Shown here: one piece after another, positions 1 to 64,000 of the stretch | How the letters are laid out: each line of letters opens with the position of its first letter | Position numbering within the stretch: position 1 is the stretch's first letter | Translations under genes and position numbers: made by a program | Assembly: GCA_011774835.1 (NCBI GenBank) | Contig: JAACAK010000114.1 | Location: 881 to 64,880, forward strand | Direction: 5' to 3' | Source of the DNA: Candidatus Kutchimonas denitrificans | GTDB taxonomy: Bacteria > Gemmatimonadota > Gemmatimonadetes > Palauibacterales > KS3-K002 | Length of the DNA stretch: 64,000 bases | Notes under the pieces: model-generated | Seen by the model: the letters and a program-made list of their open reading frames with translations, nothing else | The model's database searches: none | Told to the model about the DNA's origin: nothing

Positions 1-381
1 CGCATGCTGGCCGGCGGCGGCGGCGTGATATTGAACATGGGCTCGACCAACGCGCTGGTCGGCTATCGCCACTACGCGGACTACAACGCGTCGAAGGCCG
101 GGGTCGTCGAGCTGACGCGGTCGATGGCGCTGGAGCTGGCGCCCAGGGTGCGGGTGAACGCCGTCTGCCCGGGCTACATCCTGACGCCGATGCAGGAGGC
201 CGAGTACACGCCCGAGATGATCGAGGAGGTCAACCGCAAGATCCCGCTGGGCCGACACGGCCGGCCCGAGGAGGTGGCGGCGCTGTTCGCCTTCCTGGCC
301 TCCGACGACGCCGCGTACATCACCGGCCAGGTCTACGTGATCGACGGCGGGGAGACCGCCGGCGGACTCGCTAGTCGGTAG
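1..381 (+). CDS. Short-chain dehydrogenase/reductase (SDR), C-terminal part
   Basis: This is the C-terminal 126 codons of a classical SDR oxidoreductase; the frame is open to the left edge, so the Rossmann glycine motif (TGxxxGxG) lies outside the window. The visible part has the catalytic serine in the strand ending NMGS, the YNASK motif (Tyr and Lys of the Ser-Tyr-Lys triad, 13 residues after the Ser), [12 protein letters not shown] that packs over the nicotinamide, and the typical end [11 protein letters not shown]. Such enzymes are cytosolic and oxidise or reduce an alcohol/ketone with NAD(P)H. The substrate cannot be told from this half. The TAG stop lies within the first bases of a large inverted repeat, and the next gene is convergent. 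Confidence 0.9.
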
Positions 382-444
382 GCAGTGTGCGGTGCGTCGG
401 TGTGCAGTGAAGAACTGCAGACCGACGCACCGCACACTGCCTAC
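378..444. repeat. Family A palindrome: near-perfect 30-bp hairpin between convergent genes
   Basis: Positions 378-401 and 421-444 are exact 24-bp reverse complements. After one mismatch the stem continues for 5 bp (403-407 with 415-419), leaving a 7-nt loop. The arm holds the core GTGTGCGGTGCGTCGGT. The element overlaps the stop codon of the dehydrogenase and ends 2 bp before the stop of the convergent permease gene, so a bidirectional transcription end or mRNA-stabilising hairpin is plausible. There is no run of T after either arm. The same core recurs near 2922, 32838, 33912 and 45494. Confidence 0.9.
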
Positions 445-446
445 TG

Positions 447-2882
447 TTATTCGTGCCGCAGCGCCTCCACCGGGTTCACCCGGGTGGCGCGCCGGGCCGG
501 CACGTAGCAGGCGAGCGCGGCGATCCCGCTCAGTATCACGATCACCGCCGCCAGGACGAGCGGGTCGGCGGCCCCCACACCGTACAGCTGGCTCTGAAGG
601 ACCCGGGCCAGCGCCACCGCGACCAGAACGCCGACGACGATGCCCAGCGCCGCCAGCCGCATCCCCTGCCCCAGCACGAGCCTCAGCACGTCGGCGGCCC
701 GGGCACCGATGGCGACCCGGACGCCGATCTCCTGGGTCCGGCGGCTGACCGCGTAGGCGATGACGCCGTAGATCCCCACGGCGGCGAGAACGAGCGCGAT
801 GAGCGCGAACAGGGCCATGAGCCAGGTGGAGAAGCGTGCACGGGCGAGCGACTCGCCCAGCACCTGCTCCATCGTCATGACGTCGTAGATGGGCACGGCC
901 GAATCGTACTCGTGAATCGCCGCGCGCGCGGCGCCGAGGGCCGCGTCCGGCCGCACGTCGCTGGAGACGACCAGCGACATGCTGCGAGACTGTGGGAACT
1001 GGGCGTAGGCCACGTAGATGCTGGGGTTGGGATCGTCCCGCAGACTGGCATGCCGGACGCCGGTGACCACGCCGACGATCCGGAACCACCGGCCGGGGAA
1101 GCCGATGCGCCGACCGATGGGGTCCACGCCGGCGAAATGCTGGCGGACGAAGGCATCGTTGACCACCACCACCGGCTCCGCGTCGGGACCGTCGGCGGCG
1201 GTGAACCCGCGGCCCTGTCGGAGCGGCACCCCCATCGCCTGGAAGTAGGTGGGCGTGACCACCGCGAAGTTGACCGTCCGGTTCTCACCTTCCGGGATGT
1301 CTGATTCGCCTTCCTTCAGAAACGACGTGCCGCCCCGGTCCGCGGCGAGCGGGACCTCCGAGACGAACCCGGCGGCCGCGATCCCCGGCGCGGCGTTGAG
1401 GCGCTCCTCCAACTCCCCGTAGGCAGTGATCAGGCTCGCCCGATCCTCGTAGCGTGAACTGGGGAGCGTGACCCGCATCGTGACCCGGTCCATAGCCTCG
1501 AACCCGGTCTCCACACCCCGCAGGTTGACGAAACTCTCGAGCAGCAGGCCGGCGCCGACCAGCAGCACCAGCGAGAGCGCCACCTCGGCGACCACCAGAC
1601 CCGAGCGCAAGCGGGAGCCGGCGCCGCCACCTGCCTGGCCGCGACCGCCCTCGCGCAACCGTTCGCTCAGGTTCTCGGTGATGCCCTGGAAGGCGGGCGC
1701 CAGCCCGAACAGGACACCGGTGAGGATCGAGACGATCAGCGTGAAGGCGAGGACCCGACTATCGAGTCCGACTTCGTGGAGCCGCGGGATGTCTTGCGGC
1801 GCCAGCTGGACCAGCAAGCGGGCGCCGAAGACGGCGATGATCAGACCGGCGATGCCGGCGATGGCCGACAGGCCGATGCTCTCGGTGAGCAGCTGGCGCA
1901 CGAGACGGCCCCGTTCGGCCCCCAGCGAGGCACGCAGCGCGAACTCCCGGACCCGGGTCGTGCCTCGGGCGAGCAGCAGGTTGGCGACGTTGACGCAGGC
2001 GATCAGCAGCACCAGGCCGACGGCGCCCAGGAGGATCAGCAGCTGGATGCGGGCGTCGCCCAGAACCTGATGGTCGAAGGGCGTCAGCACGACGTCCCAA
2101 CCGGCGTTGCTCGACGGGTACTCTTGCTGCAGGCGGCGGGCGATGGTGCTCAGCTCGGCCTCCGCCTCCGCCAGCTCCACACCGGGCTCGAGCCGGGCGA
2201 TGACGTTCATGAAATGAGCGCCCCGGTTGCCACCCGCCATCTCCATGGCGAACGGTATCCAGAATTCCGTCGGCTCGGTGGGGATCGCACCTTCCAGCAC
2301 GATGGGCGGCGGAAACTCGAAATCGGGGGGCATGACGCCGATCACACTGTAATTCGTACCGCCCAGTCGGATCGATCGCCCGATGATCTCCGGATCGGCG
2401 CCGAAGCGATTCTCCCACATCGCGTGGCTGAGGATGATTACGGGATCGGCGTCCGGCCGATCGTCCGCCGCCGTGAAGCTCCGGCCGATCCGCGGCGTGG
2501 CCCCGACCACATCGAACATGCTCGCGGTGACCTCGGCGCCGCGGACGAGCTGCGGGGTGCCGTCTGCCTCGAAGACGAGCCGTGTCCAGGCGAACGCGCC
2601 CATATCGTCGAACACGCTGTTCGAGCCGCGCCAGTCGGCGTAGTTCGGCGGCGCGGCGTACATGTACGGCAGGCCGCGCTCCAGGTTCTGCTCCCAAACC
2701 ACCACCAACCGATCGGGCTCGCGGTACGGGAACGGCCGCAGCATGACGCCGTTGACCACCGAGAAGATCGCGCTGGTCGCCCCGATGCCGAGGGCGAGTG
2801 TGAGAACCGCCGTCGCGGTGAAGCCCGGGCTTCGGCGAAGCATCCGGACGCTGTAGCGCAGGTCCTGCCAGAGACTGATCAT
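447..2882 (-). CDS. ADOP-family orphan permease (FtsX/MacB-like)
   Basis: An 811-residue inner-membrane protein built as a tandem duplication of the MacB-type half permease: about residues 20-245 periplasmic core 1, 280-400 FtsX-like helices, 425-640 core 2, 690-805 FtsX-like helices. Roughly eight membrane segments are visible, the first near 21-45 (TLALGIGATSAIFSVVNG). The N-terminal DLRYSVRMLRRSPGF and the length match the acidobacterial duplicated orphan permease (ADOP) family, common in Acidobacteriota and Gemmatimonadota. These proteins resemble MacB/LolE-type mechanotransmission permeases but usually lack an ATPase partner next door, as here. The substrate is unknown; lipoprotein, peptide or drug extrusion are guesses. 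It lies downstream of the propeller lipoprotein gene, separated by a repeat. Confidence 0.9.
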   Translation of the reverse strand: MISLWQDLRYSVRMLRRSPGFTATAVLTLALGIGATSAIFSVVNGVMLRPFPYREPDRLVVVWEQNLERGLPYMYAAPPNYADWRGSNSVFDDMGAFAWTRLVFEADGTPQLVRGAEVTASMFDVVGATPRIGRSFTAADDRPDADPVIILSHAMWENRFGADPEIIGRSIRLGGTNYSVIGVMPPDFEFPPPIVLEGAIPTEPTEFWIPFAMEMAGGNRGAHFMNVIARLEPGVELAEAEAELSTIARRLQQEYPSSNAGWDVVLTPFDHQVLGDARIQLLILLGAVGLVLLIACVNVANLLLARGTTRVREFALRASLGAERGRLVRQLLTESIGLSAIAGIAGLIIAVFGARLLVQLAPQDIPRLHEVGLDSRVLAFTLIVSILTGVLFGLAPAFQGITENLSERLREGGRGQAGGGAGSRLRSGLVVAEVALSLVLLVGAGLLLESFVNLRGVETGFEAMDRVTMRVTLPSSRYEDRASLITAYGELEERLNAAPGIAAAGFVSEVPLAADRGGTSFLKEGESDIPEGENRTVNFAVVTPTYFQAMGVPLRQGRGFTAADGPDAEPVVVVNDAFVRQHFAGVDPIGRRIGFPGRWFRIVGVVTGVRHASLRDDPNPSIYVAYAQFPQSRSMSLVVSSDVRPDAALGAARAAIHEYDSAVPIYDVMTMEQVLGESLARARFSTWLMALFALIALVLAAVGIYGVIAYAVSRRTQEIGVRVAIGARAADVLRLVLGQGMRLAALGIVVGVLVAVALARVLQSQLYGVGAADPLVLAAVIVILSGIAALACYVPARRATRVNPVEALRHE

Positions 2883-2921
2883 GGGGAAAGGTCACCTGGT
2901 CTGAGGGTTCAAATGGCTTCG

Positions 2922-2956
2922 GTGTGCGGTGTACTGCATACCGACGCACCGCACAC
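2922..2956. repeat. Family A palindrome between propeller and permease genes
   Basis: Ten-bp exact inverted arms (GTGTGCGGTG at 2922-2931, complement at 2947-2956) with a 15-nt loop. Read on the minus strand, the right part carries the same core GTGTGCGGTGCGTCGGT followed by ATGCAGT as the elements at 378 and 45494. It fills most of the 84-bp gap between two minus-strand genes. Confidence 0.8.
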
Positions 2957-2966
2957 AGCAAACCGT

Positions 2967-4868
2967 TCATCTGTGGTCGGCAGCGATGCCGATTCCGTAT
3001 TCGGCGACGCGCCGCACTCCCTCGTAGCGATCCCTGGGCAGCGGCTCGAAGGTGCCCCAGACGAAGACGAACCCGGAGCCCGGCGGTCCGCCGTAGGCCT
3101 TCACCCAGGCGGAGGCGTCGCCCTTCTCATCCAGCGCCAGCACGGTCGTCACGCCCGGGGCCTCGATCCCCGAGACGCCGACCCACCAGTCGGCGAGCCC
3201 CCAGCGTCGGCCCTCGTGGGTCGGGAACGCGCCGTACCGATCCACGTTGTAGCCGTCGAGATCGATGTCGAGCAGGGCCGCCGGCCGTCCGCGATCGACA
3301 CCCGTGATCCGACCCTCGGCGTTGCGGGCCACCATGAGCGGCGGCAGGCCCAGCCAGACGATCTTGCCCCCGGCATCCAGGTACCGCCTGGCGAGGACGG
3401 TATCCGACGGCAGCGGGGCGACCGTGGCCGGCAAATCGTCCATGGCGAATACGATCACGCTGGGCGCTCCGTCCTCTATGGATGCCTGCATGAAGCTCGA
3501 CAGTTGGAACCGGTCCACGACCTCGTAGCCGAAAGAACCGAAGTAATCGCGGACCCGCTCGTGTCCGGCCAGGGTGTTCCACCCCTCCCGCTCTTCGTCC
3601 CAGTACACGGCGCGCCGTGGCGGCGGCCCGGCCTCGAGCCGTACCGCGTAGACGCCGCCGTCGTCGCAGCCGACGTAGATGCGGCCGCTGGCGACGACAG
3701 CGGAGGAGGTGATGGCGGCGTTCAGCCTGAGCTCCCAGCTCAGAGCACCGCTATCGGCATCGAGGGCCAGGAAGCGGCCGGCATGGTTGCCCACATAGGC
3801 GATGTCGCTGGCCAGTGCGGGCGACGCGAAGACCCGGTTGCCCGTGACGAACCGCCAGACCTCGGCGCCCGTCGCCAGGCTGAGGGCGTGTACATAGAGA
3901 CCGTCGGACGAGCCGACGATGGCCATACTGTCGAAGACGGCCGGAGAGGACACCACCCAGGGCATCCCGTTGTCGTAGCGCCAGCGAAGCTCGCCCGACG
4001 CGACATCGACGGCGTAAAACTTCCCATCCCGGGACCCGAACAGGACCGTCCCGTCGGCCACGGCAGGTGACGACTGGATCGTCTTGCGGTCGAAGCCGAA
4101 CTCGGCGGAGCTCAGATCGACACCCTCGGTGGCGAAGCGCCAGCGCGTTTCGCCGCTCTCGAGGTCGATGGCGTAGAGGAAGCCGTCGGCGCTGCCCACA
4201 TAGGCGTTGCCGTCGGCCACGGCGGCCGATGATCGGACCCGACCGCCCGTAGCCACGCGCCAGCGTTCCGCGCCCGTCTCCGCATCGAAGGCGTAGACGT
4301 TGCCGTCGCCCGACCCGACGATCACCTGGTCTCCCGCGACAACGGGCGACGACGTGATGTAGTCCCATCCCTCGTCCCCCCAGGCCCATGGGTGGTCGCT
4401 TCCCGTCTCCACCTTCCAGCGCAAGCGCCCGTCGCGACGGTCGAGGGCGTAGAACGCGTTCGACCGATCGCCGAAATAGACGAGATCGCCACGAGCCGCG
4501 GCGGATGAATGGATCGGGCCGGCCGCCGAGAAGCGCCATCGCTCGTGACCGGTCCCCCGATCGATGGCGTAGAAGTTCCCGTCTCCGCTGCCGATATAGA
4601 CCAGCTCCGAGTCCACCAGCGCCGACGCGCGCACTGGCCCCTCGGTTTCGAAGCTCCACTCGATCACGCCGCGGCCGGCGGGGCCGGACGGCGCATAGAC
4701 GCCCTGCCCTCGCGGGCCACCCCGGAACTTCGCATCGATGCCGGGCAGCGGCGCCTCGGTACAGGCGTGGGCGGTAAGCATGGCAAGCGACAGCACCAGC
4801 GCGTGCGCTCGACGCCGGCGCGCGATCGGCCGGACGGCACGGGCCGTGGTCGTTCCCGAGTCGTTCAT
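2967..4868 (-). CDS. PQQ-type beta-propeller lipoprotein with C-terminal amidotransferase-like domain
   Basis: A 633-residue exported protein. I chose the ATG at 4868 because GGGAGG stands about 6 nt upstream; an in-frame start at 4913 would add 15 residues without a good ribosome site. The N-terminus has RRRR, a hydrophobic stretch and a possible lipidation Cys36 (TAHAC, an imperfect lipobox). Seven PQQ/PQQ_2-type blades follow, each with the pattern [50 protein letters not shown], closing a propeller over about residues 60-400. The last 200 residues look like an alpha/beta domain related to ThuA/class I amidotransferases ([21 protein letters not shown]). This propeller type can be a scaffold (as in BamB) rather than a true PQQ enzyme. 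Function unknown. Confidence 0.8.
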
Positions 4869-5004
4869 CGCGTCCCTCCCTTCGGAACGGCCTCCGTTCG
4901 CGCCCCCGCGCAACGCCCTGCGCTCCGGTCGGTGCAGGGTCCCGGATTCTGACGTACCGCCGAACCGTACGCAACCGCAGCTGGATTGGATTCACTGGCT
5001 GGAG

Positions 5005-5033
5005 CAGACACGGTCCGGTAAGGGAGCTATCTT
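5005..5033 (+). promoter_or_regulatory. Candidate sigma70-type promoter for the enolase-superfamily gene
   Basis: CAGACA at 5005-5010, a 17-bp spacer and TATCTT at 5028-5033, each 4 of 6 to consensus. It would give a leader of about 80 nt before the ATG at 5119. It lies in the 250-bp gap between divergently transcribed genes. Prediction by eye only. Confidence 0.3.
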
Positions 5034-5118
5034 GACACCGGCGCAAGCCACCGCCGTCGCGTACCCGGAGCAGAAGCGTCCCGATCGCGCCGGCCAGCTT
5101 CAACACGTACCACGAGCC

Positions 5119-6225
5119 ATGAAGATCACGCGAATCGCCGCCTATCGAGTCGAACTGCCGTTGCACGAAGGAAGCTACAGATGGTCCGGCGGCAAGTCGG
5201 TGGAGGTCTTCGACAGCACGGTCGTACGGATCGAGACCGACGCCGGCCTGGCCGGCCACGGCGAGATCTGCCCACTGGGTCCCTTCTACCTGCCGGCCTA
5301 CGCGGCGGGCGCCCGGACCGGCATCGCCGAGCTGGCGCCGCACCTGTTGGATGAAGACCCGACGAAGCTGGCGCGGCTGAACCGCCGCATGGACGCGGCG
5401 CTGCAAGGCCACCCTTACGTGAAGTCGGCCATCGATATGGCGTGCTGGGACATCCTCGGCCAGGCGGCGGGTTTCCCGGTCTGCGAGCTGCTGGGCGGCC
5501 GTTACGGCAGCGACTTCGTGCTCTACCGGGCGATCTCGCAGGGCGAGCCGGACGAGATGGCGAAAAGCGTCGCCGGCTATCGCGCTGAGGGCTACCGCCG
5601 CTTCCAGCTGAAGGTCGGCAGCGATGTGGAGACCGATATCGCCCGGATCCGGGCGGTGAGCGAGGCGCTGGAGCCAGGCGACGTGGTGGTGGCGGACGCG
5701 AACACCGGATGGCTGCCGCACGAGGCGGCCCGCGTCGTCCGGGGCGTGCGGGATGTGGATATCTATATCGAACAGCCTTGCGCCACCTACGAAGAGTGTC
5801 TGTCGATCCGGCGGCGCACCGACCATCCGTTCGTTCTCGACGAGATCATCGACGGGATCCCGATCCTGCTGCGCGGTCACGCCGATGGGGCGATGGACGT
5901 GGTGAACATCAAGATCAGCAAGTTCGGCGGCCTGACGAAGGCGCGGCAGGCCCGTGATCTGTGTGTCGAGCTGGGGATCGCGATGACGATCGAGGACAGC
6001 TGGGGCGGCGACATCGTCACCGCCGCCATCGCCCACCTGGCCCACAGCACGCCGCCGCAGTTCCTGTTCACCGCGACCGACTTCAACAGCTACGTCACCG
6101 TGAGCATCGCGGACGGCGCGCCGCAGCGGGCAGGCGGCCGGCTGAGCGCCTCGTCGGAGCCAGGGCTCGGGGTGCGGCCGCGGATGGAGGTGTTGGGCGA
6201 GGCGGTTTTCAGCAGTGAGAGGTAG
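5119..6225 (+). CDS. Mandelate racemase/muconate lactonizing enzyme family protein (enolase superfamily)
   Basis: A 368-residue cytosolic enzyme of the enolase superfamily. The start chosen is [15 protein letters not shown], the usual N-terminus of this family; upstream sequence in the same frame is non-coding in character. A capping domain (about 1-120) is followed by the modified TIM barrel: FQLKVG carries the first catalytic Lys region, ADANTGW, IEQPC and VLDEII supply the three acidic Mg2+ ligands, and NIKISKFGG gives the second Lys. The Lys/Lys arrangement fits the muconate lactonizing subgroup, for example proline-derivative epimerases or dehydratases such as hydroxyproline-betaine epimerase or cis-3-hydroxyproline dehydratase. 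Motifs alone cannot separate these, so no symbol is given. It stands alone in its transcription unit. Confidence 0.85.
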
Positions 6226-6230
6226 CTGAA

Positions 6231-6272
6231 CATCCAACATCCAACGTCCAACCTCCAACGTCCAACGTCCGA
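6231..6272 (+). repeat. Perfect heptamer array (six CNTCCAA units)
   Basis: Six uninterrupted 7-bp units right after the stop codon of the enolase-superfamily gene: CATCCAA, CATCCAA, CGTCCAA, CCTCCAA, CGTCCAA, CGTCCGA. The same words appear inside other repeats, as CCTCCAA near 8337 and 43018. The rest of the 161-bp gap up to 6386 contains no clear promoter. Confidence 0.85.
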
Positions 6273-6386
6273 ATCAACCTTCATTCCTCACCGCCGCCAT
6301 CGCCATCTGTGCAACGATTCTGGACCCACGCGTCTCCATGGCTGAGCGACCCGCCAGGAGACGTGTAACGGGAAGGAGCGAGAATC

Positions 6387-8108
6387 GTGAAGATCCACAG
6401 ACTGACAGCGCTGGTGGCGGTTATCGCCATCGTCTACGCCGCCTGCACCTCGCAGCGCGGCCGGGACGCCGACGAAGTCGAGCCCGACGCGGGTACGGCC
6501 ACGTCGACCCAGAACGAGACGCCGTCGGATCCGCGGCCCAATCCGCCGGCCGCCGAGCCGGAGGTCGCGCGGGCGGCCGAAAAGCGGGCGCAGCAGGCCG
6601 TCGCGGAAGCCGCGGTCCTGACCGACATGGCAACGACGGCCCGGCCGGACCTGGCGGGACGGTACAACCCCAACTTCAACACCGAGTCGTACGAGCACAT
6701 CGCCGAGAACGGGTTCCGGCTCGCCGTCGACAACCCGCTTTCCACCTTCTCGATCGATGTGGACCGGGCAAGCTACAGCAACATCCGGCGATTCATCAGG
6801 AGCGGTCAGCGGCCGCCGATCGACGCTGTCCGGATCGAGGAGATGATCAACTACTTCAGCTACGACCTTCCGGAACCGGAAGGTGAACATCCGTTCTCGA
6901 TCACGACCGAAGTGACGGACGCGCCGTGGCAGCCGGCGCACCGGCTGGTCCGGATCGGGGTCCAGGGCCAGCGGGTCGAGACGGCTGACCTGCCGCCCAG
7001 TAACCTGGTCTTCCTGATCGACGTGTCGGGCTCGATGCGGAGCGCCAACAAGCTGGCGCTGCTCAAGTCGTCGTTCCGGCTGCTGGTGAACGAGCTGCGG
7101 CCGCAGGACCGGGTGGCGATCGCCGTCTACGCCGGCGCGGCGGGCCTGGTGCTGGACTCGACACCGGGCGACGAGAAGGACGTGATCCTCGACGCGATCG
7201 AGGCGCTCCAAGCCGGCGGTTCGACCGCCGGCGCCGCCGGGATCCGCCTGGCCTACGAGGTCGCCCGCGAGAACCACATCGAGGGCGGCAACAACCGGGT
7301 GATCCTGGCCACCGACGGCGACTTCAACGTCGGCGTCTCCAGCGACGGCGAGCTGGTCCGGCTGATCGAGGAGAAGCGGGAGCAGGGCACCTTCCTCACC
7401 GTGCTCGGCTTCGGCACCGGCAACCTGAAGGACTCGAAGATGGAGAAGCTGGCCGACCACGGGAACGGCAACTTCGCCTACATCGACAACCTGATGGAGG
7501 CGCGGAAGGTGCTGGTCACCGAGATGGGCGGCACGCTGCTGACCATCGCCAAGGACGTGAAGATCCAGGTGGAGTTCAACCCCGCCCGCGTCCAGGCGTA
7601 CCGGCTGATCGGCTACGAGAACCGCCTGCTGGCGAACGAGGACTTCAACGACGACACGAAGGACGCGGGCGAGCTGGGCGCCGGCCATTCGGTGACGGCC
7701 CTTTACGAGGTCATCCCGGTCGGGCTCGAGAGTCCGTACGCCATCCCCGAGGTGGACCCGCTGCGCTACGGGTCGCAGGAGGCGACGGCGGCCGCGTCAG
7801 AGAGCGACGAGCTGCTCTTCGTCAAGCTGCGCTACAAGGCGCCCGATGGCGACGAGAGCCGGCTGATCACCCGGCCGGTGGCCGACGAGAGCGGCGCCGC
7901 GTCGGTGGACCTTCAGTTCGCGTCGGCGGTGGCCGGGTTCGGGATGATCCTGCGCGACTCCGAGTATCGGGGCGACTGGACGCTGGCCGACGTCCTGGAG
8001 CAGGCCCGGGAAGCGATGGGCGCGGACCGGGAAGGCTACCGATCCGAGTTCATTCGTTTGGTGGAGATGGCAAACTCGTCCGAGCTGTTGGCGGGAATTG
8101 GGGAATGA
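6387..8108 (+). CDS. YfbK-like von Willebrand factor type A lipoprotein
   Basis: A 573-residue protein starting with GTG; GGAAGGAG lies 8 nt upstream and decides the start. The signal peptide ends at Cys20 (VYAAC), so it is probably a lipoprotein. After an Ala/Glu-rich linker comes the vWF_A N-terminal region (about 90-180; NPLSTFSIDVDRASYSNIRRF is the family hallmark), then a vWA domain with an intact MIDAS site D212-x-S214-x-S216 and ATDGDFNVG, and a C-terminal DUF3520 (about 390-570). The family includes E. coli YfbK, whose role is unknown; vWA domains bind partners through a metal ion. It is monocistronic, and the convergent msrA lies beyond a large palindrome. Confidence 0.88.
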   Translation: MKIHRLTALVAVIAIVYAACTSQRGRDADEVEPDAGTATSTQNETPSDPRPNPPAAEPEVARAAEKRAQQAVAEAAVLTDMATTARPDLAGRYNPNFNTESYEHIAENGFRLAVDNPLSTFSIDVDRASYSNIRRFIRSGQRPPIDAVRIEEMINYFSYDLPEPEGEHPFSITTEVTDAPWQPAHRLVRIGVQGQRVETADLPPSNLVFLIDVSGSMRSANKLALLKSSFRLLVNELRPQDRVAIAVYAGAAGLVLDSTPGDEKDVILDAIEALQAGGSTAGAAGIRLAYEVARENHIEGGNNRVILATDGDFNVGVSSDGELVRLIEEKREQGTFLTVLGFGTGNLKDSKMEKLADHGNGNFAYIDNLMEARKVLVTEMGGTLLTIAKDVKIQVEFNPARVQAYRLIGYENRLLANEDFNDDTKDAGELGAGHSVTALYEVIPVGLESPYAIPEVDPLRYGSQEATAAASESDELLFVKLRYKAPDGDESRLITRPVADESGAASVDLQFASAVAGFGMILRDSEYRGDWTLADVLEQAREAMGADREGYRSEFIRLVEMANSSELLAGIGE

Positions 8109-8109
8109 G

Positions 8110-8375
8110 GATTCCCGATTCGGGATTCAGGTTTTGATATCGGGAGTTCGGGATTGGTTATTCAGGGGTTCGGGGTGGACGGGAAGTGGGGAATGATAGG
8201 TGGGGAGTTGGGAATGGGAAGCGGGGAGTGAGCGCGCTACCTCCCGATCCCCGAATCGCCTTCCGCTTCCCAGATTCCCGCCTTCCCCGAATCACCGAAT
8301 CCCCGAATGTACAATCCCGAACTCCCGAACTCCCGACCTCCAACCTCCCAATATCGATTCCGAACTCGGGATTCC
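8110..8375. repeat. Family B: whole-gap imperfect palindrome made of GGGATTCGGG / CCCCGAAT words
   Basis: The entire 266-bp gap between two convergent genes folds on itself. The left half is G-rich, with words such as GGGATTC, GGGAGTTC and GGGGAAT; the right half is the C-rich counterpart, with CCCCGAAT, CACCGAAT and CCCGAACT. The longest exact pairing is 17 bp (8140-8156 with 8312-8328), and pairing goes on inward with few mismatches, for example GGGAAGCGG near 8216 with CCGCTTCCC near 8262. No open frame here looks coding. Related words occur at 14519-14560, 27663-27844 and 42999-43129. Confidence 0.8.
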
Positions 8376-8942
8376 CTACTTCCCCTCCTCATATTCAGCC
8401 TTCAACCGATTCCCGAATTCCCGCCGGAACTTTGCCAGTTTCGGGCTGATGACCGCCTGGCAGTACGGCTGGTTCGGGTTGTTGCGGAAGTACTCGTCGT
8501 GGTAGTCCTCCGCCGGGTAGAAGGTGTCGAATTCGGTCACCTCGGTGACGATCGGGTCGTCGAACACCCCTTCCTTTTCCAGCTCGGCGATCATCGCCTC
8601 GGCGGCCGCCTTCTGCTCCGGGTCGTGATAGAAGATGACGGAGCGATACTGGGGACCGACATCGTTGCCCTGTCGGTTGAGCGTCGTCGGGTCGTGGATC
8701 GAGAAGAAGACCTCCAGCAGCTCGCGGAACGAGATCATCTCCGGGTCGAACTCGACCTGGACGACCTCGGCGTGGCCGGTCGTGCCGGTGCAGACCTGCT
8801 GGTAGGTGGGGTCGGGAACGTGGCCGCCGGAGTAACCCGACTTGACGCTCTTCACCCCCTGGAGCTGCTCGTACACCGCCTCGAGACACCAGAAGCAGCC
8901 GCCGGCCAGGGTAGCGACAGCTCCGGAACCGCCGTTGGTCAT
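8376..8942 (-). CDS. msrA: Peptide-methionine (S)-S-oxide reductase MsrA
   Basis: A 188-residue cytosolic repair enzyme that reduces the S-epimer of methionine sulfoxide in proteins with thioredoxin; a trxA gene lies further along at 27.8 kb. The GCFWC signature is at residues 15-19 with nucleophile Cys16 (a normal Cys codon, not TGA). [25 protein letters not shown] is the conserved substrate-binding stretch, and FYHDPEQ and NRQGNDVG follow as expected. The length is that of the single-domain family with no MsrB fusion. The resolving Cys probably lies in the C-terminal part (QPYC). It is the last gene of a minus-strand run, 28 bp after purH. Confidence 0.95.
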
Positions 8943-8970
8943 GACTCGATCACCTCTCGCTCGGGCTCGC

Positions 8971-10551
8971 TCAGTGCCGGAACAGGCGCCGGCCGGTGAG
9001 GACCATGGCCATGTCGTGCTCGTCGGCCGCGGCGATGACCTCTTCGTCCCGGATCGAGCCGCCGGGCTGAACGATGGCCCGGACGCCGGCCGCCGCGGCG
9101 GCGTCGATGCCGTCGCGGAACGGGAAGAAGGCGTCCGACGACATAACGCATCCCTTGGCCGGTTTGTGCCCGGCCTCCTCGGCCTTCATCGCGGCCAGCT
9201 TCGACGCATCGACCCGGCTCATCTGGCCGGCGCCGATCCCGATCGCCATCTCGTCGCGGGCGAGCAGGATGGCGTTCGACTTGACCCCCCAGATGGCGGC
9301 CCAGGCGAAGCGCAGGTCGCGCATCTCGTCGTCGGTCGGTTTCCGCTTCGTAACGGTGCGCCACCCTTCGTCCTCGCCGGGCCAGGGCGGATCGGAGCGG
9401 CTCTGCAGCAAAGCGCCGCCGGGTACGCCGCGGAGTTCGAGGGCGCCCGCCAGGTGGCCGCGGTCGACCAGATAGCCGGCGGAGGCCTCGGGGAAGCTGA
9501 GGATCCGGAGGTTCTTCTTGCCCGTCAGCACCTCCATCGCCCCGTCGTCGTAGGACGGCGCCACCACGCACTCGACGAACAGCTCGGCCAATGACTCGGC
9601 GGTCTCCGCATCGACCTGGTGGGTGATGGCGATGACCGATCCGAAGGCGCTGGTGGGATCGGTGGAGAGCGCACGTTTGTACGCCTCGACCACGGTATCG
9701 CCGACGGCCAGGCCGCAGGGAGTGGTGTGCTTGATGATCGCGCAGGCCGGCCGCTGTGAACGGGCGAAGGGCGACAGCGACATCAGCGCGCCGTCGAGGT
9801 CGAGGATGTTGTTGTAGGAAAGCTCCTTGCCGTGGTGCTGCTCGAGGGCGGCGACGCCGCGGTGGCCCGGCGTATCGCCGATCCGGTAGAACGCCGCCCG
9901 CTGGTCCGGGTTCTCGCCGTAGCGCAGGTCCTGGATCTTCTGCAGGCGCAGCGAGAACTCCGACGGGAACTCGTCGGAGCCGGCGGCGAGGTAGTGGGAG
10001 ATGGCCGAATCGTATCCGCTGGTGTGGCGGAACACCTTGACGGCCAGAGCGCGTCGCCATTCGGGGTCGACCACGCCGGAACCCAGCTTCGCCAACGCCT
10101 CCTCGTAGTCGGCCGGATCGCACAGCACGATGACGTGCGGATGGTTCTTCGCCGCCTCGCGGAGCATGGTCGGTCCGCCGATGTCGATCTGCTCCAGCGC
10201 GTCGGCCAGGGTCACGTCGGGCCCGGCGATCGTCTCCTCGAACGGATACAGGTTGACCGCGACGACGTCGATGGGCTCGATCTTCTGCTTCTTGAGCTCC
10301 TTCATGTCGCTATCGACGTCGCGCCGCGCCAGGATGCCGCCGGCGATGACCGGATGCAGCGTCTTCACGCGGCCGCCCAGGATCTCCGGGAAGTCGGTGG
10401 CGTCGCCCACCCCTCTGACATCGACGTCCGCCTCGCGCAACGCCCGGGCGGTGCCGCCGGTGGACAGGATCTCGTAGCCCAGGTCGACCAGGCCGCGGGC
10501 GAATTCGGCGATTCCGGTCTTGTCATAGACACTCAGTACGGCGCGTGGCAC
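8971..10551 (-). CDS. purH: Bifunctional AICAR transformylase / IMP cyclohydrolase
   Basis: A 526-residue enzyme for the last two steps of IMP synthesis. The start is GTG at 10551, supported by AGGAGGG 5 nt upstream. Residues 1 to about 150 form the IMP cyclohydrolase (MGS-like fold: [24 protein letters not shown]). The remainder is the formyltransferase with the catalytic Lys274-His275 pair in IKHTTPCG and the C-terminal [12 protein letters not shown] and [10 protein letters not shown]. Full length, no lesion. purN follows upstream by 21 bp, so the two 10-formyl-THF-dependent steps are probably co-transcribed. Confidence 0.97.
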
Positions 10552-10572
10552 CTTCTCCCTCCTGCGTTGCGG

Positions 10573-11289
10573 TCAGCGTTGCCAGCCGCGCTCGCTGGAG
10601 GCGAGCGCATCGTCTTCCGCGGTCAACTGAAAACCCAGCGATTCGAGCCCGGCGCCGCGGCGGACGCGTCCGTCGTCGTCGAGGGTGATGTCGCCGCGAG
10701 CGAGGGCGCTGAGCACCGACGGGTAGAGCCGATGCTCGTACTTGAGGACCCGGGCCGCCAGGCTATCGGGCGTATCGTCGCTGAACACCGGGACCGGCCA
10801 CTGAGCGATGATCGGGCCGGTATCATAGCGTTCGTCCACAAAGTGGACGGTGGGGCCGGACACCTGGGCGTTGGACGCGATCACGGCCTCGTGCACGTGA
10901 TGCCCCCACATGCCGCTGCCGCCGAAGGCCGGCAGCGGACCGGGGTGGATGTTGACGATGCGGCCGCGGTAGGCGCCCACGACGCTCTCGGGGACCAGCT
11001 TCAGATAGCCGGCGAGGGCGATCAGCTCGATCCCGTGCTCGCGCAGCACCTCGAGCAGCGCCCGGCCGAAGGCGTCGGCGTCCTCGTAATCCTTGGGCCG
11101 CACGATCGCGTCGGGAACACCGGCGCGCTCAGCACGGTCCAGCGCGCCCACCCCCGGCCGATCGCTGACGACCAGCGCGATGCGACAGGACGGATCCGGC
11201 CGTCCGTCGGCGCCGAACGTATCGAGTAACGCCTGCAGGTTCGTGCCGCCACCGGAGGCGAAGACCGCCACCGCGGGTATTTCAGCCAC
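10573..11289 (-). CDS. purN: Phosphoribosylglycinamide formyltransferase 1
   Basis: A 238-residue enzyme transferring the formyl group of 10-formyl-THF to GAR. GGGTNLQAL near the N-terminus binds the phosphate, N113-x-H115 in NIHPGPLPAF are the catalytic Asn and His, and the catalytic Asp lies in HFVDERYDTGPII. GGSGMWGHHVHEAV is the form of the loop seen in the Bacteroidetes-like PurN branch. The C-terminal tail (about residues 195-238) is a little longer than in E. coli. The gene overlaps the stop of gmhB by 8 bp, so translation is probably coupled. Confidence 0.95.
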   Translation of the reverse strand: MAEIPAVAVFASGGGTNLQALLDTFGADGRPDPSCRIALVVSDRPGVGALDRAERAGVPDAIVRPKDYEDADAFGRALLEVLREHGIELIALAGYLKLVPESVVGAYRGRIVNIHPGPLPAFGGSGMWGHHVHEAVIASNAQVSGPTVHFVDERYDTGPIIAQWPVPVFSDDTPDSLAARVLKYEHRLYPSVLSALARGDITLDDDGRVRRGAGLESLGFQLTAEDDALASSERGWQR

Positions 11290-11857
11290 GGTTCAACTCC
11301 CGATTCTCGAGACTGGCCAGCATCCCCTCCACCGCCTCCCCGAGATCCCGTACCTTCTCGATGCCCTCCGGCGCCCCGGCTCCGCCGGCCCCGGTCTCGA
11401 TCAGGAACGGCGTGCCGCCAACCTCTTCGGTGACCGCCACGTCGCGCCAGCGGTCGCCGACATAGAACGAGCTGGCCAGGTCGAGGCCGAGCTCGTCCCG
11501 GGCTCGCAAGTACATGCCAGGCGCCGGCTTACGGCAGTCACACGGCCCGTCCACATCGGGGTGGTGGGGGCAGTAGTAGACCGCGTCCAGCTCCACGCCC
11601 TCGGCGGCCAGCAGGTCGACCAGCCGGCGCTGGACGGCCCCGAAGTCCTCCTCGCTGAACAGGCCGCGAGCGATGCCCGATTGATTCGTGACCAGTATGA
11701 CGGGAAGCCCGGCCGCTTTCAACCGGGCCAGCGCGTCGGCGGCGCCGGGAATGAGTTCGACGCCGTCGGGGTCGCCGAGATCCCCACGCTCGTAGATCAG
11801 GGTTCCGTCGCGATCGACGAAGGCGGCGGCTCGTCTATGGTCGTCTCGGGTCATCAT
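11282..11857 (-). CDS. gmhB: D-glycero-manno-heptose 1,7-bisphosphate 7-phosphatase (HAD-IIIA)
   Basis: A 191-residue HAD phosphatase. Asp15 and Asp17 in FVDRDGTLI are the nucleophile and acid/base, TNQSG is motif II, RKPAPGM holds the motif III Lys, and YVGDRWRDV is motif IV. The zinc loop of the GmhB branch is present as Cys96, His98, Cys106 and Cys108 (CPHHPDVDGPCDC). GmhB acts in ADP-heptose synthesis for LPS core or other heptosylated glycans; no other heptose gene is in the window, so some caution over the substrate is due. It overlaps selA by 23 bp on one side and purN by 8 bp on the other. Confidence 0.88.
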   Translation of the reverse strand: MMTRDDHRRAAAFVDRDGTLIYERGDLGDPDGVELIPGAADALARLKAAGLPVILVTNQSGIARGLFSEEDFGAVQRRLVDLLAAEGVELDAVYYCPHHPDVDGPCDCRKPAPGMYLRARDELGLDLASSFYVGDRWRDVAVTEEVGGTPFLIETGAGGAGAPEGIEKVRDLGEAVEGMLASLENRELNRG

Positions 11858-13247
11858 CAGCGGTCAAAGCATTGGAGAGGACATCGATGAGCTCGGGCTC
11901 CTCGTGCGGCAGCACGGTGCGCGGGTCGACGCAGAGGGCGCCGTCGCTGACGCGGGCGATTACCGGCGGCGTGGCAGCGCGGCAACGAGCCTCGAGCTGG
12001 CTCTCGCCCGTGCCGGGCAGGCGAATCTTGAGCGTCCACGTCTCCAGCTGCACGCCGGGGTACGAGCCGCCGCCGACTTCCGCCGCGTCACGGACCAGGA
12101 CGATCTCGGCGTCACGGACCCGCTCGCGCAGGGCGGATGCGATGTTCTCGGCCCGTCGGCGCGAGGCGTCGCCGCTCTGGGTGATCATCGCCAGCGCCGG
12201 GACCTCGGTCGCCGCGGTCGCCGGATCGCGCCACAGTCGCAGCGTCGCCTCGAGCGCCGCGAGGGTCAGCTTGTCGACCCGGAGCGCCCGGAGCAAGGGG
12301 TTGGCGCGGAGCCCGGCGACGATCGCGCCGCGGCCGACGATGATGCCGGCCTGCGGGCCGCCCAACAGCTTGTCTCCGCTGAACGTGACGACATCGACGC
12401 CGGCGCTCAGCGAACCGCTGACGCTCGGTTCCCAGGGCAGCTCCGGGATCTTGCTCGCGTCGGGCAGCAGCCCGGATCCGATGTCGTGGATCACCGGGAC
12501 CTCGTGCTTTCGAGCGAGGGCGACGAGCTGCCCGATCGACACTTCGGCGACGAAGCCCGACTGCCTGAAGTTGGATCGGTGCACCTTGAGCAGGGCGCCC
12601 GTATCGGGCCCGATCGCCCGTTCGTAGTCCTCCGGATGTGTCCGGTTGGTGGCGCCCACCTCGACGATCCGAGCACCGCTCTTCGCGATGATGTCGGGCA
12701 CGCGGAACGAGCCGCCGATCTCCACCAGCTCGCCGCGGGAGACGATTACACCTCTCTCCCGGGCCAACTCGTTGAGGACGAGGACAACCGCCGCCGCGTT
12801 GTTGTTGACGACCAGCGCGTCCTCGGCGCCGGTCAGCTCCTTCAGCAGGTCCGCGCAGTGATCGTAGCGGGAACCGCGGGCGCCGGCCTCCAGGTCGTAT
12901 TCGAGGTTGCTGTAGCCGAGAGCCGCGTCTTCCAGGGCCCAGCGCGCCCGGGCCGGGAGCGGAGCCCGCCCGAGGTTGGTGTGGAGCGGTATCCCGGTCG
13001 CGTTGATCACCCGGCGCAATGACGGCCGCTCCATGGCCTCGATCTCGGTTCGTGTGGCGGCGGCGACTTCCGCTGCCGTGGGCGCATCGGGGCGGCGGCC
13101 GGCGGCCAGGTCGGCGCGGAGCCGCTGGAGCGCGCGACGCACCGCGTCGACGACGAGCCAGCGCGGCCGCGCATCGAGGATGGCCGCGAACTCCTCGCGG
13201 CCCAGGAGCGAGTCGACGCTGGGGATCTTCCGCCGCGAATCGTTCAC
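11835..13247 (-). CDS. selA: L-seryl-tRNA(Sec) selenium transferase
   Basis: A 470-residue PLP enzyme that converts Ser-tRNA(Sec) to Sec-tRNA(Sec) using selenophosphate. The PLP lysine is Lys293 in FSGDKLLGGPQAG, matching Lys295 of E. coli SelA. The N-terminal IPSVDSLLGREEF, RRVINATGIPLHTNLGRAPL and SNLEYDLEAGARGSR are family signatures. The length is normal. Its presence implies the organism makes selenoproteins, but selB, selC and selD are not in the window and no in-frame TGA selenoprotein was seen. It overlaps gmhB by 23 bp and the upstream lipoprotein gene by 4 bp, an unusual neighbourhood for selA, which usually sits beside selB. Confidence 0.94.
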   Translation of the reverse strand: MNDSRRKIPSVDSLLGREEFAAILDARPRWLVVDAVRRALQRLRADLAAGRRPDAPTAAEVAAATRTEIEAMERPSLRRVINATGIPLHTNLGRAPLPARARWALEDAALGYSNLEYDLEAGARGSRYDHCADLLKELTGAEDALVVNNNAAAVVLVLNELARERGVIVSRGELVEIGGSFRVPDIIAKSGARIVEVGATNRTHPEDYERAIGPDTGALLKVHRSNFRQSGFVAEVSIGQLVALARKHEVPVIHDIGSGLLPDASKIPELPWEPSVSGSLSAGVDVVTFSGDKLLGGPQAGIIVGRGAIVAGLRANPLLRALRVDKLTLAALEATLRLWRDPATAATEVPALAMITQSGDASRRRAENIASALRERVRDAEIVLVRDAAEVGGGSYPGVQLETWTLKIRLPGTGESQLEARCRAATPPVIARVSDGALCVDPRTVLPHEEPELIDVLSNALTADDDPRRP

Positions 13248-14506
13248 GAAGCGCCCTCCCCCTGCGGCGGCGGCTCCTCCGTCTCGTCTTCGGGCGCTTC
13301 GCGTTCGAATTCCAGCTCACCGCCGCCGGTCAGGCCGCTCAGGTTCACGATATCCGAGACACGCGCCACGTACGAGCCCGGTGGAAGCGGCGACGCGAGG
13401 AAGGCCACGATGCGCTGATCGGGCAACGGCCCGGCGACGGCCGGCTCCTGTGCCGGCGGCGCTTCGCGGCCCGCCTGGCGCCGGGTCGGTGGCGGAGCGG
13501 CCTCCTGCGCCACGCCCCCCGTATCGGCCGCGGCGGCGGCTTCGGCGGCGGCGAGTGAATCGCGCCGCGCCTGCTCTGCCTCACGGATCGAGTCCTGATA
13601 GGCCTGGTATCCCGATTGGTGCATCACGGTATCGATGGCGAGCGGGATACTGTCGGGCAGCGAAACGATCTCGACGTTCTCGACGCCTACCGGGGCCTCG
13701 GGGTCGAGGTAGCCGTCGAACCCGAGTGAGATCATCATCGAGTCGAGGAGCTCGACCTCGCTGAGGACCGGGCCCACGGTATCGTGCTTGAAGACGCGAA
13801 ACTCGAGGGTCACGCTGTCATCGGCCGCCAGGCCCACCTGTATCGTGTCGGAGCGATCGAAGGCGTCGGCCCGGAGATTGTTGTTCACGTCCTCGTATCC
13901 GATGGCGAGATAATCGCCGGGCGGCAGTCTGGCGAGGGTGAAACGGCCGCTGGTATCGGCGGGCAAGCCATAGCGCAGCGTATCGGGAAGGTGAACCGCA
14001 TCGACTCGGGCCGAGCGGTGGACCTGGCCGGTGATGCGATCGTAGACCACGCCGATCATCCGGTTGTCGGGGATGGGCAGCCCGGTGGAGACGACATGCT
14101 CGATCGGATCCGGGATCGCGTTGTTGAAGTAGTCCTGGAGCTGCGGCTGGATCCGGATGTGATAGATGCGGTCGTCCACCCAGCCGATCCGCGGCCGCAC
14201 CTTCAGGTCGCGCTTCCCCTTGTCGACGTCCGGCCGCCGATCGAAGGGATACATGAGGACGACGCCCAGGATGTTGCGCTCGCTGATCGGCTCATCGAAC
14301 TCGAAGCGGACCGAGCCGTGGGAACCGCGGAATTCGGTGACGACCGCGAAGCTGTCGGGCTCGACGAGCACCAGGCTCGGCGGTGTCGTGTCGGGCGGGC
14401 CGCCCCGCGGCGCCGAGACATGAGCGCACCCCTGGAGACCGCTCAATGCTGCCAGAAAGAGCGAGATCGCCACGGCGACGAAACCGGCGATCAGCGGTCG
14501 CGGCAC
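13244..14506 (-). CDS. Ig-like-domain lipoprotein (SbsA/Big_5-type N-terminus)
   Basis: A 420-residue lipoprotein. The start is a GTG at 14506 with GGAGGGGG about 5 nt upstream; a longer frame would run into valS and is not supported. The signal peptide ends in a perfect lipobox LQGC (Cys27). DTTPPSLVLVEPDSFAVV begins a bacterial Ig-like domain (about 40-150), typical of proteins with RFEFDEPIS. It is followed by a carboxypeptidase-regulatory-like fold (RFTLARLPPGDYLAIGYEDVNNNLRADAFD) whose DVNNN turn may bind calcium. The C-terminal quarter is rich in Ala, Glu and Pro with AEQARRDSLAAAEAAAAAD. The role is unknown, probably periplasmic or surface structural. It shares a 4-bp overlap with selA. 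Confidence 0.78.
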   Translation of the reverse strand: MPRPLIAGFVAVAISLFLAALSGLQGCAHVSAPRGGPPDTTPPSLVLVEPDSFAVVTEFRGSHGSVRFEFDEPISERNILGVVLMYPFDRRPDVDKGKRDLKVRPRIGWVDDRIYHIRIQPQLQDYFNNAIPDPIEHVVSTGLPIPDNRMIGVVYDRITGQVHRSARVDAVHLPDTLRYGLPADTSGRFTLARLPPGDYLAIGYEDVNNNLRADAFDRSDTIQVGLAADDSVTLEFRVFKHDTVGPVLSEVELLDSMMISLGFDGYLDPEAPVGVENVEIVSLPDSIPLAIDTVMHQSGYQAYQDSIREAEQARRDSLAAAEAAAAADTGGVAQEAAPPPTRRQAGREAPPAQEPAVAGPLPDQRIVAFLASPLPPGSYVARVSDIVNLSGLTGGGELEFEREAPEDETEEPPPQGEGAS

Positions 14507-14573
14507 GATCCCCCTCCGGCGTTCTCCGGCTCCCCGGATCCCCGACTCCCCAATTGCTATTCGACGTCTCCCA
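14507..14573. repeat. Short family B remnant
   Basis: The 67-bp gap between valS and the lipoprotein gene contains CTCCCCGGATCCCCGACTCCCC, split here as CCCCGGAT, CCCCGACT, CCCC: the same 8-bp rhythm as the larger family B elements. It also carries the ribosome site of the downstream gene. Confidence 0.5.
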
Positions 14574-17261
14574 TCAACGAGCCTCGAGCCCGGCCCGCTT
14601 CTGCTCGATCTTCTCCAGCTGCTCCTTGAGCCCCGACAGCTTCTCGCGCGCCTGATCGACCACGTGGTCCGGCGCCTTGTCCACGAAATCCTTGTTGGCA
14701 AGTCGCTTTTCCGAGCGGATGACCAGGTCGCGCAGTTCCGATGCCTGTTTCTCCAGCCGGTCGCGCTCGCGTTCCAGATCGATCAACCCCTCGAGTGGGA
14801 CATGGATCTCGGCGCCCGAGGCGAGGACCGCCGTGGCCTCGACGCCCTGCAGCTCGCCGTCGAACGACAGGCCGTCGATGCCAGCGAGCTTCAGGGCGGC
14901 CACGCCTTCGGCCTCGAAGGCTCTACGCAGCGCGTCGTCGGCGCCGCGCACCATGACATCGATCGCGCGGCCGTGAGCGACGTTGTACTCGCTGCGGATG
15001 TTGCGGACGGCCGTCAGCGCGTCCTGCAACGTGCCGACCTGGTCTTCCGCCTCGGCGTCGTCCCAGTCCGCCTCGGGAGCCGGCCACGGCGCGATCATGA
15101 TGCTGTCCGCGTCCCGGTTGGGCAGGCGCAGCCACAGCTCCTCGGTGATGAACGGCATGATCGGGTGCAGCAGGCGCAGGCTGCGATCGAGAACTTCGCG
15201 GAGAACCGCGCGTGCCACGTCGCGCCCCGCGCCACCGGACTCGTCGTAGAGGCGCGGCTTGATCAGCTCGAGGTACCAGTCGCACAGCTCGCTCCAGAAG
15301 AACCGGTAGAGCTCCGCCGCCGCCTCGTGCAGGCGAAAGCGCTCGAGGTCATCGGTCACCTCGCGGCAGGTGCGGTTGAGGCGCGACAGTATCCAGCGGT
15401 CCGCCAGATCGAGCGACCCGCGTTCGGGCAGCGGGTCCACCGGACCCTCGAGGTGCGGGAGCGCGAGGCGCGCCGCGTTCCAGATCTTGTTGCCGAAGTT
15501 GCGCCCGACGTGGAACGACTCCTCCAGGTCCTCGTTGTTGAGCAGCAGGTCGGCGCCGATCCCCATCTTGTTCGTCAGCGTGAAGCGGAGCGCGTCGGCA
15601 CCGAACAGCTCTACGACCTCGAGCGGGTCGATCCCGTTGCCGAGCGACTTCGACATGCGCCGCCCCGTGTGGTCGCGGACCGTGCCGGTCAGGTAGACGT
15701 GACGGAAGGGCTCCGCGCCCATGAACTCGTAGCCCGCCATGATCATGCGGGCGACCCAGAAGAAGAGGATCTCGGGCGCGGTGACCAGCGTGTGGCCGGG
15801 ATAGAACGCCTTCAGGTCCGGCGTCTCCTCCGGCCAGCCCAGCGTGCTGAACGGCCAGAGCCAGGAGGAGAACCAGGTGTCGAGGACGTCGGGATCCTGC
15901 TCGAGCTCGTCAGCGCCGCACTCTCCGCAGGCGTCGGGATCCTCGGGCCGGACCAGCGTGGCGTCGCAGGCACGGCAGTACCAGACGGGGATGCGGTGGC
16001 CCCACCACAGCTGGCGCGAGATGCACCAGTCGCGGACGTTCTCGAGCCAGTGCTCGTAGACGCCACCCCAATGCTCGGGGGTGAAGCGGATCGTACCGTC
16101 GCGGTAGGCGGCGAGCGCCGGCTCGGCCAGCGGTTTCATGCGGACGAACCACTGTTCGGAAACGCGGGGTTCGACCACGGTATCGCACCGATAACAGTGG
16201 CCGACCGAGTGAACGTGGGGCTCGGTCTTCTCGAGCAGGTCCTTCTCCCCGAGCTCCTTGACGACGGCTTCGCGGGCGGTGAAGCGATCGAGGCCGCGGA
16301 AGCGGGCGGGCACCGCGTCGCTCAGGGTGGCGTCGGGCTCGAAGATGTCGACCAGCTCCAGGTCGTGGCGGCGGCCGATCTCGAAGTCGTTGGGGTCGTG
16401 GGCCGGCGTCACCTTCACGAACCCGGTGCCGAACTCGGGGTCGACGAACTCGTCGGCGATGATCGGGATCTCTCGCTCGGCCAGCGGCAGGATGACGGAC
16501 TTGCCGATCATGTCCTTATGGCGGGGATCGTCGGGATGGACGGCGACGGCCGTATCGCCGAGCATCGTCTCGGGCCGGGTTGTGGCGACGACGATGTAGC
16601 GCGACTCCTCGCCGGCGAGCGGATAGCGCTGATAATAGAGCGCGCCCTCGGTCTCCTCGTGCTCCACCTCCTCGTTGGCCAGCGCCGTGGCGCAGCGCGG
16701 ACACCAGTTGACGATGTACTCGCCCCGATAGACGAGTCCCTTCTCGTACAACCTGACGAAGACCTCCCGCACCGCCCGGCTGGGGCCGGGGTCGAGGGTG
16801 AAGCAGGTGCGATCCCAGTCGGCGGACGAGCCGATGGCCTTGAGCTGGTCCAGGATGGTGCCGCCGGTCTCGTGCACCCAATCCCAGACCCGCTCGACGA
16901 ACGCCTCGCGGCCCAGGTCCCAGCGCGTCTGTCCCTCGGCGGCCAGGCGGCGCTCGACGACGTTCTGGGTGGCGATACCGGCGTGGTCGGTTCCGGGAAC
17001 CCAGAGCGCGTTGCGACCCTGCATGCGGCGCCAGCGGATGAGCACGTCCTGGACAGTGTTGTTGAGGCCGTGGCCCATGTGGAGCTCGGCGGTGACGTTG
17101 GGTGGCGGCATCACGATGACGTAGGCGGCTCCATCGCCCCGCGGGTCGGCACCGAAATAGCCGGCTTTCCACCAGCGCTCGTAGGTGCCGGCCTCGAAAG
17201 CGCGCGGCTGGAAGCGCGGCGCCAGCTCTGTCGGCTTTTTACCTCTCGACATCGACAACAT
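14574..17261 (-). CDS. valS: Valyl-tRNA synthetase
   Basis: An 895-residue class Ia synthetase. The HIGH motif appears as HMGH (residues 61-64) and KMSKS as RMSKS around Lys538. The editing domain CP1 (about 190-340: TTRPETMLGDTAVAVHPDD, FGTGFVKVTPAHDPND) is intact, and the C-terminal coiled coil of ValRS is clear (IDLERERDRLEKQASELRDL onward to the end). An internal zinc-like CRACDATLVRPEDPDACGECG lies near 430-455. A second Met three codons in could be the start. The likely promoter is 100 bp upstream. Confidence 0.97.
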   Translation of the reverse strand: MLSMSRGKKPTELAPRFQPRAFEAGTYERWWKAGYFGADPRGDGAAYVIVMPPPNVTAELHMGHGLNNTVQDVLIRWRRMQGRNALWVPGTDHAGIATQNVVERRLAAEGQTRWDLGREAFVERVWDWVHETGGTILDQLKAIGSSADWDRTCFTLDPGPSRAVREVFVRLYEKGLVYRGEYIVNWCPRCATALANEEVEHEETEGALYYQRYPLAGEESRYIVVATTRPETMLGDTAVAVHPDDPRHKDMIGKSVILPLAEREIPIIADEFVDPEFGTGFVKVTPAHDPNDFEIGRRHDLELVDIFEPDATLSDAVPARFRGLDRFTAREAVVKELGEKDLLEKTEPHVHSVGHCYRCDTVVEPRVSEQWFVRMKPLAEPALAAYRDGTIRFTPEHWGGVYEHWLENVRDWCISRQLWWGHRIPVWYCRACDATLVRPEDPDACGECGADELEQDPDVLDTWFSSWLWPFSTLGWPEETPDLKAFYPGHTLVTAPEILFFWVARMIMAGYEFMGAEPFRHVYLTGTVRDHTGRRMSKSLGNGIDPLEVVELFGADALRFTLTNKMGIGADLLLNNEDLEESFHVGRNFGNKIWNAARLALPHLEGPVDPLPERGSLDLADRWILSRLNRTCREVTDDLERFRLHEAAAELYRFFWSELCDWYLELIKPRLYDESGGAGRDVARAVLREVLDRSLRLLHPIMPFITEELWLRLPNRDADSIMIAPWPAPEADWDDAEAEDQVGTLQDALTAVRNIRSEYNVAHGRAIDVMVRGADDALRRAFEAEGVAALKLAGIDGLSFDGELQGVEATAVLASGAEIHVPLEGLIDLERERDRLEKQASELRDLVIRSEKRLANKDFVDKAPDHVVDQAREKLSGLKEQLEKIEQKRAGLEAR

Positions 17262-17362
17262 GGCTATCGGTCAACGAAAGACGCGGCCGCCGCCGCATCC
17301 CTCCCGGACGACCCGGGCGGCACCGCGGGCGACGCACGCCGACGAACGGTTTGATCAGGTGT

Positions 17363-17390
17363 AACTTATCTTGAACGAACGGTGTGGCAA
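17363..17390 (-). promoter_or_regulatory. Candidate promoter for valS
   Basis: On the minus strand TTGCCA (17390-17385), 16-bp spacer, TAAGTT (17368-17363). The -35 box is 5 of 6 to consensus, the -10 weaker. It predicts a leader of about 95 nt, which contains the hairpin CCCGG-GTCGT-CCGGG but no T-box features. Confidence 0.35.
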
Positions 17391-17414
17391 TCGGCCGATC
17401 GGCGATCGGATCAC

Positions 17415-18239
17415 TCAACCACCGCCGGATGTGTCGCGCTGGGCCTCTTCCCGGGCTTTCCGTTCGCGGATCGCCCGGACCCGCTCCTCGAACGTCTCGT
17501 CGATGTTCCCCTGGCCGGCCTGACGCTGGATCTCGGCCCATTCCTCGGCCGTGACCGCGTCCTCGCGGGTCGGCCCAAAATAGAACGGCAGTGGGAGCGT
17601 GATGGGGCCCAGGTGGATCTGCCCCGGCGATACTCCCCACTTGTTCCCCTCCTCGCCGACGGTCCAGTCCATGCGCTCGGCCTCGGCCGCCAATGCGGCC
17701 GCCAGGCTGTCGTTGCGGGCCTCGATCAGCGCGTAGAGCCGGTCACGCAGCTCCTCCGCTCGCTCCTTCGGCGTCATGTCGAGCCGGCTGGGCAGGATCG
17801 TCGGGATCAGCCACAACCGCAGGTCGCCGGCCCGGGGACGCAGACGCTCGGCCGTCGAGAGCGTCGGCGTCGCCTCGGGCTCTCCTTCCACGGCCGGCGC
17901 CGTGGGCTCGGGCTGCGGCTCCGGCACACGCTCAGGCTCGACCTCCACCGTCTCGGTGGGCAGGATCTCCACCACCTCGGTGCCCTCGGCCCGGATCCGG
18001 CGCGGCTCGCCGGCCGGCAGCACCGCGTAGTTCGGCTGCAGGTAGGCGACCAGCGCCCTCGACATGAGCACGAAGACCACGTGGGCCAACACCGACACGA
18101 CGACCCCGATGGCCAGAGCGCGATCGTAGCGGCGCGAGCGCCGTCGATAGGCCTCGAGCGGACCGTGTCGTGGCGACGCCGCCGGAGGCCGCTCCTCGGA
18201 GGGGGCCTCCGGTGGCTTCAGAATGGTCGATAAGATCAC
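17415..18239 (-). CDS. TonB/TolA-like single-span membrane protein without a TonB C-terminal domain
   Basis: A 274-residue protein I cannot assign to a family. It has a cytoplasmic N-terminus of about 45 residues rich in Arg, one membrane span near 44-64 (AIGVVVSVLAHVVFVLM), and a Pro/Glu-rich periplasmic linker (VEPERVPEPQPEPTAP). That is the layout of energy transducers TonB and TolA. The C-terminal part (about 140-274) does not show the TonB fold (no YP-like motif) but is helical, then basic and acidic (FEERVRAIRERKAREEAQRD). It could be a divergent transducer or a cell-envelope linker. The neighbours are valS downstream and an aminotransferase upstream by 36 bp. Confidence 0.6.
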   Translation of the reverse strand: MILSTILKPPEAPSEERPPAASPRHGPLEAYRRRSRRYDRALAIGVVVSVLAHVVFVLMSRALVAYLQPNYAVLPAGEPRRIRAEGTEVVEILPTETVEVEPERVPEPQPEPTAPAVEGEPEATPTLSTAERLRPRAGDLRLWLIPTILPSRLDMTPKERAEELRDRLYALIEARNDSLAAALAAEAERMDWTVGEEGNKWGVSPGQIHLGPITLPLPFYFGPTREDAVTAEEWAEIQRQAGQGNIDETFEERVRAIRERKAREEAQRDTSGGG

Positions 18240-18275
18240 AACCGCTGATACTCCCGATGCTCCATCCTGTTCCTT

Positions 18276-19436
18276 CTACAAGACTTTGGCCACCCGCGTC
18301 GCGGCCTCGTGCAGCCGTTCCGGCGGCTTGGTCAGCGCGACCCGGAAAAAGCCTTCCCCGCCTGTTCCCATTCCGGAGCCCGGAAAAAGAACCACGCCGG
18401 ACTCCTGCAGAATCCGCCGGGCGAACTCGACCGACGGCTCGCCGCTGGGGATCGGGATCCACAGATACATGGTCGCCCGAGGCGGCTCGACGTCGAAACC
18501 AGCGGCGCGGAACCCCTCCACCGCCGCATCGCGTCGCTCCTGAAAAACGGCGACCTGCCGGGGGAGGAATCTCTCCCAAGCTTCGAGGCTGGCAACGCCA
18601 GCCGCCTGGCAGGCGAGGAAGACGCCGGTATCGTAATACGTCTTCACCTTAGAAAGCGCCTGGATGGCCGTTGAGTTCCCCGCGACCCAACCGATCCGCC
18701 ACCCGGTCATGTTGAACGTCTTCGACAGCGAATGGTACTCGACCGCGACGTCACGCGCGCCGTCAAACTGTAAGACACTTGGCGGCTGGTAACCGTCAAA
18801 GGCGATCTCCGAATAGGCGTTGTCGTGGACGAGGAGCAGGTCGTGCTCGTGGCAGAAGGCGATGGCCTCGCGCAGGTAGTCCTCCGACGCCGTGGCACCG
18901 GTCGGGTTGTTCGGGTAGTTGAGATAAAGCAGCTTGGCGCGCGCGAGCTTCTTCTCGGGCACCTCGGACCAATCGAGCAGGAAGTCCCGCTCCGGGCGCA
19001 ACGGCACCTGGATGACATCGGCGCCCAGCATGTGGGTGCCGCCGAAGTAGGGATAGTAGCCGGGATCCGGCACGATGGCGCCGTCGCCGGGATCGATGTA
19101 GACGAGAGGCAGATGGGCGATCCCCTCCTTTGTCCCGATCAGCGGCAGCACCTCGTCGAACGGATCGAGCTCGAAGCCGAACCGCGCCTTCATCCATTTG
19201 GCGATCTCGAGCCGGAACTCGGGCAGGCCGCGCTGGAACGGGTAACGGCTCATCCGCTCTTCGGTCACCGCCTGCTGAATCGCCCGGATCGTCTCGGGCG
19301 GAGGCATCTGGTCGGCATCTCCGGCACCGAGATCGATGACGTCGACACCCTTCTCGATGAGGTCCGCTTTGATCTTGGGCACGTCGGCCAGCGCGTACGG
19401 CGGCAGCGATGAGAAACGTTCCGAGAAATCTGGCAT
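18276..19436 (-). CDS. dapL: LL-diaminopimelate aminotransferase-type class I/II aminotransferase
   Basis: A 386-residue PLP enzyme. The PLP lysine is Lys239 in HSLSKTFNMTGWRIG; YPNNPTGA, HDNAYSEIAFDGY and EVLPLIGTKEGIAHLPL match the DapL family, which makes LL-diaminopimelate directly from tetrahydrodipicolinate in lysine and peptidoglycan synthesis. The family signature near the N-terminus reads LGAGDADQMPPP where most members have LGIGDPDLPTP, a mild departure. An alanine or other broad aminotransferase remains possible. The upstream gap is filled by a GAACACGGAAC repeat. Confidence 0.75.
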   Translation of the reverse strand: MPDFSERFSSLPPYALADVPKIKADLIEKGVDVIDLGAGDADQMPPPETIRAIQQAVTEERMSRYPFQRGLPEFRLEIAKWMKARFGFELDPFDEVLPLIGTKEGIAHLPLVYIDPGDGAIVPDPGYYPYFGGTHMLGADVIQVPLRPERDFLLDWSEVPEKKLARAKLLYLNYPNNPTGATASEDYLREAIAFCHEHDLLLVHDNAYSEIAFDGYQPPSVLQFDGARDVAVEYHSLSKTFNMTGWRIGWVAGNSTAIQALSKVKTYYDTGVFLACQAAGVASLEAWERFLPRQVAVFQERRDAAVEGFRAAGFDVEPPRATMYLWIPIPSGEPSVEFARRILQESGVVLFPGSGMGTGGEGFFRVALTKPPERLHEAATRVAKVL

Positions 19437-19440
19437 GACT

Positions 19441-19590
19441 AGCTCACCCTTACGAACAATTGAACACGGAACAGTTGAACACTGAACACGGAACGCTCAA
19501 ACGTCGACTCGCACTCATGATGAGCGTGTTCCGTGTAATTTCTCGCTGCTCCCTGTTCCGTGTGGAGTCCTTCCTGTTCAGACCCACATC
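19441..19590. repeat. Family D intergenic repeat (GAACACGGAAC words, inverted)
   Basis: The left half reads GAACAATT, GAACACGGAACAGTT, GAACACT, GAACACGGAAC (19455-19498); the right half holds the reverse words GTGTTCCGTGT (19527-19537) and TGTTCCGTGTGG (19554-19565), so the region folds into an imperfect hairpin. It lies in the 254-bp gap between two minus-strand genes. The remaining part of the gap (to 19690) shows nothing recognisable. Confidence 0.7.
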
Positions 19591-19690
19591 GCGGCCGCGC
19601 CAGGGCGCGAGCCGCCCGGCGATCACGGTCTGAGTCAGGGCTTTCGCAGCCGGGAGGTGAAAGCTATGGGTCCGGCGGACGTGTGGCCAG

Positions 19691-20968
19691 TCAGGTCTTC
19701 AGATGCTTCTTCTTGGCCGCCGGGAAGAGCACGTTGTTGAGGATGAGGCGGTAGCCCGGCGAGTGGGGGTGGAGGTCGAGGTCGGTGGGCGGATCGCCGA
19801 TCACGTGCTGCGGGTCCTCCGGGTCGTGGCCGCCGAGGAAGGTCCAGGTCCCCTGCCCGTAGTTGCCGTGGATGTACTTGACCCAGGGGGCGCCCGACTC
19901 TTCGGCCAGCACGGTGACCGACCGCTTGACGCGCGAGCGCCGGTAGCTGGTGGTGAGCCCGTAGAAATCGGCGATGACGCGCTCGTGGCTCTGGGTCAGC
20001 ATGGCGGCGACGGGATCGATCTTGGCGCTGAAGTCGAAGAGGCGGAAGGCGCCGAGCGGTTGCCGCAACGGCGTGTTGACCAGATGTCCATCGATATCGC
20101 TGAACGCGGAGAGGGACGGATCGGTGATGAGCTCGGCGTCCTCGAAGGCGAAGGTGCGTTCCCAATCGAGTCGCTGAGCGGCGTTGGGATCGGGGCCGTC
20201 ACCGTCGGCGTAGCTGGCCGCGATATCGACGCCGATCGCCGCCAGCGCCAGGTCGATCGTCTCGGTGGCGGTGCACATGGCGAAGACGAAGCCGCCGTTC
20301 TCGACGTAGGCGCGAATCTCCTCGGCTACGCCCTTCTTGAGGGCGGGCACATCGTCGAAGCCGAGCTCGGCCGCGACCCGGCGATTCCGCGTCACCTCGG
20401 TCTGCAGCCAGGCCGAGCCGGCGTAGGTGATGTAGAACTTCGAGTACTGGCCGGTGAAGTCCTCGTGGTGCAGGTGGAGCCAGTCGTAACGGTCCAGCGC
20501 GCCCTCGACGACCGCCGGATCCCAGAGCTGATCGTACTCTATCCCCGCGTACGTGAGGGCCAGGGTGACCGCGTCGTCCCATGGCCGGGCGCCGGGCACC
20601 GTGTAGACCGCGATCTTCGGCGCCGTCTCGAGAATGACCGACTCCATGTTCGACGCCTCGATCTCCGCCCGGACCGCCGACAGCCGGCCGGCGCTGATCG
20701 GCTCCACGGTCACGCCGCGCAGCGCGGCCTCACGACGAATCGTCGAGCCGTCGGGGAGCAGGAACGAGCCGGCCCGGTAGTTGAGCAGCCACTCCACCGT
20801 CGCGTCGCGCTGGAGGGTCCAGTAGGCGAGGCCGTACGCCTTCAGGTGGTTGGCCTGGGCGTTGTCCATGGGGACGAGGAGGTGCTGGGCGACCGCGGGA
20901 CCCGGGCGGAACGCGGCGAACCCGATGGCGATGACGACGGCGATTCGGTTGAGGCGGCGCCGGTTCAT
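19691..20968 (-). CDS. Conserved secreted protein, amidotransferase-like fold (often labelled asparagine synthetase B)
   Basis: A 425-residue protein with a signal peptide cleaved near residue 27 (PAVAQH). The stretch LLVPMDNAQANHLKAYGLAYW followed by VEWLLNYRAGSFL is a strongly conserved start that I recall from Bacteroidetes and Gemmatimonadota proteins which databases name asparagine synthetase B; no AsnB catalytic Cys or ATP pyrophosphatase motif is present, so that name looks wrong. The middle (DRYDWLHLHHEDFTGQYSKFY, EIRAYVENGGFVFAMCTATETIDLA) resembles the flavodoxin-like fold of ThuA/DUF4159 proteins, and the end (YIHGNYGQGTWTFLGGHDPEDPQH) is conserved. It is the last gene of a coupled block and overlaps the TPR gene by 4 bp. 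Confidence 0.7.
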   Translation of the reverse strand: MNRRRLNRIAVVIAIGFAAFRPGPAVAQHLLVPMDNAQANHLKAYGLAYWTLQRDATVEWLLNYRAGSFLLPDGSTIRREAALRGVTVEPISAGRLSAVRAEIEASNMESVILETAPKIAVYTVPGARPWDDAVTLALTYAGIEYDQLWDPAVVEGALDRYDWLHLHHEDFTGQYSKFYITYAGSAWLQTEVTRNRRVAAELGFDDVPALKKGVAEEIRAYVENGGFVFAMCTATETIDLALAAIGVDIAASYADGDGPDPNAAQRLDWERTFAFEDAELITDPSLSAFSDIDGHLVNTPLRQPLGAFRLFDFSAKIDPVAAMLTQSHERVIADFYGLTTSYRRSRVKRSVTVLAEESGAPWVKYIHGNYGQGTWTFLGGHDPEDPQHVIGDPPTDLDLHPHSPGYRLILNNVLFPAAKKKHLKT

Positions 20969-22770
20969 GAGCGGGGAACCTCGCCTTCAAGCTCGGCGAG
21001 CCGTCGCCGGCCGATGGGGGTCAGGGCCGAGCCCGGATACTCGATGATCAGGGTTTCGAGCAACGCGATCGCCTCGCCGCGGCGATCGGCGGCAGCCATC
21101 GCCTCGGCCAGCGTGATCAGCGCCACCGGCGCCGCGCCGGAGTCGGGGAACCGTTCGGGCACGCGGAGCATGACCTCACGGGCCGGCTCCAGATCCCCGG
21201 CTTCGATCGCCAGCTCCCCGGCCCAGACCAGCAGCGCCGGCCGGGCGGCCGAGGCCGGGGTCCCGGCGAACGCGTCGAGCATGCCCCGGTACGCCTCGCG
21301 GAGCTGTCCCTGCAGGGTCGCGCGGTGCGCGGTGGACACGGCCTCCAGCTCCGCCGGGCTGGCGTCCTGCAGGATGCGAAGCATGCGGATCGCGTCGCCG
21401 CGTTCGGGGCCGGTGAGGACCGCCGCCGCCGTTTCGAAGTTCTGGCGCGCCTCGTCGAACTCGCCAGCGTAGAGGGCCAGATAGGCGCGGAGCACGGCGG
21501 TCGTGCCCTCGAGGCGGCCGTCGGCTGCGGCGGGCAGATGCTCCAGGATCCGGCGCGACTCGTCGAGCCGCCCCTCGCGGAGGAAAGCCTCGGCAACGAG
21601 GAGGGCGAGAGCCGGCAGATCGCGATCCTCGGTGTACAATGCCGCGTGCTCCTGGAAGGCTCGGGCCGCGGCGTCGGCGTCGGCGCCAGCGGCCAACAGG
21701 CGGAGCCGCCGGGCGCCGGCCCAGCGGTGGGCGGCCGAGCCGGGCTGGGTGCGGTCGAGGAACCGGTCGAGCGTGGCGAAGGCGGCCGCCGTGTCTCCGC
21801 TGCCGAGATCGTGCCGAACGATCTGCCGCGCCATGTCCCAGGCCACCCTCTCTTCGGGCGCCTCGCGCAGCAGAAGACGGTAAGACCAGGCGACGAGGGC
21901 GGGCTGCTGGAGCGTGGCGGACAGCCTGGCGATACCCTGGATGAACCGCCGGCGTTCGCCGGAGCTCATCGGCTCGAGTGCGACCTGCACCATCTCCCGG
22001 GCCAGCGACTCGTCGCCGACCTGGATCGCGGCGATGGCCGCGAGCCGGGCCGCTCCCGGGGCCACCGGCTCACCCCCGATCAGATCGAGCACCGCTTCGC
22101 CGAACGCCCGGGCATCCAAGCCTGGCGATCGGATCCGCGTGATCAATACATCCCATGCCAACTCGGGTGACGACTCGAAGATGGCTAGCCAGGCGCGGGC
22201 GGCATCGGTCCAGCGGGCGCCGCTCATCATGTAAAGGTCGGCGAGGGCGATGGCGAGGCCACCCGACGCGCCGACGTGTCGCTGCCCTTCGAGGAGGACG
22301 GCCTCCGCCCGCTCGAACTCGCCCAGGCTGCTGAGCGCCTGTGCGTACTCGCGGTACGCCGCCTCGAGGCCCGGCGCCCGCTGGAGCCAGCGTTCGCCCG
22401 CTTCGATGAGCTCCGCCAGCCGGCCCAGGTCGGCCAGCACGCGAAGCTCGGCCTGCCGCAGCAGCGCGTTTCCTGGGTCGTGTTCGACCGCGCGCCGGAT
22501 GGCGGGCAGCGCGTCGCTCAGGATGCTGAGCCGACGGCAAACTCGCTCGAACGCCAGAACGGCGCCGGGCTCGGCTGGATAGTCGCGGAGGATGGTCTGA
22601 AGCTCGATATAAGCGCGGCCGAGCTGACCGGCGCTCTCCAGGGCGATGGCCTCGCGGAGCTGGGCCCGCATCTGGGCCCTGTCGGTCTGGGCCCGGAGGT
22701 CGCCGCCCCCGATGGCGAGGGCGAGAGCCAGGGCGAGGCTGAGGCTACGGGGCACGAGACGACGGGCCAC
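20965..22770 (-). CDS. Periplasmic tetratricopeptide-repeat protein
   Basis: A 601-residue protein with a signal peptide (LALALALAIGGGDLRAQ, cleavage near 27) followed almost entirely by helical TPR-like pairs, for example residues 35-60 (AIALESAGQLGRAYIELQTIL) and the last repeat GEAIALLETLIIEYPGSALTPIGRRRLAEL, which is a clean TPR. Such proteins are protein-protein scaffolds in the periplasm. It overlaps the DUF4175 gene by 26 bp and the following gene by 4 bp, so its function is probably tied to theirs. Confidence 0.75.
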   Translation of the reverse strand: MARRLVPRSLSLALALALAIGGGDLRAQTDRAQMRAQLREAIALESAGQLGRAYIELQTILRDYPAEPGAVLAFERVCRRLSILSDALPAIRRAVEHDPGNALLRQAELRVLADLGRLAELIEAGERWLQRAPGLEAAYREYAQALSSLGEFERAEAVLLEGQRHVGASGGLAIALADLYMMSGARWTDAARAWLAIFESSPELAWDVLITRIRSPGLDARAFGEAVLDLIGGEPVAPGAARLAAIAAIQVGDESLAREMVQVALEPMSSGERRRFIQGIARLSATLQQPALVAWSYRLLLREAPEERVAWDMARQIVRHDLGSGDTAAAFATLDRFLDRTQPGSAAHRWAGARRLRLLAAGADADAAARAFQEHAALYTEDRDLPALALLVAEAFLREGRLDESRRILEHLPAAADGRLEGTTAVLRAYLALYAGEFDEARQNFETAAAVLTGPERGDAIRMLRILQDASPAELEAVSTAHRATLQGQLREAYRGMLDAFAGTPASAARPALLVWAGELAIEAGDLEPAREVMLRVPERFPDSGAAPVALITLAEAMAAADRRGEAIALLETLIIEYPGSALTPIGRRRLAELEGEVPRS

Positions 22771-25700
22771 GGTTCAGCCGGTCGAAGTACTCGAGGATGA
22801 GACGGCGCAACGCCGGCGGATAGCGGCTCAACGTCTCGCTGTCGGGCAGCGGGTACTCGGGTCCCTTCAGCAACTCGGCCGGGAGCTCGCCGGGCCGCAG
22901 CACCTCCACCTCTCGTGGGCGCTCGGCGCGGCGGTCCCTCTCGAACTCGTCCCGCTCCAGCGTCCGCCCGGCATCGAGCAACCGGTTGTACAGCCGGTTC
23001 TGTCGTTCGACGATCTCCCGATCGATGCGGCCACGTTCCAGGTCCCGGGCCAGCTCCTCGGCCTCGCGCCCCAACTCGTCGATCCGTCCCAGCACCTGAC
23101 CACGAGGCCCGAGGTCCCGGCTCAGGTTCTCCAGGTCCTCCCCGATGGCGCGCTGCCGAGCCGCCAGCTGGCGCAGCTGCTGGAGCAGCAGGTCGGTGGC
23201 ATCGCCGGGCTGCAAGCCGCCGGCCTGCGCGTTCAGGTCGCCCTGTTGCTGGGCCAATTCGGCCAGCTGTTGCAGCGCCTCCTGCAGCCCGGTGCCGGAG
23301 CTGGCCGAGCCCGCGTTCTGGCCGGCGCGCATCGCCCGGTAAGCGATCTCGTTCAACGCTTCCGCAGCACGCTCGCTCAAGCTGGGATCGGCGCCGCCCG
23401 AGCGCGTCCCATCGCCCATCTGGGCCAGCAGCCTCTCCAACAGCTCGGAGACCTCGTCGATCTGACCGCCCAAGCCCCGATCGACCAGCAACGACCGCCT
23501 GGCCATCTCCAAGAGCGTCTCTCCCATCTGGTCGACGCCTCGCTTCAGCGCCGCCTGCTGAGATCGCGCTTCCTCACGGTCGGCGGCGTCGGCCGAGCGC
23601 ATCTGCTCGGTCAGCTCGCCCTGACGCTCGGCCAGCTCGAGCGCCTCGGTGCCGGTGCGCTGGAGCGCCTGAACCACCTCCTGCCGCCAGCTGGCCTGCA
23701 TCCCCTCCCGACCCTGGCGCAGCGCGTCGGCGACCTGACGCATCTGCGCCGCCGCCTGCGCCGCGGACCGGCTGGCCTGGCGCTGGCTCCCCCGTTGCAA
23801 CGACGACGCGGTGCTCTGATCGGAGCCCGCCGCCCCGGCGGCCGCCCGTTCCGCCTCCGCCGCCTGTTTGCCGGCCGCGTCTTCGGCGGCCCGCTGCAGC
23901 TGGCGGGCGAGCTCGGCGCTGCGCTCGGACAGCTCCTCGCTGCGTCGGGCGAGCTCCCGCGCCTGCGCTTCGAGCCTGCGCGCCGCCGAGTCGGAGGCCG
24001 CGTCCGAATCGTCCACACGATCGGCCAGCTGCTCGTGCTCGTCGGCCAGCTCCGCGGCCTGAGTCTCGAGCCTGGCGAACTCCTGCTCGAGGGCAGCGCG
24101 CCTCAGCAGCTCCAGGGTCTGCTCCACGCGCTCCCTGAAGTCGACGCTCCCCTCGGCGAGCTGTCGGATCGCCTCCTGGATCCGTTGCGGATCGAGCTCG
24201 GCCAGAGCTTCGCGCAGCTCCTCGATCCGTTCCCGCAGCTCCGGCGTGAGGATCCGCTCGTAAAGCGCTTCGATCTCGCGCAGCCGCTCGAGCACGGTCG
24301 TGTCGTTCAGCCCCGAAGCTTCCACCGCCTCCTGCAGCTCCCGAACCGCCTGCTGTATCTCGCGGGACTCCTCGAGCAGGCGGCTGGCTTCATCGACGGC
24401 CCGACGGGCCGCCTCGGTCTCGCGGAACTCCACGTCGCCCTCGCTGCCAGGCGGCGCCAGTTGCTGGCCCGGGGCGGGCTGGGTCCGGGTCGACCGCTCC
24501 AGCGCCTGCATCGCCTCCTCCTGACGGCGCGCCCGTTCGGCCAACGCTTCGGTCTCACCGACCAGCTCTTGCGCTTCGACGATGGCTCGTTCCCGGACCT
24601 CGTCCAGGGTGGGGAGCCGCAGCCGGTATTCACGGCTCCGCCCCTCGTGCCGATCGGGGGCGTTGTCGTAGGCCCGGACGTAATAGTACAGCGTGTCGCC
24701 GGGCAGGAAGCCGCGCCCGCGGGCATCGAGGAGCGCCGACAGGCTGACCCGATGCGGCTCGCCATCGACCTCCAGCGGCTCGACTCGTTCGGGCCAGGCC
24801 TCGCCCCAGGCGGAGACCCGCCAGCTCACCAGCTCCGCGTCCGAGAGGCCGTAGTCGTCAGCCGCCTCGATCACCAGCGGCTGCGTCATCGACGTGTCGA
24901 GGAGGGTGTCGACACCGGGGTAGACGACATCGATCCGGGGCGCGCTGTCGGCGACGGTGAAGAAGTGGAGCGAATCCGGCTCGCCCTCCAGCGGCTCGCC
25001 CTCGGCACCCACGATCTGCCAGCCCCAGGCGCCCGGTCGTACCGTGAAGCCGCGGCGGAACCGGCGCTCGCCCGTCAGCTCGAAGCCGAGCGTCGCGCCA
25101 GACCGCGACCGGAGAGCGGCACGCCGCACCTGCCGGGTCGCGGTCCCGGTTACGGTCGCCCAGGTCCCCTCGGGCACCGTGAGCGCCGGCACGGGCGTCG
25201 AGTAGACCTCGCGCTCGCGCCGCGTGTGGGGCGGAAAGCGCAGGTCGATGCGCACGTCGATGAGCAACAGCGGATCGAATGGGGTCACCGCCAGCGTGTC
25301 GGTCATCGCGCCGTCGGGTGCCGAGGCCCAGATACGCGTCGGTGCCTCGATGTTCGGGACCACGGCATCGACCCGATCTGCCGTCACCCGATGCCAGCTG
25401 CGTGTCGCGACGTCACCCCGGGGCTTCCAGGCTATGAGCACCGAATCTCGCTCTGGCGCACCGACGATCAGCGGCAGATCCTCGCCACGCTCGACCCGTT
25501 CCAGCAGGGCGGCGATGCGTAGCGGGGGCAGAGGCGGGGCCTGCAGGTGCCGAATCGGATGGGCGGCCGCGGCCCACGCCTGGGCCGCGGAGTCACGACC
25601 CACCATCCAGACCGCCAGCGAACCGAGCAGCAGCAGCAGTGCGGCGCCGACGGAGAGCATCGCACGCGACCGGGCCCGGCCCGCGAAGGCATAGCCGAGC

Positions 25701-26128
25701 TCCGAAACGCGACGATCGCTCAACCGTTCTCCGATCCGGGCCCGATGCAGCTGAAGCAGCTCTGCGGACGTGCCGGGTTGCTCGGCGCCCGGCTCGATCG
25801 CGGCGAGCACGGCGCCGCGGCGCAGACCGGCGCGACGCTCCACCTCTTCGGCCGCGCGCCGCTGGCTCCAGCGGCGCGCGGCAACGACCACGGTGACGAG
25901 CCAGGCCGCCGCAACGGCGGCGGCGAGGATCCAGAACAGGAGCGGCAGCGGCGAGGGCCGTTGCCAGGCGGGGCTGCCGCCGGCCGCCCAACTGGCCACC
26001 AGCACCGCGCCGACGGCCGCGAGCACGCCCGCCAGCGCCGCAAGAGCCAGATAGAGGGCGACGCGTCGCCACAGGGCGAGCACCCTGACGGCAGGCTCTC
26101 GTGCCGGGTCGTGCCTGTGCGCACTCAT
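22745..26128 (-). CDS. DUF4175-family membrane protein with long coiled coil
   Basis: An 1127-residue protein. The start is the ATG at 26128, which forms an ATGA overlap with the stop of the DUF4159 gene. Three hydrophobic segments lie near 21-50, 58-83 and 150-173, then a large extracytoplasmic part: beta-rich domains with RDSVLIAWKPRGD and ELTGERRFRRGF (about 200-460), then more than 500 residues of Gln/Glu/Ala/Arg-rich coiled coil (such as QAAELADEHEQLADRVDD) and the closing LPDSETLSRYPPALRRLILEYFDRLNRG. DUF4175 proteins occur in Alphaproteobacteria and Gemmatimonadota and have no known function. Placement with DUF4159 suggests an envelope assembly. Confidence 0.85.
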   Translation of the reverse strand: MSAHRHDPAREPAVRVLALWRRVALYLALAALAGVLAAVGAVLVASWAAGGSPAWQRPSPLPLLFWILAAAVAAAWLVTVVVAARRWSQRRAAEEVERRAGLRRGAVLAAIEPGAEQPGTSAELLQLHRARIGERLSDRRVSELGYAFAGRARSRAMLSVGAALLLLLGSLAVWMVGRDSAAQAWAAAAHPIRHLQAPPLPPLRIAALLERVERGEDLPLIVGAPERDSVLIAWKPRGDVATRSWHRVTADRVDAVVPNIEAPTRIWASAPDGAMTDTLAVTPFDPLLLIDVRIDLRFPPHTRREREVYSTPVPALTVPEGTWATVTGTATRQVRRAALRSRSGATLGFELTGERRFRRGFTVRPGAWGWQIVGAEGEPLEGEPDSLHFFTVADSAPRIDVVYPGVDTLLDTSMTQPLVIEAADDYGLSDAELVSWRVSAWGEAWPERVEPLEVDGEPHRVSLSALLDARGRGFLPGDTLYYYVRAYDNAPDRHEGRSREYRLRLPTLDEVRERAIVEAQELVGETEALAERARRQEEAMQALERSTRTQPAPGQQLAPPGSEGDVEFRETEAARRAVDEASRLLEESREIQQAVRELQEAVEASGLNDTTVLERLREIEALYERILTPELRERIEELREALAELDPQRIQEAIRQLAEGSVDFRERVEQTLELLRRAALEQEFARLETQAAELADEHEQLADRVDDSDAASDSAARRLEAQARELARRSEELSERSAELARQLQRAAEDAAGKQAAEAERAAAGAAGSDQSTASSLQRGSQRQASRSAAQAAAQMRQVADALRQGREGMQASWRQEVVQALQRTGTEALELAERQGELTEQMRSADAADREEARSQQAALKRGVDQMGETLLEMARRSLLVDRGLGGQIDEVSELLERLLAQMGDGTRSGGADPSLSERAAEALNEIAYRAMRAGQNAGSASSGTGLQEALQQLAELAQQQGDLNAQAGGLQPGDATDLLLQQLRQLAARQRAIGEDLENLSRDLGPRGQVLGRIDELGREAEELARDLERGRIDREIVERQNRLYNRLLDAGRTLERDEFERDRRAERPREVEVLRPGELPAELLKGPEYPLPDSETLSRYPPALRRLILEYFDRLNRGPSSRAP

Positions 26129-26820
26129 CCAGGTTTCCGTTGCGTCACCGCGTAGGTGAACAGGTTGACACCCATCCTCAGCGCCGCTTCCCGCACGGGC
26201 GGAGGATCTTCGTGCACCTCCGGGTCCTCCCACCCGTCGCCCAGATCCGACTGGTAGCTATAAAAGATGACGATTCGCCCCTCGTAAAAGATGCCCAGCC
26301 CCTGCGCGGGCAGACCGTCGTGCTCGTGCACCTTGGGAAGCCCATCGGGTAACGAGTACAGGATGTTATACACGGGATGGGTGTGAGGGATCGCCACCAG
26401 CTCCAACTCCGGGAAGAGGCGCTTGACCTCGCGGCGAAACGACTCGTCCATGCCGTAATTGTCATCGGCGTGGAGAAAGCCACCCGACACCAGGTACTCG
26501 CGCAGCGCTTCCGCCTCCTCCTCGGTAAAGCGCACGTTACCGTGCCCCGTCATGTACAGATACGGGTAATCGTGCAGGTCGGGGCTGAGCGGGGTGACCT
26601 CCGCTTCACGGCCGGCCATGGGCAATCGGGTGTCGCGGGCGATCCGTTCCAGCAGGTTGCGAAGCGACGACGGGTTCGCGTACCAATCGCCGCCGCCGCC
26701 GTAATGGAGACGGCCGATGGTGAGGCGCGTCGGATCGGCCTGCTGCACGCCCATCGCCGAGGTCAGCGCGGTCAGGGCGAACGCGACGACCAGCGGCCAC
26801 ACGCAGAACGAACGTATCAC
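26125..26820 (-). CDS. DUF4159 domain protein
   Basis: A 231-residue protein with an N-terminal signal or anchor (SFCVWPLVVAFALTALTSA) and then one DUF4159 domain: LTIGRLHYGGGGDWYANPSSLRNLLE, YPYLYMTGHGNVRFTEEEAEALREYLVSGGFLHADDNYGMD, and FRREVKRLFPELELVAIPHTHPVY. The fold is probably flavodoxin/amidotransferase-like. The family is common in Myxococcota, Bacteroidota and Gemmatimonadota, often next to MoxR ATPase and BatA-type vWA genes, which are not here. It overlaps rsmI by 4 bp upstream and DUF4175 by 4 bp downstream. Confidence 0.9.
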   Translation of the reverse strand: MIRSFCVWPLVVAFALTALTSAMGVQQADPTRLTIGRLHYGGGGDWYANPSSLRNLLERIARDTRLPMAGREAEVTPLSPDLHDYPYLYMTGHGNVRFTEEEAEALREYLVSGGFLHADDNYGMDESFRREVKRLFPELELVAIPHTHPVYNILYSLPDGLPKVHEHDGLPAQGLGIFYEGRIVIFYSYQSDLGDGWEDPEVHEDPPPVREAALRMGVNLFTYAVTQRKPG

Positions 26821-27662
26821 GTTCCTGCCTCCTCCCCCGACTGCAGCGCGATCTCGTAAGCCCGGTTTCGCTCGAGGCCGAACCGGTCACGCAGCGTCTG
26901 AACGATCTCCCGGGTGCTGGCACCGTCCGCCGCCAGGTTGCGAGCGGCGGCCCGGATCTCCTCTTCGCCATAATCGGCGTCCAGGCTCGCGCCGGCCAGG
27001 CAGATCACGACCTCGCCCCGCGGCGCGTGCTGTCGATAGTGACCGGCCAGCCCGGCCAGCGTCCCGGCTCTGAACTCCTCGTGGATCTTGGTGAGTTCCC
27101 GAGCGACGACAGCCGGCCTCTCGGCGCCCAGCATTTCGGCCAGCCATTCGAGGGTGCGGACCAGGCGCTGGGGCGACTCGTAGAGCACCGCTGTGTGTGG
27201 GAGGCGCGCCAGGCTGGCGGCCAGCGCCGTGCGCTCGCGACCGCTGCGAGGAACGAACCCGAAGAAGCTGAACGGCTGTGGGTCGAGGCCAGACGCGACG
27301 AGCGCGCCGAGCACGGCGGAGGGGCCGGGTATCGGCACGACCCGGGCGCCGACCTCGAGGGCGGCTCGAACGAGCCGCAACCCCGGGTCCGAGATCAGAG
27401 GGGTTCCGGAATCGCTGACCAGCGCGACGCTGGCGCCGGCGGCCAGGGCCGTCCTCATCTCCTGCGTCCGGGCTGCTTCGTTGTGCTCGTGGTAGGAGAG
27501 CAACGAGTCGACCGCGATTCGATAATGATCCAGCAGGATGCGGGTACGGCGCGTGTCTTCGGCAAGCACGGTGTCCACCGAGCCCAACACCTCGACGGCA
27601 CGGTACGTCATGTCGTCGAGGTTTCCGATGGGGGTGCTCACGAGGAACAAAGTGCCTGCCAT
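26817..27662 (-). CDS. rsmI: 16S rRNA (cytidine(1402)-2'-O)-methyltransferase
   Basis: A 281-residue SAM-dependent tetrapyrrole-methylase-fold enzyme that 2'-O-methylates C1402 in the ribosomal P site. LFLVSTPIGNLDDMTYRAVEVL, VLAEDTRRTRILLDHY, VSDSGTPLISDPG, IPGPSAVLGALVASGL and FFGFVPR are the canonical motifs in order. Full length. It is the first gene of a run of five that all overlap (rsmI, DUF4159, DUF4175, TPR, secreted protein). Confidence 0.96.
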   Translation of the reverse strand: MAGTLFLVSTPIGNLDDMTYRAVEVLGSVDTVLAEDTRRTRILLDHYRIAVDSLLSYHEHNEAARTQEMRTALAAGASVALVSDSGTPLISDPGLRLVRAALEVGARVVPIPGPSAVLGALVASGLDPQPFSFFGFVPRSGRERTALAASLARLPHTAVLYESPQRLVRTLEWLAEMLGAERPAVVARELTKIHEEFRAGTLAGLAGHYRQHAPRGEVVICLAGASLDADYGEEEIRAAARNLAADGASTREIVQTLRDRFGLERNRAYEIALQSGEEAGT

Positions 27663-27844
27663 GGTTGGGAATTACGAATTCTCGAATTCTGGAGCAAGGG
27701 AGACCGGAAGGAGAAACGGACGGGCGGAATTCGAGGAGGAAAGCGGGCTCGGGATTCGGTAAGTTGGAGCGGTGCGAGGTCGACCAGGCTCCGGTCTCTC
27801 CACCGCCCCGAATCACCGAATCACCGAATCCCCGATACCCGACC
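27663..27844. repeat. Family B intergenic repeat between trxA and rsmI
   Basis: The right part has CACCGAAT, CACCGAAT, CCCCGATA (27811-27840 region); the left part has GAATTCTCGAATTC and GGGCTCGGGATTCGG. GGGAGACCGG near 27698 pairs with CCGGTCTCTCC near 27800, so the gap folds as a long imperfect hairpin. No coding signal. Confidence 0.7.
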
Positions 27845-28171
27845 TCAGTCGAGATGCTGCTGCAGCTTGCCCTCCAGCACCTGTCTCGGCACCGCGCCCA
27901 TCACCGTGTCCACATGCTCCCCATCCTTGAAGAACAGGATGCTCGGGATCGATCGGATGTTGAAGCGCATGGCCGTTCGCTGGCTGGCATCGACATCAAC
28001 CTTCGCGACCTTGACCTTGCCGGCGTACTCCTGCGCCAGCTCGTCGACGATCGGCGAAACGAGCCGACACGGGCCGCACCAGGCGGCCCAGAAATCGACC
28101 ATCGCCAGCCCCTCGACTCCCTCCACCTCGTTGGCAAAGGTCTCGTCGGTAACTTCCATCACACTTGACAT
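27845..28171 (-). CDS. trxA: Thioredoxin
   Basis: A 108-residue cytosolic dithiol oxidoreductase. The active site WCGPC has Cys32 and Cys35 in the standard context DFWAAWCGPCR; the cis-proline is in RSIPSILFF. It reduces protein disulfides and enzymes such as MsrA. Length and motifs are typical. Divergent from the methylmalonyl-CoA epimerase gene. Confidence 0.96.
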   Translation of the reverse strand: MSSVMEVTDETFANEVEGVEGLAMVDFWAAWCGPCRLVSPIVDELAQEYAGKVKVAKVDVDASQRTAMRFNIRSIPSILFFKDGEHVDTVMGAVPRQVLEGKLQQHLD

Positions 28172-28249
28172 GCTTTCCCCATACCCTTCTGACGTTCTCG
28201 GCCGCCGGTGTGCGCCGCCGGCCCTTTCCTTTCGTCGCGTGGTGGCACT

Positions 28250-28277
28250 AATCTATCCCGATCGCGCCGTTAGTCAC
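28250..28277 (-). promoter_or_regulatory. Candidate promoter for trxA
   Basis: Minus strand GTGACT (28277-28272), 16-bp spacer, TAGATT (28255-28250), both 4 of 6. Leader of about 70 nt. A weak call made by eye in the 158-bp gap between the divergent trxA and epimerase genes. Confidence 0.28.
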
Positions 28278-28329
28278 CCCGGCAACGACCGCCGGCGTAA
28301 CAACATCGCATCGACGCGAGGGGTTCCCG

Positions 28330-28746
28330 ATGGATTCGCAGGCCCGTCTGGAGCATGTGGCAATTGCCGTTCCCGATCTGGAAGCCGCCGTGCAGGTCTA
28401 CAGCACGATCCTCGGTCGCGCCGTCGCCGGCCGAGAGCACGTCGAGTCGGAAGGCGTCCGGGTCGCCTTCTTCGAGCTCGACGGCCCGCGGCTGGAGCTC
28501 CTGGAACCCACGGGCCCGGACACCCCGATCGGTCGTTTCCTGGAGCGGCGTGGCCCCGGCCTCCACCACATCGCCCTCGAAGTGCCCGACATCGAGGGCG
28601 CGATCGAGCGCTGCCGGGCGGCGGGTCTGGAGACCGTAGGCGAAGCGCCCCGAACCGGGGCGGGCCGACGCAAGGTGGCGTTTCTCCACCCCGGCGGCAC
28701 GGGTGGCGTGCTGCTGGAGCTGTCGCAGCGGGCGGACGAGCCCTGA
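28330..28746 (+). CDS. mce: Methylmalonyl-CoA epimerase
   Basis: A 138-residue vicinal-oxygen-chelate enzyme that interconverts (R)- and (S)-methylmalonyl-CoA in propionate or succinate metabolism. His9 in LEHVAIAVPDL, the His79-His80 pair in GPGLHHIALEV and Glu130 near the end (LLELS) are the expected cobalt/metal ligands; FLERRGPGLHHIA and KVAFLHP are family signatures. GAGGGG stands 6 nt before the ATG. Its stop overlaps the apparent CTG start of the next gene. No mutase subunit gene is nearby. Confidence 0.9.
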   Translation: MDSQARLEHVAIAVPDLEAAVQVYSTILGRAVAGREHVESEGVRVAFFELDGPRLELLEPTGPDTPIGRFLERRGPGLHHIALEVPDIEGAIERCRAAGLETVGEAPRTGAGRRKVAFLHPGGTGGVLLELSQRADEP

Positions 28747-29447
28747 ACGGCCCGTCACCCACCTTCTCCGTCGTCATCCCGGCGCTCGACGAGGCCGACG
28801 AGCTGCCGGCGACGCTGGATTCGATCGAATCGGCGTTGGGTCCCTCAGCGGAGATCCTCGTGGTCGATGGCGGCAGCCGCGACGGGACGCGGCGCGTCGC
28901 CGCGTCCCGTGCTCGGCTCGTCGAGTCGATCGCCGGTCGAGGACGGCAGCTGGCGGCGGGAGCCGAGCTGGCCCGGGGGCAGGCACTGCTGTTCCTGCAC
29001 GCCGACACCCGACTCGGCCCGGGAACCGGTGCGGCGCTGGACCGGGCGCTGGACCGGTCCGGGGTGGTCGGCGGGTGTTTCGAGCTCAGCTTGCAGGGGC
29101 CGACGGCCGACAGCTGGCGCGCCCGTCTCCTGGCGGCGGCCATCAATCTGCGCAGCCGTATCCTCCGCACCGCGACGGGTGATCAGGCGATCTTCTGTCG
29201 GCGTGAGGTCTATCTGCGGGCCGGCGGCTTCGGCTCGGAGGAGTTGTTCGAGGACGTGCTGTTCTACCGGCGGCTACGCCGTCTGGGTACCGTCGTGGTG
29301 CTGAAGCCGCCGGTCCGGACCTCGGATCGCCGCTGGCGCGCCGACGGTTACCTGAGGACGATCATCACGCACCTGACCCTGCGACTGCTTTTCCTCACCG
29401 GGGTGGCGCCGCGACGCCTGGCGCGGCTGTACGGCCGGGGCCAATAG
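28743..29447 (+). CDS. Family 2 glycosyltransferase (TIGR04283-like)
   Basis: A 234-residue glycosyltransferase: FSVVIPALDEADELPATLDSI opens the GT-A fold, ILVVDGGSRDGTRRVA binds the nucleotide, LLFLHADTRLGPG is the DxD region, and GDQAIFCRREVYLRAGGF is the acceptor loop. These match the group called TIGR04283 (transferase 2, rSAM/selenodomain-associated; also annotated arsenosugar glycosyltransferase). No ATG, GTG or TTG lies near the conserved start; the frame is open upstream but the nearest GTG is over 80 codons away inside mce. I therefore place the start at CTG 28743, which overlaps the epimerase stop as CTGA. The family link to selenium or arsenic traits is by name only. Confidence 0.75.
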   Translation: MNGPSPTFSVVIPALDEADELPATLDSIESALGPSAEILVVDGGSRDGTRRVAASRARLVESIAGRGRQLAAGAELARGQALLFLHADTRLGPGTGAALDRALDRSGVVGGCFELSLQGPTADSWRARLLAAAINLRSRILRTATGDQAIFCRREVYLRAGGFGSEELFEDVLFYRRLRRLGTVVVLKPPVRTSDRRWRADGYLRTIITHLTLRLLFLTGVAPRRLARLYGRGQ

Positions 29448-29459
29448 CCGTCCCGGGCG

Positions 29460-29954
29460 TCAGCAGGCGAAATCGGTCAGGTCGATCCGCTCTATGAACC
29501 AGCGATCGTCGCGTCCCAGCACGACGCTGAAGGGCAGGCTCGAGGTTCCCGCCTCGGGGCGATCGAGATCGACGGTGACGGTGGTCGCCTCGTTTCGCCA
29601 GGCGTCAGGGTCCGGGCGCGAGATGATCGTGTACTGCACCGGCCGCAGGCAGGTCGACAGGACGATCATCCGACTCCGGACCTCCTCTCCCGGGAAGCTG
29701 CGTCGGATAGACCCATGCTCCGTACCGAACACGGCCGCCATCCTGGCGTAAGCCCGGTCCGCGGCCGGGAAGTCGCCGGCGCGCCGGGTCTCGTACGCCT
29801 CTTTCGCCGCCGACAGGAAGTTCTCGACCGCCGTCTCGGGCGACGAGGCACCTTCGGGAACCTCGGCTCCCGCGCTGCCGCCCGCTCTTCCGCCACCGCA
29901 CCCGGCGACCGCCGCCAGCACCAACCCCACCACCAACCGTTCAGCCTTGTGCAC
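29460..29954 (-). CDS. Small lipoprotein of unknown function
   Basis: A 164-residue protein from a GTG start at 29954 with GGGAGAGG 6 nt upstream. A longer frame exists but lacks a signal peptide at its start. The lipobox VAGC gives Cys19. The mature part starts with Gly/Ser/Ala linker, then SSPETAVENFLSAAKEAYETRRAGDFPAADRAYARMAAVFG and a beta-rich end FSVVLGRDDRWFIERIDLTDF, which looks like an NTF2/cystatin-like fold of the DUF4878 type. The gene converges on the glycosyltransferase with only 12 bp between stops. Confidence 0.7.
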   Translation of the reverse strand: MHKAERLVVGLVLAAVAGCGGGRAGGSAGAEVPEGASSPETAVENFLSAAKEAYETRRAGDFPAADRAYARMAAVFGTEHGSIRRSFPGEEVRSRMIVLSTCLRPVQYTIISRPDPDAWRNEATTVTVDLDRPEAGTSSLPFSVVLGRDDRWFIERIDLTDFAC

Positions 29955-30048
29955 GCGATGCCTCTCCCGGTCTGAGTAACTGCTCACTCGGTACAATGGT
30001 ACAATAGAGTAACAGGTGGAAGGCGGCCGCGTCGACAGTCGGACGAGG

Positions 30049-32667
<2,619 letters not shown>

Positions 32668-32685
32668 CCTGTCGCCACTTCCTCA

Positions 32686-32707
32686 GAACATATTCGAGAA
32701 AATATTC
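32686..32707 (-). promoter_or_regulatory. Tandem decamer in the clpB leader
   Basis: Two copies of a 10-bp word, GAACATATTC (32686-32695) and GAAAATATTC (32698-32707), 12 bp apart centre to centre, 19 to 40 bp before the clpB ATG. On the coding strand these read GAATATNTTC. A repressor or RNA-level control site is possible; it does not match CIRCE or the sigma32 consensus. Confidence 0.45.
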
Positions 32708-32755
32708 GCACGAACGTCGGACCGCGTCGCCAGCCGGCGCTACGGCGGACGTTCG

Positions 32756-32784
32756 CTTGTAGTCTTCTATCCACCATTAGTAAA
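32756..32784 (-). promoter_or_regulatory. Candidate clpB promoter
   Basis: Minus strand TTTACT (32784-32779), 17-bp spacer, TACAAG (32761-32756), each 4 of 6. It would give a leader of about 80 nt holding the tandem decamer. Confidence 0.3.
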
Positions 32785-32834
32785 GGCAACAGGCGTGCCA
32801 CGGAATCACTGCCACTTTGGCATATGAGGGGGCC

Positions 32835-32952
32835 CAGTGTGCGGTATGCGGTGCGTCGGTGGGCGGAAGGTACCGGTTATGCGGCAGGCGGTGTGCGGTG
32901 GCCGGACTCGATCCCAGCCACCGCATACCGGCACACGGCACACCGCATACCG
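32835..32952. repeat. Family A palindrome between clpB and hsp20
   Basis: A long imperfect palindrome, with GTGTGCGGTATGCGGTGCGT at the left, CGGTGTGCGGTGGCCGG in the middle left pairing with CCAGCCACCGCATACCG, and GGCACACCGCATACCG at the right end. It stops 1 bp before the stop codon of the downstream-reading hsp20 gene. The word GTGCGTCGGT links it to the elements at 378 and 45494. Confidence 0.8.
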
Positions 32953-33342
32953 TTACTCGACCGAGACCTTCCGGGTTTTCTCGCTGGCGGCCTTGGGGAG
33001 GGTGACGGTGAGCACGCCGCCTTCCATGTGGGCCGAGATGCGATCGCGGTCGAAGTTGGTGCGAAGTCGGAAGCGACGGTAGTACCCCCAGGGTAACGCG
33101 CTCTCGGCCTCGGCGCGGCCGGCGACGGGCGCCTCAATGACCAGATCATCGCGCTCGATGGTGATGTCGAGGTCGCTCTTGTGAACGCCCGGCAGATCGC
33201 CGACCACGACCATGTCGGATTCGGTGGAGTAGATGTCGACGTTGGGTCGAACGAAATTGCGCCGCCGGAAGTGTTCTGCCCGCTGCTCTTTGGGGGAAAC
33301 GGTGCTCTCGACGTCGCGGAGCTCGTCGCGTTCGCCGTTCAT
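32953..33342 (-). CDS. Small heat-shock protein (Hsp20/alpha-crystallin)
   Basis: A 129-residue ATP-independent holdase. The start at 33342 has GGAGGAG 8 nt upstream and lies 1 bp after the stop of the other hsp20; a frame extending 34 codons further is rejected. The alpha-crystallin domain covers about 30-125: VDIYSTESDMVVVGDLPGVHKSDLDITIERDDLVIEA, the strand pair GYYRRFRLRTNFDRDRISAHMEGGVLTVTLPKA with the A/G-x-L-like core GVLTVTLP. It lacks a clear C-terminal IxI motif (ends RKVSVE). Confidence 0.93.
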   Translation of the reverse strand: MNGERDELRDVESTVSPKEQRAEHFRRRNFVRPNVDIYSTESDMVVVGDLPGVHKSDLDITIERDDLVIEAPVAGRAEAESALPWGYYRRFRLRTNFDRDRISAHMEGGVLTVTLPKAASEKTRKVSVE

Positions 33343-33343
33343 C

Positions 33344-33898
33344 TCAGATCTCCTCCCCGGTGCCGGCGCCCGGATCGGCCTTCGGGGTCTCCTGACCGGG
33401 ACTCGCGCCGCCTGTTCCGGGCTCGCGCCTGACCTCGGTCTCACCGCTGGCCTCGTCGACCGACTCGATATCGATCGGGCGGCCGCGCCCGCGCGTCTTG
33501 GGCAACTTGATCTCGAGTATCCCCTCGCGCATCTGGGCGACGACGCCCAGAGCGTCTACGTCGGCGGGGAGCCGGATCGACAGGTCGAATTTGCCCGAAG
33601 GCCGCTCGCTGCGGAGCAAGCGGGCGCCCGCGGGCGGCTCGAACTTTTTCCGCTCGCCCGCCACGCTCAAGTTGCGGCCGGCGACGGAGACGTCGACCGC
33701 TTCGCGGCTGAACCCCGGCAGCTCGACCTGCACGCGGTAGCCGTCGTCCTCGACGATCAGCTCGTGTCGCGGCCATTCGGGGCGGATCCCGAAATCGGGC
33801 GCCATGCCGACCACGGAATCGACGAGGTTCCCCACGGCCTCCTTCAGCTCGGCCAGTGCGCCGCGGCCTGACGATTTCTCAGAGCTCTTCTCGTTCAC
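33344..33898 (-). CDS. Small heat-shock protein (Hsp20/alpha-crystallin), second copy
   Basis: A 184-residue protein. The start is the second of two GTG codons, at 33898, with AGGAGG 5 nt upstream. The alpha-crystallin domain is near 40-130 (HELIVEDDGYRVQVELPGFSREAVDVSVAGRNLSVAGE, GKFDLSIRLPADVD, REGILEIKLPK), followed by IDIES (an I-x-I motif) and a long Gly/Glu/Pro-rich tail. It sits 1 bp from the next hsp20. Two diverged paralogs in tandem probably form mixed or distinct oligomers. Confidence 0.92.
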   Translation of the reverse strand: MNEKSSEKSSGRGALAELKEAVGNLVDSVVGMAPDFGIRPEWPRHELIVEDDGYRVQVELPGFSREAVDVSVAGRNLSVAGERKKFEPPAGARLLRSERPSGKFDLSIRLPADVDALGVVAQMREGILEIKLPKTRGRGRPIDIESVDEASGETEVRREPGTGGASPGQETPKADPGAGTGEEI

Positions 33899-33911
33899 CA
33901 CAACCTCCTGC

Positions 33912-34016
33912 TCGGTATGCCGTGTGCGGTGCGCCGGTTTGCGGAGATCATCGGTGTACGGTCCTGGACCTCGTCCACATCCACCGCGCACCGATGCACC
34001 GCACACTGCACACCGG
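33912..34016. repeat. Family A palindrome upstream of the hsp20 pair
   Basis: GTGTGCGGTGCGCCGG (33922-33937) pairs with CCGATGCACCGCACAC (33991-34006), 14 of 16 positions, with a loop of about 50 nt that holds further weak inverted words (CATCGGTGTACGG and CCACCGCGCACCGATG). It fills the 146-bp gap between hsp20 and the RDD gene, so it would be in the 5' leader of the hsp20 operon if the promoter lies upstream. Confidence 0.8.
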
Positions 34017-34044
34017 TTGCCTCCGCATTACCGCTCACCGATCT

Positions 34045-35199
34045 CTACGTTCCCCCGCCCTCCCAGTTTCGACCCGGTCCCGATTCCCGGACGACGACCG
34101 TGGAAGCGATCCGGTCCTGCATCGCCTGTCGGTTCTCATCCCAGAACATCTCGAGGAAGCCGAGCAGGCCGGTGAAGACCGAAGCGGCGTAGCCGCCAAA
34201 CCGGTTGAGCGCGGGCCACCAGCCCAACGGCTCGGCATCGAGCCGCACGATCCGTATGCCCATCAGTCGCTTGCCTGGCGTGCGGCCGCCCCAGAACAGC
34301 GGGAACAGAGTGAAATAGAGGGCCGACCAGCCGATGTCGATCCCGACCTCGTTCGCCACCCTCAGGATCAGATTAAGCAGCCCACGCTCCTCTTCCGCTT
34401 CCAGCTCGTTCCGCAGCTCCCGGTTGTCCTCCTCGAGCCGTTCGTTGCGTCGCTGGAGCCGATCGATCCGATCGGCGGCCAGGCCCGCGGTCAACGGCTC
34501 GCGCAGCTCGGCGATGCGGGCCGAATCGTTCGCCTGCAGCGCGGCGGCGTACGCGAGTGCCAGGGAGTCGGGGTCGGCGCGGACTTCGTCAGCCTCGCGG
34601 TCGAGGGCGGAGAGTAGCGCTTCCCGGGCCCACTCCTCCTCGCGCTCCGCGGCTATCGCCTCGATGGTTTCCTCGATCTTGGACCGGGAAACACCCAACC
34701 GCTCGAGCCGGGCCACCAGCGACTCGGACCGGCTCCTCAGCTCTTCCGGCGTGCTGGCCGATTCGATCGCCGCGGCGTCGGCCCCCACCTGCACCGCTTC
34801 GAAGATCTCCGGGTTCGCCACCTCGGAAGCGGCGCGATCCCTGGCCATCTCTGTCAGACCCGGGATGGCGCCGAAACCGGAGTAGAACTGGACGGCCGCG
34901 ATCAGCGTGGCGATCCCGGCCAACACGGCCAGCGAACCGAAGATCGCCCAGCGACCGCCTTTCCGCAGCCGATCCGCCGCCGGACGTAGCGCGGCCCGTA
35001 CGGCCAACACGGTGACCGCCAGAAACAACAGAAGCCAGGAGAGTCCGAGGCTCGTGACGATGCCGATGATCGACAGGTCCACCCCCATGGCCACACCCCG
35101 GCGCCACGGCCGGGCGAGGGGTGTTCCCAGCAGCTCGTCCGCCACCGAGAAAGCGTCCGGCGTGATGATCTCTTTCGGATCGTACTGGCGGTCGGGCAT
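34045..35199 (-). CDS. RDD-family membrane protein with inserted coiled coil
   Basis: A 384-residue membrane protein. The first RDD part (RPWRRGVAMGVDLSIIGIV) and two spans near 45-68 and 83-106 are followed by about 150 residues of charged helix (AIAAEREEEWAREALLSALDREADE and DRIDRLQRRNERLEEDNRELRNELEAEEE, a leucine-type coiled coil), then a further span and the closing RDD core LFWGGRTPGKRLMGIRIVRLD ending in DRIASTVVV. Ordinary RDD proteins are about 150 to 250 residues, and the insert is uncommon. Some RDD proteins act as Na+/H+ antiporters; here function is unknown. Confidence 0.8.
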   Translation of the reverse strand: MPDRQYDPKEIITPDAFSVADELLGTPLARPWRRGVAMGVDLSIIGIVTSLGLSWLLLFLAVTVLAVRAALRPAADRLRKGGRWAIFGSLAVLAGIATLIAAVQFYSGFGAIPGLTEMARDRAASEVANPEIFEAVQVGADAAAIESASTPEELRSRSESLVARLERLGVSRSKIEETIEAIAAEREEEWAREALLSALDREADEVRADPDSLALAYAAALQANDSARIAELREPLTAGLAADRIDRLQRRNERLEEDNRELRNELEAEEERGLLNLILRVANEVGIDIGWSALYFTLFPLFWGGRTPGKRLMGIRIVRLDAEPLGWWPALNRFGGYAASVFTGLLGFLEMFWDENRQAMQDRIASTVVVRESGPGRNWEGGGT

Positions 35200-35202
35200 G
35201 GG

Positions 35203-35233
35203 TTGTCAGGAGTTGGCGTTCTGCTCTACTATA
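35203..35233. promoter_or_regulatory. Candidate overlapping divergent promoters for the RDD and TonB-receptor genes
   Basis: On the plus strand TTGTCA (35203-35208), 18 bp, TACTAT (35227-35232). On the minus strand the same bases offset by one give TATAGT (35233-35228), 5 of 6 to a -10 box, with only a weak -35. If both work they would compete for polymerase. The 132-bp gap is otherwise featureless. Confidence 0.35.
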
Positions 35234-35331
35234 ACGCTCGTCGCTGGCCGAAAACAGGCGACTGAGCCCCGGGGGCGCGGGCGGGAGCGCACATCCACAG
35301 TGAGTCAACGTTCCAACAACCGACCCTGCGT

Positions 35332-38253
35332 GTGACGCCGCGTCGGATCCCGAATCTTATGGCAGTCTGCACCGACCCAGCACCTTTCCATTGCATCCGG
35401 CGCCTCCTGCAGGCGCTCGCCGTCTGCCCGAGCCTGCTGGCCCTGGCCGCGACGGCGGCGACGGCGCAGGCCACCGGGCGCGTCATCGGGCGCGTGCTCG
35501 ACGCGGACACGCGGGAGCCGGTGGTGGCGGCGGAAGTGCGCATCGAGAACACCGACCTGACGACGCTGACCACGGAGCGCGGCGACTTCATCCTGTCCAG
35601 CGTGCCGATCGGCGAGCATCGGCTGAAGGTCGAACGGATCGGGTATCGTCCGGTCGTGCTCAACGTTCTGGTCCGGGCGGCCCGGGCCACGCGGCTGAAC
35701 GTGGAGCTGCCGACGGCGCCGGTGGAGGTCGAGGGGATCGGCGTCGAAGTCGAGCGGGTGCGGCTGATCGAGCCGGACGTGATCGAGTCGCACCAGGTGC
35801 TGCGTGGCGAGGAGCTGCGCGAGCTGCCGGTGGACGACGTGGAGGAGGCCGTCGAACTGACGACAGGGGTCAGCGAGGGCCGCTTCCGGGGCGGCCGGGT
35901 CGGGCAAGAAGTCTACCGGATCGACGGCCTCGAGGTGAAGAACCAGGCCGAGGCCGCGACGACGGGCACGGGACTGGAGCTGGCGCCGAGCGCGGTGGCG
36001 GAGATCGACGTGGTGGTGGGCGGCTTCGGGGCCGACAACGGGGCCGCGCTGTCCGGCGTGGTGAATTATGTGACCCGGCGCGGCAATCCGGAGCGGTGGG
36101 ACGGCCGCGTTCAGCTGCTGGGCGACCACCTGGCGCCGGACAGCTACGCGTGGGGTTTTACGGAGCTTTCGGCCTCGGCCGGCGGCCCCCTCCGCTTCAT
36201 GGGCGAGGGTACGACCCTTTTCGCCGACCTGCTGTTCCAGGGCCTGATCGACGCCGACCCGCGCGCCCGTGGTCTCACCTGCCTGCGTCCGGAGGACGGT
36301 GACGCGCAGCTGGCGGAAACGATCGCGCGATTGCGCGACACACCGTCCGCCGCGCACCTCTACTGTCCGTACACTTCGGAGCGCATCCCGCATCAGCGCG
36401 GTGACAAGACGATCGGCTTCCTGCGCCTCGACCAGCAGCTGGGGTCGAACGTCGAACTGATGGCCAGCTTCCTGTACAACCGGAGACAGCTGGAGCTCTA
36501 CACGCCGGAGTTCAAGTACAACCTGGAGCACCAGCTGGGCCAGCGCACCGAGGGCTTCCTGGCCAATCTGACCCTCGATTGGTCGGCCCAGCACGAGGGT
36601 CGCATCTACAACCTGATCGGCCGGGCCGCGCTGGTGCGGCTGGACCGCTACCTGGGCGTCCTGGACCCGAGCACGTTCAGCGAGCGGAGCCGGGTCGCCG
36701 GGTTCGGACTCTCGAACTTCCGCTTTCTCGGCGAGGACTTCACCCGCTCGCCCATCGAGGAGCAGCTGGAGTCGGGCGCCGCGGTGCCCGGGTATGCGAT
36801 ACCGGGAGGGACGGTGGGCTCGCCGTTCGGGCCGGCGGCTGAGGGGATATTCTTTACCGAGGGGACGCCCGGGATCGCGAACTGGAACCGGACCGACTAC
36901 CTGGCCACCGACCTGACAGGGTCGCTCCTATCGGCGGAAGGCCACGCGCTACGGGCCGGACTGAACGGCCGGTTCTACCGGGTGGAGAGCTACGAGCGGG
37001 CGCTGGGCTATCTGACGGGAAACCTGCCGAGCTTCGCACGGTTCTACCCGACGACGATCGCCGGATACGCCGAGGCGTCGCTGCTGGCCGCGCACGATGT
37101 CACGCTCGAGCTGGGGCTGCGGATCGAGTCGTTCCAATCGGGCATCTCGTTCCGAGAGGATCGAGCGAACCTGTTGAGCCCGATCGTCGACGCCGAATGG
37201 CACACCGAGGTGATGCCGCGCCTCGGGATGGCGGTCCCCGTCCCGGGCACGTTCGGTCGCCTCATGTTCCGCTTCAATTACGGCCTGGTCGCCCAGGCGC
37301 CCGACTTCCGCTTCTTCCTCGACACCACACTGGGCGACTCACTGCGTGCCAACATCCGGCGCCAGGGAAATCCGAACCTGGCGTTCGAGCGAGGGACCTC
37401 GTGGGAGGTCGGCGCCGACATGCTGGTGACCGATCGGCTATCGGTCGGCGCGACGGGTTATCTGAAGCAGTTGCACAACCTGGTTACCAGCAGCCTGACG
37501 TTCTCGGGCTTCGCCGAGAACCAGTTCACGACGGGCGACTTCGGCACGGTGCAGGGGCTGGCGCTGACGGTGCGAGGCCGTTGGGGTTGGATCGATCTGC
37601 GGGCCGGCTACACGCTGCAGAGCGCCAAGGGCGTGACCTCGAGCGCGTTCGAGGATCCAGGCGAAGGGCTCACGGAGCGACGGCTGGAGTTCCCGCTCGC
37701 CTTCGACAGCCGCCACCAGTTCGACCTGACTGCTCTGGCCGGCCGCGCCGCGGGAGTGGAGACCCGGTGGTCTGTCAGCGTGACGGGCGCAGCGCGGAGC
37801 GGATATCCGCTCAACCGGACGTTCACCAGCATCGAAGAGGGGGTGGAGCCGGAGGTGGGGGAGCGGCTGCCATGGATCGGGACGCTGAACCTGCGAACGA
37901 GCTGGCAGTTCGGCGAGCTGCCGCTGTGCGGCGGCTGCACGTGGCGGGCGGTGTTCGACGGTCGCAACCTGCTGAACCGGGACAACATCATCGCGCTGCG
38001 GCGCGACACCGGGACCCTGGCGCCGCCAACGGCCGAGCTGGAGGCCATCGCGGACGAGATACCGTTCGATTTCCAGCCGATACCACTCGAGTCGCCGAAC
38101 TACAGCGCGAACGTGGATCTGGACGGAAGCGGACTGATCACGGCGGATGAGATGCGAACCGGTCGCCTCGCCGCCGCGCTGGACCGCAACGACCCGTCGC
38201 TCTTCTTCGGGTCCGGCAGCGCGATGCGGCTGGGCATCGAGGTGCGCTTCTAA
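35332..38253 (+). CDS. TonB-dependent outer-membrane receptor with CarboxypepD-like N-terminus and EF-hand loop
   Basis: A 973-residue outer-membrane protein if started at GTG 35332; ATG at 35359 is an equal choice as neither has a clear ribosome site. A signal peptide ends near ATAATAQA. Residues about 45-135 form a carboxypeptidase-regulatory-like domain (GRVIGRVLDADTREPVVAAEVRIENT), then the plug (IDGLEVKNQAEAA, GADNGAALSGVVNYVTRRG) and a beta-barrel ending in aromatic Phe (GIEVRF). Near the C-terminus DLDGSGLITADE (residues 929-940) is a canonical EF-hand calcium loop, in what should be a late barrel loop. Two propeller lipoprotein genes follow with overlaps. Substrate unknown. Confidence 0.9.
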   Translation: MTPRRIPNLMAVCTDPAPFHCIRRLLQALAVCPSLLALAATAATAQATGRVIGRVLDADTREPVVAAEVRIENTDLTTLTTERGDFILSSVPIGEHRLKVERIGYRPVVLNVLVRAARATRLNVELPTAPVEVEGIGVEVERVRLIEPDVIESHQVLRGEELRELPVDDVEEAVELTTGVSEGRFRGGRVGQEVYRIDGLEVKNQAEAATTGTGLELAPSAVAEIDVVVGGFGADNGAALSGVVNYVTRRGNPERWDGRVQLLGDHLAPDSYAWGFTELSASAGGPLRFMGEGTTLFADLLFQGLIDADPRARGLTCLRPEDGDAQLAETIARLRDTPSAAHLYCPYTSERIPHQRGDKTIGFLRLDQQLGSNVELMASFLYNRRQLELYTPEFKYNLEHQLGQRTEGFLANLTLDWSAQHEGRIYNLIGRAALVRLDRYLGVLDPSTFSERSRVAGFGLSNFRFLGEDFTRSPIEEQLESGAAVPGYAIPGGTVGSPFGPAAEGIFFTEGTPGIANWNRTDYLATDLTGSLLSAEGHALRAGLNGRFYRVESYERALGYLTGNLPSFARFYPTTIAGYAEASLLAAHDVTLELGLRIESFQSGISFREDRANLLSPIVDAEWHTEVMPRLGMAVPVPGTFGRLMFRFNYGLVAQAPDFRFFLDTTLGDSLRANIRRQGNPNLAFERGTSWEVGADMLVTDRLSVGATGYLKQLHNLVTSSLTFSGFAENQFTTGDFGTVQGLALTVRGRWGWIDLRAGYTLQSAKGVTSSAFEDPGEGLTERRLEFPLAFDSRHQFDLTALAGRAAGVETRWSVSVTGAARSGYPLNRTFTSIEEGVEPEVGERLPWIGTLNLRTSWQFGELPLCGGCTWRAVFDGRNLLNRDNIIALRRDTGTLAPPTAELEAIADEIPFDFQPIPLESPNYSANVDLDGSGLITADEMRTGRLAAALDRNDPSLFFGSGSAMRLGIEVRF

Positions 38254-39422
38254 TGATCCGCGCAGGTCGGGTTCTCGCCCTGTCGCTTCTCGTAGTGCTG
38301 CTGGCACCGCCGGCCTGCCGCGACGACGTCGACCCGTTCCTGCCTGACCAGCGTCCCGTACCCGGGAGCACCGTGCGGCTCACTTACAGCCCGGGCAACG
38401 AGCGGAGCCCGGCCTGGTCCGCCGACGGCGACAGCGTCTACTACAGCGCTGAGACATTCGAGACGCAGCCGGGCACGCCCGGCGTGCTTCTCCGAGTGCC
38501 GCGGACCAGCGGGTCGGCTGCGCCGCTGTTGCCCAACGTCCAGGGAGCCGGCAGCGTCACCGAGCACTGGCTGCTGGCCCCGGCGCCGGACCCGTCCGGC
38601 GAGCGGCTGGCCTACGTGGAGATCGTGACGACCTGGACGCTGCACCCCTGTTCGACCCCGTTCAGCGGCTGCAACCCACCGCTGAGCGAGGTCGAGGCGC
38701 GGTTGCCGCCGCCGCGCCGGGTCGCCGTGCGGGTTCGGGGTGTGGATGTGCCGAACCCGACGGCCGAGGACACATCGGTGGTCATGGACGCGCCGGGCGT
38801 GAGGATCGACTCGGAGGGTATTCGCACCGCCATTGTGAATGTCTATCCGTACCTCCGGCATTTCGCCGATGATGCGGCGGTCGGGTTCCGCGCCTCCTGG
38901 TCACCCTGCAGCAGCCGGCTGGTGCTGAGCGACGGCCTGCGGCTCCGCACCTGGACGGTGGGCGCCGACAGCGCCGTGACGATCCCGAACACTCAGGACG
39001 GCGTCTGGCCCGCCTGGAGCCCCGGCTGCGAATGGATCGCGTTCACCCGGCTCGAACGCGCCGACTCGACCGGCGCCACCTGTCTCTACACGGACGAGAT
39101 GGGGGCGCTGATCTGCCAGCAGGAACGAACCGAGTACACGGTGGGTCGTCACGCGCTGATGCGGATACGCGCCGACGGGACCGGGCTGCTCGATCTGGGC
39201 GACGGGGACGAGCCAGCCTGGTCGCCGGACGGCTCGGCGCTCTACTTCCACCGGGAGGGCCGCATCTGGCGAAGCGAGCCCGACGGCTCGAACGCGGTCC
39301 CGGTGCCGGACACCGAGGGCGGTCACGAGCCGGCCGTCTCGCCCGACGGTCGATTCCTCGCCTTCACGCGCCGCGGCAACGCGGGAACGTACGACGTATG
39401 GGTCACCACGCTCGAGCCCTAG
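38253..39422 (+). CDS. PD40 (TolB-like) beta-propeller lipoprotein
   Basis: A 389-residue exported protein beginning with an ATG that overlaps the TonB-receptor stop (TAATG). The signal peptide leads to Cys22 (PPAC; lipobox weak). PD40 blades recur as SPGNERSPAWSADGDSVYYS, DGVWPAWSPGCEWIAFTR, DGDEPAWSPDGSALYFHREG and GGHEPAVSPDGRFLAFTRRG, the WSPDG motif of TolB/WD40-like propellers. It may sit at the outer membrane inner face or surface beside the receptor. Partner of the next gene by overlap of 25 bp. Confidence 0.82.
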   Translation: MIRAGRVLALSLLVVLLAPPACRDDVDPFLPDQRPVPGSTVRLTYSPGNERSPAWSADGDSVYYSAETFETQPGTPGVLLRVPRTSGSAAPLLPNVQGAGSVTEHWLLAPAPDPSGERLAYVEIVTTWTLHPCSTPFSGCNPPLSEVEARLPPPRRVAVRVRGVDVPNPTAEDTSVVMDAPGVRIDSEGIRTAIVNVYPYLRHFADDAAVGFRASWSPCSSRLVLSDGLRLRTWTVGADSAVTIPNTQDGVWPAWSPGCEWIAFTRLERADSTGATCLYTDEMGALICQQERTEYTVGRHALMRIRADGTGLLDLGDGDEPAWSPDGSALYFHREGRIWRSEPDGSNAVPVPDTEGGHEPAVSPDGRFLAFTRRGNAGTYDVWVTTLEP

Positions 39423-40498
39423 CTCACTCGGCCCTGCTGCTCGGCCTGGCCGGCTGCGGCGACACGCTGATCATCACCGGCGACGCCCCCGGCGTCATGC
39501 GCATTGTCGCCGGGGTCCCGGAGGTCGCAGGCGACAGCCTGGGCGAGCGGGCCACGGAGAGCCTGCTCCACGAGCCGAGCGGTGTGGCCGCCGGCGCGGA
39601 CGGGACGCTGTACCTGGCCGACAGCAGGAACGCGCGGGTGCTGCGGATCCGGCCGGACGGCAGAGCCCAGGTCGTGATCGATCACGGCGACCGCTCGCGG
39701 GAGCCCCAGCTCCGCCGGCCCGGCGGTCTGGCTCTGGACAGCGTCGGCGGCCTGCTGGTGGCGGACCCCGAGGGCGGCCGGGTCTGGCGTATCGAGCTGG
39801 AGAGCCGGGACGCCATGCCGGTGGCCGGGACCGGCGGTGCAGCCTCCGGTGACACGACCCGGGCGCTGGAGACCGAACTCGAGGCGCCGGCCGGAGTCGC
39901 CGCCGGGGCCGACGGCGCCTTCTACGTTTCGGAACGTTCGGGTCATCGCGTTCGCCGCGTCGGGGCCGACGGGTCGATCGCCACCATCGCCGGGGACGGT
40001 ACGCCGGGCTTCGCCGGGGACGGCGGCGGCGCCTCTGACGCACGGCTCGACGCGCCGCAAGGCCTCGCCCTCGCCGGTGAGGTCCTCTACGTCGCCGACA
40101 GCGGCAACCAGCGGGTGCGGGCTATCGATCTCGTGAACTCGACGATCTCCACCGTGGCCGGCTCCGGCGGCACCGGATTCGGCGGTGACGGTGGGCCAGC
40201 GGTCGACGCCCTGCTCAACGATCCGGTGACGCTGACGGTCACGGCGGACCGACAGGTACTGTTCGTCGCCGAAACGGGCAACGACAGGGTCCGCTCGGTA
40301 CGGCTGGACTCGGGGGTGATCACCACCTTCAGCGGGACCGGCGCGTCCGAGTTCCAGGGCGACTTGCTGAGCGCCGCCGTGACGCCGCTGCCCGACCCCC
40401 GGGGACTCGCCGCCTCGCCTTTCGACATCCTCTTCGTCTCGGTCGCCGGCCACCACATCGTCTATCGCACGGCGCTCGGGCTGCTGCTCATCCCGTAG
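39398..40498 (+). CDS. NHL-repeat beta-propeller lipoprotein
   Basis: A 366-residue lipoprotein. I start it at ATG 39398, inside the end of the PD40 gene, because this gives a signal peptide with a perfect lipobox LAGC (Cys20). At least five NHL blades follow: LHEPSGVAAGADGTLYLADSRNARVLRI, LRRPGGLALDSVGGLLVADPEGGRVWRI, LEAPAGVAAGADGAFYVSERSGHRVRRV, LDAPQGLALAGEVLYVADSGNQRVRAI, LNDPVTLTVTADRQVLFVAETGNDRVRSV, giving a six-bladed propeller. Interspersed GTPGFAGDGG-type turns are typical. Role: protein or ligand binding, not known. Confidence 0.85.
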   Translation: MGHHARALAHSALLLGLAGCGDTLIITGDAPGVMRIVAGVPEVAGDSLGERATESLLHEPSGVAAGADGTLYLADSRNARVLRIRPDGRAQVVIDHGDRSREPQLRRPGGLALDSVGGLLVADPEGGRVWRIELESRDAMPVAGTGGAASGDTTRALETELEAPAGVAAGADGAFYVSERSGHRVRRVGADGSIATIAGDGTPGFAGDGGGASDARLDAPQGLALAGEVLYVADSGNQRVRAIDLVNSTISTVAGSGGTGFGGDGGPAVDALLNDPVTLTVTADRQVLFVAETGNDRVRSVRLDSGVITTFSGTGASEFQGDLLSAAVTPLPDPRGLAASPFDILFVSVAGHHIVYRTALGLLLIP

Positions 40499-40513
40499 CG
40501 GCCATGGCGCCGC

Positions 40514-40542
40514 TTGACATGCCGGGCGCGCCGGCCTAGGCT
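40514..40542 (+). promoter_or_regulatory. Promoter for the OPT transporter gene
   Basis: A perfect -35 TTGACA (40514-40519), exactly 17 bp, then TAGGCT (40537-40542). TTGACA-17-TAGGCT is a strong form in high-GC bacteria. It gives a start near 40549 and a leader of about 100 nt. This separates the transporter from the upstream propeller genes. Confidence 0.6.
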
Positions 40543-40652
40543 GACGCGGCTTCACTAGCTCTACCCAACCAGCACAAGCACGACGGTGGCCGCGGGCGTG
40601 GGCCGTCCGCCGCCGCCGATTCGAGGCGAATCCCCAGACCAGGAGGCCCTCG

Positions 40653-42623
40653 ATGGACCCCAAACCGCACAAGCCTTACGTGCCGGCGGATACCCGAATG
40701 ACCGAGTTCACGCTGAGAGCCGTGGTCCTCGGCGTGGTCATGGCCGTGATCCTGGGCGCCGCCAACGCGTACATCGGCATGGTGGCTGGCCTGACGATCG
40801 CCGCCACCTTCCCGGCGGCCGTCGTGGCGATGGCCGTCCTGCGACCGATGGCCGGGACGATCCTGGAGGAGAACATCGCCCGAACCACGGCATCGGTGGG
40901 CGAGGCGCTGGTGGCGGGCGCCATCTTCACCATCCCCGCCTTCGTGATCGCCGGGGTGTGGGAGACGGTGAACTTCTGGATCTCGGCGTTCATCATGCTG
41001 GTGGGCGGCGTGCTGGGTGTCCTGTTCGTGATCATCCTGCGGCGCACGCTGGTGGAGGACGCGGGGCTGCCCTTCCCGGAGTCGGTGGCGGCGGGCGAAA
41101 TCCACAAGGCGGGCCAGGCCGGGGCGACCGGCGGGAAGTACCTGGTGCTGGCCGGCGTGACGGCGGGCTTCATCGAGCTGATCAAAAACGCTTCGGGCCT
41201 GCGGGTCCTGGCCTCGAACATGGCCGGATTCTGGTCCTGGGGATCGACCCGGATCGGCCAGGGGGCGGCGTTGCCGGAGCCCTACACCGGCGGCATCTAC
41301 ATGTCGACGCCGTCTGCATCGCCGGCGTTGCTGGGCGTGGGTTACATCATCGGCCCGCGCCTTTCCGCCGTCGTGTTCGCCGGCGGCGTGCTGGGCTGGT
41401 GGTGCCTGGCCCCGGTGATGGCTTTCGTCAACCGGGACCTGATCGGGTTGGCCGAGACCCAGGGGTGGAGCTTCGCGATGGTGAACGTCGTTTGGCAGTC
41501 GATGGTCCGGCCGCTGGCGGTGGGCACCATGGTGGTCGGCGCGGTGTGGACGCTGTGGAGCATGCGGACCAGCCTGCTCACCGGGCTGGGACGGGTGCTG
41601 GCCGACGTGAAGCAGGTGAAGGGGGGGATGCAGGTGGAGAACCGCCTGGAGCTCGATCTGCGCTACCGCTACATCGTCTGGGGCATCATCGGCCTGATCA
41701 TCCCGATCTGGATCCTCTACTATTACTTCAGCCAGAGCTTCGGCGGCTCGCTGCTGGCGGCCGTCGTGATGGTGATCGCGGGCATTCTGTTCGCCGCCGT
41801 GGCCGGCTACCTGGTGGGCGTGATCGGCAGCAGCAACAACCCGATCAGCGGACTGACCCTGACCACCCTGATCCTGGCCGCGCTGCTCATGGTGGCCATC
41901 GGCCTCACCGGCGACCGGGGCGTGCTGGCGGTGCTGGGCGTCGCCGCGGTGGTCTGCTGCGCCATGGGCATCGCCGGTGACATGATGCAGGACCTGAAGG
42001 TCGGGCACATCCTGGGCGGTACGCCGGCCTCGATGCAGAGGGGCGAGCTGATCTCGGTCGTTTTCGCGGCGCCGGCGCTGGCCGGCGCGCTGCTGCTCCT
42101 GGGTAAAGCCTACGGGTTCGCCGGGGCGCCGGGCGCCGACCCGGCCACGGCGCTGCCGGCGCCGCAGGCGGGCCTGATGGCGCTGGTCAGCCAGGGGATC
42201 GTGGGCGGCGAGATGGTGTGGCCGCTCTTCCTGGCGGGGATGCTGTTCGGCGTCATGCTGATCCTGGTCCGATCGCCGTCGCCGATGCTCGTGGCGGTAG
42301 GCATGTACCTGCCCATCTACAGCACGTTCGCGATCTTCGTCGGCGGTGTCTTCAAGTGGATCGTCGATCGCATGTTGGCGCGCAAACGTTATACGGCGGA
42401 GCAGCTGGAGCGGGCCAACAACACCGGTATCCTCGTCGCCTCGGGCTTCGTCGCCGGCGAGGCCTTGATGGGCGTGCTGATCGCAGGGCTGATCGTCGCC
42501 AACTTCTCGCTGCCGACCATCGTCAGCGATCCGCTCTGGCAGGGTCTGCTCGGCTTGTTGATCTTCCCGCTGGTGCTGTGGTTCTTCCACCGCTTCTCGA
42601 ACGCCGAGGCCGCTTCCGCGTAG
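40653..42623 (+). CDS. OPT-family oligopeptide transporter
   Basis: A 656-residue inner-membrane protein with about 14-16 spans. The N-terminal FTLRAVVLGVVMAVILGAANAYIGMVAGLTIAATFPAAVVAM, then LPFPESVAAGEIHKAG and the repeated motif IGSSNNPISGLT are those of the prokaryotic OPT (oligopeptide or metal-siderophore) transporters. They carry peptides or iron-chelate substrates with protons; the substrate here is unknown. It has its own promoter and shares a 1-bp stop/start overlap with the small lipoprotein after it. Confidence 0.93.
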   Translation: MDPKPHKPYVPADTRMTEFTLRAVVLGVVMAVILGAANAYIGMVAGLTIAATFPAAVVAMAVLRPMAGTILEENIARTTASVGEALVAGAIFTIPAFVIAGVWETVNFWISAFIMLVGGVLGVLFVIILRRTLVEDAGLPFPESVAAGEIHKAGQAGATGGKYLVLAGVTAGFIELIKNASGLRVLASNMAGFWSWGSTRIGQGAALPEPYTGGIYMSTPSASPALLGVGYIIGPRLSAVVFAGGVLGWWCLAPVMAFVNRDLIGLAETQGWSFAMVNVVWQSMVRPLAVGTMVVGAVWTLWSMRTSLLTGLGRVLADVKQVKGGMQVENRLELDLRYRYIVWGIIGLIIPIWILYYYFSQSFGGSLLAAVVMVIAGILFAAVAGYLVGVIGSSNNPISGLTLTTLILAALLMVAIGLTGDRGVLAVLGVAAVVCCAMGIAGDMMQDLKVGHILGGTPASMQRGELISVVFAAPALAGALLLLGKAYGFAGAPGADPATALPAPQAGLMALVSQGIVGGEMVWPLFLAGMLFGVMLILVRSPSPMLVAVGMYLPIYSTFAIFVGGVFKWIVDRMLARKRYTAEQLERANNTGILVASGFVAGEALMGVLIAGLIVANFSLPTIVSDPLWQGLLGLLIFPLVLWFFHRFSNAEAASA

Positions 42624-42988
42624 TGCCGAGCGCGGGACGCGGGCGCAGGCCGAACCGGGTGCTGGGGGTCGTGCTGGCCCTGGGCACCCTTCTGGCTGCT
42701 GTGGGGTGCCCGGACCGGGAGCCCGGGCCGATCAGCCGCGAGGAGTACATCGACGCGTACGTCAGGATCCTGCGTGCGGCGGAAGCGGCGCCCGACACGG
42801 CCGCGGCCAGCGACAGCGCGCGCCGGATACTGGCCGAGCGCGGCCTGACGGAAGACGACCTGATGGAGTTCGCGGAAAGCTACGTCGAGGATCCCACTGA
42901 GCTGGCACGCATCTGGGAAAAGATCGAAGAACGGCTCAAGCAGCCCGCGGACACCGGGGCCGGCAGCCAACAGCCCGGGAGGAGGTAG
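42623..42988 (+). CDS. Small lipoprotein after the OPT transporter
   Basis: A 121-residue protein beginning with GTG in a TAGTG overlap with the transporter stop. A basic start (RGRRPNR), hydrophobic stretch and lipobox AVGC place the lipidated Cys at 29. The mature 90 residues are acidic and helical: ISREEYIDAYVRILRAAEAAPDTAAASDSARRILAERGLTEDDLMEFAESYVEDPTELARIWEKIEERLKQP. This resembles the DUF4296-type helical lipoproteins seen in Bacteroidota and Gemmatimonadota. Whether it assists the transporter is not known. Confidence 0.7.
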   Translation: MPSAGRGRRPNRVLGVVLALGTLLAAVGCPDREPGPISREEYIDAYVRILRAAEAAPDTAAASDSARRILAERGLTEDDLMEFAESYVEDPTELARIWEKIEERLKQPADTGAGSQQPGRR

Positions 42989-42998
42989 GCCGTCCGGC

Positions 42999-43129
42999 GA
43001 GAATGCCGCCTACCGCAACCTCCAACCTCCCCGAATCCCCGAACCCCGGAATCCCCGAATCCGGTTCGACGATTCGGAGAGAACTCGAGATTCCCCAAAT
43101 CAGAATCCCGAAATCCGAGTTAGGGATTC
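42999..43129. repeat. Family B repeat between convergent lipoprotein and Nif3-like genes
   Basis: Contains CCTCCAACCTCC, then CCCCGAAT, CCCCGAAC, CCCGGAAT, CCCCGAAT (43030-43061). A 7-bp stem CCGAATC/GATTCGG (43056-43078 region) and an 8-bp pair GGAATCCC/GGGATTCC (about 43048 and 43122) add inverted structure. It joins the heptamer words of the 6231 array with the family B words. Confidence 0.75.
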
Positions 43130-43894
43130 CTACAGTCCCGTAGGATGATCCACGAACCGCCACTCCAATGCGAACCTCTCCGCCACGTGGGCGGCCAGCG
43201 CCTTCACTCCCAGCGTCTCGGTGGCGTAGTGGCCGGCATAGAAGACGTTGATCCCCCACTCCTCCGCATCGAAGTAGGTATAGTGCGCGCCCTCGCCGGT
43301 GATGAACGTATCGAGCCCGGCGTCCCGCGCCTGGCCGATCAATCCGCCGGCGCCGCCGGTGACCACGCCCACCTGACTCACCCGTTCCGGGCCGCCGGGG
43401 ATCACGAACGGATCGACGCCGAGTAGCTCCGCTAGCCGCCGCTCCACTTCCTGCCGGTCCGCTTCCGTTGCGCCCCGGTAGCCGATCTCGCGCCCCTCGT
43501 ACTCGCCGAACGGCTTCAGCTCCTGCAGTCCGATCCCCCGCGCCAGTTCCGCGTTGTTCCCCACCTCGAGGTGCGCGTCCAGCGGAATATGTGACGAATA
43601 GACGGCGATATCGTGCTCGATGAGCGGCTTGATCCGACGATAGGCGCGGCCGGTGAGCGGCGTCACCCCCGGCCCCCAGAAGAGGCCATGGTGCACGATC
43701 ATCAGGTCGGCGCCCAGCTCGACCGCGGCGTCGATCGTCGCCTGGCACGCGTCGGTACAGGCGACCACGTTACTCACTCTCCCGTTGTTTTCGACCTGCA
43801 GGCCGTTGTGGGCGCCGGGCGCGTCCGAATAGTCGGCGATATTGAGGTAGCCGTCGAGATAAGCGACCAGTTGATCGAGCTCGACTGCGGCCAT
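43130..43894 (-). CDS. Nif3-like dinuclear metal centre protein (DUF34)
   Basis: A 254-residue protein of the Nif3/YbgI family, which forms toroid hexamers with a two-metal site. Conserved motifs: APGAHNGLQVENNGRVSNVV at the start, DLMIVHHGLFWG (metal His-His), AVYSSHIPLDAH (His), and near the end ITGEGAHYTYFDAEEWGINVFYAGHYATETLGVKAL (GHYxTE). The biochemical role is unsettled; annotations as GTP cyclohydrolase are weakly based. It follows guaA by 3 bp and is the last gene of the housekeeping run. Confidence 0.9.
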   Translation of the reverse strand: MAAVELDQLVAYLDGYLNIADYSDAPGAHNGLQVENNGRVSNVVACTDACQATIDAAVELGADLMIVHHGLFWGPGVTPLTGRAYRRIKPLIEHDIAVYSSHIPLDAHLEVGNNAELARGIGLQELKPFGEYEGREIGYRGATEADRQEVERRLAELLGVDPFVIPGGPERVSQVGVVTGGAGGLIGQARDAGLDTFITGEGAHYTYFDAEEWGINVFYAGHYATETLGVKALAAHVAERFALEWRFVDHPTGL

Positions 43895-43897
43895 CGG

Positions 43898-45451
43898 TCA
43901 CTCCCACTCGATGGTGGCCGGCGGCTTCGAGCTCACGTCGTAGCAGACGCGATTCACCCCGGCCACCTCGTTGATGATTCGGGTGGCGATGCGGCCCAGC
44001 ACATCGTGCGGAAACGGGAACCAGTCGGCGGTCATGCCGTCGCGGCTGGTCACCGCGCGCAGCGCGATGACGTTCTCGTAGGTGCGGCCGTCGCCCATCA
44101 CGCCGACGGTGCGCACCGGCAGCAGCACGGCGAAGGCCTGCCAGATCTCGTCGTAGAGGCCGGCGGCGCGGATCTCCTCCAGGTAGATCGCGTCGGCTTC
44201 CCGCAGTACCTCCAGGCGCTCGCGGGTCACCGCGCCGAGGACGCGAACGGCGAGCCCGGGGCCGGGGAACGGATGCCGTCCGACCAGCTCCTCGGAGAGG
44301 CCGAGCTCGCGCCCCACCTGGCGCACTTCGTCCTTGAACAGCTCGCGGAGCGGCTCGATCAACTCGAACGGCAGCCGCTCCGGCAGGCCGCCGACGTTGT
44401 GGTGCGTCTTGATCGTGGCCGACGGGCCCCGCACCGAGAGCGACTCGATCACGTCGGGGTAGAGCGTGCCCTGCACCAGGAAGGCGACGTCGTCGCCGAT
44501 CGCCCGCGCCTCCTCCTCGAACACGTCGATGAACGTATGGCCGATGACGCGGCGCTTCTGCTCCGGTTCCTCGACACCCTCCAGCTGGGTCAGAAAGCGG
44601 TCGGCGGCGTCGACCCTCCGCAGCTCGATCCCCAGGTGCTGTCGAAACGTCCGGGCCACCCAGGCCGCCTCGCCTTTTCTCAGCAGGCCGGTATCGACGA
44701 AGATGCAGGTCAACCGGTCGCCCACGGCGTGGTGGACCAGGGCCGTGGCGACGGAGGAGTCAACGCCGCCGGACAGCGCCGCGATGACCCGGTCGCGCTT
44801 GCCGACCTGCTCGCGGATCGCGGCGACCTGGCTCTCGATAAACGATCCGGCGGTCCAGCTGGGCTCGCAGTCGCAGATCCGGAACAGGAAGTTGGCCAGC
44901 ATATCGCTGCCGCGGGCGGTGTGGGCGACCTCGGGATGGAACTGAAGGCCGTAGATCGGCCGGTCGATGGCGCGGAACGCGGCGATGGGCACGGTCTCGG
45001 TGGCGCCCAAGACCTCGAAGCCGGGCGGCGGCCTCTCGACCCGGTCGCCGTGGCTCATCCACACCGTGGACCGCTCGCCGGGCGCGAAGCCAGCGAACAG
45101 CTCGTCGGGCTGGGTGACCTCGAGCTCGGCGCGGCCGTATTCGCGTCGGGCCGAGCCGGTCACCGCGCCCCCGGACTCCTGAGCGATCAGCTGCATGCCG
45201 TAGCAGATGCCGAGGATCGGCAGCTCCAGCGAGAGCAGCTCCACGTCCAACGTCGGCACGTCCTCGCCGTAGACGCTGGCGGGGCCGCCCGAAAGGATCA
45301 CGCCGCTCGGCGCCCAGTCCCGCAGCCAATCGATCGACCGGGTGGGCGGATGGATCTCGCAGTAGACACGCTCTGCGCGGACCCGGCGCGCGATCAGCTG
45401 GGTGTACTGAGAGCCGTAGTCGAGGATGAGGATTCTGTCTTTCGGAAGCAT
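43898..45451 (-). CDS. guaA: GMP synthase (glutamine-hydrolysing)
   Basis: A 517-residue enzyme that converts XMP to GMP. The class I amidotransferase domain (1-200) has nucleophile Cys83 in GICYGMQ and the His/Glu pair in QFHPEVAHT. The ATP pyrophosphatase domain has the PP motif SGGVDSS starting at Ser227. The C-terminal dimer domain ends with the usual [16 protein letters not shown]. Full length and a standard sequence. Together with purH and purN it covers a good part of purine synthesis in this window. Confidence 0.97.
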
Positions 45452-45493
45452 TACTCAGTCAGCTGCATCAAGTGCACGGATCGTATCCAGTTG

Positions 45494-45602
45494 CGGTGTG
45501 CGGTGCGTCGGTATGCAGTGGGTGACGGGGCCGGCGGCTGTCGTGACGGTCACCGCAACTCCCTGCATACCGCATACCGGCGTGCCGCATACAGCACACC
45601 GG
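45494..45602. repeat. Family A palindrome between proS and guaA
   Basis: GGTGTGCGGTGCGTCGGTAT begins the left arm at 45496; CGGTATGCAG (45509-45518) pairs exactly with CTGCATACCG (45563-45572), and the outer GGTGTGC pairs with GCACACC at 45594-45600. It also has GGTGAC/GTCACC inside. It fills the 151-bp gap between two minus-strand genes and stops at the stop codon of proS. Confidence 0.85.
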
Positions 45603-47060
45603 TCAGTACGCACGTGCCCACACCACCTCGTACTCCGCCTTCTTGCCGCAGATACATTTCGCGGGGATCTCATCGCTGCGGAAGTCCTCGTCCGGCATCA
45701 GGCGGATGGTGGCCTTGGTCTCGTCCTTCACGCTCGCCTCGCACTCTTCTGTTCCGCAGTAGCCGGTGTAGACGAAGCCGCCGGCCGTGGCGATGATCTC
45801 TTTGAACTCCTCGTAGTCGTCGATCCCGCGGTGCGAGTTGTCCTCGCGCCGTTTGATCGCCGTGGCCAGCAGCTCGTTCTGCATGGCGTCCAGCATCTCC
45901 GTGAGTCGCGAGCGGACCTCGCCGTCCGGGATGGGTACCTTGCGCGCCTTCGGGTCGGGGGCGAACCGTTTCACCGCCATCACCTGCCCCTTCTCCAGGT
46001 CCTTCGGCCCGATCTCCAGACGGACTGGCACGCCCTTCCCTTCCCACTCGTAGTACTTCGCACCCGGGTTCACGGTGTCGCGATCGTCGAGCCTGACGCG
46101 GACCACATCGCGGAGCTGCCCGGCCAGCTTCTCCGCCGCCTCGAGCACCTGCCCGCGCCCTTCGTCCGACTTGTAGATCGGTACGATGACCGCCTGGATC
46201 GGTGCGAGCTTCGGCGGCAGTACCAGGCCCAGGTCGTCGCTGTGCGACATCACCAATCCGCCGATCAGGCGCGTGGAGACCCCCCACGAAGTGCTCCAGA
46301 CATACTCGTGCGACCCATCTTCGGTCTGGTACTTCACATCGAAGGCACGGGCGAAGTTCTGACCCAGGTTGTGCGATGTCCCCGCCTGCAGCGCCCAGTT
46401 GTCCTGCATCAGCGCCTCGCAGGCATAGGTGCGGTCGGCGCCGGCGAACTTGTCCCACTCGGTCTTCACACCCGTCAGCGGCGGCATCGCCATCCATTCC
46501 TCCATGAACCGACGATAGACGCTCAGCATCAGGAGCGTCTCGCGCTGTGCGTCTTCCTGGGAGGCGTGCGCGGTGTGGCCTTCCTGCCAGAGGAACTCGG
46601 GCGTGCGCAGGAACAGCCGCGTCCGCATCTCCCAGCGCACCACGTTGGCCCACTGGTTGATGAGCAGCGGCAGATCGCGATAGCTCTGGATCCAGTCCGC
46701 CATGATCGGCCAGATGATCGCCTCGGACGTCGGCCGCACGACCAGCGGCTCCTCGAGCTCCTTGCCGCCGCCGTGGGTGACCACGGCGGTCTCGGGGGCG
46801 AACCCCTCGACGTGCTCGGCTTCCCTGTGCAGGAAGCTCTGGGGAATGAACAGCGGGAAGTACGCGTTCTGGTGCCCGGTCTCCTTGAATCTGGCGTCCA
46901 GCGCCTTCTGCATCAGCTCCCAGATCGCGTAGCCGTGGGGGCGGATCACCATGCATCCCCGCACCGGCGTGTATCCGGCCAGCTCGCCGCGCTGGACGAC
47001 TTCGTTGTACCAGGCGGAAAAATCCTCGGCCCGTGGCGTTAGAGCTCTTTGCTCAGCCAT
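45603..47060 (-). CDS. proS: Prolyl-tRNA synthetase (short, archaeal/eukaryal-type)
   Basis: A 485-residue class II synthetase started at ATG 47060 (MAEQRALTPRAEDFSAWYNEVV). It lacks the editing INS domain of typical bacterial ProRS and carries the C-terminal zinc-type extension ending in Tyr (TGYCGTEECEAS, AKCICGKKAEYEVVWARAY), the hallmark of the archaeal/eukaryal-like ProS type 3 also found in Thermus, mycoplasmas and Gemmatimonadota. Motifs RGCMVIRPHGYAIWELMQ, PTSEAIIW and RWEMRTRLFLRTPEFLWQEGHTAH are present. It overlaps the small membrane protein gene upstream by 8 bp. Misacylated Ala-tRNA(Pro) would need a separate editing factor. Confidence 0.95.
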   Translation of the reverse strand: MAEQRALTPRAEDFSAWYNEVVQRGELAGYTPVRGCMVIRPHGYAIWELMQKALDARFKETGHQNAYFPLFIPQSFLHREAEHVEGFAPETAVVTHGGGKELEEPLVVRPTSEAIIWPIMADWIQSYRDLPLLINQWANVVRWEMRTRLFLRTPEFLWQEGHTAHASQEDAQRETLLMLSVYRRFMEEWMAMPPLTGVKTEWDKFAGADRTYACEALMQDNWALQAGTSHNLGQNFARAFDVKYQTEDGSHEYVWSTSWGVSTRLIGGLVMSHSDDLGLVLPPKLAPIQAVIVPIYKSDEGRGQVLEAAEKLAGQLRDVVRVRLDDRDTVNPGAKYYEWEGKGVPVRLEIGPKDLEKGQVMAVKRFAPDPKARKVPIPDGEVRSRLTEMLDAMQNELLATAIKRREDNSHRGIDDYEEFKEIIATAGGFVYTGYCGTEECEASVKDETKATIRLMPDEDFRSDEIPAKCICGKKAEYEVVWARAY

Positions 47061-47364
47061 CGACGCTCTCCATGCTCCCCGTCTCCCCTTCGCTTTCGTC
47101 GGAGTCGCCTCCCGATGTCGTCGGCCGCGCATCGGCTGGCCCGGTCATCAACCACAGGGCAAGGGGGATCAAGGTTCCCACCGCCGACCACCCGAGGCCG
47201 CGACGGACGCCACGTCCTAACGCGGCTCCAACGAGTCGGCCCAGCCCGACGGCCAGTACGGCGGTGGCGACGGCGCCGGCGCTGAGCGGCGCCAGGCGGT
47301 GCCAGGCCCCCAATCCGCGGTCGAGAAACCCTTCGCCTCGAATCTTCAGGTCGCTGTCGTTCAT
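47053..47364 (-). CDS. Small two-span membrane protein
   Basis: A 103-residue protein of no recognised family. Hydrophobic spans near 27-48 (PLSAGAVATAVLAVGLGRLVGAAL) and 58-74 (GWSAVGTLIPLALWLMTG), and a Ser/Gly/Glu-rich tail (DSDESEGETGSMESVDG). It lies between the small lipoprotein gene (8-bp gap) and proS (8-bp overlap), so it is likely co-translated with proS. Confidence 0.65.
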   Translation of the reverse strand: MNDSDLKIRGEGFLDRGLGAWHRLAPLSAGAVATAVLAVGLGRLVGAALGRGVRRGLGWSAVGTLIPLALWLMTGPADARPTTSGGDSDESEGETGSMESVDG

Positions 47365-47372
47365 CTTCGCAA

Positions 47373-47894
47373 CTACTCCCTTTCGCCGGGCGGCGTTCCC
47401 TGCGACGGCACGTCGTACGTGTAGACCACGTGCGGCTCTTCTCGAGATTCGGCCGTGGCGCTATCCCAGCCGACCCCGGGCACCCAAACGCCCCAGAGGC
47501 GCGGCACCACATTGCCGCGACGCGGCGCCGTCGGATCGTAAACGTAGATTACGCCACGGGCGGCGACGAGGGCCGAATCGGCCCGGCCGATCGAGTCGAG
47601 GACCAGGCGTAGCGTCTTGGACAGCGAGGACCGGTTCGCGCTACTAAGCGCCAGCACTCGAAACTCCACTTTCCGCGGGTCCTCCTCGTGCACGACGCTG
47701 TCGAAGACCTGGTAATCGACCGGCGCCGCCGTGTCCACTCCCGCCCGTCCCTTCGGGTAGTCCTCCGGGAACTCGACCGCCGGCACATCGTCCCCGGCGG
47801 CCTCGTCGTCGGACCGCTCGCCGACGCACGCTGCGACGCCGCCAAGAGCTGCCGCAGCGAGCACGGCCGTTACGAATCGGAGGCTGTCACTCAT
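47373..47894 (-). CDS. Lipoprotein of unknown function downstream of hisS
   Basis: A 173-residue protein started at the ATG 47894 overlapping the hisS stop by 8 bp; a GTG four codons upstream is an alternative. The lipobox VAAC marks Cys23. After an acidic Asp/Glu linker it has DYQVFDSVVHEEDPRKVEFRVLALSSANRSSLSKTLRLVLDSIGRADSALVAARGVIYVY, a beta-alpha-beta pattern resembling a small ligand-binding fold. It does not match a family I know. Confidence 0.7.
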   Translation of the reverse strand: MSDSLRFVTAVLAAAALGGVAACVGERSDDEAAGDDVPAVEFPEDYPKGRAGVDTAAPVDYQVFDSVVHEEDPRKVEFRVLALSSANRSSLSKTLRLVLDSIGRADSALVAARGVIYVYDPTAPRRGNVVPRLWGVWVPGVGWDSATAESREEPHVVYTYDVPSQGTPPGERE

Positions 47895-49197
47895 CTTTCG
47901 TGTCACCCTCGTTCAACGCTTCCACGACATCTTCCAAAGCCACCACTCGCTCATCGCCGCTCGACATGCTGCGAATCCGGGCCTGGCCGACCTCGACCTC
48001 CTGCGGGCCCAGGATGATCGCCAGGCGTGCGCCCAGTTGGTCGGCGCTCTTCAGCTGACTGCCCAGGCGCCGCTCGCGGAAGTCGTAGACGGCCGAGTGC
48101 CCGGCCCGGCGAAGGCGCTGCGCCACCCGCAGCGCGCGTCGTCGCCCTTCGGGCCCGATGTAGGCGACGAAGCAATCGATACCCGTCTGCCGATCGGGCA
48201 GCAGTCCGTGGTCGGCCAGCAGCTCGGCCAGAACGACATCGCCCATCCCGAACCCGAGCGCCGGCATGTCGATGCCGCCCACCAGGTCGAGCAGGCTATC
48301 GTAACGGCCGCCCCCGCAAACGGCGCGCAGCTCACGGCGCGCGTCCCAGAGCTCGAACACGATCCCCGTGTAGTAGGCGAGCCCGCGGACCACTGAGAGA
48401 TCGATGTCGACGAACTCGGCCACGCCGAGATCGTCGACATGCTCCAGGTACCTGTCGAGCTCGTCGATCGTCTCCGCCACAGCAGGCACATCTCCGTAGC
48501 GAGCCCGCAGCTCTTCGATGCCCCGCGTGGCCGTCGTCTCCAGCACCGCCTCGATCGCGTCGGCATCGAGGCCCAGGCCCGCCAGCTTCTCCTCCAGCCG
48601 ATCGCGTCGCTCGCGATCCAGCCTGTCGATGACGCCGTAGACCGCCTCGAGGCGGTCGTCCGGGACGCCGACGTGGCCAAGGATGGCCGCGAGGACTCGA
48701 CGATCGGAGACGCGGGCACGTATCTGACTCGCATCGAGACCGGCGGCACGGCAGATGTCGATGGCCGCTGCGATCAACTCGGCGTCGGCGATCACATCGG
48801 CCACGCCGATGATGTCCATGTTGAGCTGGAAGTGCTCCCGCAGACGGCCGCGCTGCTTGCGCTCGTAGCGGAAGAGCTGCGGGATCGAGTACCAGCGGAT
48901 CGGCTTGCGCAGGGCGCGAGCCCGGGCACCCACCATGCGGGCCAGGGTCGGCGTCATCTCGGGCCTGAGGGCCACGCGGCGGCCGCCCTTGTCCTCGAAC
49001 TCGTACAGCTGCTCGACGATCTCCTCGCCCGACTTCCGTGTGTAGAGCTCGAGCTCCTCGAGCGGCGGCCCGTCGTACTCCTCGAACCCGTAGCGCCGGG
49101 CAACATCGCGCCAGATGCGCGTCAGGTGCGCGCGCACGACGAAATCCTCGGGATAGAAGTCCCGGAAGCCCGGCAAGCCCTGAAAATCAGTCATCAT
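47887..49197 (-). CDS. hisS: Histidyl-tRNA synthetase
   Basis: A 436-residue class II synthetase. GFRDFYPED at the start, motif 2 in RWYSIPQLFRYERKQRGRLREHFQLNMDIIG, the HisRS-specific GLAYYTGIVFELWD and AVCGGGRYDSLLDLVGG, and a C-terminal anticodon-binding domain (CFVAYIGPEGRRRALRVAQRLRRAGH) all fit. It is followed in the same direction by two small envelope genes and preceded by folC by 10 bp. Confidence 0.96.
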   Translation of the reverse strand: MMTDFQGLPGFRDFYPEDFVVRAHLTRIWRDVARRYGFEEYDGPPLEELELYTRKSGEEIVEQLYEFEDKGGRRVALRPEMTPTLARMVGARARALRKPIRWYSIPQLFRYERKQRGRLREHFQLNMDIIGVADVIADAELIAAAIDICRAAGLDASQIRARVSDRRVLAAILGHVGVPDDRLEAVYGVIDRLDRERRDRLEEKLAGLGLDADAIEAVLETTATRGIEELRARYGDVPAVAETIDELDRYLEHVDDLGVAEFVDIDLSVVRGLAYYTGIVFELWDARRELRAVCGGGRYDSLLDLVGGIDMPALGFGMGDVVLAELLADHGLLPDRQTGIDCFVAYIGPEGRRRALRVAQRLRRAGHSAVYDFRERRLGSQLKSADQLGARLAIILGPQEVEVGQARIRSMSSGDERVVALEDVVEALNEGDTKDE

Positions 49198-49207
49198 CGT
49201 CGTCGGT

Positions 49208-50530
49208 CTATCCGGCCCGGCGCCCGCCGGGCAACCCGACCGGTATGTCCAGGAGTTTCATCGCGTCGCCCACCGTATGGTTCGAGCCAGTCACCACCAC
49301 GGTCGCCGCGACTTCCGCCGCCCGTTCCAGGGCCGCTTCGAAATCGACGATCACCTCCACGGGATACGTCGACACGGTTTCCGCCACCGCCGCCGCGTCC
49401 CACCACCGATCCGACGGCGAGCTCGGCGCCACCGTGAATATCGAAATGTCGGCCAGCGCCAGTAGCGGCGGCAGCATCTCCGGCCACGGCTTGTCGCCCA
49501 GGATCGCCACCACCAGCGCCAGCGGCGTTTCGAGGTCCAGGCTGGTGAGGCTCTGGGCCAGCGCCTCCACCGCCACCAGGTTGTGCGCCACGTCCAGCAC
49601 CCATGTGCGATCGCGACGACGCTCGATCTGCAGCCGGCCGGGCCAGCGGACGCCCGCTACGCCGAGTCCGATCTCATCGGCGGTCGGACGGTACTCGTTC
49701 GGCAGGCTCTCCAGCGCCAGCGCTGCGAGGCCGGCGTTCCAGGCCTGGTGCGCGCCCAGCAGCGGGCAGCGCAGCTGGATCGGTCTATCGGCGTCGGGTC
49801 CCATGTACCCGAACTCGGTGTATTCCCGGCCAATCCGAATCCGACGTACGGCGGCATCGTAGCCCAGTTGGAGCAGCGGTGCCCCGACGCCCTCGGCGTG
49901 CCGGCGGACCACGCGCCCGGCCTCGGGGTCCAGACGACCCAGAACCAGCGGGACGCCGGGCTTAACGATGCCGGCTTTCTCCCGGGCGATGGCCGCCAGC
50001 GTGTTGCCGAGATAATCGGCGTGATCCCAGGCGACGTTGGTGATCGCCGCGATCTCCGGCAGCAGGACGTTGGTCGCATCGAGCCGACCGCCCAGCCCGA
50101 CCTCGGCGACCACGAACTCGACCCCCGCCTCGGCGAAGCAGAGGAACGCCAGCGCCGTCGCCGTCTCGAAGAACGTCCCACGCACCGCCTCCGCCTCGGG
50201 CCGCAAGCGGCGCGCCGCGGCCGACAGCAGCGCGTCGTCCACCGGGAAACCATCGATCCGGATGCGCTCCCGAAAATCCAGCAGGTGGGGTGACGTATAC
50301 AGACCGACCCGGCGACCCGCGACGCCCAGCACGCTGGCCAGCATGGCCGCCACCGATCCCTTGCCGTTCGTGCCACCGACGTGCAGCGAGCGGAACGCCA
50401 TGTGGGGGCGGCCGACGGCGTGCAGCATCGTCCTGGTGCGTCCCAGCCCCCAGCGGATGACGCCCGTCGGCTGCAGTCCGAGAAGCTCGGCCAGCTCCGG
50501 ACTCCTCGCGGCGGAGATAGTCATGGACAT
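49208..50530 (-). CDS. folC: Folylpolyglutamate synthase / dihydrofolate synthase
   Basis: A 440-residue Mur-ligase-fold ATPase. The P-loop GGTNGKGS has Lys57. SPHLLDFRERIRIDG, LGGRLDATNVL and NVAWDHADYLGNTLAAIAREKAGI are the folate-ligase signatures, and VLDVAHNLVAVEAL opens the C-terminal domain. It adds L-glutamate to (dihydro)folate. The start at 50530 sits just after a perfect -10 box, implying a leaderless mRNA; a second ATG is two codons later. Confidence 0.95.
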   Translation of the reverse strand: MSMTISAARSPELAELLGLQPTGVIRWGLGRTRTMLHAVGRPHMAFRSLHVGGTNGKGSVAAMLASVLGVAGRRVGLYTSPHLLDFRERIRIDGFPVDDALLSAAARRLRPEAEAVRGTFFETATALAFLCFAEAGVEFVVAEVGLGGRLDATNVLLPEIAAITNVAWDHADYLGNTLAAIAREKAGIVKPGVPLVLGRLDPEAGRVVRRHAEGVGAPLLQLGYDAAVRRIRIGREYTEFGYMGPDADRPIQLRCPLLGAHQAWNAGLAALALESLPNEYRPTADEIGLGVAGVRWPGRLQIERRRDRTWVLDVAHNLVAVEALAQSLTSLDLETPLALVVAILGDKPWPEMLPPLLALADISIFTVAPSSPSDRWWDAAAVAETVSTYPVEVIVDFEAALERAAEVAATVVVTGSNHTVGDAMKLLDIPVGLPGGRRAG

Positions 50531-50538
50531 GGGGCCTA

Positions 50539-50544
50539 ATTATA
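50539..50544 (-). promoter_or_regulatory. folC: Perfect -10 box immediately before folC (leaderless)
   Basis: The minus strand reads TATAAT at 50544-50539, with the folC ATG at 50530: a transcript starting 7 bp after the box would begin at or within 2 nt of the start codon. There is no recognisable -35 and no Shine-Dalgarno sequence, which fits the leaderless TANNNT pattern known in Deinococcus and Actinobacteria. Confidence 0.5.
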
Positions 50545-50576
50545 GTGGCGAGCCCGCTTCACGGTAGGCGGCCATC

Positions 50577-50596
50577 AGGCCGGGGGCGGCCGGCCT
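50577..50596 (-). terminator. Hairpin between accD and folC
   Basis: AGGCCGG (50577-50583) and CCGGCCT (50590-50596) pair exactly with a 6-nt loop. It follows accD on the minus strand by 26 bp and lies before the folC -10 box. No T-run, so a weak or factor-assisted terminator at best. Confidence 0.4.
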
Positions 50597-50621
50597 GCCA
50601 AGTCGCGGGCGGTCACGCGAC

Positions 50622-51458
<837 letters not shown>

Positions 51459-51640
51459 GAATCCCTTTTTCGTACTTATGCGGGGACGGCGACCGCCCCG
51501 AATCGTCGAATTGGTAACTAATAAAGATCTAAGAGTCCGCGTCGAGTCGCAATGGGCGGAGCGTACGACGCCCAATAGCCACTCCTTCAAGTCGATTGCT
51601 CAATTCTCACATCCAATTTCCAACCGCGAAATACAGAAGG

Positions 51641-52876
51641 TCACGGACCCAGGCGGTGCTCCACCGCCACCCGCTGCACCACGGCCAGGCAGATGAAGGA
51701 GATGACCAGGAAGCTGCCCCCGTAGCTCAGAAACGGCAGCGGCAGGCCGGTGATCGGCAGCAGACCGACGGTCATGCCGATGTTCGCCACGATGTGGGCG
51801 AACCAGAGGGCGAATATCCCGAACGTGACCATCGAGGCGAACTCGTCCTCCGTGCGCTCGGCGATCCGCAGGATCCGCCACAGCAACAGCACGAACCCGA
51901 GGAGGATCAGCGCGCTGCCGATGAACCCGAACTCTTCACCGACCACGGCAAAGATGAAATCGGTGTGCTGCTCGGGCAGGAACGCGAGCCGCTTCTGGGT
52001 TCCCTGCAGAAACCCCTTTCCGAACCAGCCGCCGGATCCGATGGCCACCTGCGATTGGATCAGGTGCCAGCCGGCGCCTTGTGGGTCGGCTTCCGGGGTG
52101 ATGAACGCCATGATCCGGACCTTCTGGTACGTCGCGAGACTGCGCCAGGCCGGCAAAACGAGCACGCCCATCGCCAGGTTGACGAAGATCACCATGAGCG
52201 ACTCGGTCAGGTAGGACCGGGTCAGGTAGAGGAAGGCGACGAGCAACAGGAACCAGAGCCCCCAGAGCGGCGTGGAGAAGGCGAGCGCCAGGCTCACCAG
52301 CGGGCTGAGGAAGAGCAAGAGCTTGGGCAACGAGAGGCCGGACCAGAAGACCGCGGCGATGAGGATCGCGACGAAGACGGAGGCGGTGCCGAGATCGGGC
52401 TCGAGCAGGATCAGCCCGAACGGCAGGAGCACGGCGGCGACCAGCGGCCACAGATCCCACAGGTTGTCCGGCGGCCGCTCTCGGTTCGCGATCAGGCGAG
52501 CGAGCAGAAGGATGGTGGCCAGCTTGGCGAACTCGGAAGGCTGGAAGCCGACGGCACCGATGCGGATCCAGCTGCGAGGCCCGCTGCCACCCCCGATGAT
52601 GAGGACGACGATGAGCGCGAGGATCGCAGCCGCGTAGGCCAGCGGGGCCACCCACTCGAGCCAGCGGATCGACACCCTGAGGGTGAGCACGAAGAGAAAC
52701 AGCGAGATGACGAGCCAAATGGCCTGCTTGCGCCAGATGCCGGTGATCGACGACGGGACTTCCATCTCGCCGGCCGAGTAGATCATCGCCACGCCGAAGA
52801 TCGCGAACGCGAAGGCCAGCGCGACGATCACGCCATCACCCACGGCAGCCAGCGGAGTTTCCTTGGATCGAATCAT
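51641..52876 (-). CDS. rodA: Rod-shape determining peptidoglycan polymerase RodA
   Basis: A 411-residue SEDS glycosyltransferase with about 10 spans. RSWIRIGAVGFQPSEFAKLATILLLARL and LLEPDLGTASV are the SEDS signatures with the catalytic Asp, and DFIFAVVGEEFGF and GGSFLV near the end are conserved. Works with the PBP2 encoded 4 bp away. It ends the mre operon, before a 182-bp gap. Confidence 0.95.
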   Translation of the reverse strand: MIRSKETPLAAVGDGVIVALAFAFAIFGVAMIYSAGEMEVPSSITGIWRKQAIWLVISLFLFVLTLRVSIRWLEWVAPLAYAAAILALIVVLIIGGGSGPRSWIRIGAVGFQPSEFAKLATILLLARLIANRERPPDNLWDLWPLVAAVLLPFGLILLEPDLGTASVFVAILIAAVFWSGLSLPKLLLFLSPLVSLALAFSTPLWGLWFLLLVAFLYLTRSYLTESLMVIFVNLAMGVLVLPAWRSLATYQKVRIMAFITPEADPQGAGWHLIQSQVAIGSGGWFGKGFLQGTQKRLAFLPEQHTDFIFAVVGEEFGFIGSALILLGFVLLLWRILRIAERTEDEFASMVTFGIFALWFAHIVANIGMTVGLLPITGLPLPFLSYGGSFLVISFICLAVVQRVAVEHRLGP

Positions 52877-54672
52877 CGAGCCGTCGCCTCCCCGGCCGGC
52901 GCCGGGGCCTGGTTCTCCAGGTAGTAGGCGATCAGCCGCGACACGATCGGCGCCGCGGCCGACGAGCCGTGACCGCCCCCCTCGACGATGGCCGCCGCCA
53001 CGATGGCCGGCTCCTCAGCCGGCGCGAAGCCCAGGAACCATGCGTGGTCCTCGCCGTGCGGGTTCTGCGCCGTGCCCGTCTTTCCCGCCAGGGTCCAGCG
53101 GCGAAGCCGCGAGCCGCGAGCCGTACCGCCGGGGGCGTTGACAACCTCGACCAGTGAGTTTCTCAGCTGGTCCAGCTGTTCGTCCGACAGCGGCAGGGAA
53201 CCGGAGGGCTCCGCCCGCGGGCCGTCGCGGCTGATGCGCGGCGTGGGCAGGGTGCCGCCGCTGGCGAGGGCGGCGAAGAACTGGGTCATCTTGAGCGGGC
53301 TCTGCGCGTTCTCTCCCTGCCCGATCGCCAGGTTGAGCACCACCGAGTTCGTCCAGCCGCTCGGGCCGTAGCGGCGATTGTACCACGCGGTGTCGGGCGG
53401 AAAGATGCCGGCGTTGTCGATCGGCAGGTCGATCCCGGTCGGGCGGGTGAACCCGAACTCTCGCACGCCTTCGAGCATCCCTTCCAGCGTGATCTTGAGA
53501 CCGAGTTGGTAGAAGTAGACATCGCAGCTCTCACGGATCGCGCCGTTCAGGTCGAGCGACCCGTGGCCGGACGGCGTCCAGCACTTGAAGACGCGTCCGT
53601 AGTACATCAGCGCGCCGCGACAGGTGATCGGCATCCGCGTGTCGATATCGGCGTCACCCTCCGCCATGGCGATGCCGGCCACCACCAGCTTGAACGTCGA
53701 GCCCGGGGCGTAGGTCGCGGAGACGGCGCGGTTGAACAGCGGCCGACCGGGGTCGGCGTTGAGCGTCCGCCAGTGAGACGGCTCCACTCCGCCGACGAAG
53801 ACGTTCGGGTCGAAGCTGGGCGCGCTGTACATGGCCAGCACGGCCCCGCTAGCCGGCTCGAGGGCGACGACCGCCCCCCGCATCGTGTCGGGGAACAGGT
53901 CGGCGATAACCTTCTGCAGCCCGACATCGATGTTGACGTGGATATCGACGCCGGGGGTGGCGGCGATCGGCTCCCGGCCCCTGAAGCCGCCCACCAGGCG
54001 GCCGAGGGCGTTGACCTCCACGTAACGAACGCCGGGCGTGCCCGCCAGCAGCCGATCGTAGACGCGCTCGATCCCTGAGCGTCCCACCACGCGGCCTGGC
54101 TCGTATCCCTCGAACTCGGCCAGCCGCAGCTCCTCATCCCCGATCTCGCCGACATAGCCGATGACGTGGGCCAACAGCTCACCCCACGGATAGTGCCGCT
54201 TCGGCGCCGTCTCGATCACGATGCCGCCCGGCAGGTACGCGCGTCGCTCCTCGATGGCCGAGACCTCGGAGAACGTCGCGTCGCTCTCCACCACGACAGG
54301 GCGGTTGGGGTGCTGGCGGTAATTCGCCATCAGCCCGTCGATCTTTTCGTCCGAGTGGCCGAGGATCACGGCCAGCTGCTCGAGCACGACCCGCAGCGAG
54401 TCGGCGGAGAGCGGCAGCGCGACGATGGAATAGCCGGGCACGTTCTCGGCTATGACCGTGCCGTTGCGATCGTAGATGCTGCCGCGCGCCGCCGGGACCG
54501 GAAGGGCGCGGATACGGTTCTCGTCCGACCGCAACACGTAGGTCGTGTGCTTGAGCACCTGGATGCGGAAAAACTGGAGGCCGAGGGCGAAGATGGCGAG
54601 CAGGGCCAGCCAGCGGGCGAAGAGCGCCCGGCCCTGACGCTGCGTCGCCTGAGTGCTGATGACCGGGCTCAC
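52873..54672 (-). CDS. mrdA: Penicillin-binding protein 2 (elongation transpeptidase)
   Basis: A 599-residue class B PBP anchored by one N-terminal span (ARWLALLAIFALGLQFFRIQVL). The dimer domain spans about 60-250. The transpeptidase has SxxK as STFK (Ser325, Lys328), SxN as SCD (in RESCDVYFYQLG), and KTG as KTGTAQ (Lys531). It cross-links lateral wall strands made by RodA. It overlaps mreD and rodA by 4 bp each. Confidence 0.95.
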   Translation of the reverse strand: MSPVISTQATQRQGRALFARWLALLAIFALGLQFFRIQVLKHTTYVLRSDENRIRALPVPAARGSIYDRNGTVIAENVPGYSIVALPLSADSLRVVLEQLAVILGHSDEKIDGLMANYRQHPNRPVVVESDATFSEVSAIEERRAYLPGGIVIETAPKRHYPWGELLAHVIGYVGEIGDEELRLAEFEGYEPGRVVGRSGIERVYDRLLAGTPGVRYVEVNALGRLVGGFRGREPIAATPGVDIHVNIDVGLQKVIADLFPDTMRGAVVALEPASGAVLAMYSAPSFDPNVFVGGVEPSHWRTLNADPGRPLFNRAVSATYAPGSTFKLVVAGIAMAEGDADIDTRMPITCRGALMYYGRVFKCWTPSGHGSLDLNGAIRESCDVYFYQLGLKITLEGMLEGVREFGFTRPTGIDLPIDNAGIFPPDTAWYNRRYGPSGWTNSVVLNLAIGQGENAQSPLKMTQFFAALASGGTLPTPRISRDGPRAEPSGSLPLSDEQLDQLRNSLVEVVNAPGGTARGSRLRRWTLAGKTGTAQNPHGEDHAWFLGFAPAEEPAIVAAAIVEGGGHGSSAAAPIVSRLIAYYLENQAPAPAGEATAR

Positions 54673-55145
54673 GAGGCTTTCGCCATGATGGGAACGACCA
54701 TGTACCCGACGACGCCGGTGGCGATGGCGTCTACGGGCGCCTGCAACAGGACGAAGAAGAGCGAGTCACCTCCGATGGCCAGGTAGCTCGTGACCTCGAA
54801 GAGCCACGTCCCGATGAACAGATAGGTACCGATGAACAGAATCTCCTCTCCCACGAACAGATCCCGCGTCAGCGAGCCGAGATAACCCAGAAGCACCAGC
54901 AGCAAGGTCGCCAGGCCGAAATGGCTGACCGCCATAGCGTCCTCCAGCAGACCCAAGGCGAACCCGAGCGCCGCGGCGGCTCCGGGCCGGAGCTGGCGCG
55001 CGGCGACCAGGACGCCGCAGACCAATAAGTTCGGAGCTGCGAACCAGGAGTCAAACAGCGGGCCGAACAGGAAGTGAAGGAAGGCGAGGATCAGCACCAG
55101 AACGACGAGGACGACGTTGACGCCGCTGCGGTCGACCTCGATCAT
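54669..55145 (-). CDS. mreD: Rod-shape determining protein MreD
   Basis: A 158-residue inner-membrane protein with about five spans and the short MreD layout (VLVVLVLILAFLHFLF, GAAAALGFALGLLEDAMAVSHFGLATLLLVLLGYL). The LGLLEDA motif is conserved in MreD. It connects MreC to the elongasome. Exact 4-bp overlaps on both sides. Confidence 0.85.
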   Translation of the reverse strand: MIEVDRSGVNVVLVVLVLILAFLHFLFGPLFDSWFAAPNLLVCGVLVAARQLRPGAAAALGFALGLLEDAMAVSHFGLATLLLVLLGYLGSLTRDLFVGEEILFIGTYLFIGTWLFEVTSYLAIGGDSLFFVLLQAPVDAIATGVVGYMVVPIMAKAS

Positions 55146-56032
55146 CGCGGACCCCCCGCGCCCTCCGCACCCGCCGCCCCTCCGGCCGACCAGACCTCGG
55201 TCAGGTCCGCCTCGGCCGCGTCATCCAGAACGACCATGGCTTCACGGACCGCGTCGGGCAAGACCGCCGGCTCGACGAGATAGCTCTTGGCCCAGCCGGC
55301 TTCGGCGCTGACCAGCTCGATCACACGGCCGATCGGGATGCCCCGGGGAAAGACGCCGCCCATCCCGGACGTGACGATCTCCGTACCCGCCGCCAGCTCG
55401 ACCTGGTATGGCGCTCCCTCCAGCTGCATCACCGGCGCCTCCCCGCTCAGCGGCCGGATGATCCCGAACACCCGGCCGTCGGCGGTCATGGCGCTCACGC
55501 GGAAATCCGGATGGGTCCAGAAGTCACCCGTCGCCTGGCCAGGAGCCACCATACGGACCACCCCGACCAGACCGCCGGAGGTGACCACGGGCGAATTCCT
55601 CCGAACGCCGTCGCCAGCCCCGGCATCGAGGACGAACGAGCGCTTGACCTCCTCACCCGCCCGGCCCGCCGGGTCGAGGTTGGCCGGCAGGAAGTATTGC
55701 GGACCGCGCTCCGCCAGATCGATGAGGGCACGCAGCCGCCGGTTCTCCTCTTCGACGTTTTGCAGCGCCAGCAGTTGCGCGGCCAGCGAATCGCGCTCGC
55801 GACGCAACCCATCGATGTGGCCGCGGAGCGCTCGCATGTCGGAGAACCAGCTTTGCAGGCGAAGCACGGGGGCGAGGACGGTCGAGCGCAAAGTGGTGGA
55901 AACCGCGAGCTGGCGCTCGTGGGGCAGCGTCATCAGCACCGCCGCAGCGAGGAGCAGCAGGAACAGGAACAGGAGGTCGCGGCGCGCCAGGCGCCTCGCT
56001 CCGGACTCCGGGTTACCGCCAGGACGATTCAG
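55142..56032 (-). CDS. mreC: Rod-shape determining protein MreC, probable CTG start
   Basis: A 296-residue periplasmic protein anchored by one span. The frame has an in-frame TAG at 56056 and only ATA, CCG, CGG, AGT, GCT, GTC, CGT before CTG 56032; no ATG, GTG or TTG stands upstream of the transmembrane segment. Starting at the internal GTG 55939 would cut off the anchor RRLARRDLLFLFLLLLAAA that MreC needs. The CTG overlaps the mreB stop as CTGA. Coiled coil about 60-100 (RRERDSLAAQLLALQNVEEENRRLRALI) and the beta-domain DAGAGDGVRRNSPVVTSGGLVGVV follow as normal. Confidence 0.85.
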   Translation of the reverse strand: MNRPGGNPESGARRLARRDLLFLFLLLLAAAVLMTLPHERQLAVSTTLRSTVLAPVLRLQSWFSDMRALRGHIDGLRRERDSLAAQLLALQNVEEENRRLRALIDLAERGPQYFLPANLDPAGRAGEEVKRSFVLDAGAGDGVRRNSPVVTSGGLVGVVRMVAPGQATGDFWTHPDFRVSAMTADGRVFGIIRPLSGEAPVMQLEGAPYQVELAAGTEIVTSGMGGVFPRGIPIGRVIELVSAEAGWAKSYLVEPAVLPDAVREAMVVLDDAAEADLTEVWSAGGAAGAEGAGGPR

Positions 56033-57066
56033 ACGGACAGCACTCCGCGGTATCTAGGCAGGTCATCCAGAATGCGCCCCGCACCCCGCACGACGCAGGT
56101 GAGAGGCTCTTCGTCAACATGGATGGGCAGGTTCGTCTCCTCCTGCAACAGCCGGTCGAGCCCGCGGATCAGCGAGCCGCCACCGGTCATGACGATCCCC
56201 CGATCGACGATGTCGCTGGCCAGCTCGGGCGGCGTGATCTCCAGGGCGCGCCGTACCGCTTCGACGACCTGCTGGATCGGCTCCTGGATGTGTTCACGTA
56301 TCTCCTCGGAGTGAATCCGCACGGTCTTCGGTATGCCGGACACCAGATCCCGGCCTTTGACATCCATCTCCCGTTCTTCGCCGACGGGAGCGGCCGAGCC
56401 GATCTGGATCTTGATCGCCTCGGCCGTCGGCTCGCCGATCAGCAGGTTGTAGTTCTTGCGCAGGAAGGTGACGATGGCCGCGTCGATCTCGTCGCCGCCG
56501 ACCCGGATCGACGTGTCGGACACGATGCCGCCCAGCGCGATCACCGCGATCTCGGTCGTGCCGCCGCCGATGTCGATCACCATGTTCCCGGTCGGCGTCT
56601 CCACCGGCAGCCCCACGCCGATCGCCGCCGCCATCGGCTCCGCCACCATGTACACCTCTTTGGCGCCCGCCGCCTGCGCTCCGGCCCGCACCGCCCGGCG
56701 CTCCAGCTCGGTGATCCCCGACGGCACCCCGATCACCACTCTCGGCTTCAGCCGAAAGACGCGCTTCGCCGTCACCATCTTGAGGAAGTGACGGAGCATC
56801 AGCTCGCTCACGTCGACATCGGCGATCACCCCGTCCTTCAGCGGCCGTACCGCCTCGATACCGCCCGGCGTTCGGCCCAGCATCCCCTTCGCCGCCAGCC
56901 CCACACCCAGCACCTTGCCGTTCGACTTGTCCACCGCCACCACCGACGGCTCGTTGAGAACGATGCCCTCGCCCTTCACGTAGATCAGCGTGTTGGCGGT
57001 GCCCAGATCGACAGCGATGTCGTTGACCGGAAGCAGCCTACCGGAATCGAACCAGCCGAAGCCCAT
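56029..57066 (-). CDS. mreB: Rod-shape determining actin homolog MreB
   Basis: A 345-residue actin-like filament protein that guides wall synthesis. DLGTANTLIYVKGEGIVLNEPSVVA, GMLGRTPGGIEAVRPLKDGVIADVD, MVIDIGGGTTEIAVI and GGDEIDAAIVTFLRKNYNLLIGE are the nucleotide-binding segments. The start has GGAGG 12 nt upstream. First gene of the mreBCD-mrdA-rodA operon, with its own likely promoter. Confidence 0.97.
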   Translation of the reverse strand: MGFGWFDSGRLLPVNDIAVDLGTANTLIYVKGEGIVLNEPSVVAVDKSNGKVLGVGLAAKGMLGRTPGGIEAVRPLKDGVIADVDVSELMLRHFLKMVTAKRVFRLKPRVVIGVPSGITELERRAVRAGAQAAGAKEVYMVAEPMAAAIGVGLPVETPTGNMVIDIGGGTTEIAVIALGGIVSDTSIRVGGDEIDAAIVTFLRKNYNLLIGEPTAEAIKIQIGSAAPVGEEREMDVKGRDLVSGIPKTVRIHSEEIREHIQEPIQQVVEAVRRALEITPPELASDIVDRGIVMTGGGSLIRGLDRLLQEETNLPIHVDEEPLTCVVRGAGRILDDLPRYRGVLSV

Positions 57067-57161
57067 GGATTAGCTATTCCTCCCCGGCGATGGACGGGAG
57101 CACACCGCCTTCCGAACCCTCACCTCCCCACAGCAGGCGGGACAGGGCAGTCTAGCGGAGA

Positions 57162-57190
57162 ATAGTAGACAGAAAGGCGGAAAGGGGCAA
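57162..57190 (-). promoter_or_regulatory. Promoter for the mre operon
   Basis: Minus strand TTGCCC (57190-57185), exactly 17 bp, TACTAT (57167-57162). Each 4 of 6 but with ideal spacing and an AT-rich context. Leader of about 90 nt. Upstream at 57206-57220 lies the perfect palindrome GAGGTA-GTA-TACCTC. Confidence 0.4.
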
Positions 57191-57205
57191 AGGGTGGGGG
57201 AGCCA

Positions 57206-57220
57206 GAGGTAGTATACCTC
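57206..57220. promoter_or_regulatory. 15-bp palindrome between ald and mreB
   Basis: GAGGTA and TACCTC flank a 3-bp centre, and the whole is a perfect inverted repeat. It stands 15 bp upstream of the -35 box of the mre operon and also downstream of the ald stop; it may be an operator or part of the ald transcription end. Confidence 0.35.
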
Positions 57221-57266
57221 ACCCTGCCCAACCCCGCCAGACCCGGAACCCGGACACCCGCCGCCC

Positions 57267-58379
57267 CTACAGTATCCTCTCGATCGGCGTATAGTCGAGC
57301 CCGAACGCCTCGGCGACGCCCTCGCAGGTCACCTTATTGTCCACCATGTTGACGCCGAGGGCGAGGGGTCGATCGGCGCGACAGGCCTCTTTCCACCCAT
57401 TGTCGGCGAGCTTGAGTGCGTACGGGATGGTGGCGTTGGTGAGGGCGAGGGTCGAGGTGCGGGGCACCGCGCCGGGCATATTGGCGACGCAGTAGTGGAT
57501 GACGCCCTCGACGACGAAGGTCGGGTCCTCGTGAGTCGTGGGTCGCACGGTCTCGACGCAGCCGCCCTGGTCGACGGCGACATCGACGATGACCGCGCCA
57601 TCGCGCATGAGCTTGAGATCCTCCTCGAGCACGAGGTGCGGGGCCTTGGCTCCGGGGAGCAAGACGGCACCGACCAGCAGGTCGGCGTGCTGGATCATGT
57701 CGAGGACGTTGTGCCGGTTCGAGTAGGCGGTGACGACGTTGGCCGGCATCACGTCGTCGAGGTAGCGGAGCCGGGGCAGGCTCACGTCGAGGATGGTAAC
57801 CCGGGCGCCGAGGCCGGCGGCCATCTTCGCGGCCTGGGTGCCCACCACGCCGCCGCCGAGCACCACGACCTCGGCCGACGGCACGCCGGGTACGCCGCCC
57901 AGCAGGATACCGCGACCGCCGTAGGTCCTTTCCAGGTACTTGGCGCCTTCCTGGACGGCCATCCGGCCGGCGACCTCGCTCATCGGGGTCAGCAGGGGCA
58001 GCTCGCCGTTGGGGAGCTGAACGGTCTCGTAGGCGATCGAGACCGCTCCGCTCTCCAGCAGCGCCTTGGTCAACGTCTCCGACGCGGCGAAATGGAAGTA
58101 GGTGAAGAGGACGTGGTCGGGCTTGATGCGGGGATACTCCACGGCGATGGGCTCTTTGACCTTTACGATCATCTCAGCCTCGGCCCACAGCGCGTCCACA
58201 TCATCGACGATCTTCGCGCCGACACCCTCGAAGGCGGCGTCATCGAAGCCGCTCCCCAGCCCGGCACCCTTCTCGATCAGGAGCGTGTGCCCGTGGGCGA
58301 CCAGCTGCTCGGCCCCGGCCGGGACCATGGCGATCCTGTTCTCTCCCGGTTTGATTTCCTGTGGTACCCCTACGATCAT
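57267..58379 (-). CDS. ald: Alanine dehydrogenase
   Basis: A 370-residue NAD-dependent enzyme interconverting L-alanine and pyruvate plus ammonia. [39 protein letters not shown] (substrate His), [28 protein letters not shown] (NAD fold) and [19 protein letters not shown] are the family motifs. It lies 4 bp after the M16 peptidase gene, an arrangement consistent with co-transcription. Confidence 0.96.
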
Positions 58380-58383
58380 CGTT

Positions 58384-59703
58384 CTAGCCTTTCTCGCTGT
58401 TGCCGACGGAATCCTCTAATCGCACGGGATCTCTATTCTGCGCTGCGGCCCCACCGTCGGGGCCGAGACTGATGATCGTCTGCCGCTCGGGAGCATAATG
58501 CTCGCGACAAATCCGGGCCACCTCCGCCTCGCTGACGGCGTCGATCCGAGCGCAGATCTCGTCCAGTTTCAGGTAGGGCTCCCCATAAAGTGCAACGCCG
58601 GCCAGGCGCTGTAAACGAGCCGACGACGACTCCAGCGACAGGACGACCTGCCCCTTCGTCTGCCTCTTGATCGAGCTCAGCTCCTCCTCCGACATGCCGT
58701 TCGCCGCCACCTCACCCAGCTCCTCCCTTACCTCGTCCACCGCCCTCAGGGCCGTATCCGACCGCGTCGCCATGTAGACGCCCGCGTGTCCGCCGCGGTC
58801 GTAGAACGACTGGTACGAGTAGACCGTGTACGCGAGACCCAGCTCCTCCCGAACCCGCTGAAACAGCCGACTGCTCATGCCGCCGCCCAGCGCGGTGGAG
58901 ACCAGGATCGCCGCGTAGCGGCGGGGGTCGCTGCGCGGGAACAGCGACGCGCCCAGACAGATATGGACCTGGGCGGAGTCGCGCCGGATGTGGACCGTCT
59001 CCGGTGCCGCCGGGGTCGGCTCCGGAACGCTGGGAGCTTCCTTGTTCCCGTCGCTATTGGGGAAGTTCCGTGCCACGAGCTCGAGCAGCGCCTCGTGGCT
59101 CACGTTGCCCGCCGCCGCCACGACACAGGTCTCCGGCCGGTAGGCCGTGCGCCAGAGCGTCTCCAGATCGTCTCGCGATATCGCCCGAACCGTGTCGGCT
59201 GTGCCCAGAACGGGACGGCCGTAGGGGTGATCGTCCCAGAGCGCGGCGGCGTGAAGGTCGAACACCAGCTCCTCCGGCGTGTCCTCGACGCCGGCGATCT
59301 CCTCGAGGATCACCTGGCGCTCCAGCTCCAGATCCTCCGGGCGCAGCAGAGGGTGGAAGATCAGATCGGTGAGCACGTCCACCGCCATCGGGAGATGTTC
59401 GTCCAGGACCCGGGCGTGGCAGGCGGTGTGCTCCCGCGAGGTGTACGCGTCGAGCGCGCCGCCGATCCCTTCGATCTCGAGGGCGATCTCCCGGGCGCTG
59501 CGGCGCTCGGTCCCTTTGAAGATCATGTGCTCGAGCAGGTGGGCGGCGCCCATCCGCTCGGCGCCGTCGTGGCTGGCGCCCCAGGGGACCCAGATCCCCA
59601 CGGCCACCGAGCGCAGACCCGGGATATGCTCCGACAGGACCCGAGGCCCATCGTCGAGCCGGGTGCTGTAGACACGGTCGTCGAGCTGAACCGTTTCAGG
59701 CAC
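58384..59703 (-). CDS. M16 family zinc metallopeptidase (PqqL/processing-peptidase-like)
   Basis: A 439-residue inverzincin. The HxxEH site is His55, Glu58, His59 (HLLEH), with the third ligand Glu in LELERQVILEEI about 75 residues later. The second half keeps the inactive partner fold with ALGGGMSSRLFQRVREELGLAYTVYSY. Homologs such as B. subtilis MlpA/YmxG often lie after pnp, as here. Cytosolic; substrates are probably small peptides. CAGGAG 7 nt before the ATG decides the start. Confidence 0.94.
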   Translation of the reverse strand: MPETVQLDDRVYSTRLDDGPRVLSEHIPGLRSVAVGIWVPWGASHDGAERMGAAHLLEHMIFKGTERRSAREIALEIEGIGGALDAYTSREHTACHARVLDEHLPMAVDVLTDLIFHPLLRPEDLELERQVILEEIAGVEDTPEELVFDLHAAALWDDHPYGRPVLGTADTVRAISRDDLETLWRTAYRPETCVVAAAGNVSHEALLELVARNFPNSDGNKEAPSVPEPTPAAPETVHIRRDSAQVHICLGASLFPRSDPRRYAAILVSTALGGGMSSRLFQRVREELGLAYTVYSYQSFYDRGGHAGVYMATRSDTALRAVDEVREELGEVAANGMSEEELSSIKRQTKGQVVLSLESSSARLQRLAGVALYGEPYLKLDEICARIDAVSEAEVARICREHYAPERQTIISLGPDGGAAAQNRDPVRLEDSVGNSEKG

Positions 59704-59765
59704 GAGTCGCTCCTGCAGGATGGTTGGCCGGGGGTTCGAGCCGCCGTGTGGCCCCCCCGAAAACG

Positions 59766-59804
59766 GCGAAAGCCTGCCCCGCGTGAACGGAGCAGGCTTC
59801 GCCA
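59766..59804 (-). terminator. Intrinsic-like terminator after pnp
   Basis: On the minus strand GGCGAAGCCTGCTCCG pairs with CGGGGCAGGCTTTCGCC across a 6-nt loop with one G-T pair and one bulge, followed by GTTTTC. It lies 23 bp after the pnp stop and before the peptidase gene, so it probably reduces read-through between them. Confidence 0.55.
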
Positions 59805-59826
59805 GAGACCGGACCGACGGCCTGGC

Positions 59827-61953
59827 TCACGACGTCTTCGCCGTCTCCGCCTCGGTCTCCTCCTTCATCGCGGCGCGCCGCGACAGCCGCATGCGCCCAC
59901 GATCGTCCACGGAGATCAGCTTGACCTTCACCGTGTCTCCGGTTTTGAGGACGTCCTCGGTCTTCTCGACGCGTCCTTCTTCGAGCTCCGAGATGTGACA
60001 CAGCGCCTCGACACCGGGGAGGATCTCGACGAAAGCGCCGAACGAGGTCGTGTTCTTGACGACGCCCTCGTAGATGCGGCCGATCTCCGGCTCCTGGACG
60101 AGCGACTCGACGATCTCCCGCGCCCGCTCGCCCGCTTCGCCGCTCACCGACGAGATCGTCACCAGGCCGCTGTCCTCGATGTTGACCTCGGCGCCCGTCT
60201 GTTCCTCGATGCCGCGTATGGTCTTCCCCTTCGGCCCGATCACGTCGCCGATCTTGTCCGGCTTGACCTGCAGCGTGATGATCCGCGGCGCCGTCGGCGA
60301 CAGCTTGGACCGCGGCTCCGCCAGCGTCTTGGCCATGATGTCGAGAATGGCCAGCCGAGCCTTGCGGGCCTGGGCGAGGGCCTCGCGCATGAGATCGGTC
60401 GACAGGCCCTGGATCTTGATGTCCATCTGGACCGACGTGATCCCCTCGCGAGTACCGGCGACCTTGAAGTCCATATCGCCCAGATGGTCCTCGATGCCCA
60501 GTATGTCGGTGAGGACCTTGACCTGGTTCCCCTCCTTGATCAGCCCCATGGCGATCCCGGCGCAGGCCGAGCGGACGGGGACGCCGGCATCCATCAGGGC
60601 CAGCGAGCCGCCGCAGACCGTGGCCATCGAGGACGAGCCGTTCGACTCCAGGATGTCGCTGACGATGCGGATCGTGTAGGGGAACTCCTCGTACGGCGGC
60701 AGCAGCGGCTGTAGCGCCCGCTCCGCCAGGGCGCCGTGACCGATCTCGCGGCGCGACGGCCCGCGGAACGGCCGGACCTCGCCGACCGAGAAGGGCGGGA
60801 AGTTGTAGTGCAGCATGAACGACTTGGAGGTCTCCTGCGGGATGTCGATCGAGTCGATCCGCTGCTCGTCCCGGCTGGTGCCGAGCGTGACCACGGCGAG
60901 CGCCTGCGTGCTGCCGCGGGTGAACAGCGCCGAGCCATGGGTTCGGGGCAACAGGCCGACCTCGACGGAGATCGGTCGGATCTCGTCGGTGCCGCGGCCG
61001 TCGACACGCTCGCCCCGGTCGAGGATCTGGCGGCGCAGCGTCTCGTACTCGACCTGGTCCATCGCCCGGGCGACCTCGGACTCGTAGTTCTCGAACTCCT
61101 CGACATCGACCTCCTCGGCCAGCCGCTCGGCGATGTCATCGCGCAGCGCCGACAGCGCCTGCTGCCGCTCCTCTTTGTTGGGCAGGTTGATCGCCTCGTC
61201 GATCCGCTCGGCCGACAGCTGACCGACTCGCTCGGTCACCCGCTCGTCGACCTTCTGGGGCTCCCACTCCATCTTCGGCTTCTTGATCGGGTCGACCAGC
61301 TCGCGCTGCATCTCCACCAGCTCCCGGATGCCCGTGTGCGCGAACTCGAGCGCCTCGACCAGATCTTCCTCCGCCAGCTCGAGGGCGCCGCCCTCGACCA
61401 TGACGATCGAATCCTCGGAGCCCGAGACGATGATGTCGACGTCGGAAAACTCGAGCTGCTGGAAGGTCGGGTTGAGCACCCACTTGCCGTCGAGCCGGCC
61501 GACGCGGACCGCGGCGATCGGGTGCGGGAACGGCACGCTCGAGATGTTGAGCGCCGCCGAGGCCCCGAGCAGGCCGAGCACATCGGCGTCGTTCTCCTGA
61601 TCCGCCGACAGGATGTAGATGGCGACCTGCGTCTCGTTCATGAAGCCCTTCGGGAACAGCGGGCGGATCGAACGGTCGATCTGCCGCGCCGAGATGATCT
61701 CCTTCTCGCCGGGGCGACCTTCGCGCTTGAAGAATCCGCCCGGGATCTTGCCCGCGGCGTAGCTCTTCTCGCGATACTCGACCGTCAGCGGGAAGAAAGG
61801 CAGGTGGGTCGGCTTGTCGTCGGCCACGACCGTGGCCAGGATGACCGTACCACCGAAACCCACGAGGACGGCTCCGTCCGCCTGTCGTGCCATGCGGCCG
61901 GACTCCATCGTCAGGGTCCGTCCCGCGAACTCACGCTCTACTACCGTTGCCAT
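59827..61953 (-). CDS. pnp: Polyribonucleotide nucleotidyltransferase
   Basis: A 708-residue trimeric phosphorolytic exonuclease. Two RNase PH domains (1-220 and about 325-545; the active second one has GIEDHLGDMDFKVAGTREGITS), then KH (about 555-615, IGPKGKTIRGIEEQTGAEVNIEDSG) and S1 (GRIYEGVVKNTTSFGAFVEILPG) domains. Full length. Downstream of rpsO with a structured spacer, the classic order. AGAAGAAGAG precedes the ATG. Confidence 0.97.
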   Translation of the reverse strand: MATVVEREFAGRTLTMESGRMARQADGAVLVGFGGTVILATVVADDKPTHLPFFPLTVEYREKSYAAGKIPGGFFKREGRPGEKEIISARQIDRSIRPLFPKGFMNETQVAIYILSADQENDADVLGLLGASAALNISSVPFPHPIAAVRVGRLDGKWVLNPTFQQLEFSDVDIIVSGSEDSIVMVEGGALELAEEDLVEALEFAHTGIRELVEMQRELVDPIKKPKMEWEPQKVDERVTERVGQLSAERIDEAINLPNKEERQQALSALRDDIAERLAEEVDVEEFENYESEVARAMDQVEYETLRRQILDRGERVDGRGTDEIRPISVEVGLLPRTHGSALFTRGSTQALAVVTLGTSRDEQRIDSIDIPQETSKSFMLHYNFPPFSVGEVRPFRGPSRREIGHGALAERALQPLLPPYEEFPYTIRIVSDILESNGSSSMATVCGGSLALMDAGVPVRSACAGIAMGLIKEGNQVKVLTDILGIEDHLGDMDFKVAGTREGITSVQMDIKIQGLSTDLMREALAQARKARLAILDIMAKTLAEPRSKLSPTAPRIITLQVKPDKIGDVIGPKGKTIRGIEEQTGAEVNIEDSGLVTISSVSGEAGERAREIVESLVQEPEIGRIYEGVVKNTTSFGAFVEILPGVEALCHISELEEGRVEKTEDVLKTGDTVKVKLISVDDRGRMRLSRRAAMKEETEAETAKTS

Positions 61954-62002
61954 AGTCTCTTCTTCTCTTTGCTGATTGTTCTTTCAGCGGTGTGCATGGA
62001 GA

Positions 62003-62030
62003 GACCCCCGAAACCGTCTGGCCGGGGGTC
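62003..62030 (-). promoter_or_regulatory. Hairpin between rpsO and pnp
   Basis: An exact 8-bp stem (GACCCCCG at 62003-62010 with CGGGGGTC at 62023-62030) and a 12-nt loop, with no T-run. In E. coli the same junction carries a terminator and an RNase III site through which PNPase controls its own mRNA. The position suggests a similar role here. Confidence 0.5.
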
Positions 62031-62038
62031 GCTGGGCG

Positions 62039-62308
62039 CTAGCCTCGCAGACCGAGGTCCGCAGTCAGCTGCCGATACGCCTCGGGGTCCTTGCGGCTCA
62101 GATAGCGCAACAGACGCCGACGCTTGCCTACCCAATTGAGCAGGCCTTGCCGACTGTGGTGGTCTTTGGGATGCGTCCGAAGGTGCTCCGTGAGGTCAGC
62201 GATCCGACGGGTCAAAAGGGCGACCTGCACGGCCGTCGAACCCCGATCGCCGGGATGAGCCTGGTACTTCTGGATGAGCTCGTCGCGTTCTTCCTTCGTC
62301 ATCACCAT
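62039..62308 (-). CDS. rpsO: 30S ribosomal protein S15
   Basis: An 89-residue protein that binds the central domain of 16S rRNA. The start chosen, ATG 62308, gives the family's exact length and has GGAGAG 10 nt upstream; a second ATG is two codons later. [53 protein letters not shown] is fully conserved. Confidence 0.97.
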
Positions 62309-62327
62309 GCTACAGACACTCTCCGCC

Positions 62328-62346
62328 GAGCCGCCGAATGCGGCTC
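62328..62346 (-). promoter_or_regulatory. rpsO: 5'-terminal hairpin of the rpsO leader
   Basis: An exact 7-bp stem (GAGCCGC at 62328-62334 with GCGGCTC at 62340-62346) with a 5-nt loop, which would start about 2 nt after the predicted transcription start. S15 represses its own synthesis through a structured leader in several bacteria, so this may be such a site or a 5' stabiliser. Confidence 0.45.
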
Positions 62347-62354
62347 TGTCCTTT

Positions 62355-62382
62355 ATCTTACCCTCTCCATATAGACCGTGAA
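62355..62382 (-). promoter_or_regulatory. rpsO: Candidate rpsO promoter
   Basis: Minus strand TTCACG (62382-62377), 16 bp, TAAGAT (62360-62355), both 4 of 6. It lies in the 76-bp ribF-rpsO gap, giving rpsO-pnp their own start. Confidence 0.35.
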
Positions 62383-62384
62383 AC

Positions 62385-63356
62385 TTATTCCGACTCGGCC
62401 TCTCTGTAAAGGCGGCCGCCAAGATCCTCGAAGTAGCGCACCGCCTTCGCCCGGTCTCGCTTCATCTGCTCGACCAGCTCCGCTGCGGAGCCGAAGGGCT
62501 GGACGTCGCGCAATCGGGTGAGGAACTCGACGCGGACCTGCTCGCCGTAGAGATCGCCTTCGAACTCGAGCAGGTGGAGCTCGATGGAGGGCGGTGAGCC
62601 ACGGAAGGTGGGACGGGGTCCCAGGTGGAGGAGTCCGACACCCAGGTGGGAGCGGGTCGCCGCGCGGACCGCGTAGATCCCCTCGAGGGGCAGCAGCTTG
62701 TCGGTGCCATGGACGGCGACGTTGGCGGTAGCGAACCCGAGAGTGCGGCCGCGGCCTTCGCCGTGGACCACCACGCCGGTCAGCGAGTACGGTCGACCGA
62801 GCCCGCGTGCCGCCTTCTCGACGTCGCCCTCCGTGAGCGCGCGCCGGATGCCGCTGGACGATATGGCGTCGTCGTTCTGGAGCACCGGTCTAACGACCTC
62901 GACCCCGAAGCCGTGGCGTGTGCCGATCTCGCGCATCGTGTCGACGTCGCCGCTACGGTCACGTCCGAAGCCGTGATCGTAGCCCACGACGAGCTTGCGC
63001 AACCCGAAGCGGGCCAGCAGCACGTCGCGGACGAACTCCTCCGGAAGGTAGAGCGAGAGCGAGCGGGTGAAGGAGAGGAAGACGGCGTAGTCGAGGCCGG
63101 AGAGGGTCAGGATCTCCTTCTTCTCGTTCGGCGTGGTCAGCAGCCCGGGCGCGGCATCGGGCCGAACGATCTTGAGCGGATGGGGATCGAAGGTGACCAG
63201 CACGCTGAGCAGTCCGTCGCGGCGCGCCGAATCCTCGAGCTGCTGCAGCACCGACCAGTGGCCACGGTGAAGCCCGTCGAAGGTACCCACGGTGATCGCG
63301 GCGCCCCTGTCCTGGAGGGGCAACCCGTGCAGGTCGTAAGAGTTATGGCTCATCAC
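62385..63356 (-). CDS. ribF: Bifunctional riboflavin kinase / FAD synthetase
   Basis: A 323-residue enzyme that makes FMN and FAD. The N-terminal adenylyltransferase has [18 protein letters not shown] (the HxGH-type site), [14 protein letters not shown] and [49 protein letters not shown], where the last part opens the C-terminal kinase. Full length, between truB and rpsO as in many bacteria. Confidence 0.96.
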
Positions 63357-63373
63357 GCAGCGCCCTCGCCGAA

Positions 63374-64000
63374 TCAGGCCGCGATGAAGACTTTGCGTGG
63401 CCGCAGGCGCCCGTCCCGCGCCTCCGCCACCGCCGCCAGTTCATCCCCGACAAAGACGGCCACGGTCCCGTCGCGCGGCAGCGTGTCGCACTCGATTTCC
63501 CTGCCGTGTCGCAGCGAATCGGCCTCTCTGTCGTCCAAGTCCACCCGCGGCAGGTGCCCGACCGCGGCGGCGGCCGGCAGGGCCCGCGCCTCGATCTCGG
63601 CCTCCGTGGTTTCCTCGTCGAGCCGGATCGCCTCCTCGACCCGGAACGGCCCGATGCGGGTGCGGCGCAGTTCCTCGAGGTGCGCGCCGACGCCCAACGT
63701 TTCCCCCAGGTCCCGGGCCACCGCCCGCACGTACGTCCCGCTCGAGCACTCGATCTCGAACGAGACTCGCGGCGGCTCGAACTCGAGCAGCTCCAGCCGG
63801 TGGATCGTCACGCGCTGCGGCGTCAGCTCGGCCGGCTCACCGCTCCGGGCGAGCCGGTAGGCCGGCTTGCCAGATACCTTCTTGGCCGAATAGTCGGGGG
63901 GCCGCTGCTCGATCGCGCCCAGCTGCCGACCGAGAGCGCGACGCACGTCGTCGGCGTCGATCTCGTGCCAGGCCTCGCTGCTGGCGAGGACGCGACCGGT
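63374..64000 (-). CDS. truB: tRNA pseudouridine(55) synthase TruB, C-terminal part
   Basis: The frame is open to the right edge; 208 residues are visible. The GVLDP region with the catalytic Asp lies beyond the window. The visible part has TGRVLASSEAWHEI, QRPPDYSAKKVSGKPAYRLARSGE and CSSGTYVRAVARDLGE, hallmarks of TruB, then LRRTRIGPFRVEEA. It makes the T-loop pseudouridine. It precedes ribF by 17 bp, the usual truB-ribF-rpsO-pnp order. Confidence 0.95.
   Translation of the reverse strand, partial: TGRVLASSEAWHEIDADDVRRALGRQLGAIEQRPPDYSAKKVSGKPAYRLARSGEPAELTPQRVTIHRLELLEFEPPRVSFEIECSSGTYVRAVARDLGETLGVGAHLEELRRTRIGPFRVEEAIRLDEETTEAEIEARALPAAAAVGHLPRVDLDDREADSLRHGREIECDTLPRDGTVAVFVGDELAAVAEARDGRLRPRKVFIAA

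What the first reader, a model, noticed from the sequence alone, without database searches (positions are those of the whole stretch)
378..45602. A dispersed family of structured intergenic elements with the core GTGTGCGGTGCGTCGGT
Five gaps in 64 kb (378-444, 2922-2956, 32835-32952, 33912-34016, 45494-45602) carry variants of one core word, each time arranged as an inverted repeat. Loci 1, 2 (reverse strand) and 5 share the core nearly base for base followed by RTGCAGT. The elements vary in length but keep the palindrome, abut stop codons, and none carries a gene. They could be non-autonomous palindromic elements (REP/MITE-like) or a lineage-specific transcription-end or mRNA-stability signal.
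Basis: seen in the sequence. Interest (0 to 1): 0.7.

Follow-up and report, generated by a model that had tools for sequence, protein, structure and literature searches.

The report
Dispersed hairpin repeats of seven-base units
Short DNA palindromes built from a repeated seven-letter word sit just behind the stop codons of ordinary genes in this bacterium, and related bacteria carry the same architecture spelled with a different genome-wide 'accent', so they look like tiny self-spreading DNA repeats and not like RNA stop signals.

Summary
The core has 8 hits in the window (0.48 expected), all non-coding, and about 70 genome-wide. It belongs to a palindromic element of about 45-118 bp whose arms are arrays of a 7-nt unit, here CGGT[A/G]TG with one conserved 8-nt unit. 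Exact copies are absent from relatives. A covariance model finds the same architecture in three other genera of the family, spelled CGGTRGC, CGGTRGT or CGGTAYT. The general pattern, CRGT-N3 arrays facing their complement, occurs patchily in the phylum (17/295 and 25/298 genomes in two overlapping samples). At 14 and 12 orthologous gene ends two family members have no element; the nearest relative has one at 10/16 with changed spelling. In one distant relative 29 aligned copies share an asymmetric loop and ends in unrelated flanks. Elements abut stop codons (median 3 nt), often in register with the unit. The terminator/mRNA-signal reading fares badly: no U-tract, elements in apparent operon gaps and between divergent genes, and no G.U excess over A.C. 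Best reading: miniature non-autonomous DNA repeats that spread and homogenise within genomes; mobilising enzyme unknown, no RAYT found. Known relatives: cyanobacterial and Beggiatoaceae heptamer repeats, REP/MITE elements. New variant of a known kind.

The parts
376..446 (.). Element 1, full palindrome, arms 376-410 and 412-446, fills the gap between convergent SDR (+) and FtsX/MacB-type permease (-) genes; the first unit CGGTAG carries the SDR stop codon
   Evidence: z -13.0; 77 bits
2920..2965 (-). Element 2, short degenerate copy, one full arm (2931-2965, minus) and a truncated partner; 1 nt behind the stop of the minus-strand gene 2967-4868
   Evidence: 29 bits; z -1.6
32835..32952 (.). 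Element 3, arms 32835-32869 and 32918-32952 with extra units in the loop; directly behind the stop of the HSP20 gene (32953-33342, minus)
   Evidence: 64 bits; z -5.6
33913..34015 (.). Element 4, arms 33913-33947 and 33981-34015; 29 nt behind the stop of the RDD-domain gene (34045-35199, minus) and 11 nt from the start of the next gene
   Evidence: 71 bits; z -5.4
45487..45601 (.). Element 5, arms 45487-45521 and 45567-45601 (second arm diverged); 1 nt behind the stop of prolyl-tRNA synthetase (45603-46952, minus), upstream of GMP synthase
   Evidence: 58 bits; z -2.0

Best explanation
These are copies of a miniature, non-coding, non-autonomous repeat that spreads at the DNA level. Each full copy is a palindrome whose two arms are arrays of a 7-nt unit, C-R-G-T-R-x-x (here CGGTRTG, with one conserved 8-nt unit CGGTGCGY). 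Copies lodge in intergenic gaps, most often directly behind a stop codon, where they do least harm; the unit itself (TAG, TGA or TAA inside CRGTRRx) can serve as the gene's stop. Units are gained, lost and homogenised within a genome, so each lineage has its own spelling of the two variable letters while the CRGT frame, the 7-nt step and the inverted layout stay. Shown: the family, its architecture, its intergenic location, the lineage-specific spelling, absence at orthologous sites in relatives, and dispersed copies with fixed ends in a related genome. Inferred: that copying uses an unidentified transposase or recombination route, and that slippage plus exchange between copies causes the homogenisation.
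For: Family. Same architecture with another spelling in three other genera of the family: (G000 GTG/ATG; G001 GGC/AGC; G006 GGT/AGT; G002 ACT/ATT). General CRGT-N3 hairpin pattern: 17/295 and 25/298 genomes in two overlapping samples, reversed control in few, none in the 35 sister-family genomes. Element absent at the orthologous sites of G001: 14 in G004, 12 in G003; present at 10/16 in congener G006 with changed units, including one site with a conserved loop. Dispersal: genome G270 has 30 exact and about 30 one-mismatch hits of an asymmetric loop word (reversed control 6); 29 copies share termini (...GGCGTTTGCGGT / ACGCC.TT) and conservation falls to background outside about 90 bp. Loops resemble each other above shuffles in G000 and G001. 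DNA-level rather than RNA-level: sense-strand mismatches G.U 73 vs A.C 96, against 94 vs 71 in ordinary hairpins after stops, Fisher p 0.016. Location: 50 of 67 facing gene ends within -21..+20 nt, median 3; facing gene starts median 64.
Against: No transposase, target-site duplication or excision product was found. No pair of very close strains was available, so no clean empty site with an exact boundary was seen for this genome. The strongest dispersal evidence comes from a distant relative (G270), linked to this element by architecture only. The strong stop-codon register (24/50 against 1/7 expected, p 1e-8) is more exact than simple tolerance of insertions would predict. Arms within an element resemble each other more than arms of other elements, which could also come from selection on structure. 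The gene calls are home-made, and the G.U/A.C difference is modest.
Confidence: 0.62

Rival explanations
1. Transcription terminators or mRNA 3'-end stabilisers: the hairpin forms in the transcript behind the stop codon and ends transcription or blocks 3' exonucleases.
For: Long stable hairpins; median 3 nt behind stop codons and mostly 3' of genes; arms within an element match better than arms between elements.
Against: Mean T fraction in the 10 nt after the element is 0.18 and only 2 of 40 have 5 or more T. In G001 elements sit between gene pairs that are separated by roughly 20-36 nt in G003/G004, thus likely operons (pieces 5, 6, 9, 19). 8 of the ~60 elements lie between divergent genes. 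No G.U excess in the sense strand. In G270 unit spacers are not paired between arms (12/54 identical, 33% expected).
Confidence: 0.13
2. Arrays of binding sites for a DNA- or RNA-binding protein that reads CRGT every 7 nt; the lineage-specific spelling follows changes in the protein.
For: Strict CRGT frame and 7-nt step across families while the hairpin spacers vary; the whole genome shares one spelling.
Against: No candidate protein; patchy presence within genera (g41: G082 and G135 none, G270 many); no evident link to a class of genes; the sites differ between relatives.
Confidence: 0.12
3. Purely local mutation: heptad arrays arise and grow in place by replication slippage and hairpin template switching, without any element moving.
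For: Unit number varies in 7-nt steps; one-armed arrays exist (pieces 5 and 8 in G006); at piece 12 arrays flank an ancestral sequence shared by three genera; stop codons lie in unit register; 7-nt repeats are generally over-represented in bacteria (PMC4692102, PMC4679880).
Against: Does not explain a shared spelling and a shared 8-nt unit genome-wide, nor the dispersed copies with a fixed asymmetric loop and fixed ends in G270.
Confidence: 0.1
4. Chance or base-composition artefact.
For: GC-rich genome (68%) with many chance near-matches at 3 mismatches.
Against: 8 vs 0.48 expected in the window; up to 84 bits and E 5e-16; reversed control close to zero.
Confidence: 0.01

Closest known systems
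Short tandemly repeated heptanucleotides of cyanobacteria (three in Calothrix; (CCCCAGT)n in Nostoc, PMC4692102)
   Same: 7-nt unit with CAGT inside (CCCCAGT = CAGT-CCC register), intergenic, many copies, several spellings
   Different: Described mainly as direct repeats (some G-quadruplex/i-motif forming); here two opposed arrays make a long palindrome, in a GC-rich CGGT form, behind stop codons
TAACTGA direct repeats of Beggiatoaceae, Cyanobacteria and Bacteroidetes (MacGregor 2015, PMC4679880)
   Same: Heptamer in the same register when read on the other strand (TCAGTTA = CAGT-TAT), intergenic, patchy across phyla
   Different: Almost always direct (one inverted case among 170 sets in the BOGUAY genome) and mostly just upstream of start codons
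REP/REPIN elements and RAYT (PMC3116915, PMC3733652)
   Same: Short palindromes, extragenic, mostly downstream of genes, genome-specific flavours
   Different: No GTAG or CGTC end tag, arms are heptad arrays, no Y1 transposase found in the family
MITEs
   Same: Small non-coding elements with terminal inverted repeats; the G270 copies have sharp ends and a conserved centre
   Different: No parent transposon and no target-site duplication found
Heptad-built P6b stem of the Nostoc tRNA-Leu intron (PMC4476775)
   Same: A stem made of 7-nt repeats that exists in two alternative spellings and gains or loses units
   Different: Inside one RNA gene; motifs TDNGATT / NNTGAGT lack CRGT

Membership tests
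REP (GTAG/CGTC super-families) | 20-40 bp palindrome ending in an unpaired GTAG or CGTC tag | tested here: not met
   Elements about 45-118 bp; arms begin CGGT; CGTC occurs only inside the paired arm
REP (GTAG/CGTC super-families) | Associated Y1 transposase (RAYT) for the GTAG class | tested here: not met
   PF01797 absent in all 8 family genomes incl. G000 at 87% completeness; 6 of 8 other heptad-bearing genomes also lack it, and the two that have it show no arrays within the fetched loci
MITE | Terminal inverted repeats and dispersed copies | tested here: met
   Two arms at about 20 loci in G000; 29 aligned copies with common ends in G270
MITE | Target-site duplication and an autonomous partner with the same ends | tested here: inconclusive
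   No duplication apparent by eye in G270 flanks; partner not searchable without whole genomes
Intrinsic terminator | GC-rich stem followed by a U-tract | tested here: not met
   T fraction 0.18 after the element; 2 of 40 have 5 or more T; no element among the terminator-like sites in 30-48 kb
Heptanucleotide repeats (STRR / TAACTGA kind) | Tandem 7-nt units, intergenic, multiple loci | tested here: met
   Unit spacing 7 in 81, 168, 74 and 50 intervals in four genomes, other spacings rarer (24 of 8 nt in G000)
Heptanucleotide repeats (STRR / TAACTGA kind) | Common descent with the cyanobacterial and Beggiatoaceae repeats | not tested
   Only the shared CAGT register was noticed from published unit sequences
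Described structured RNA family | Match to an Rfam model | tested here: not met
   No family reaches its gathering score in the window

The most novel reading that the evidence does not exclude
CRGT-N3 heptad arrays are one widespread class of bacterial repeat. A specific but unknown trans-acting factor (a transposase, reverse transcriptase or nucleoid protein) reads the two variable letters and rewrites the spelling of all copies in a genome at once, so that orthologous copies at the same stop codon switch flavour in concert between species.
Probability: 0.2. Interest if true: 0.72.

Novelty: new variant of a known kind. Interest (0 to 1): 0.5.

Why it matters
Heptamer repeats have been noted separately in cyanobacteria, xanthomonads and Beggiatoaceae without a known mechanism. 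Here the same register recurs in another phylum as palindromes with lineage-specific spelling, and same-site copies in two congeners show the spelling changing in place. That gives a natural comparison for asking how dispersed short repeats are homogenised without a known transposase. It also warns that such hairpins behind stop codons should not be annotated as terminators by default.

Tried and rejected
Exact-core search in 59 relatives and 85,462 named genomes: nothing outside this genome except one Streptomyces hit, taken as chance; this first suggested a species-specific repeat and was overturned by the covariance model. REP/RAYT link: no Y1 transposase. Terminator: no T-tract. RNA-helix selection: no G.U excess. 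An 'all-frame stop codon' role (TRR every 7 nt gives stops in three frames) fits the G001/G006 spelling but fails here, since CGGTRTG arrays contain no stop (own reading). Integron attC sites were considered because of the stop-codon position; the units lack the attC core words (own knowledge, not searched). Naming the organism failed: own records are withheld in the named collection.

Full report
OBSERVATION. The five loci exist as described. The 17-mer core has 8 hits with up to 3 mismatches against 0.48 expected, all in non-coding sequence although only 7.4% of the window is intergenic. The window is a piece (C18:881-64880) of a 3.76-Mb draft genome in 149 contigs, 87% complete; the core has 69 hits in the genome against 14 for the reversed pattern. 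The repeat is larger than the core: a 35-nt arm, CGGTRTGCRGTRTGCSGTGCGYCGGTRTGCRGTGG, found 56 times in the fetched stretches; one search lists 19 opposed pairs, two of which share an arm. A covariance model of 16 pairs finds these again plus weak copies, best 84 bits. The five window loci are not equal: 1, 3 and 4 are strong hairpins, 5 has one diverged arm, 2 is a short remnant.

ANATOMY. The arm is an array of 7-nt units starting C[A/G]GT. In this genome 81 of the unit intervals are 7 and 24 are 8; the 8-nt unit (CGGTGCGT or CGGTGCGC) has a fixed place in the arm and is also seen, rarely, in genome G001. The variable triplet is mostly GTG or ATG here. Loops vary in length and sequence, though they resemble each other more than shuffles do in G000 and G001.

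DISTRIBUTION. The exact core is absent from 59 relatives and practically absent from 85,462 named genomes, where the own genome is withheld. The covariance model, however, hits three other genomes (two further genera) of the same family: G001 (69 hits counting both strands), G006 (20, same genus as G001) and G002 (15), and none in four further family members. Those hairpins have the same architecture with another spelling: GGC/AGC, GGT/AGT, ACT/ATT. The general pattern of three CRGT-N3 units facing three complementary units occurs in 17 of 295 genomes of the class and 25 of 298 in an overlapping sample of the phylum. It is patchy within genera and absent from the sister family, with the reversed control found in few genomes. 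It also occurs in 79 stretches of viral-collection contigs with many spellings.

SAME SITES IN RELATIVES. I joined the C-termini of 19 G001 genes that end at an element into one query and located their orthologues, then read what follows each stop codon. G004 (14 sites) and G003 (12 sites) have no element. G006, of the same genus as G001, has arrays at 10 of 16 sites, two of them one-armed. At piece 9 both carry the hairpin with a similar loop (aattgggaattc / gattgagaattc), but most units read AGC/GGC in G001 and AGT/GGT in G006: array-level replacement, not tidy pair-by-pair compensation. At piece 12 arrays flank a stretch that is also present in G000. At pieces 5, 6, 9 and 19 the element separates gene pairs that lie about 20-36 nt apart in G003/G004. 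The conserved order and short gap suggest an operon; this is inference.

COPIES THAT MOVED. In G270, from another family of the class, an asymmetric loop word has 30 exact and about 30 one-mismatch hits (reversed control 6). Of the fetched copies, 29 align over about 90 bp with common ends and a conserved centre, and conservation falls to background immediately outside. This is the best evidence that heptad palindromes disperse as units. There the spacers come from a small set (GAG, TGG, TTG) and are not matched between arms (12/54 identical; 33% when arms are shuffled), so full pairing is not what is preserved; the CGGT frame is.

POSITION. With simple codon-usage gene calls (my own script), 50 of 67 gene ends facing an element lie within -21 to +20 nt, median 3; facing gene starts have median 64. 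In 24 of 50 the stop codon falls in unit register (CRG-TRR-N), 7 expected, p 1e-8; for non-overlapping cases alone 11 of 35, p 0.012. Overlapping cases are partly explained by the need to keep a stop; the rest suggests that insertion or growth starts at the stop codon.

RNA OR DNA. If the hairpin acted in the transcript, sense-strand mismatches should favour G.U over A.C. They do not: 73 vs 96, whereas ordinary hairpins behind stops in the same genomes give 94 vs 71, Fisher p 0.016. The elements were chosen without regard to gene strand, so the choice does not bias this test. No T-tract follows the elements. Some elements lie between divergent genes. Arms of one element do match each other better than arms of different elements (0 of 10,000 shuffles; 0 of 500). 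Shared birth and mutual correction of arms explain this as well as selection does.

COMPARISON. By architecture and location these belong with small palindromic extragenic repeats. Features that define REPs (end tag, RAYT) were tested and not met. MITE-like features are met in G270, but the defining transposase and target duplication are not established. The unit register links them to published heptamers: CCCCAGT in Nostoc and TAACTGA in Beggiatoaceae, Cyanobacteria and Bacteroidetes. Descent from a common source is not shown. No paper found in the held library describes such elements in this group; the group itself could not be named, so that search was by guess.

VERDICT. Real, dispersed, and more interesting than first described because of the lineage-specific spelling and the wide CRGT-N3 pattern. 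Most likely miniature DNA repeats that spread and homogenise within genomes, tolerated behind stop codons. Mechanism of movement unknown. A terminator or mRNA role is unlikely as the general function.

Noticed in passing
G000 C117:128918-128990: A hairpin of another spelling (CGGTGAT/CAGTGAT/CGGTAAT) in the same genome, like that of G006, so one genome can hold a minor second flavour.
   Followed up: no
L018 (C121, about 10.6 kb): A tandem of a ~30-nt compound unit (GGTGTGCGGTATGCGGATAGAGATC) next to one arm, as if arms can expand at a second level.
   Followed up: no
G000 contigs: Elements look unevenly spread: six on the 101-kb contig C18 and several on C105, C137, C143, few or none on many others. 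Contig lengths were not all available, so clustering was not tested.
   Followed up: no
L206-L284: 79 stretches of IMG/VR contigs contain CRGT heptad hairpins; a group with GC near 0.62 joins arrays through AAAGGCAAAAGC-like linkers.
   Followed up: partly
G225, G314, G110 and others: The reversed control pattern (GYCA-N3 type heptad hairpins) has a few hits (8, 4, 3), so other heptad words may form similar palindromes.
   Followed up: no
window 30049-33901: A small heat-shock (HSP20) gene and a neighbouring gene of similar size next to a ClpB/ClpC-type AAA+ chaperone gene, with elements 3 and 4 in the gaps.
   Followed up: no
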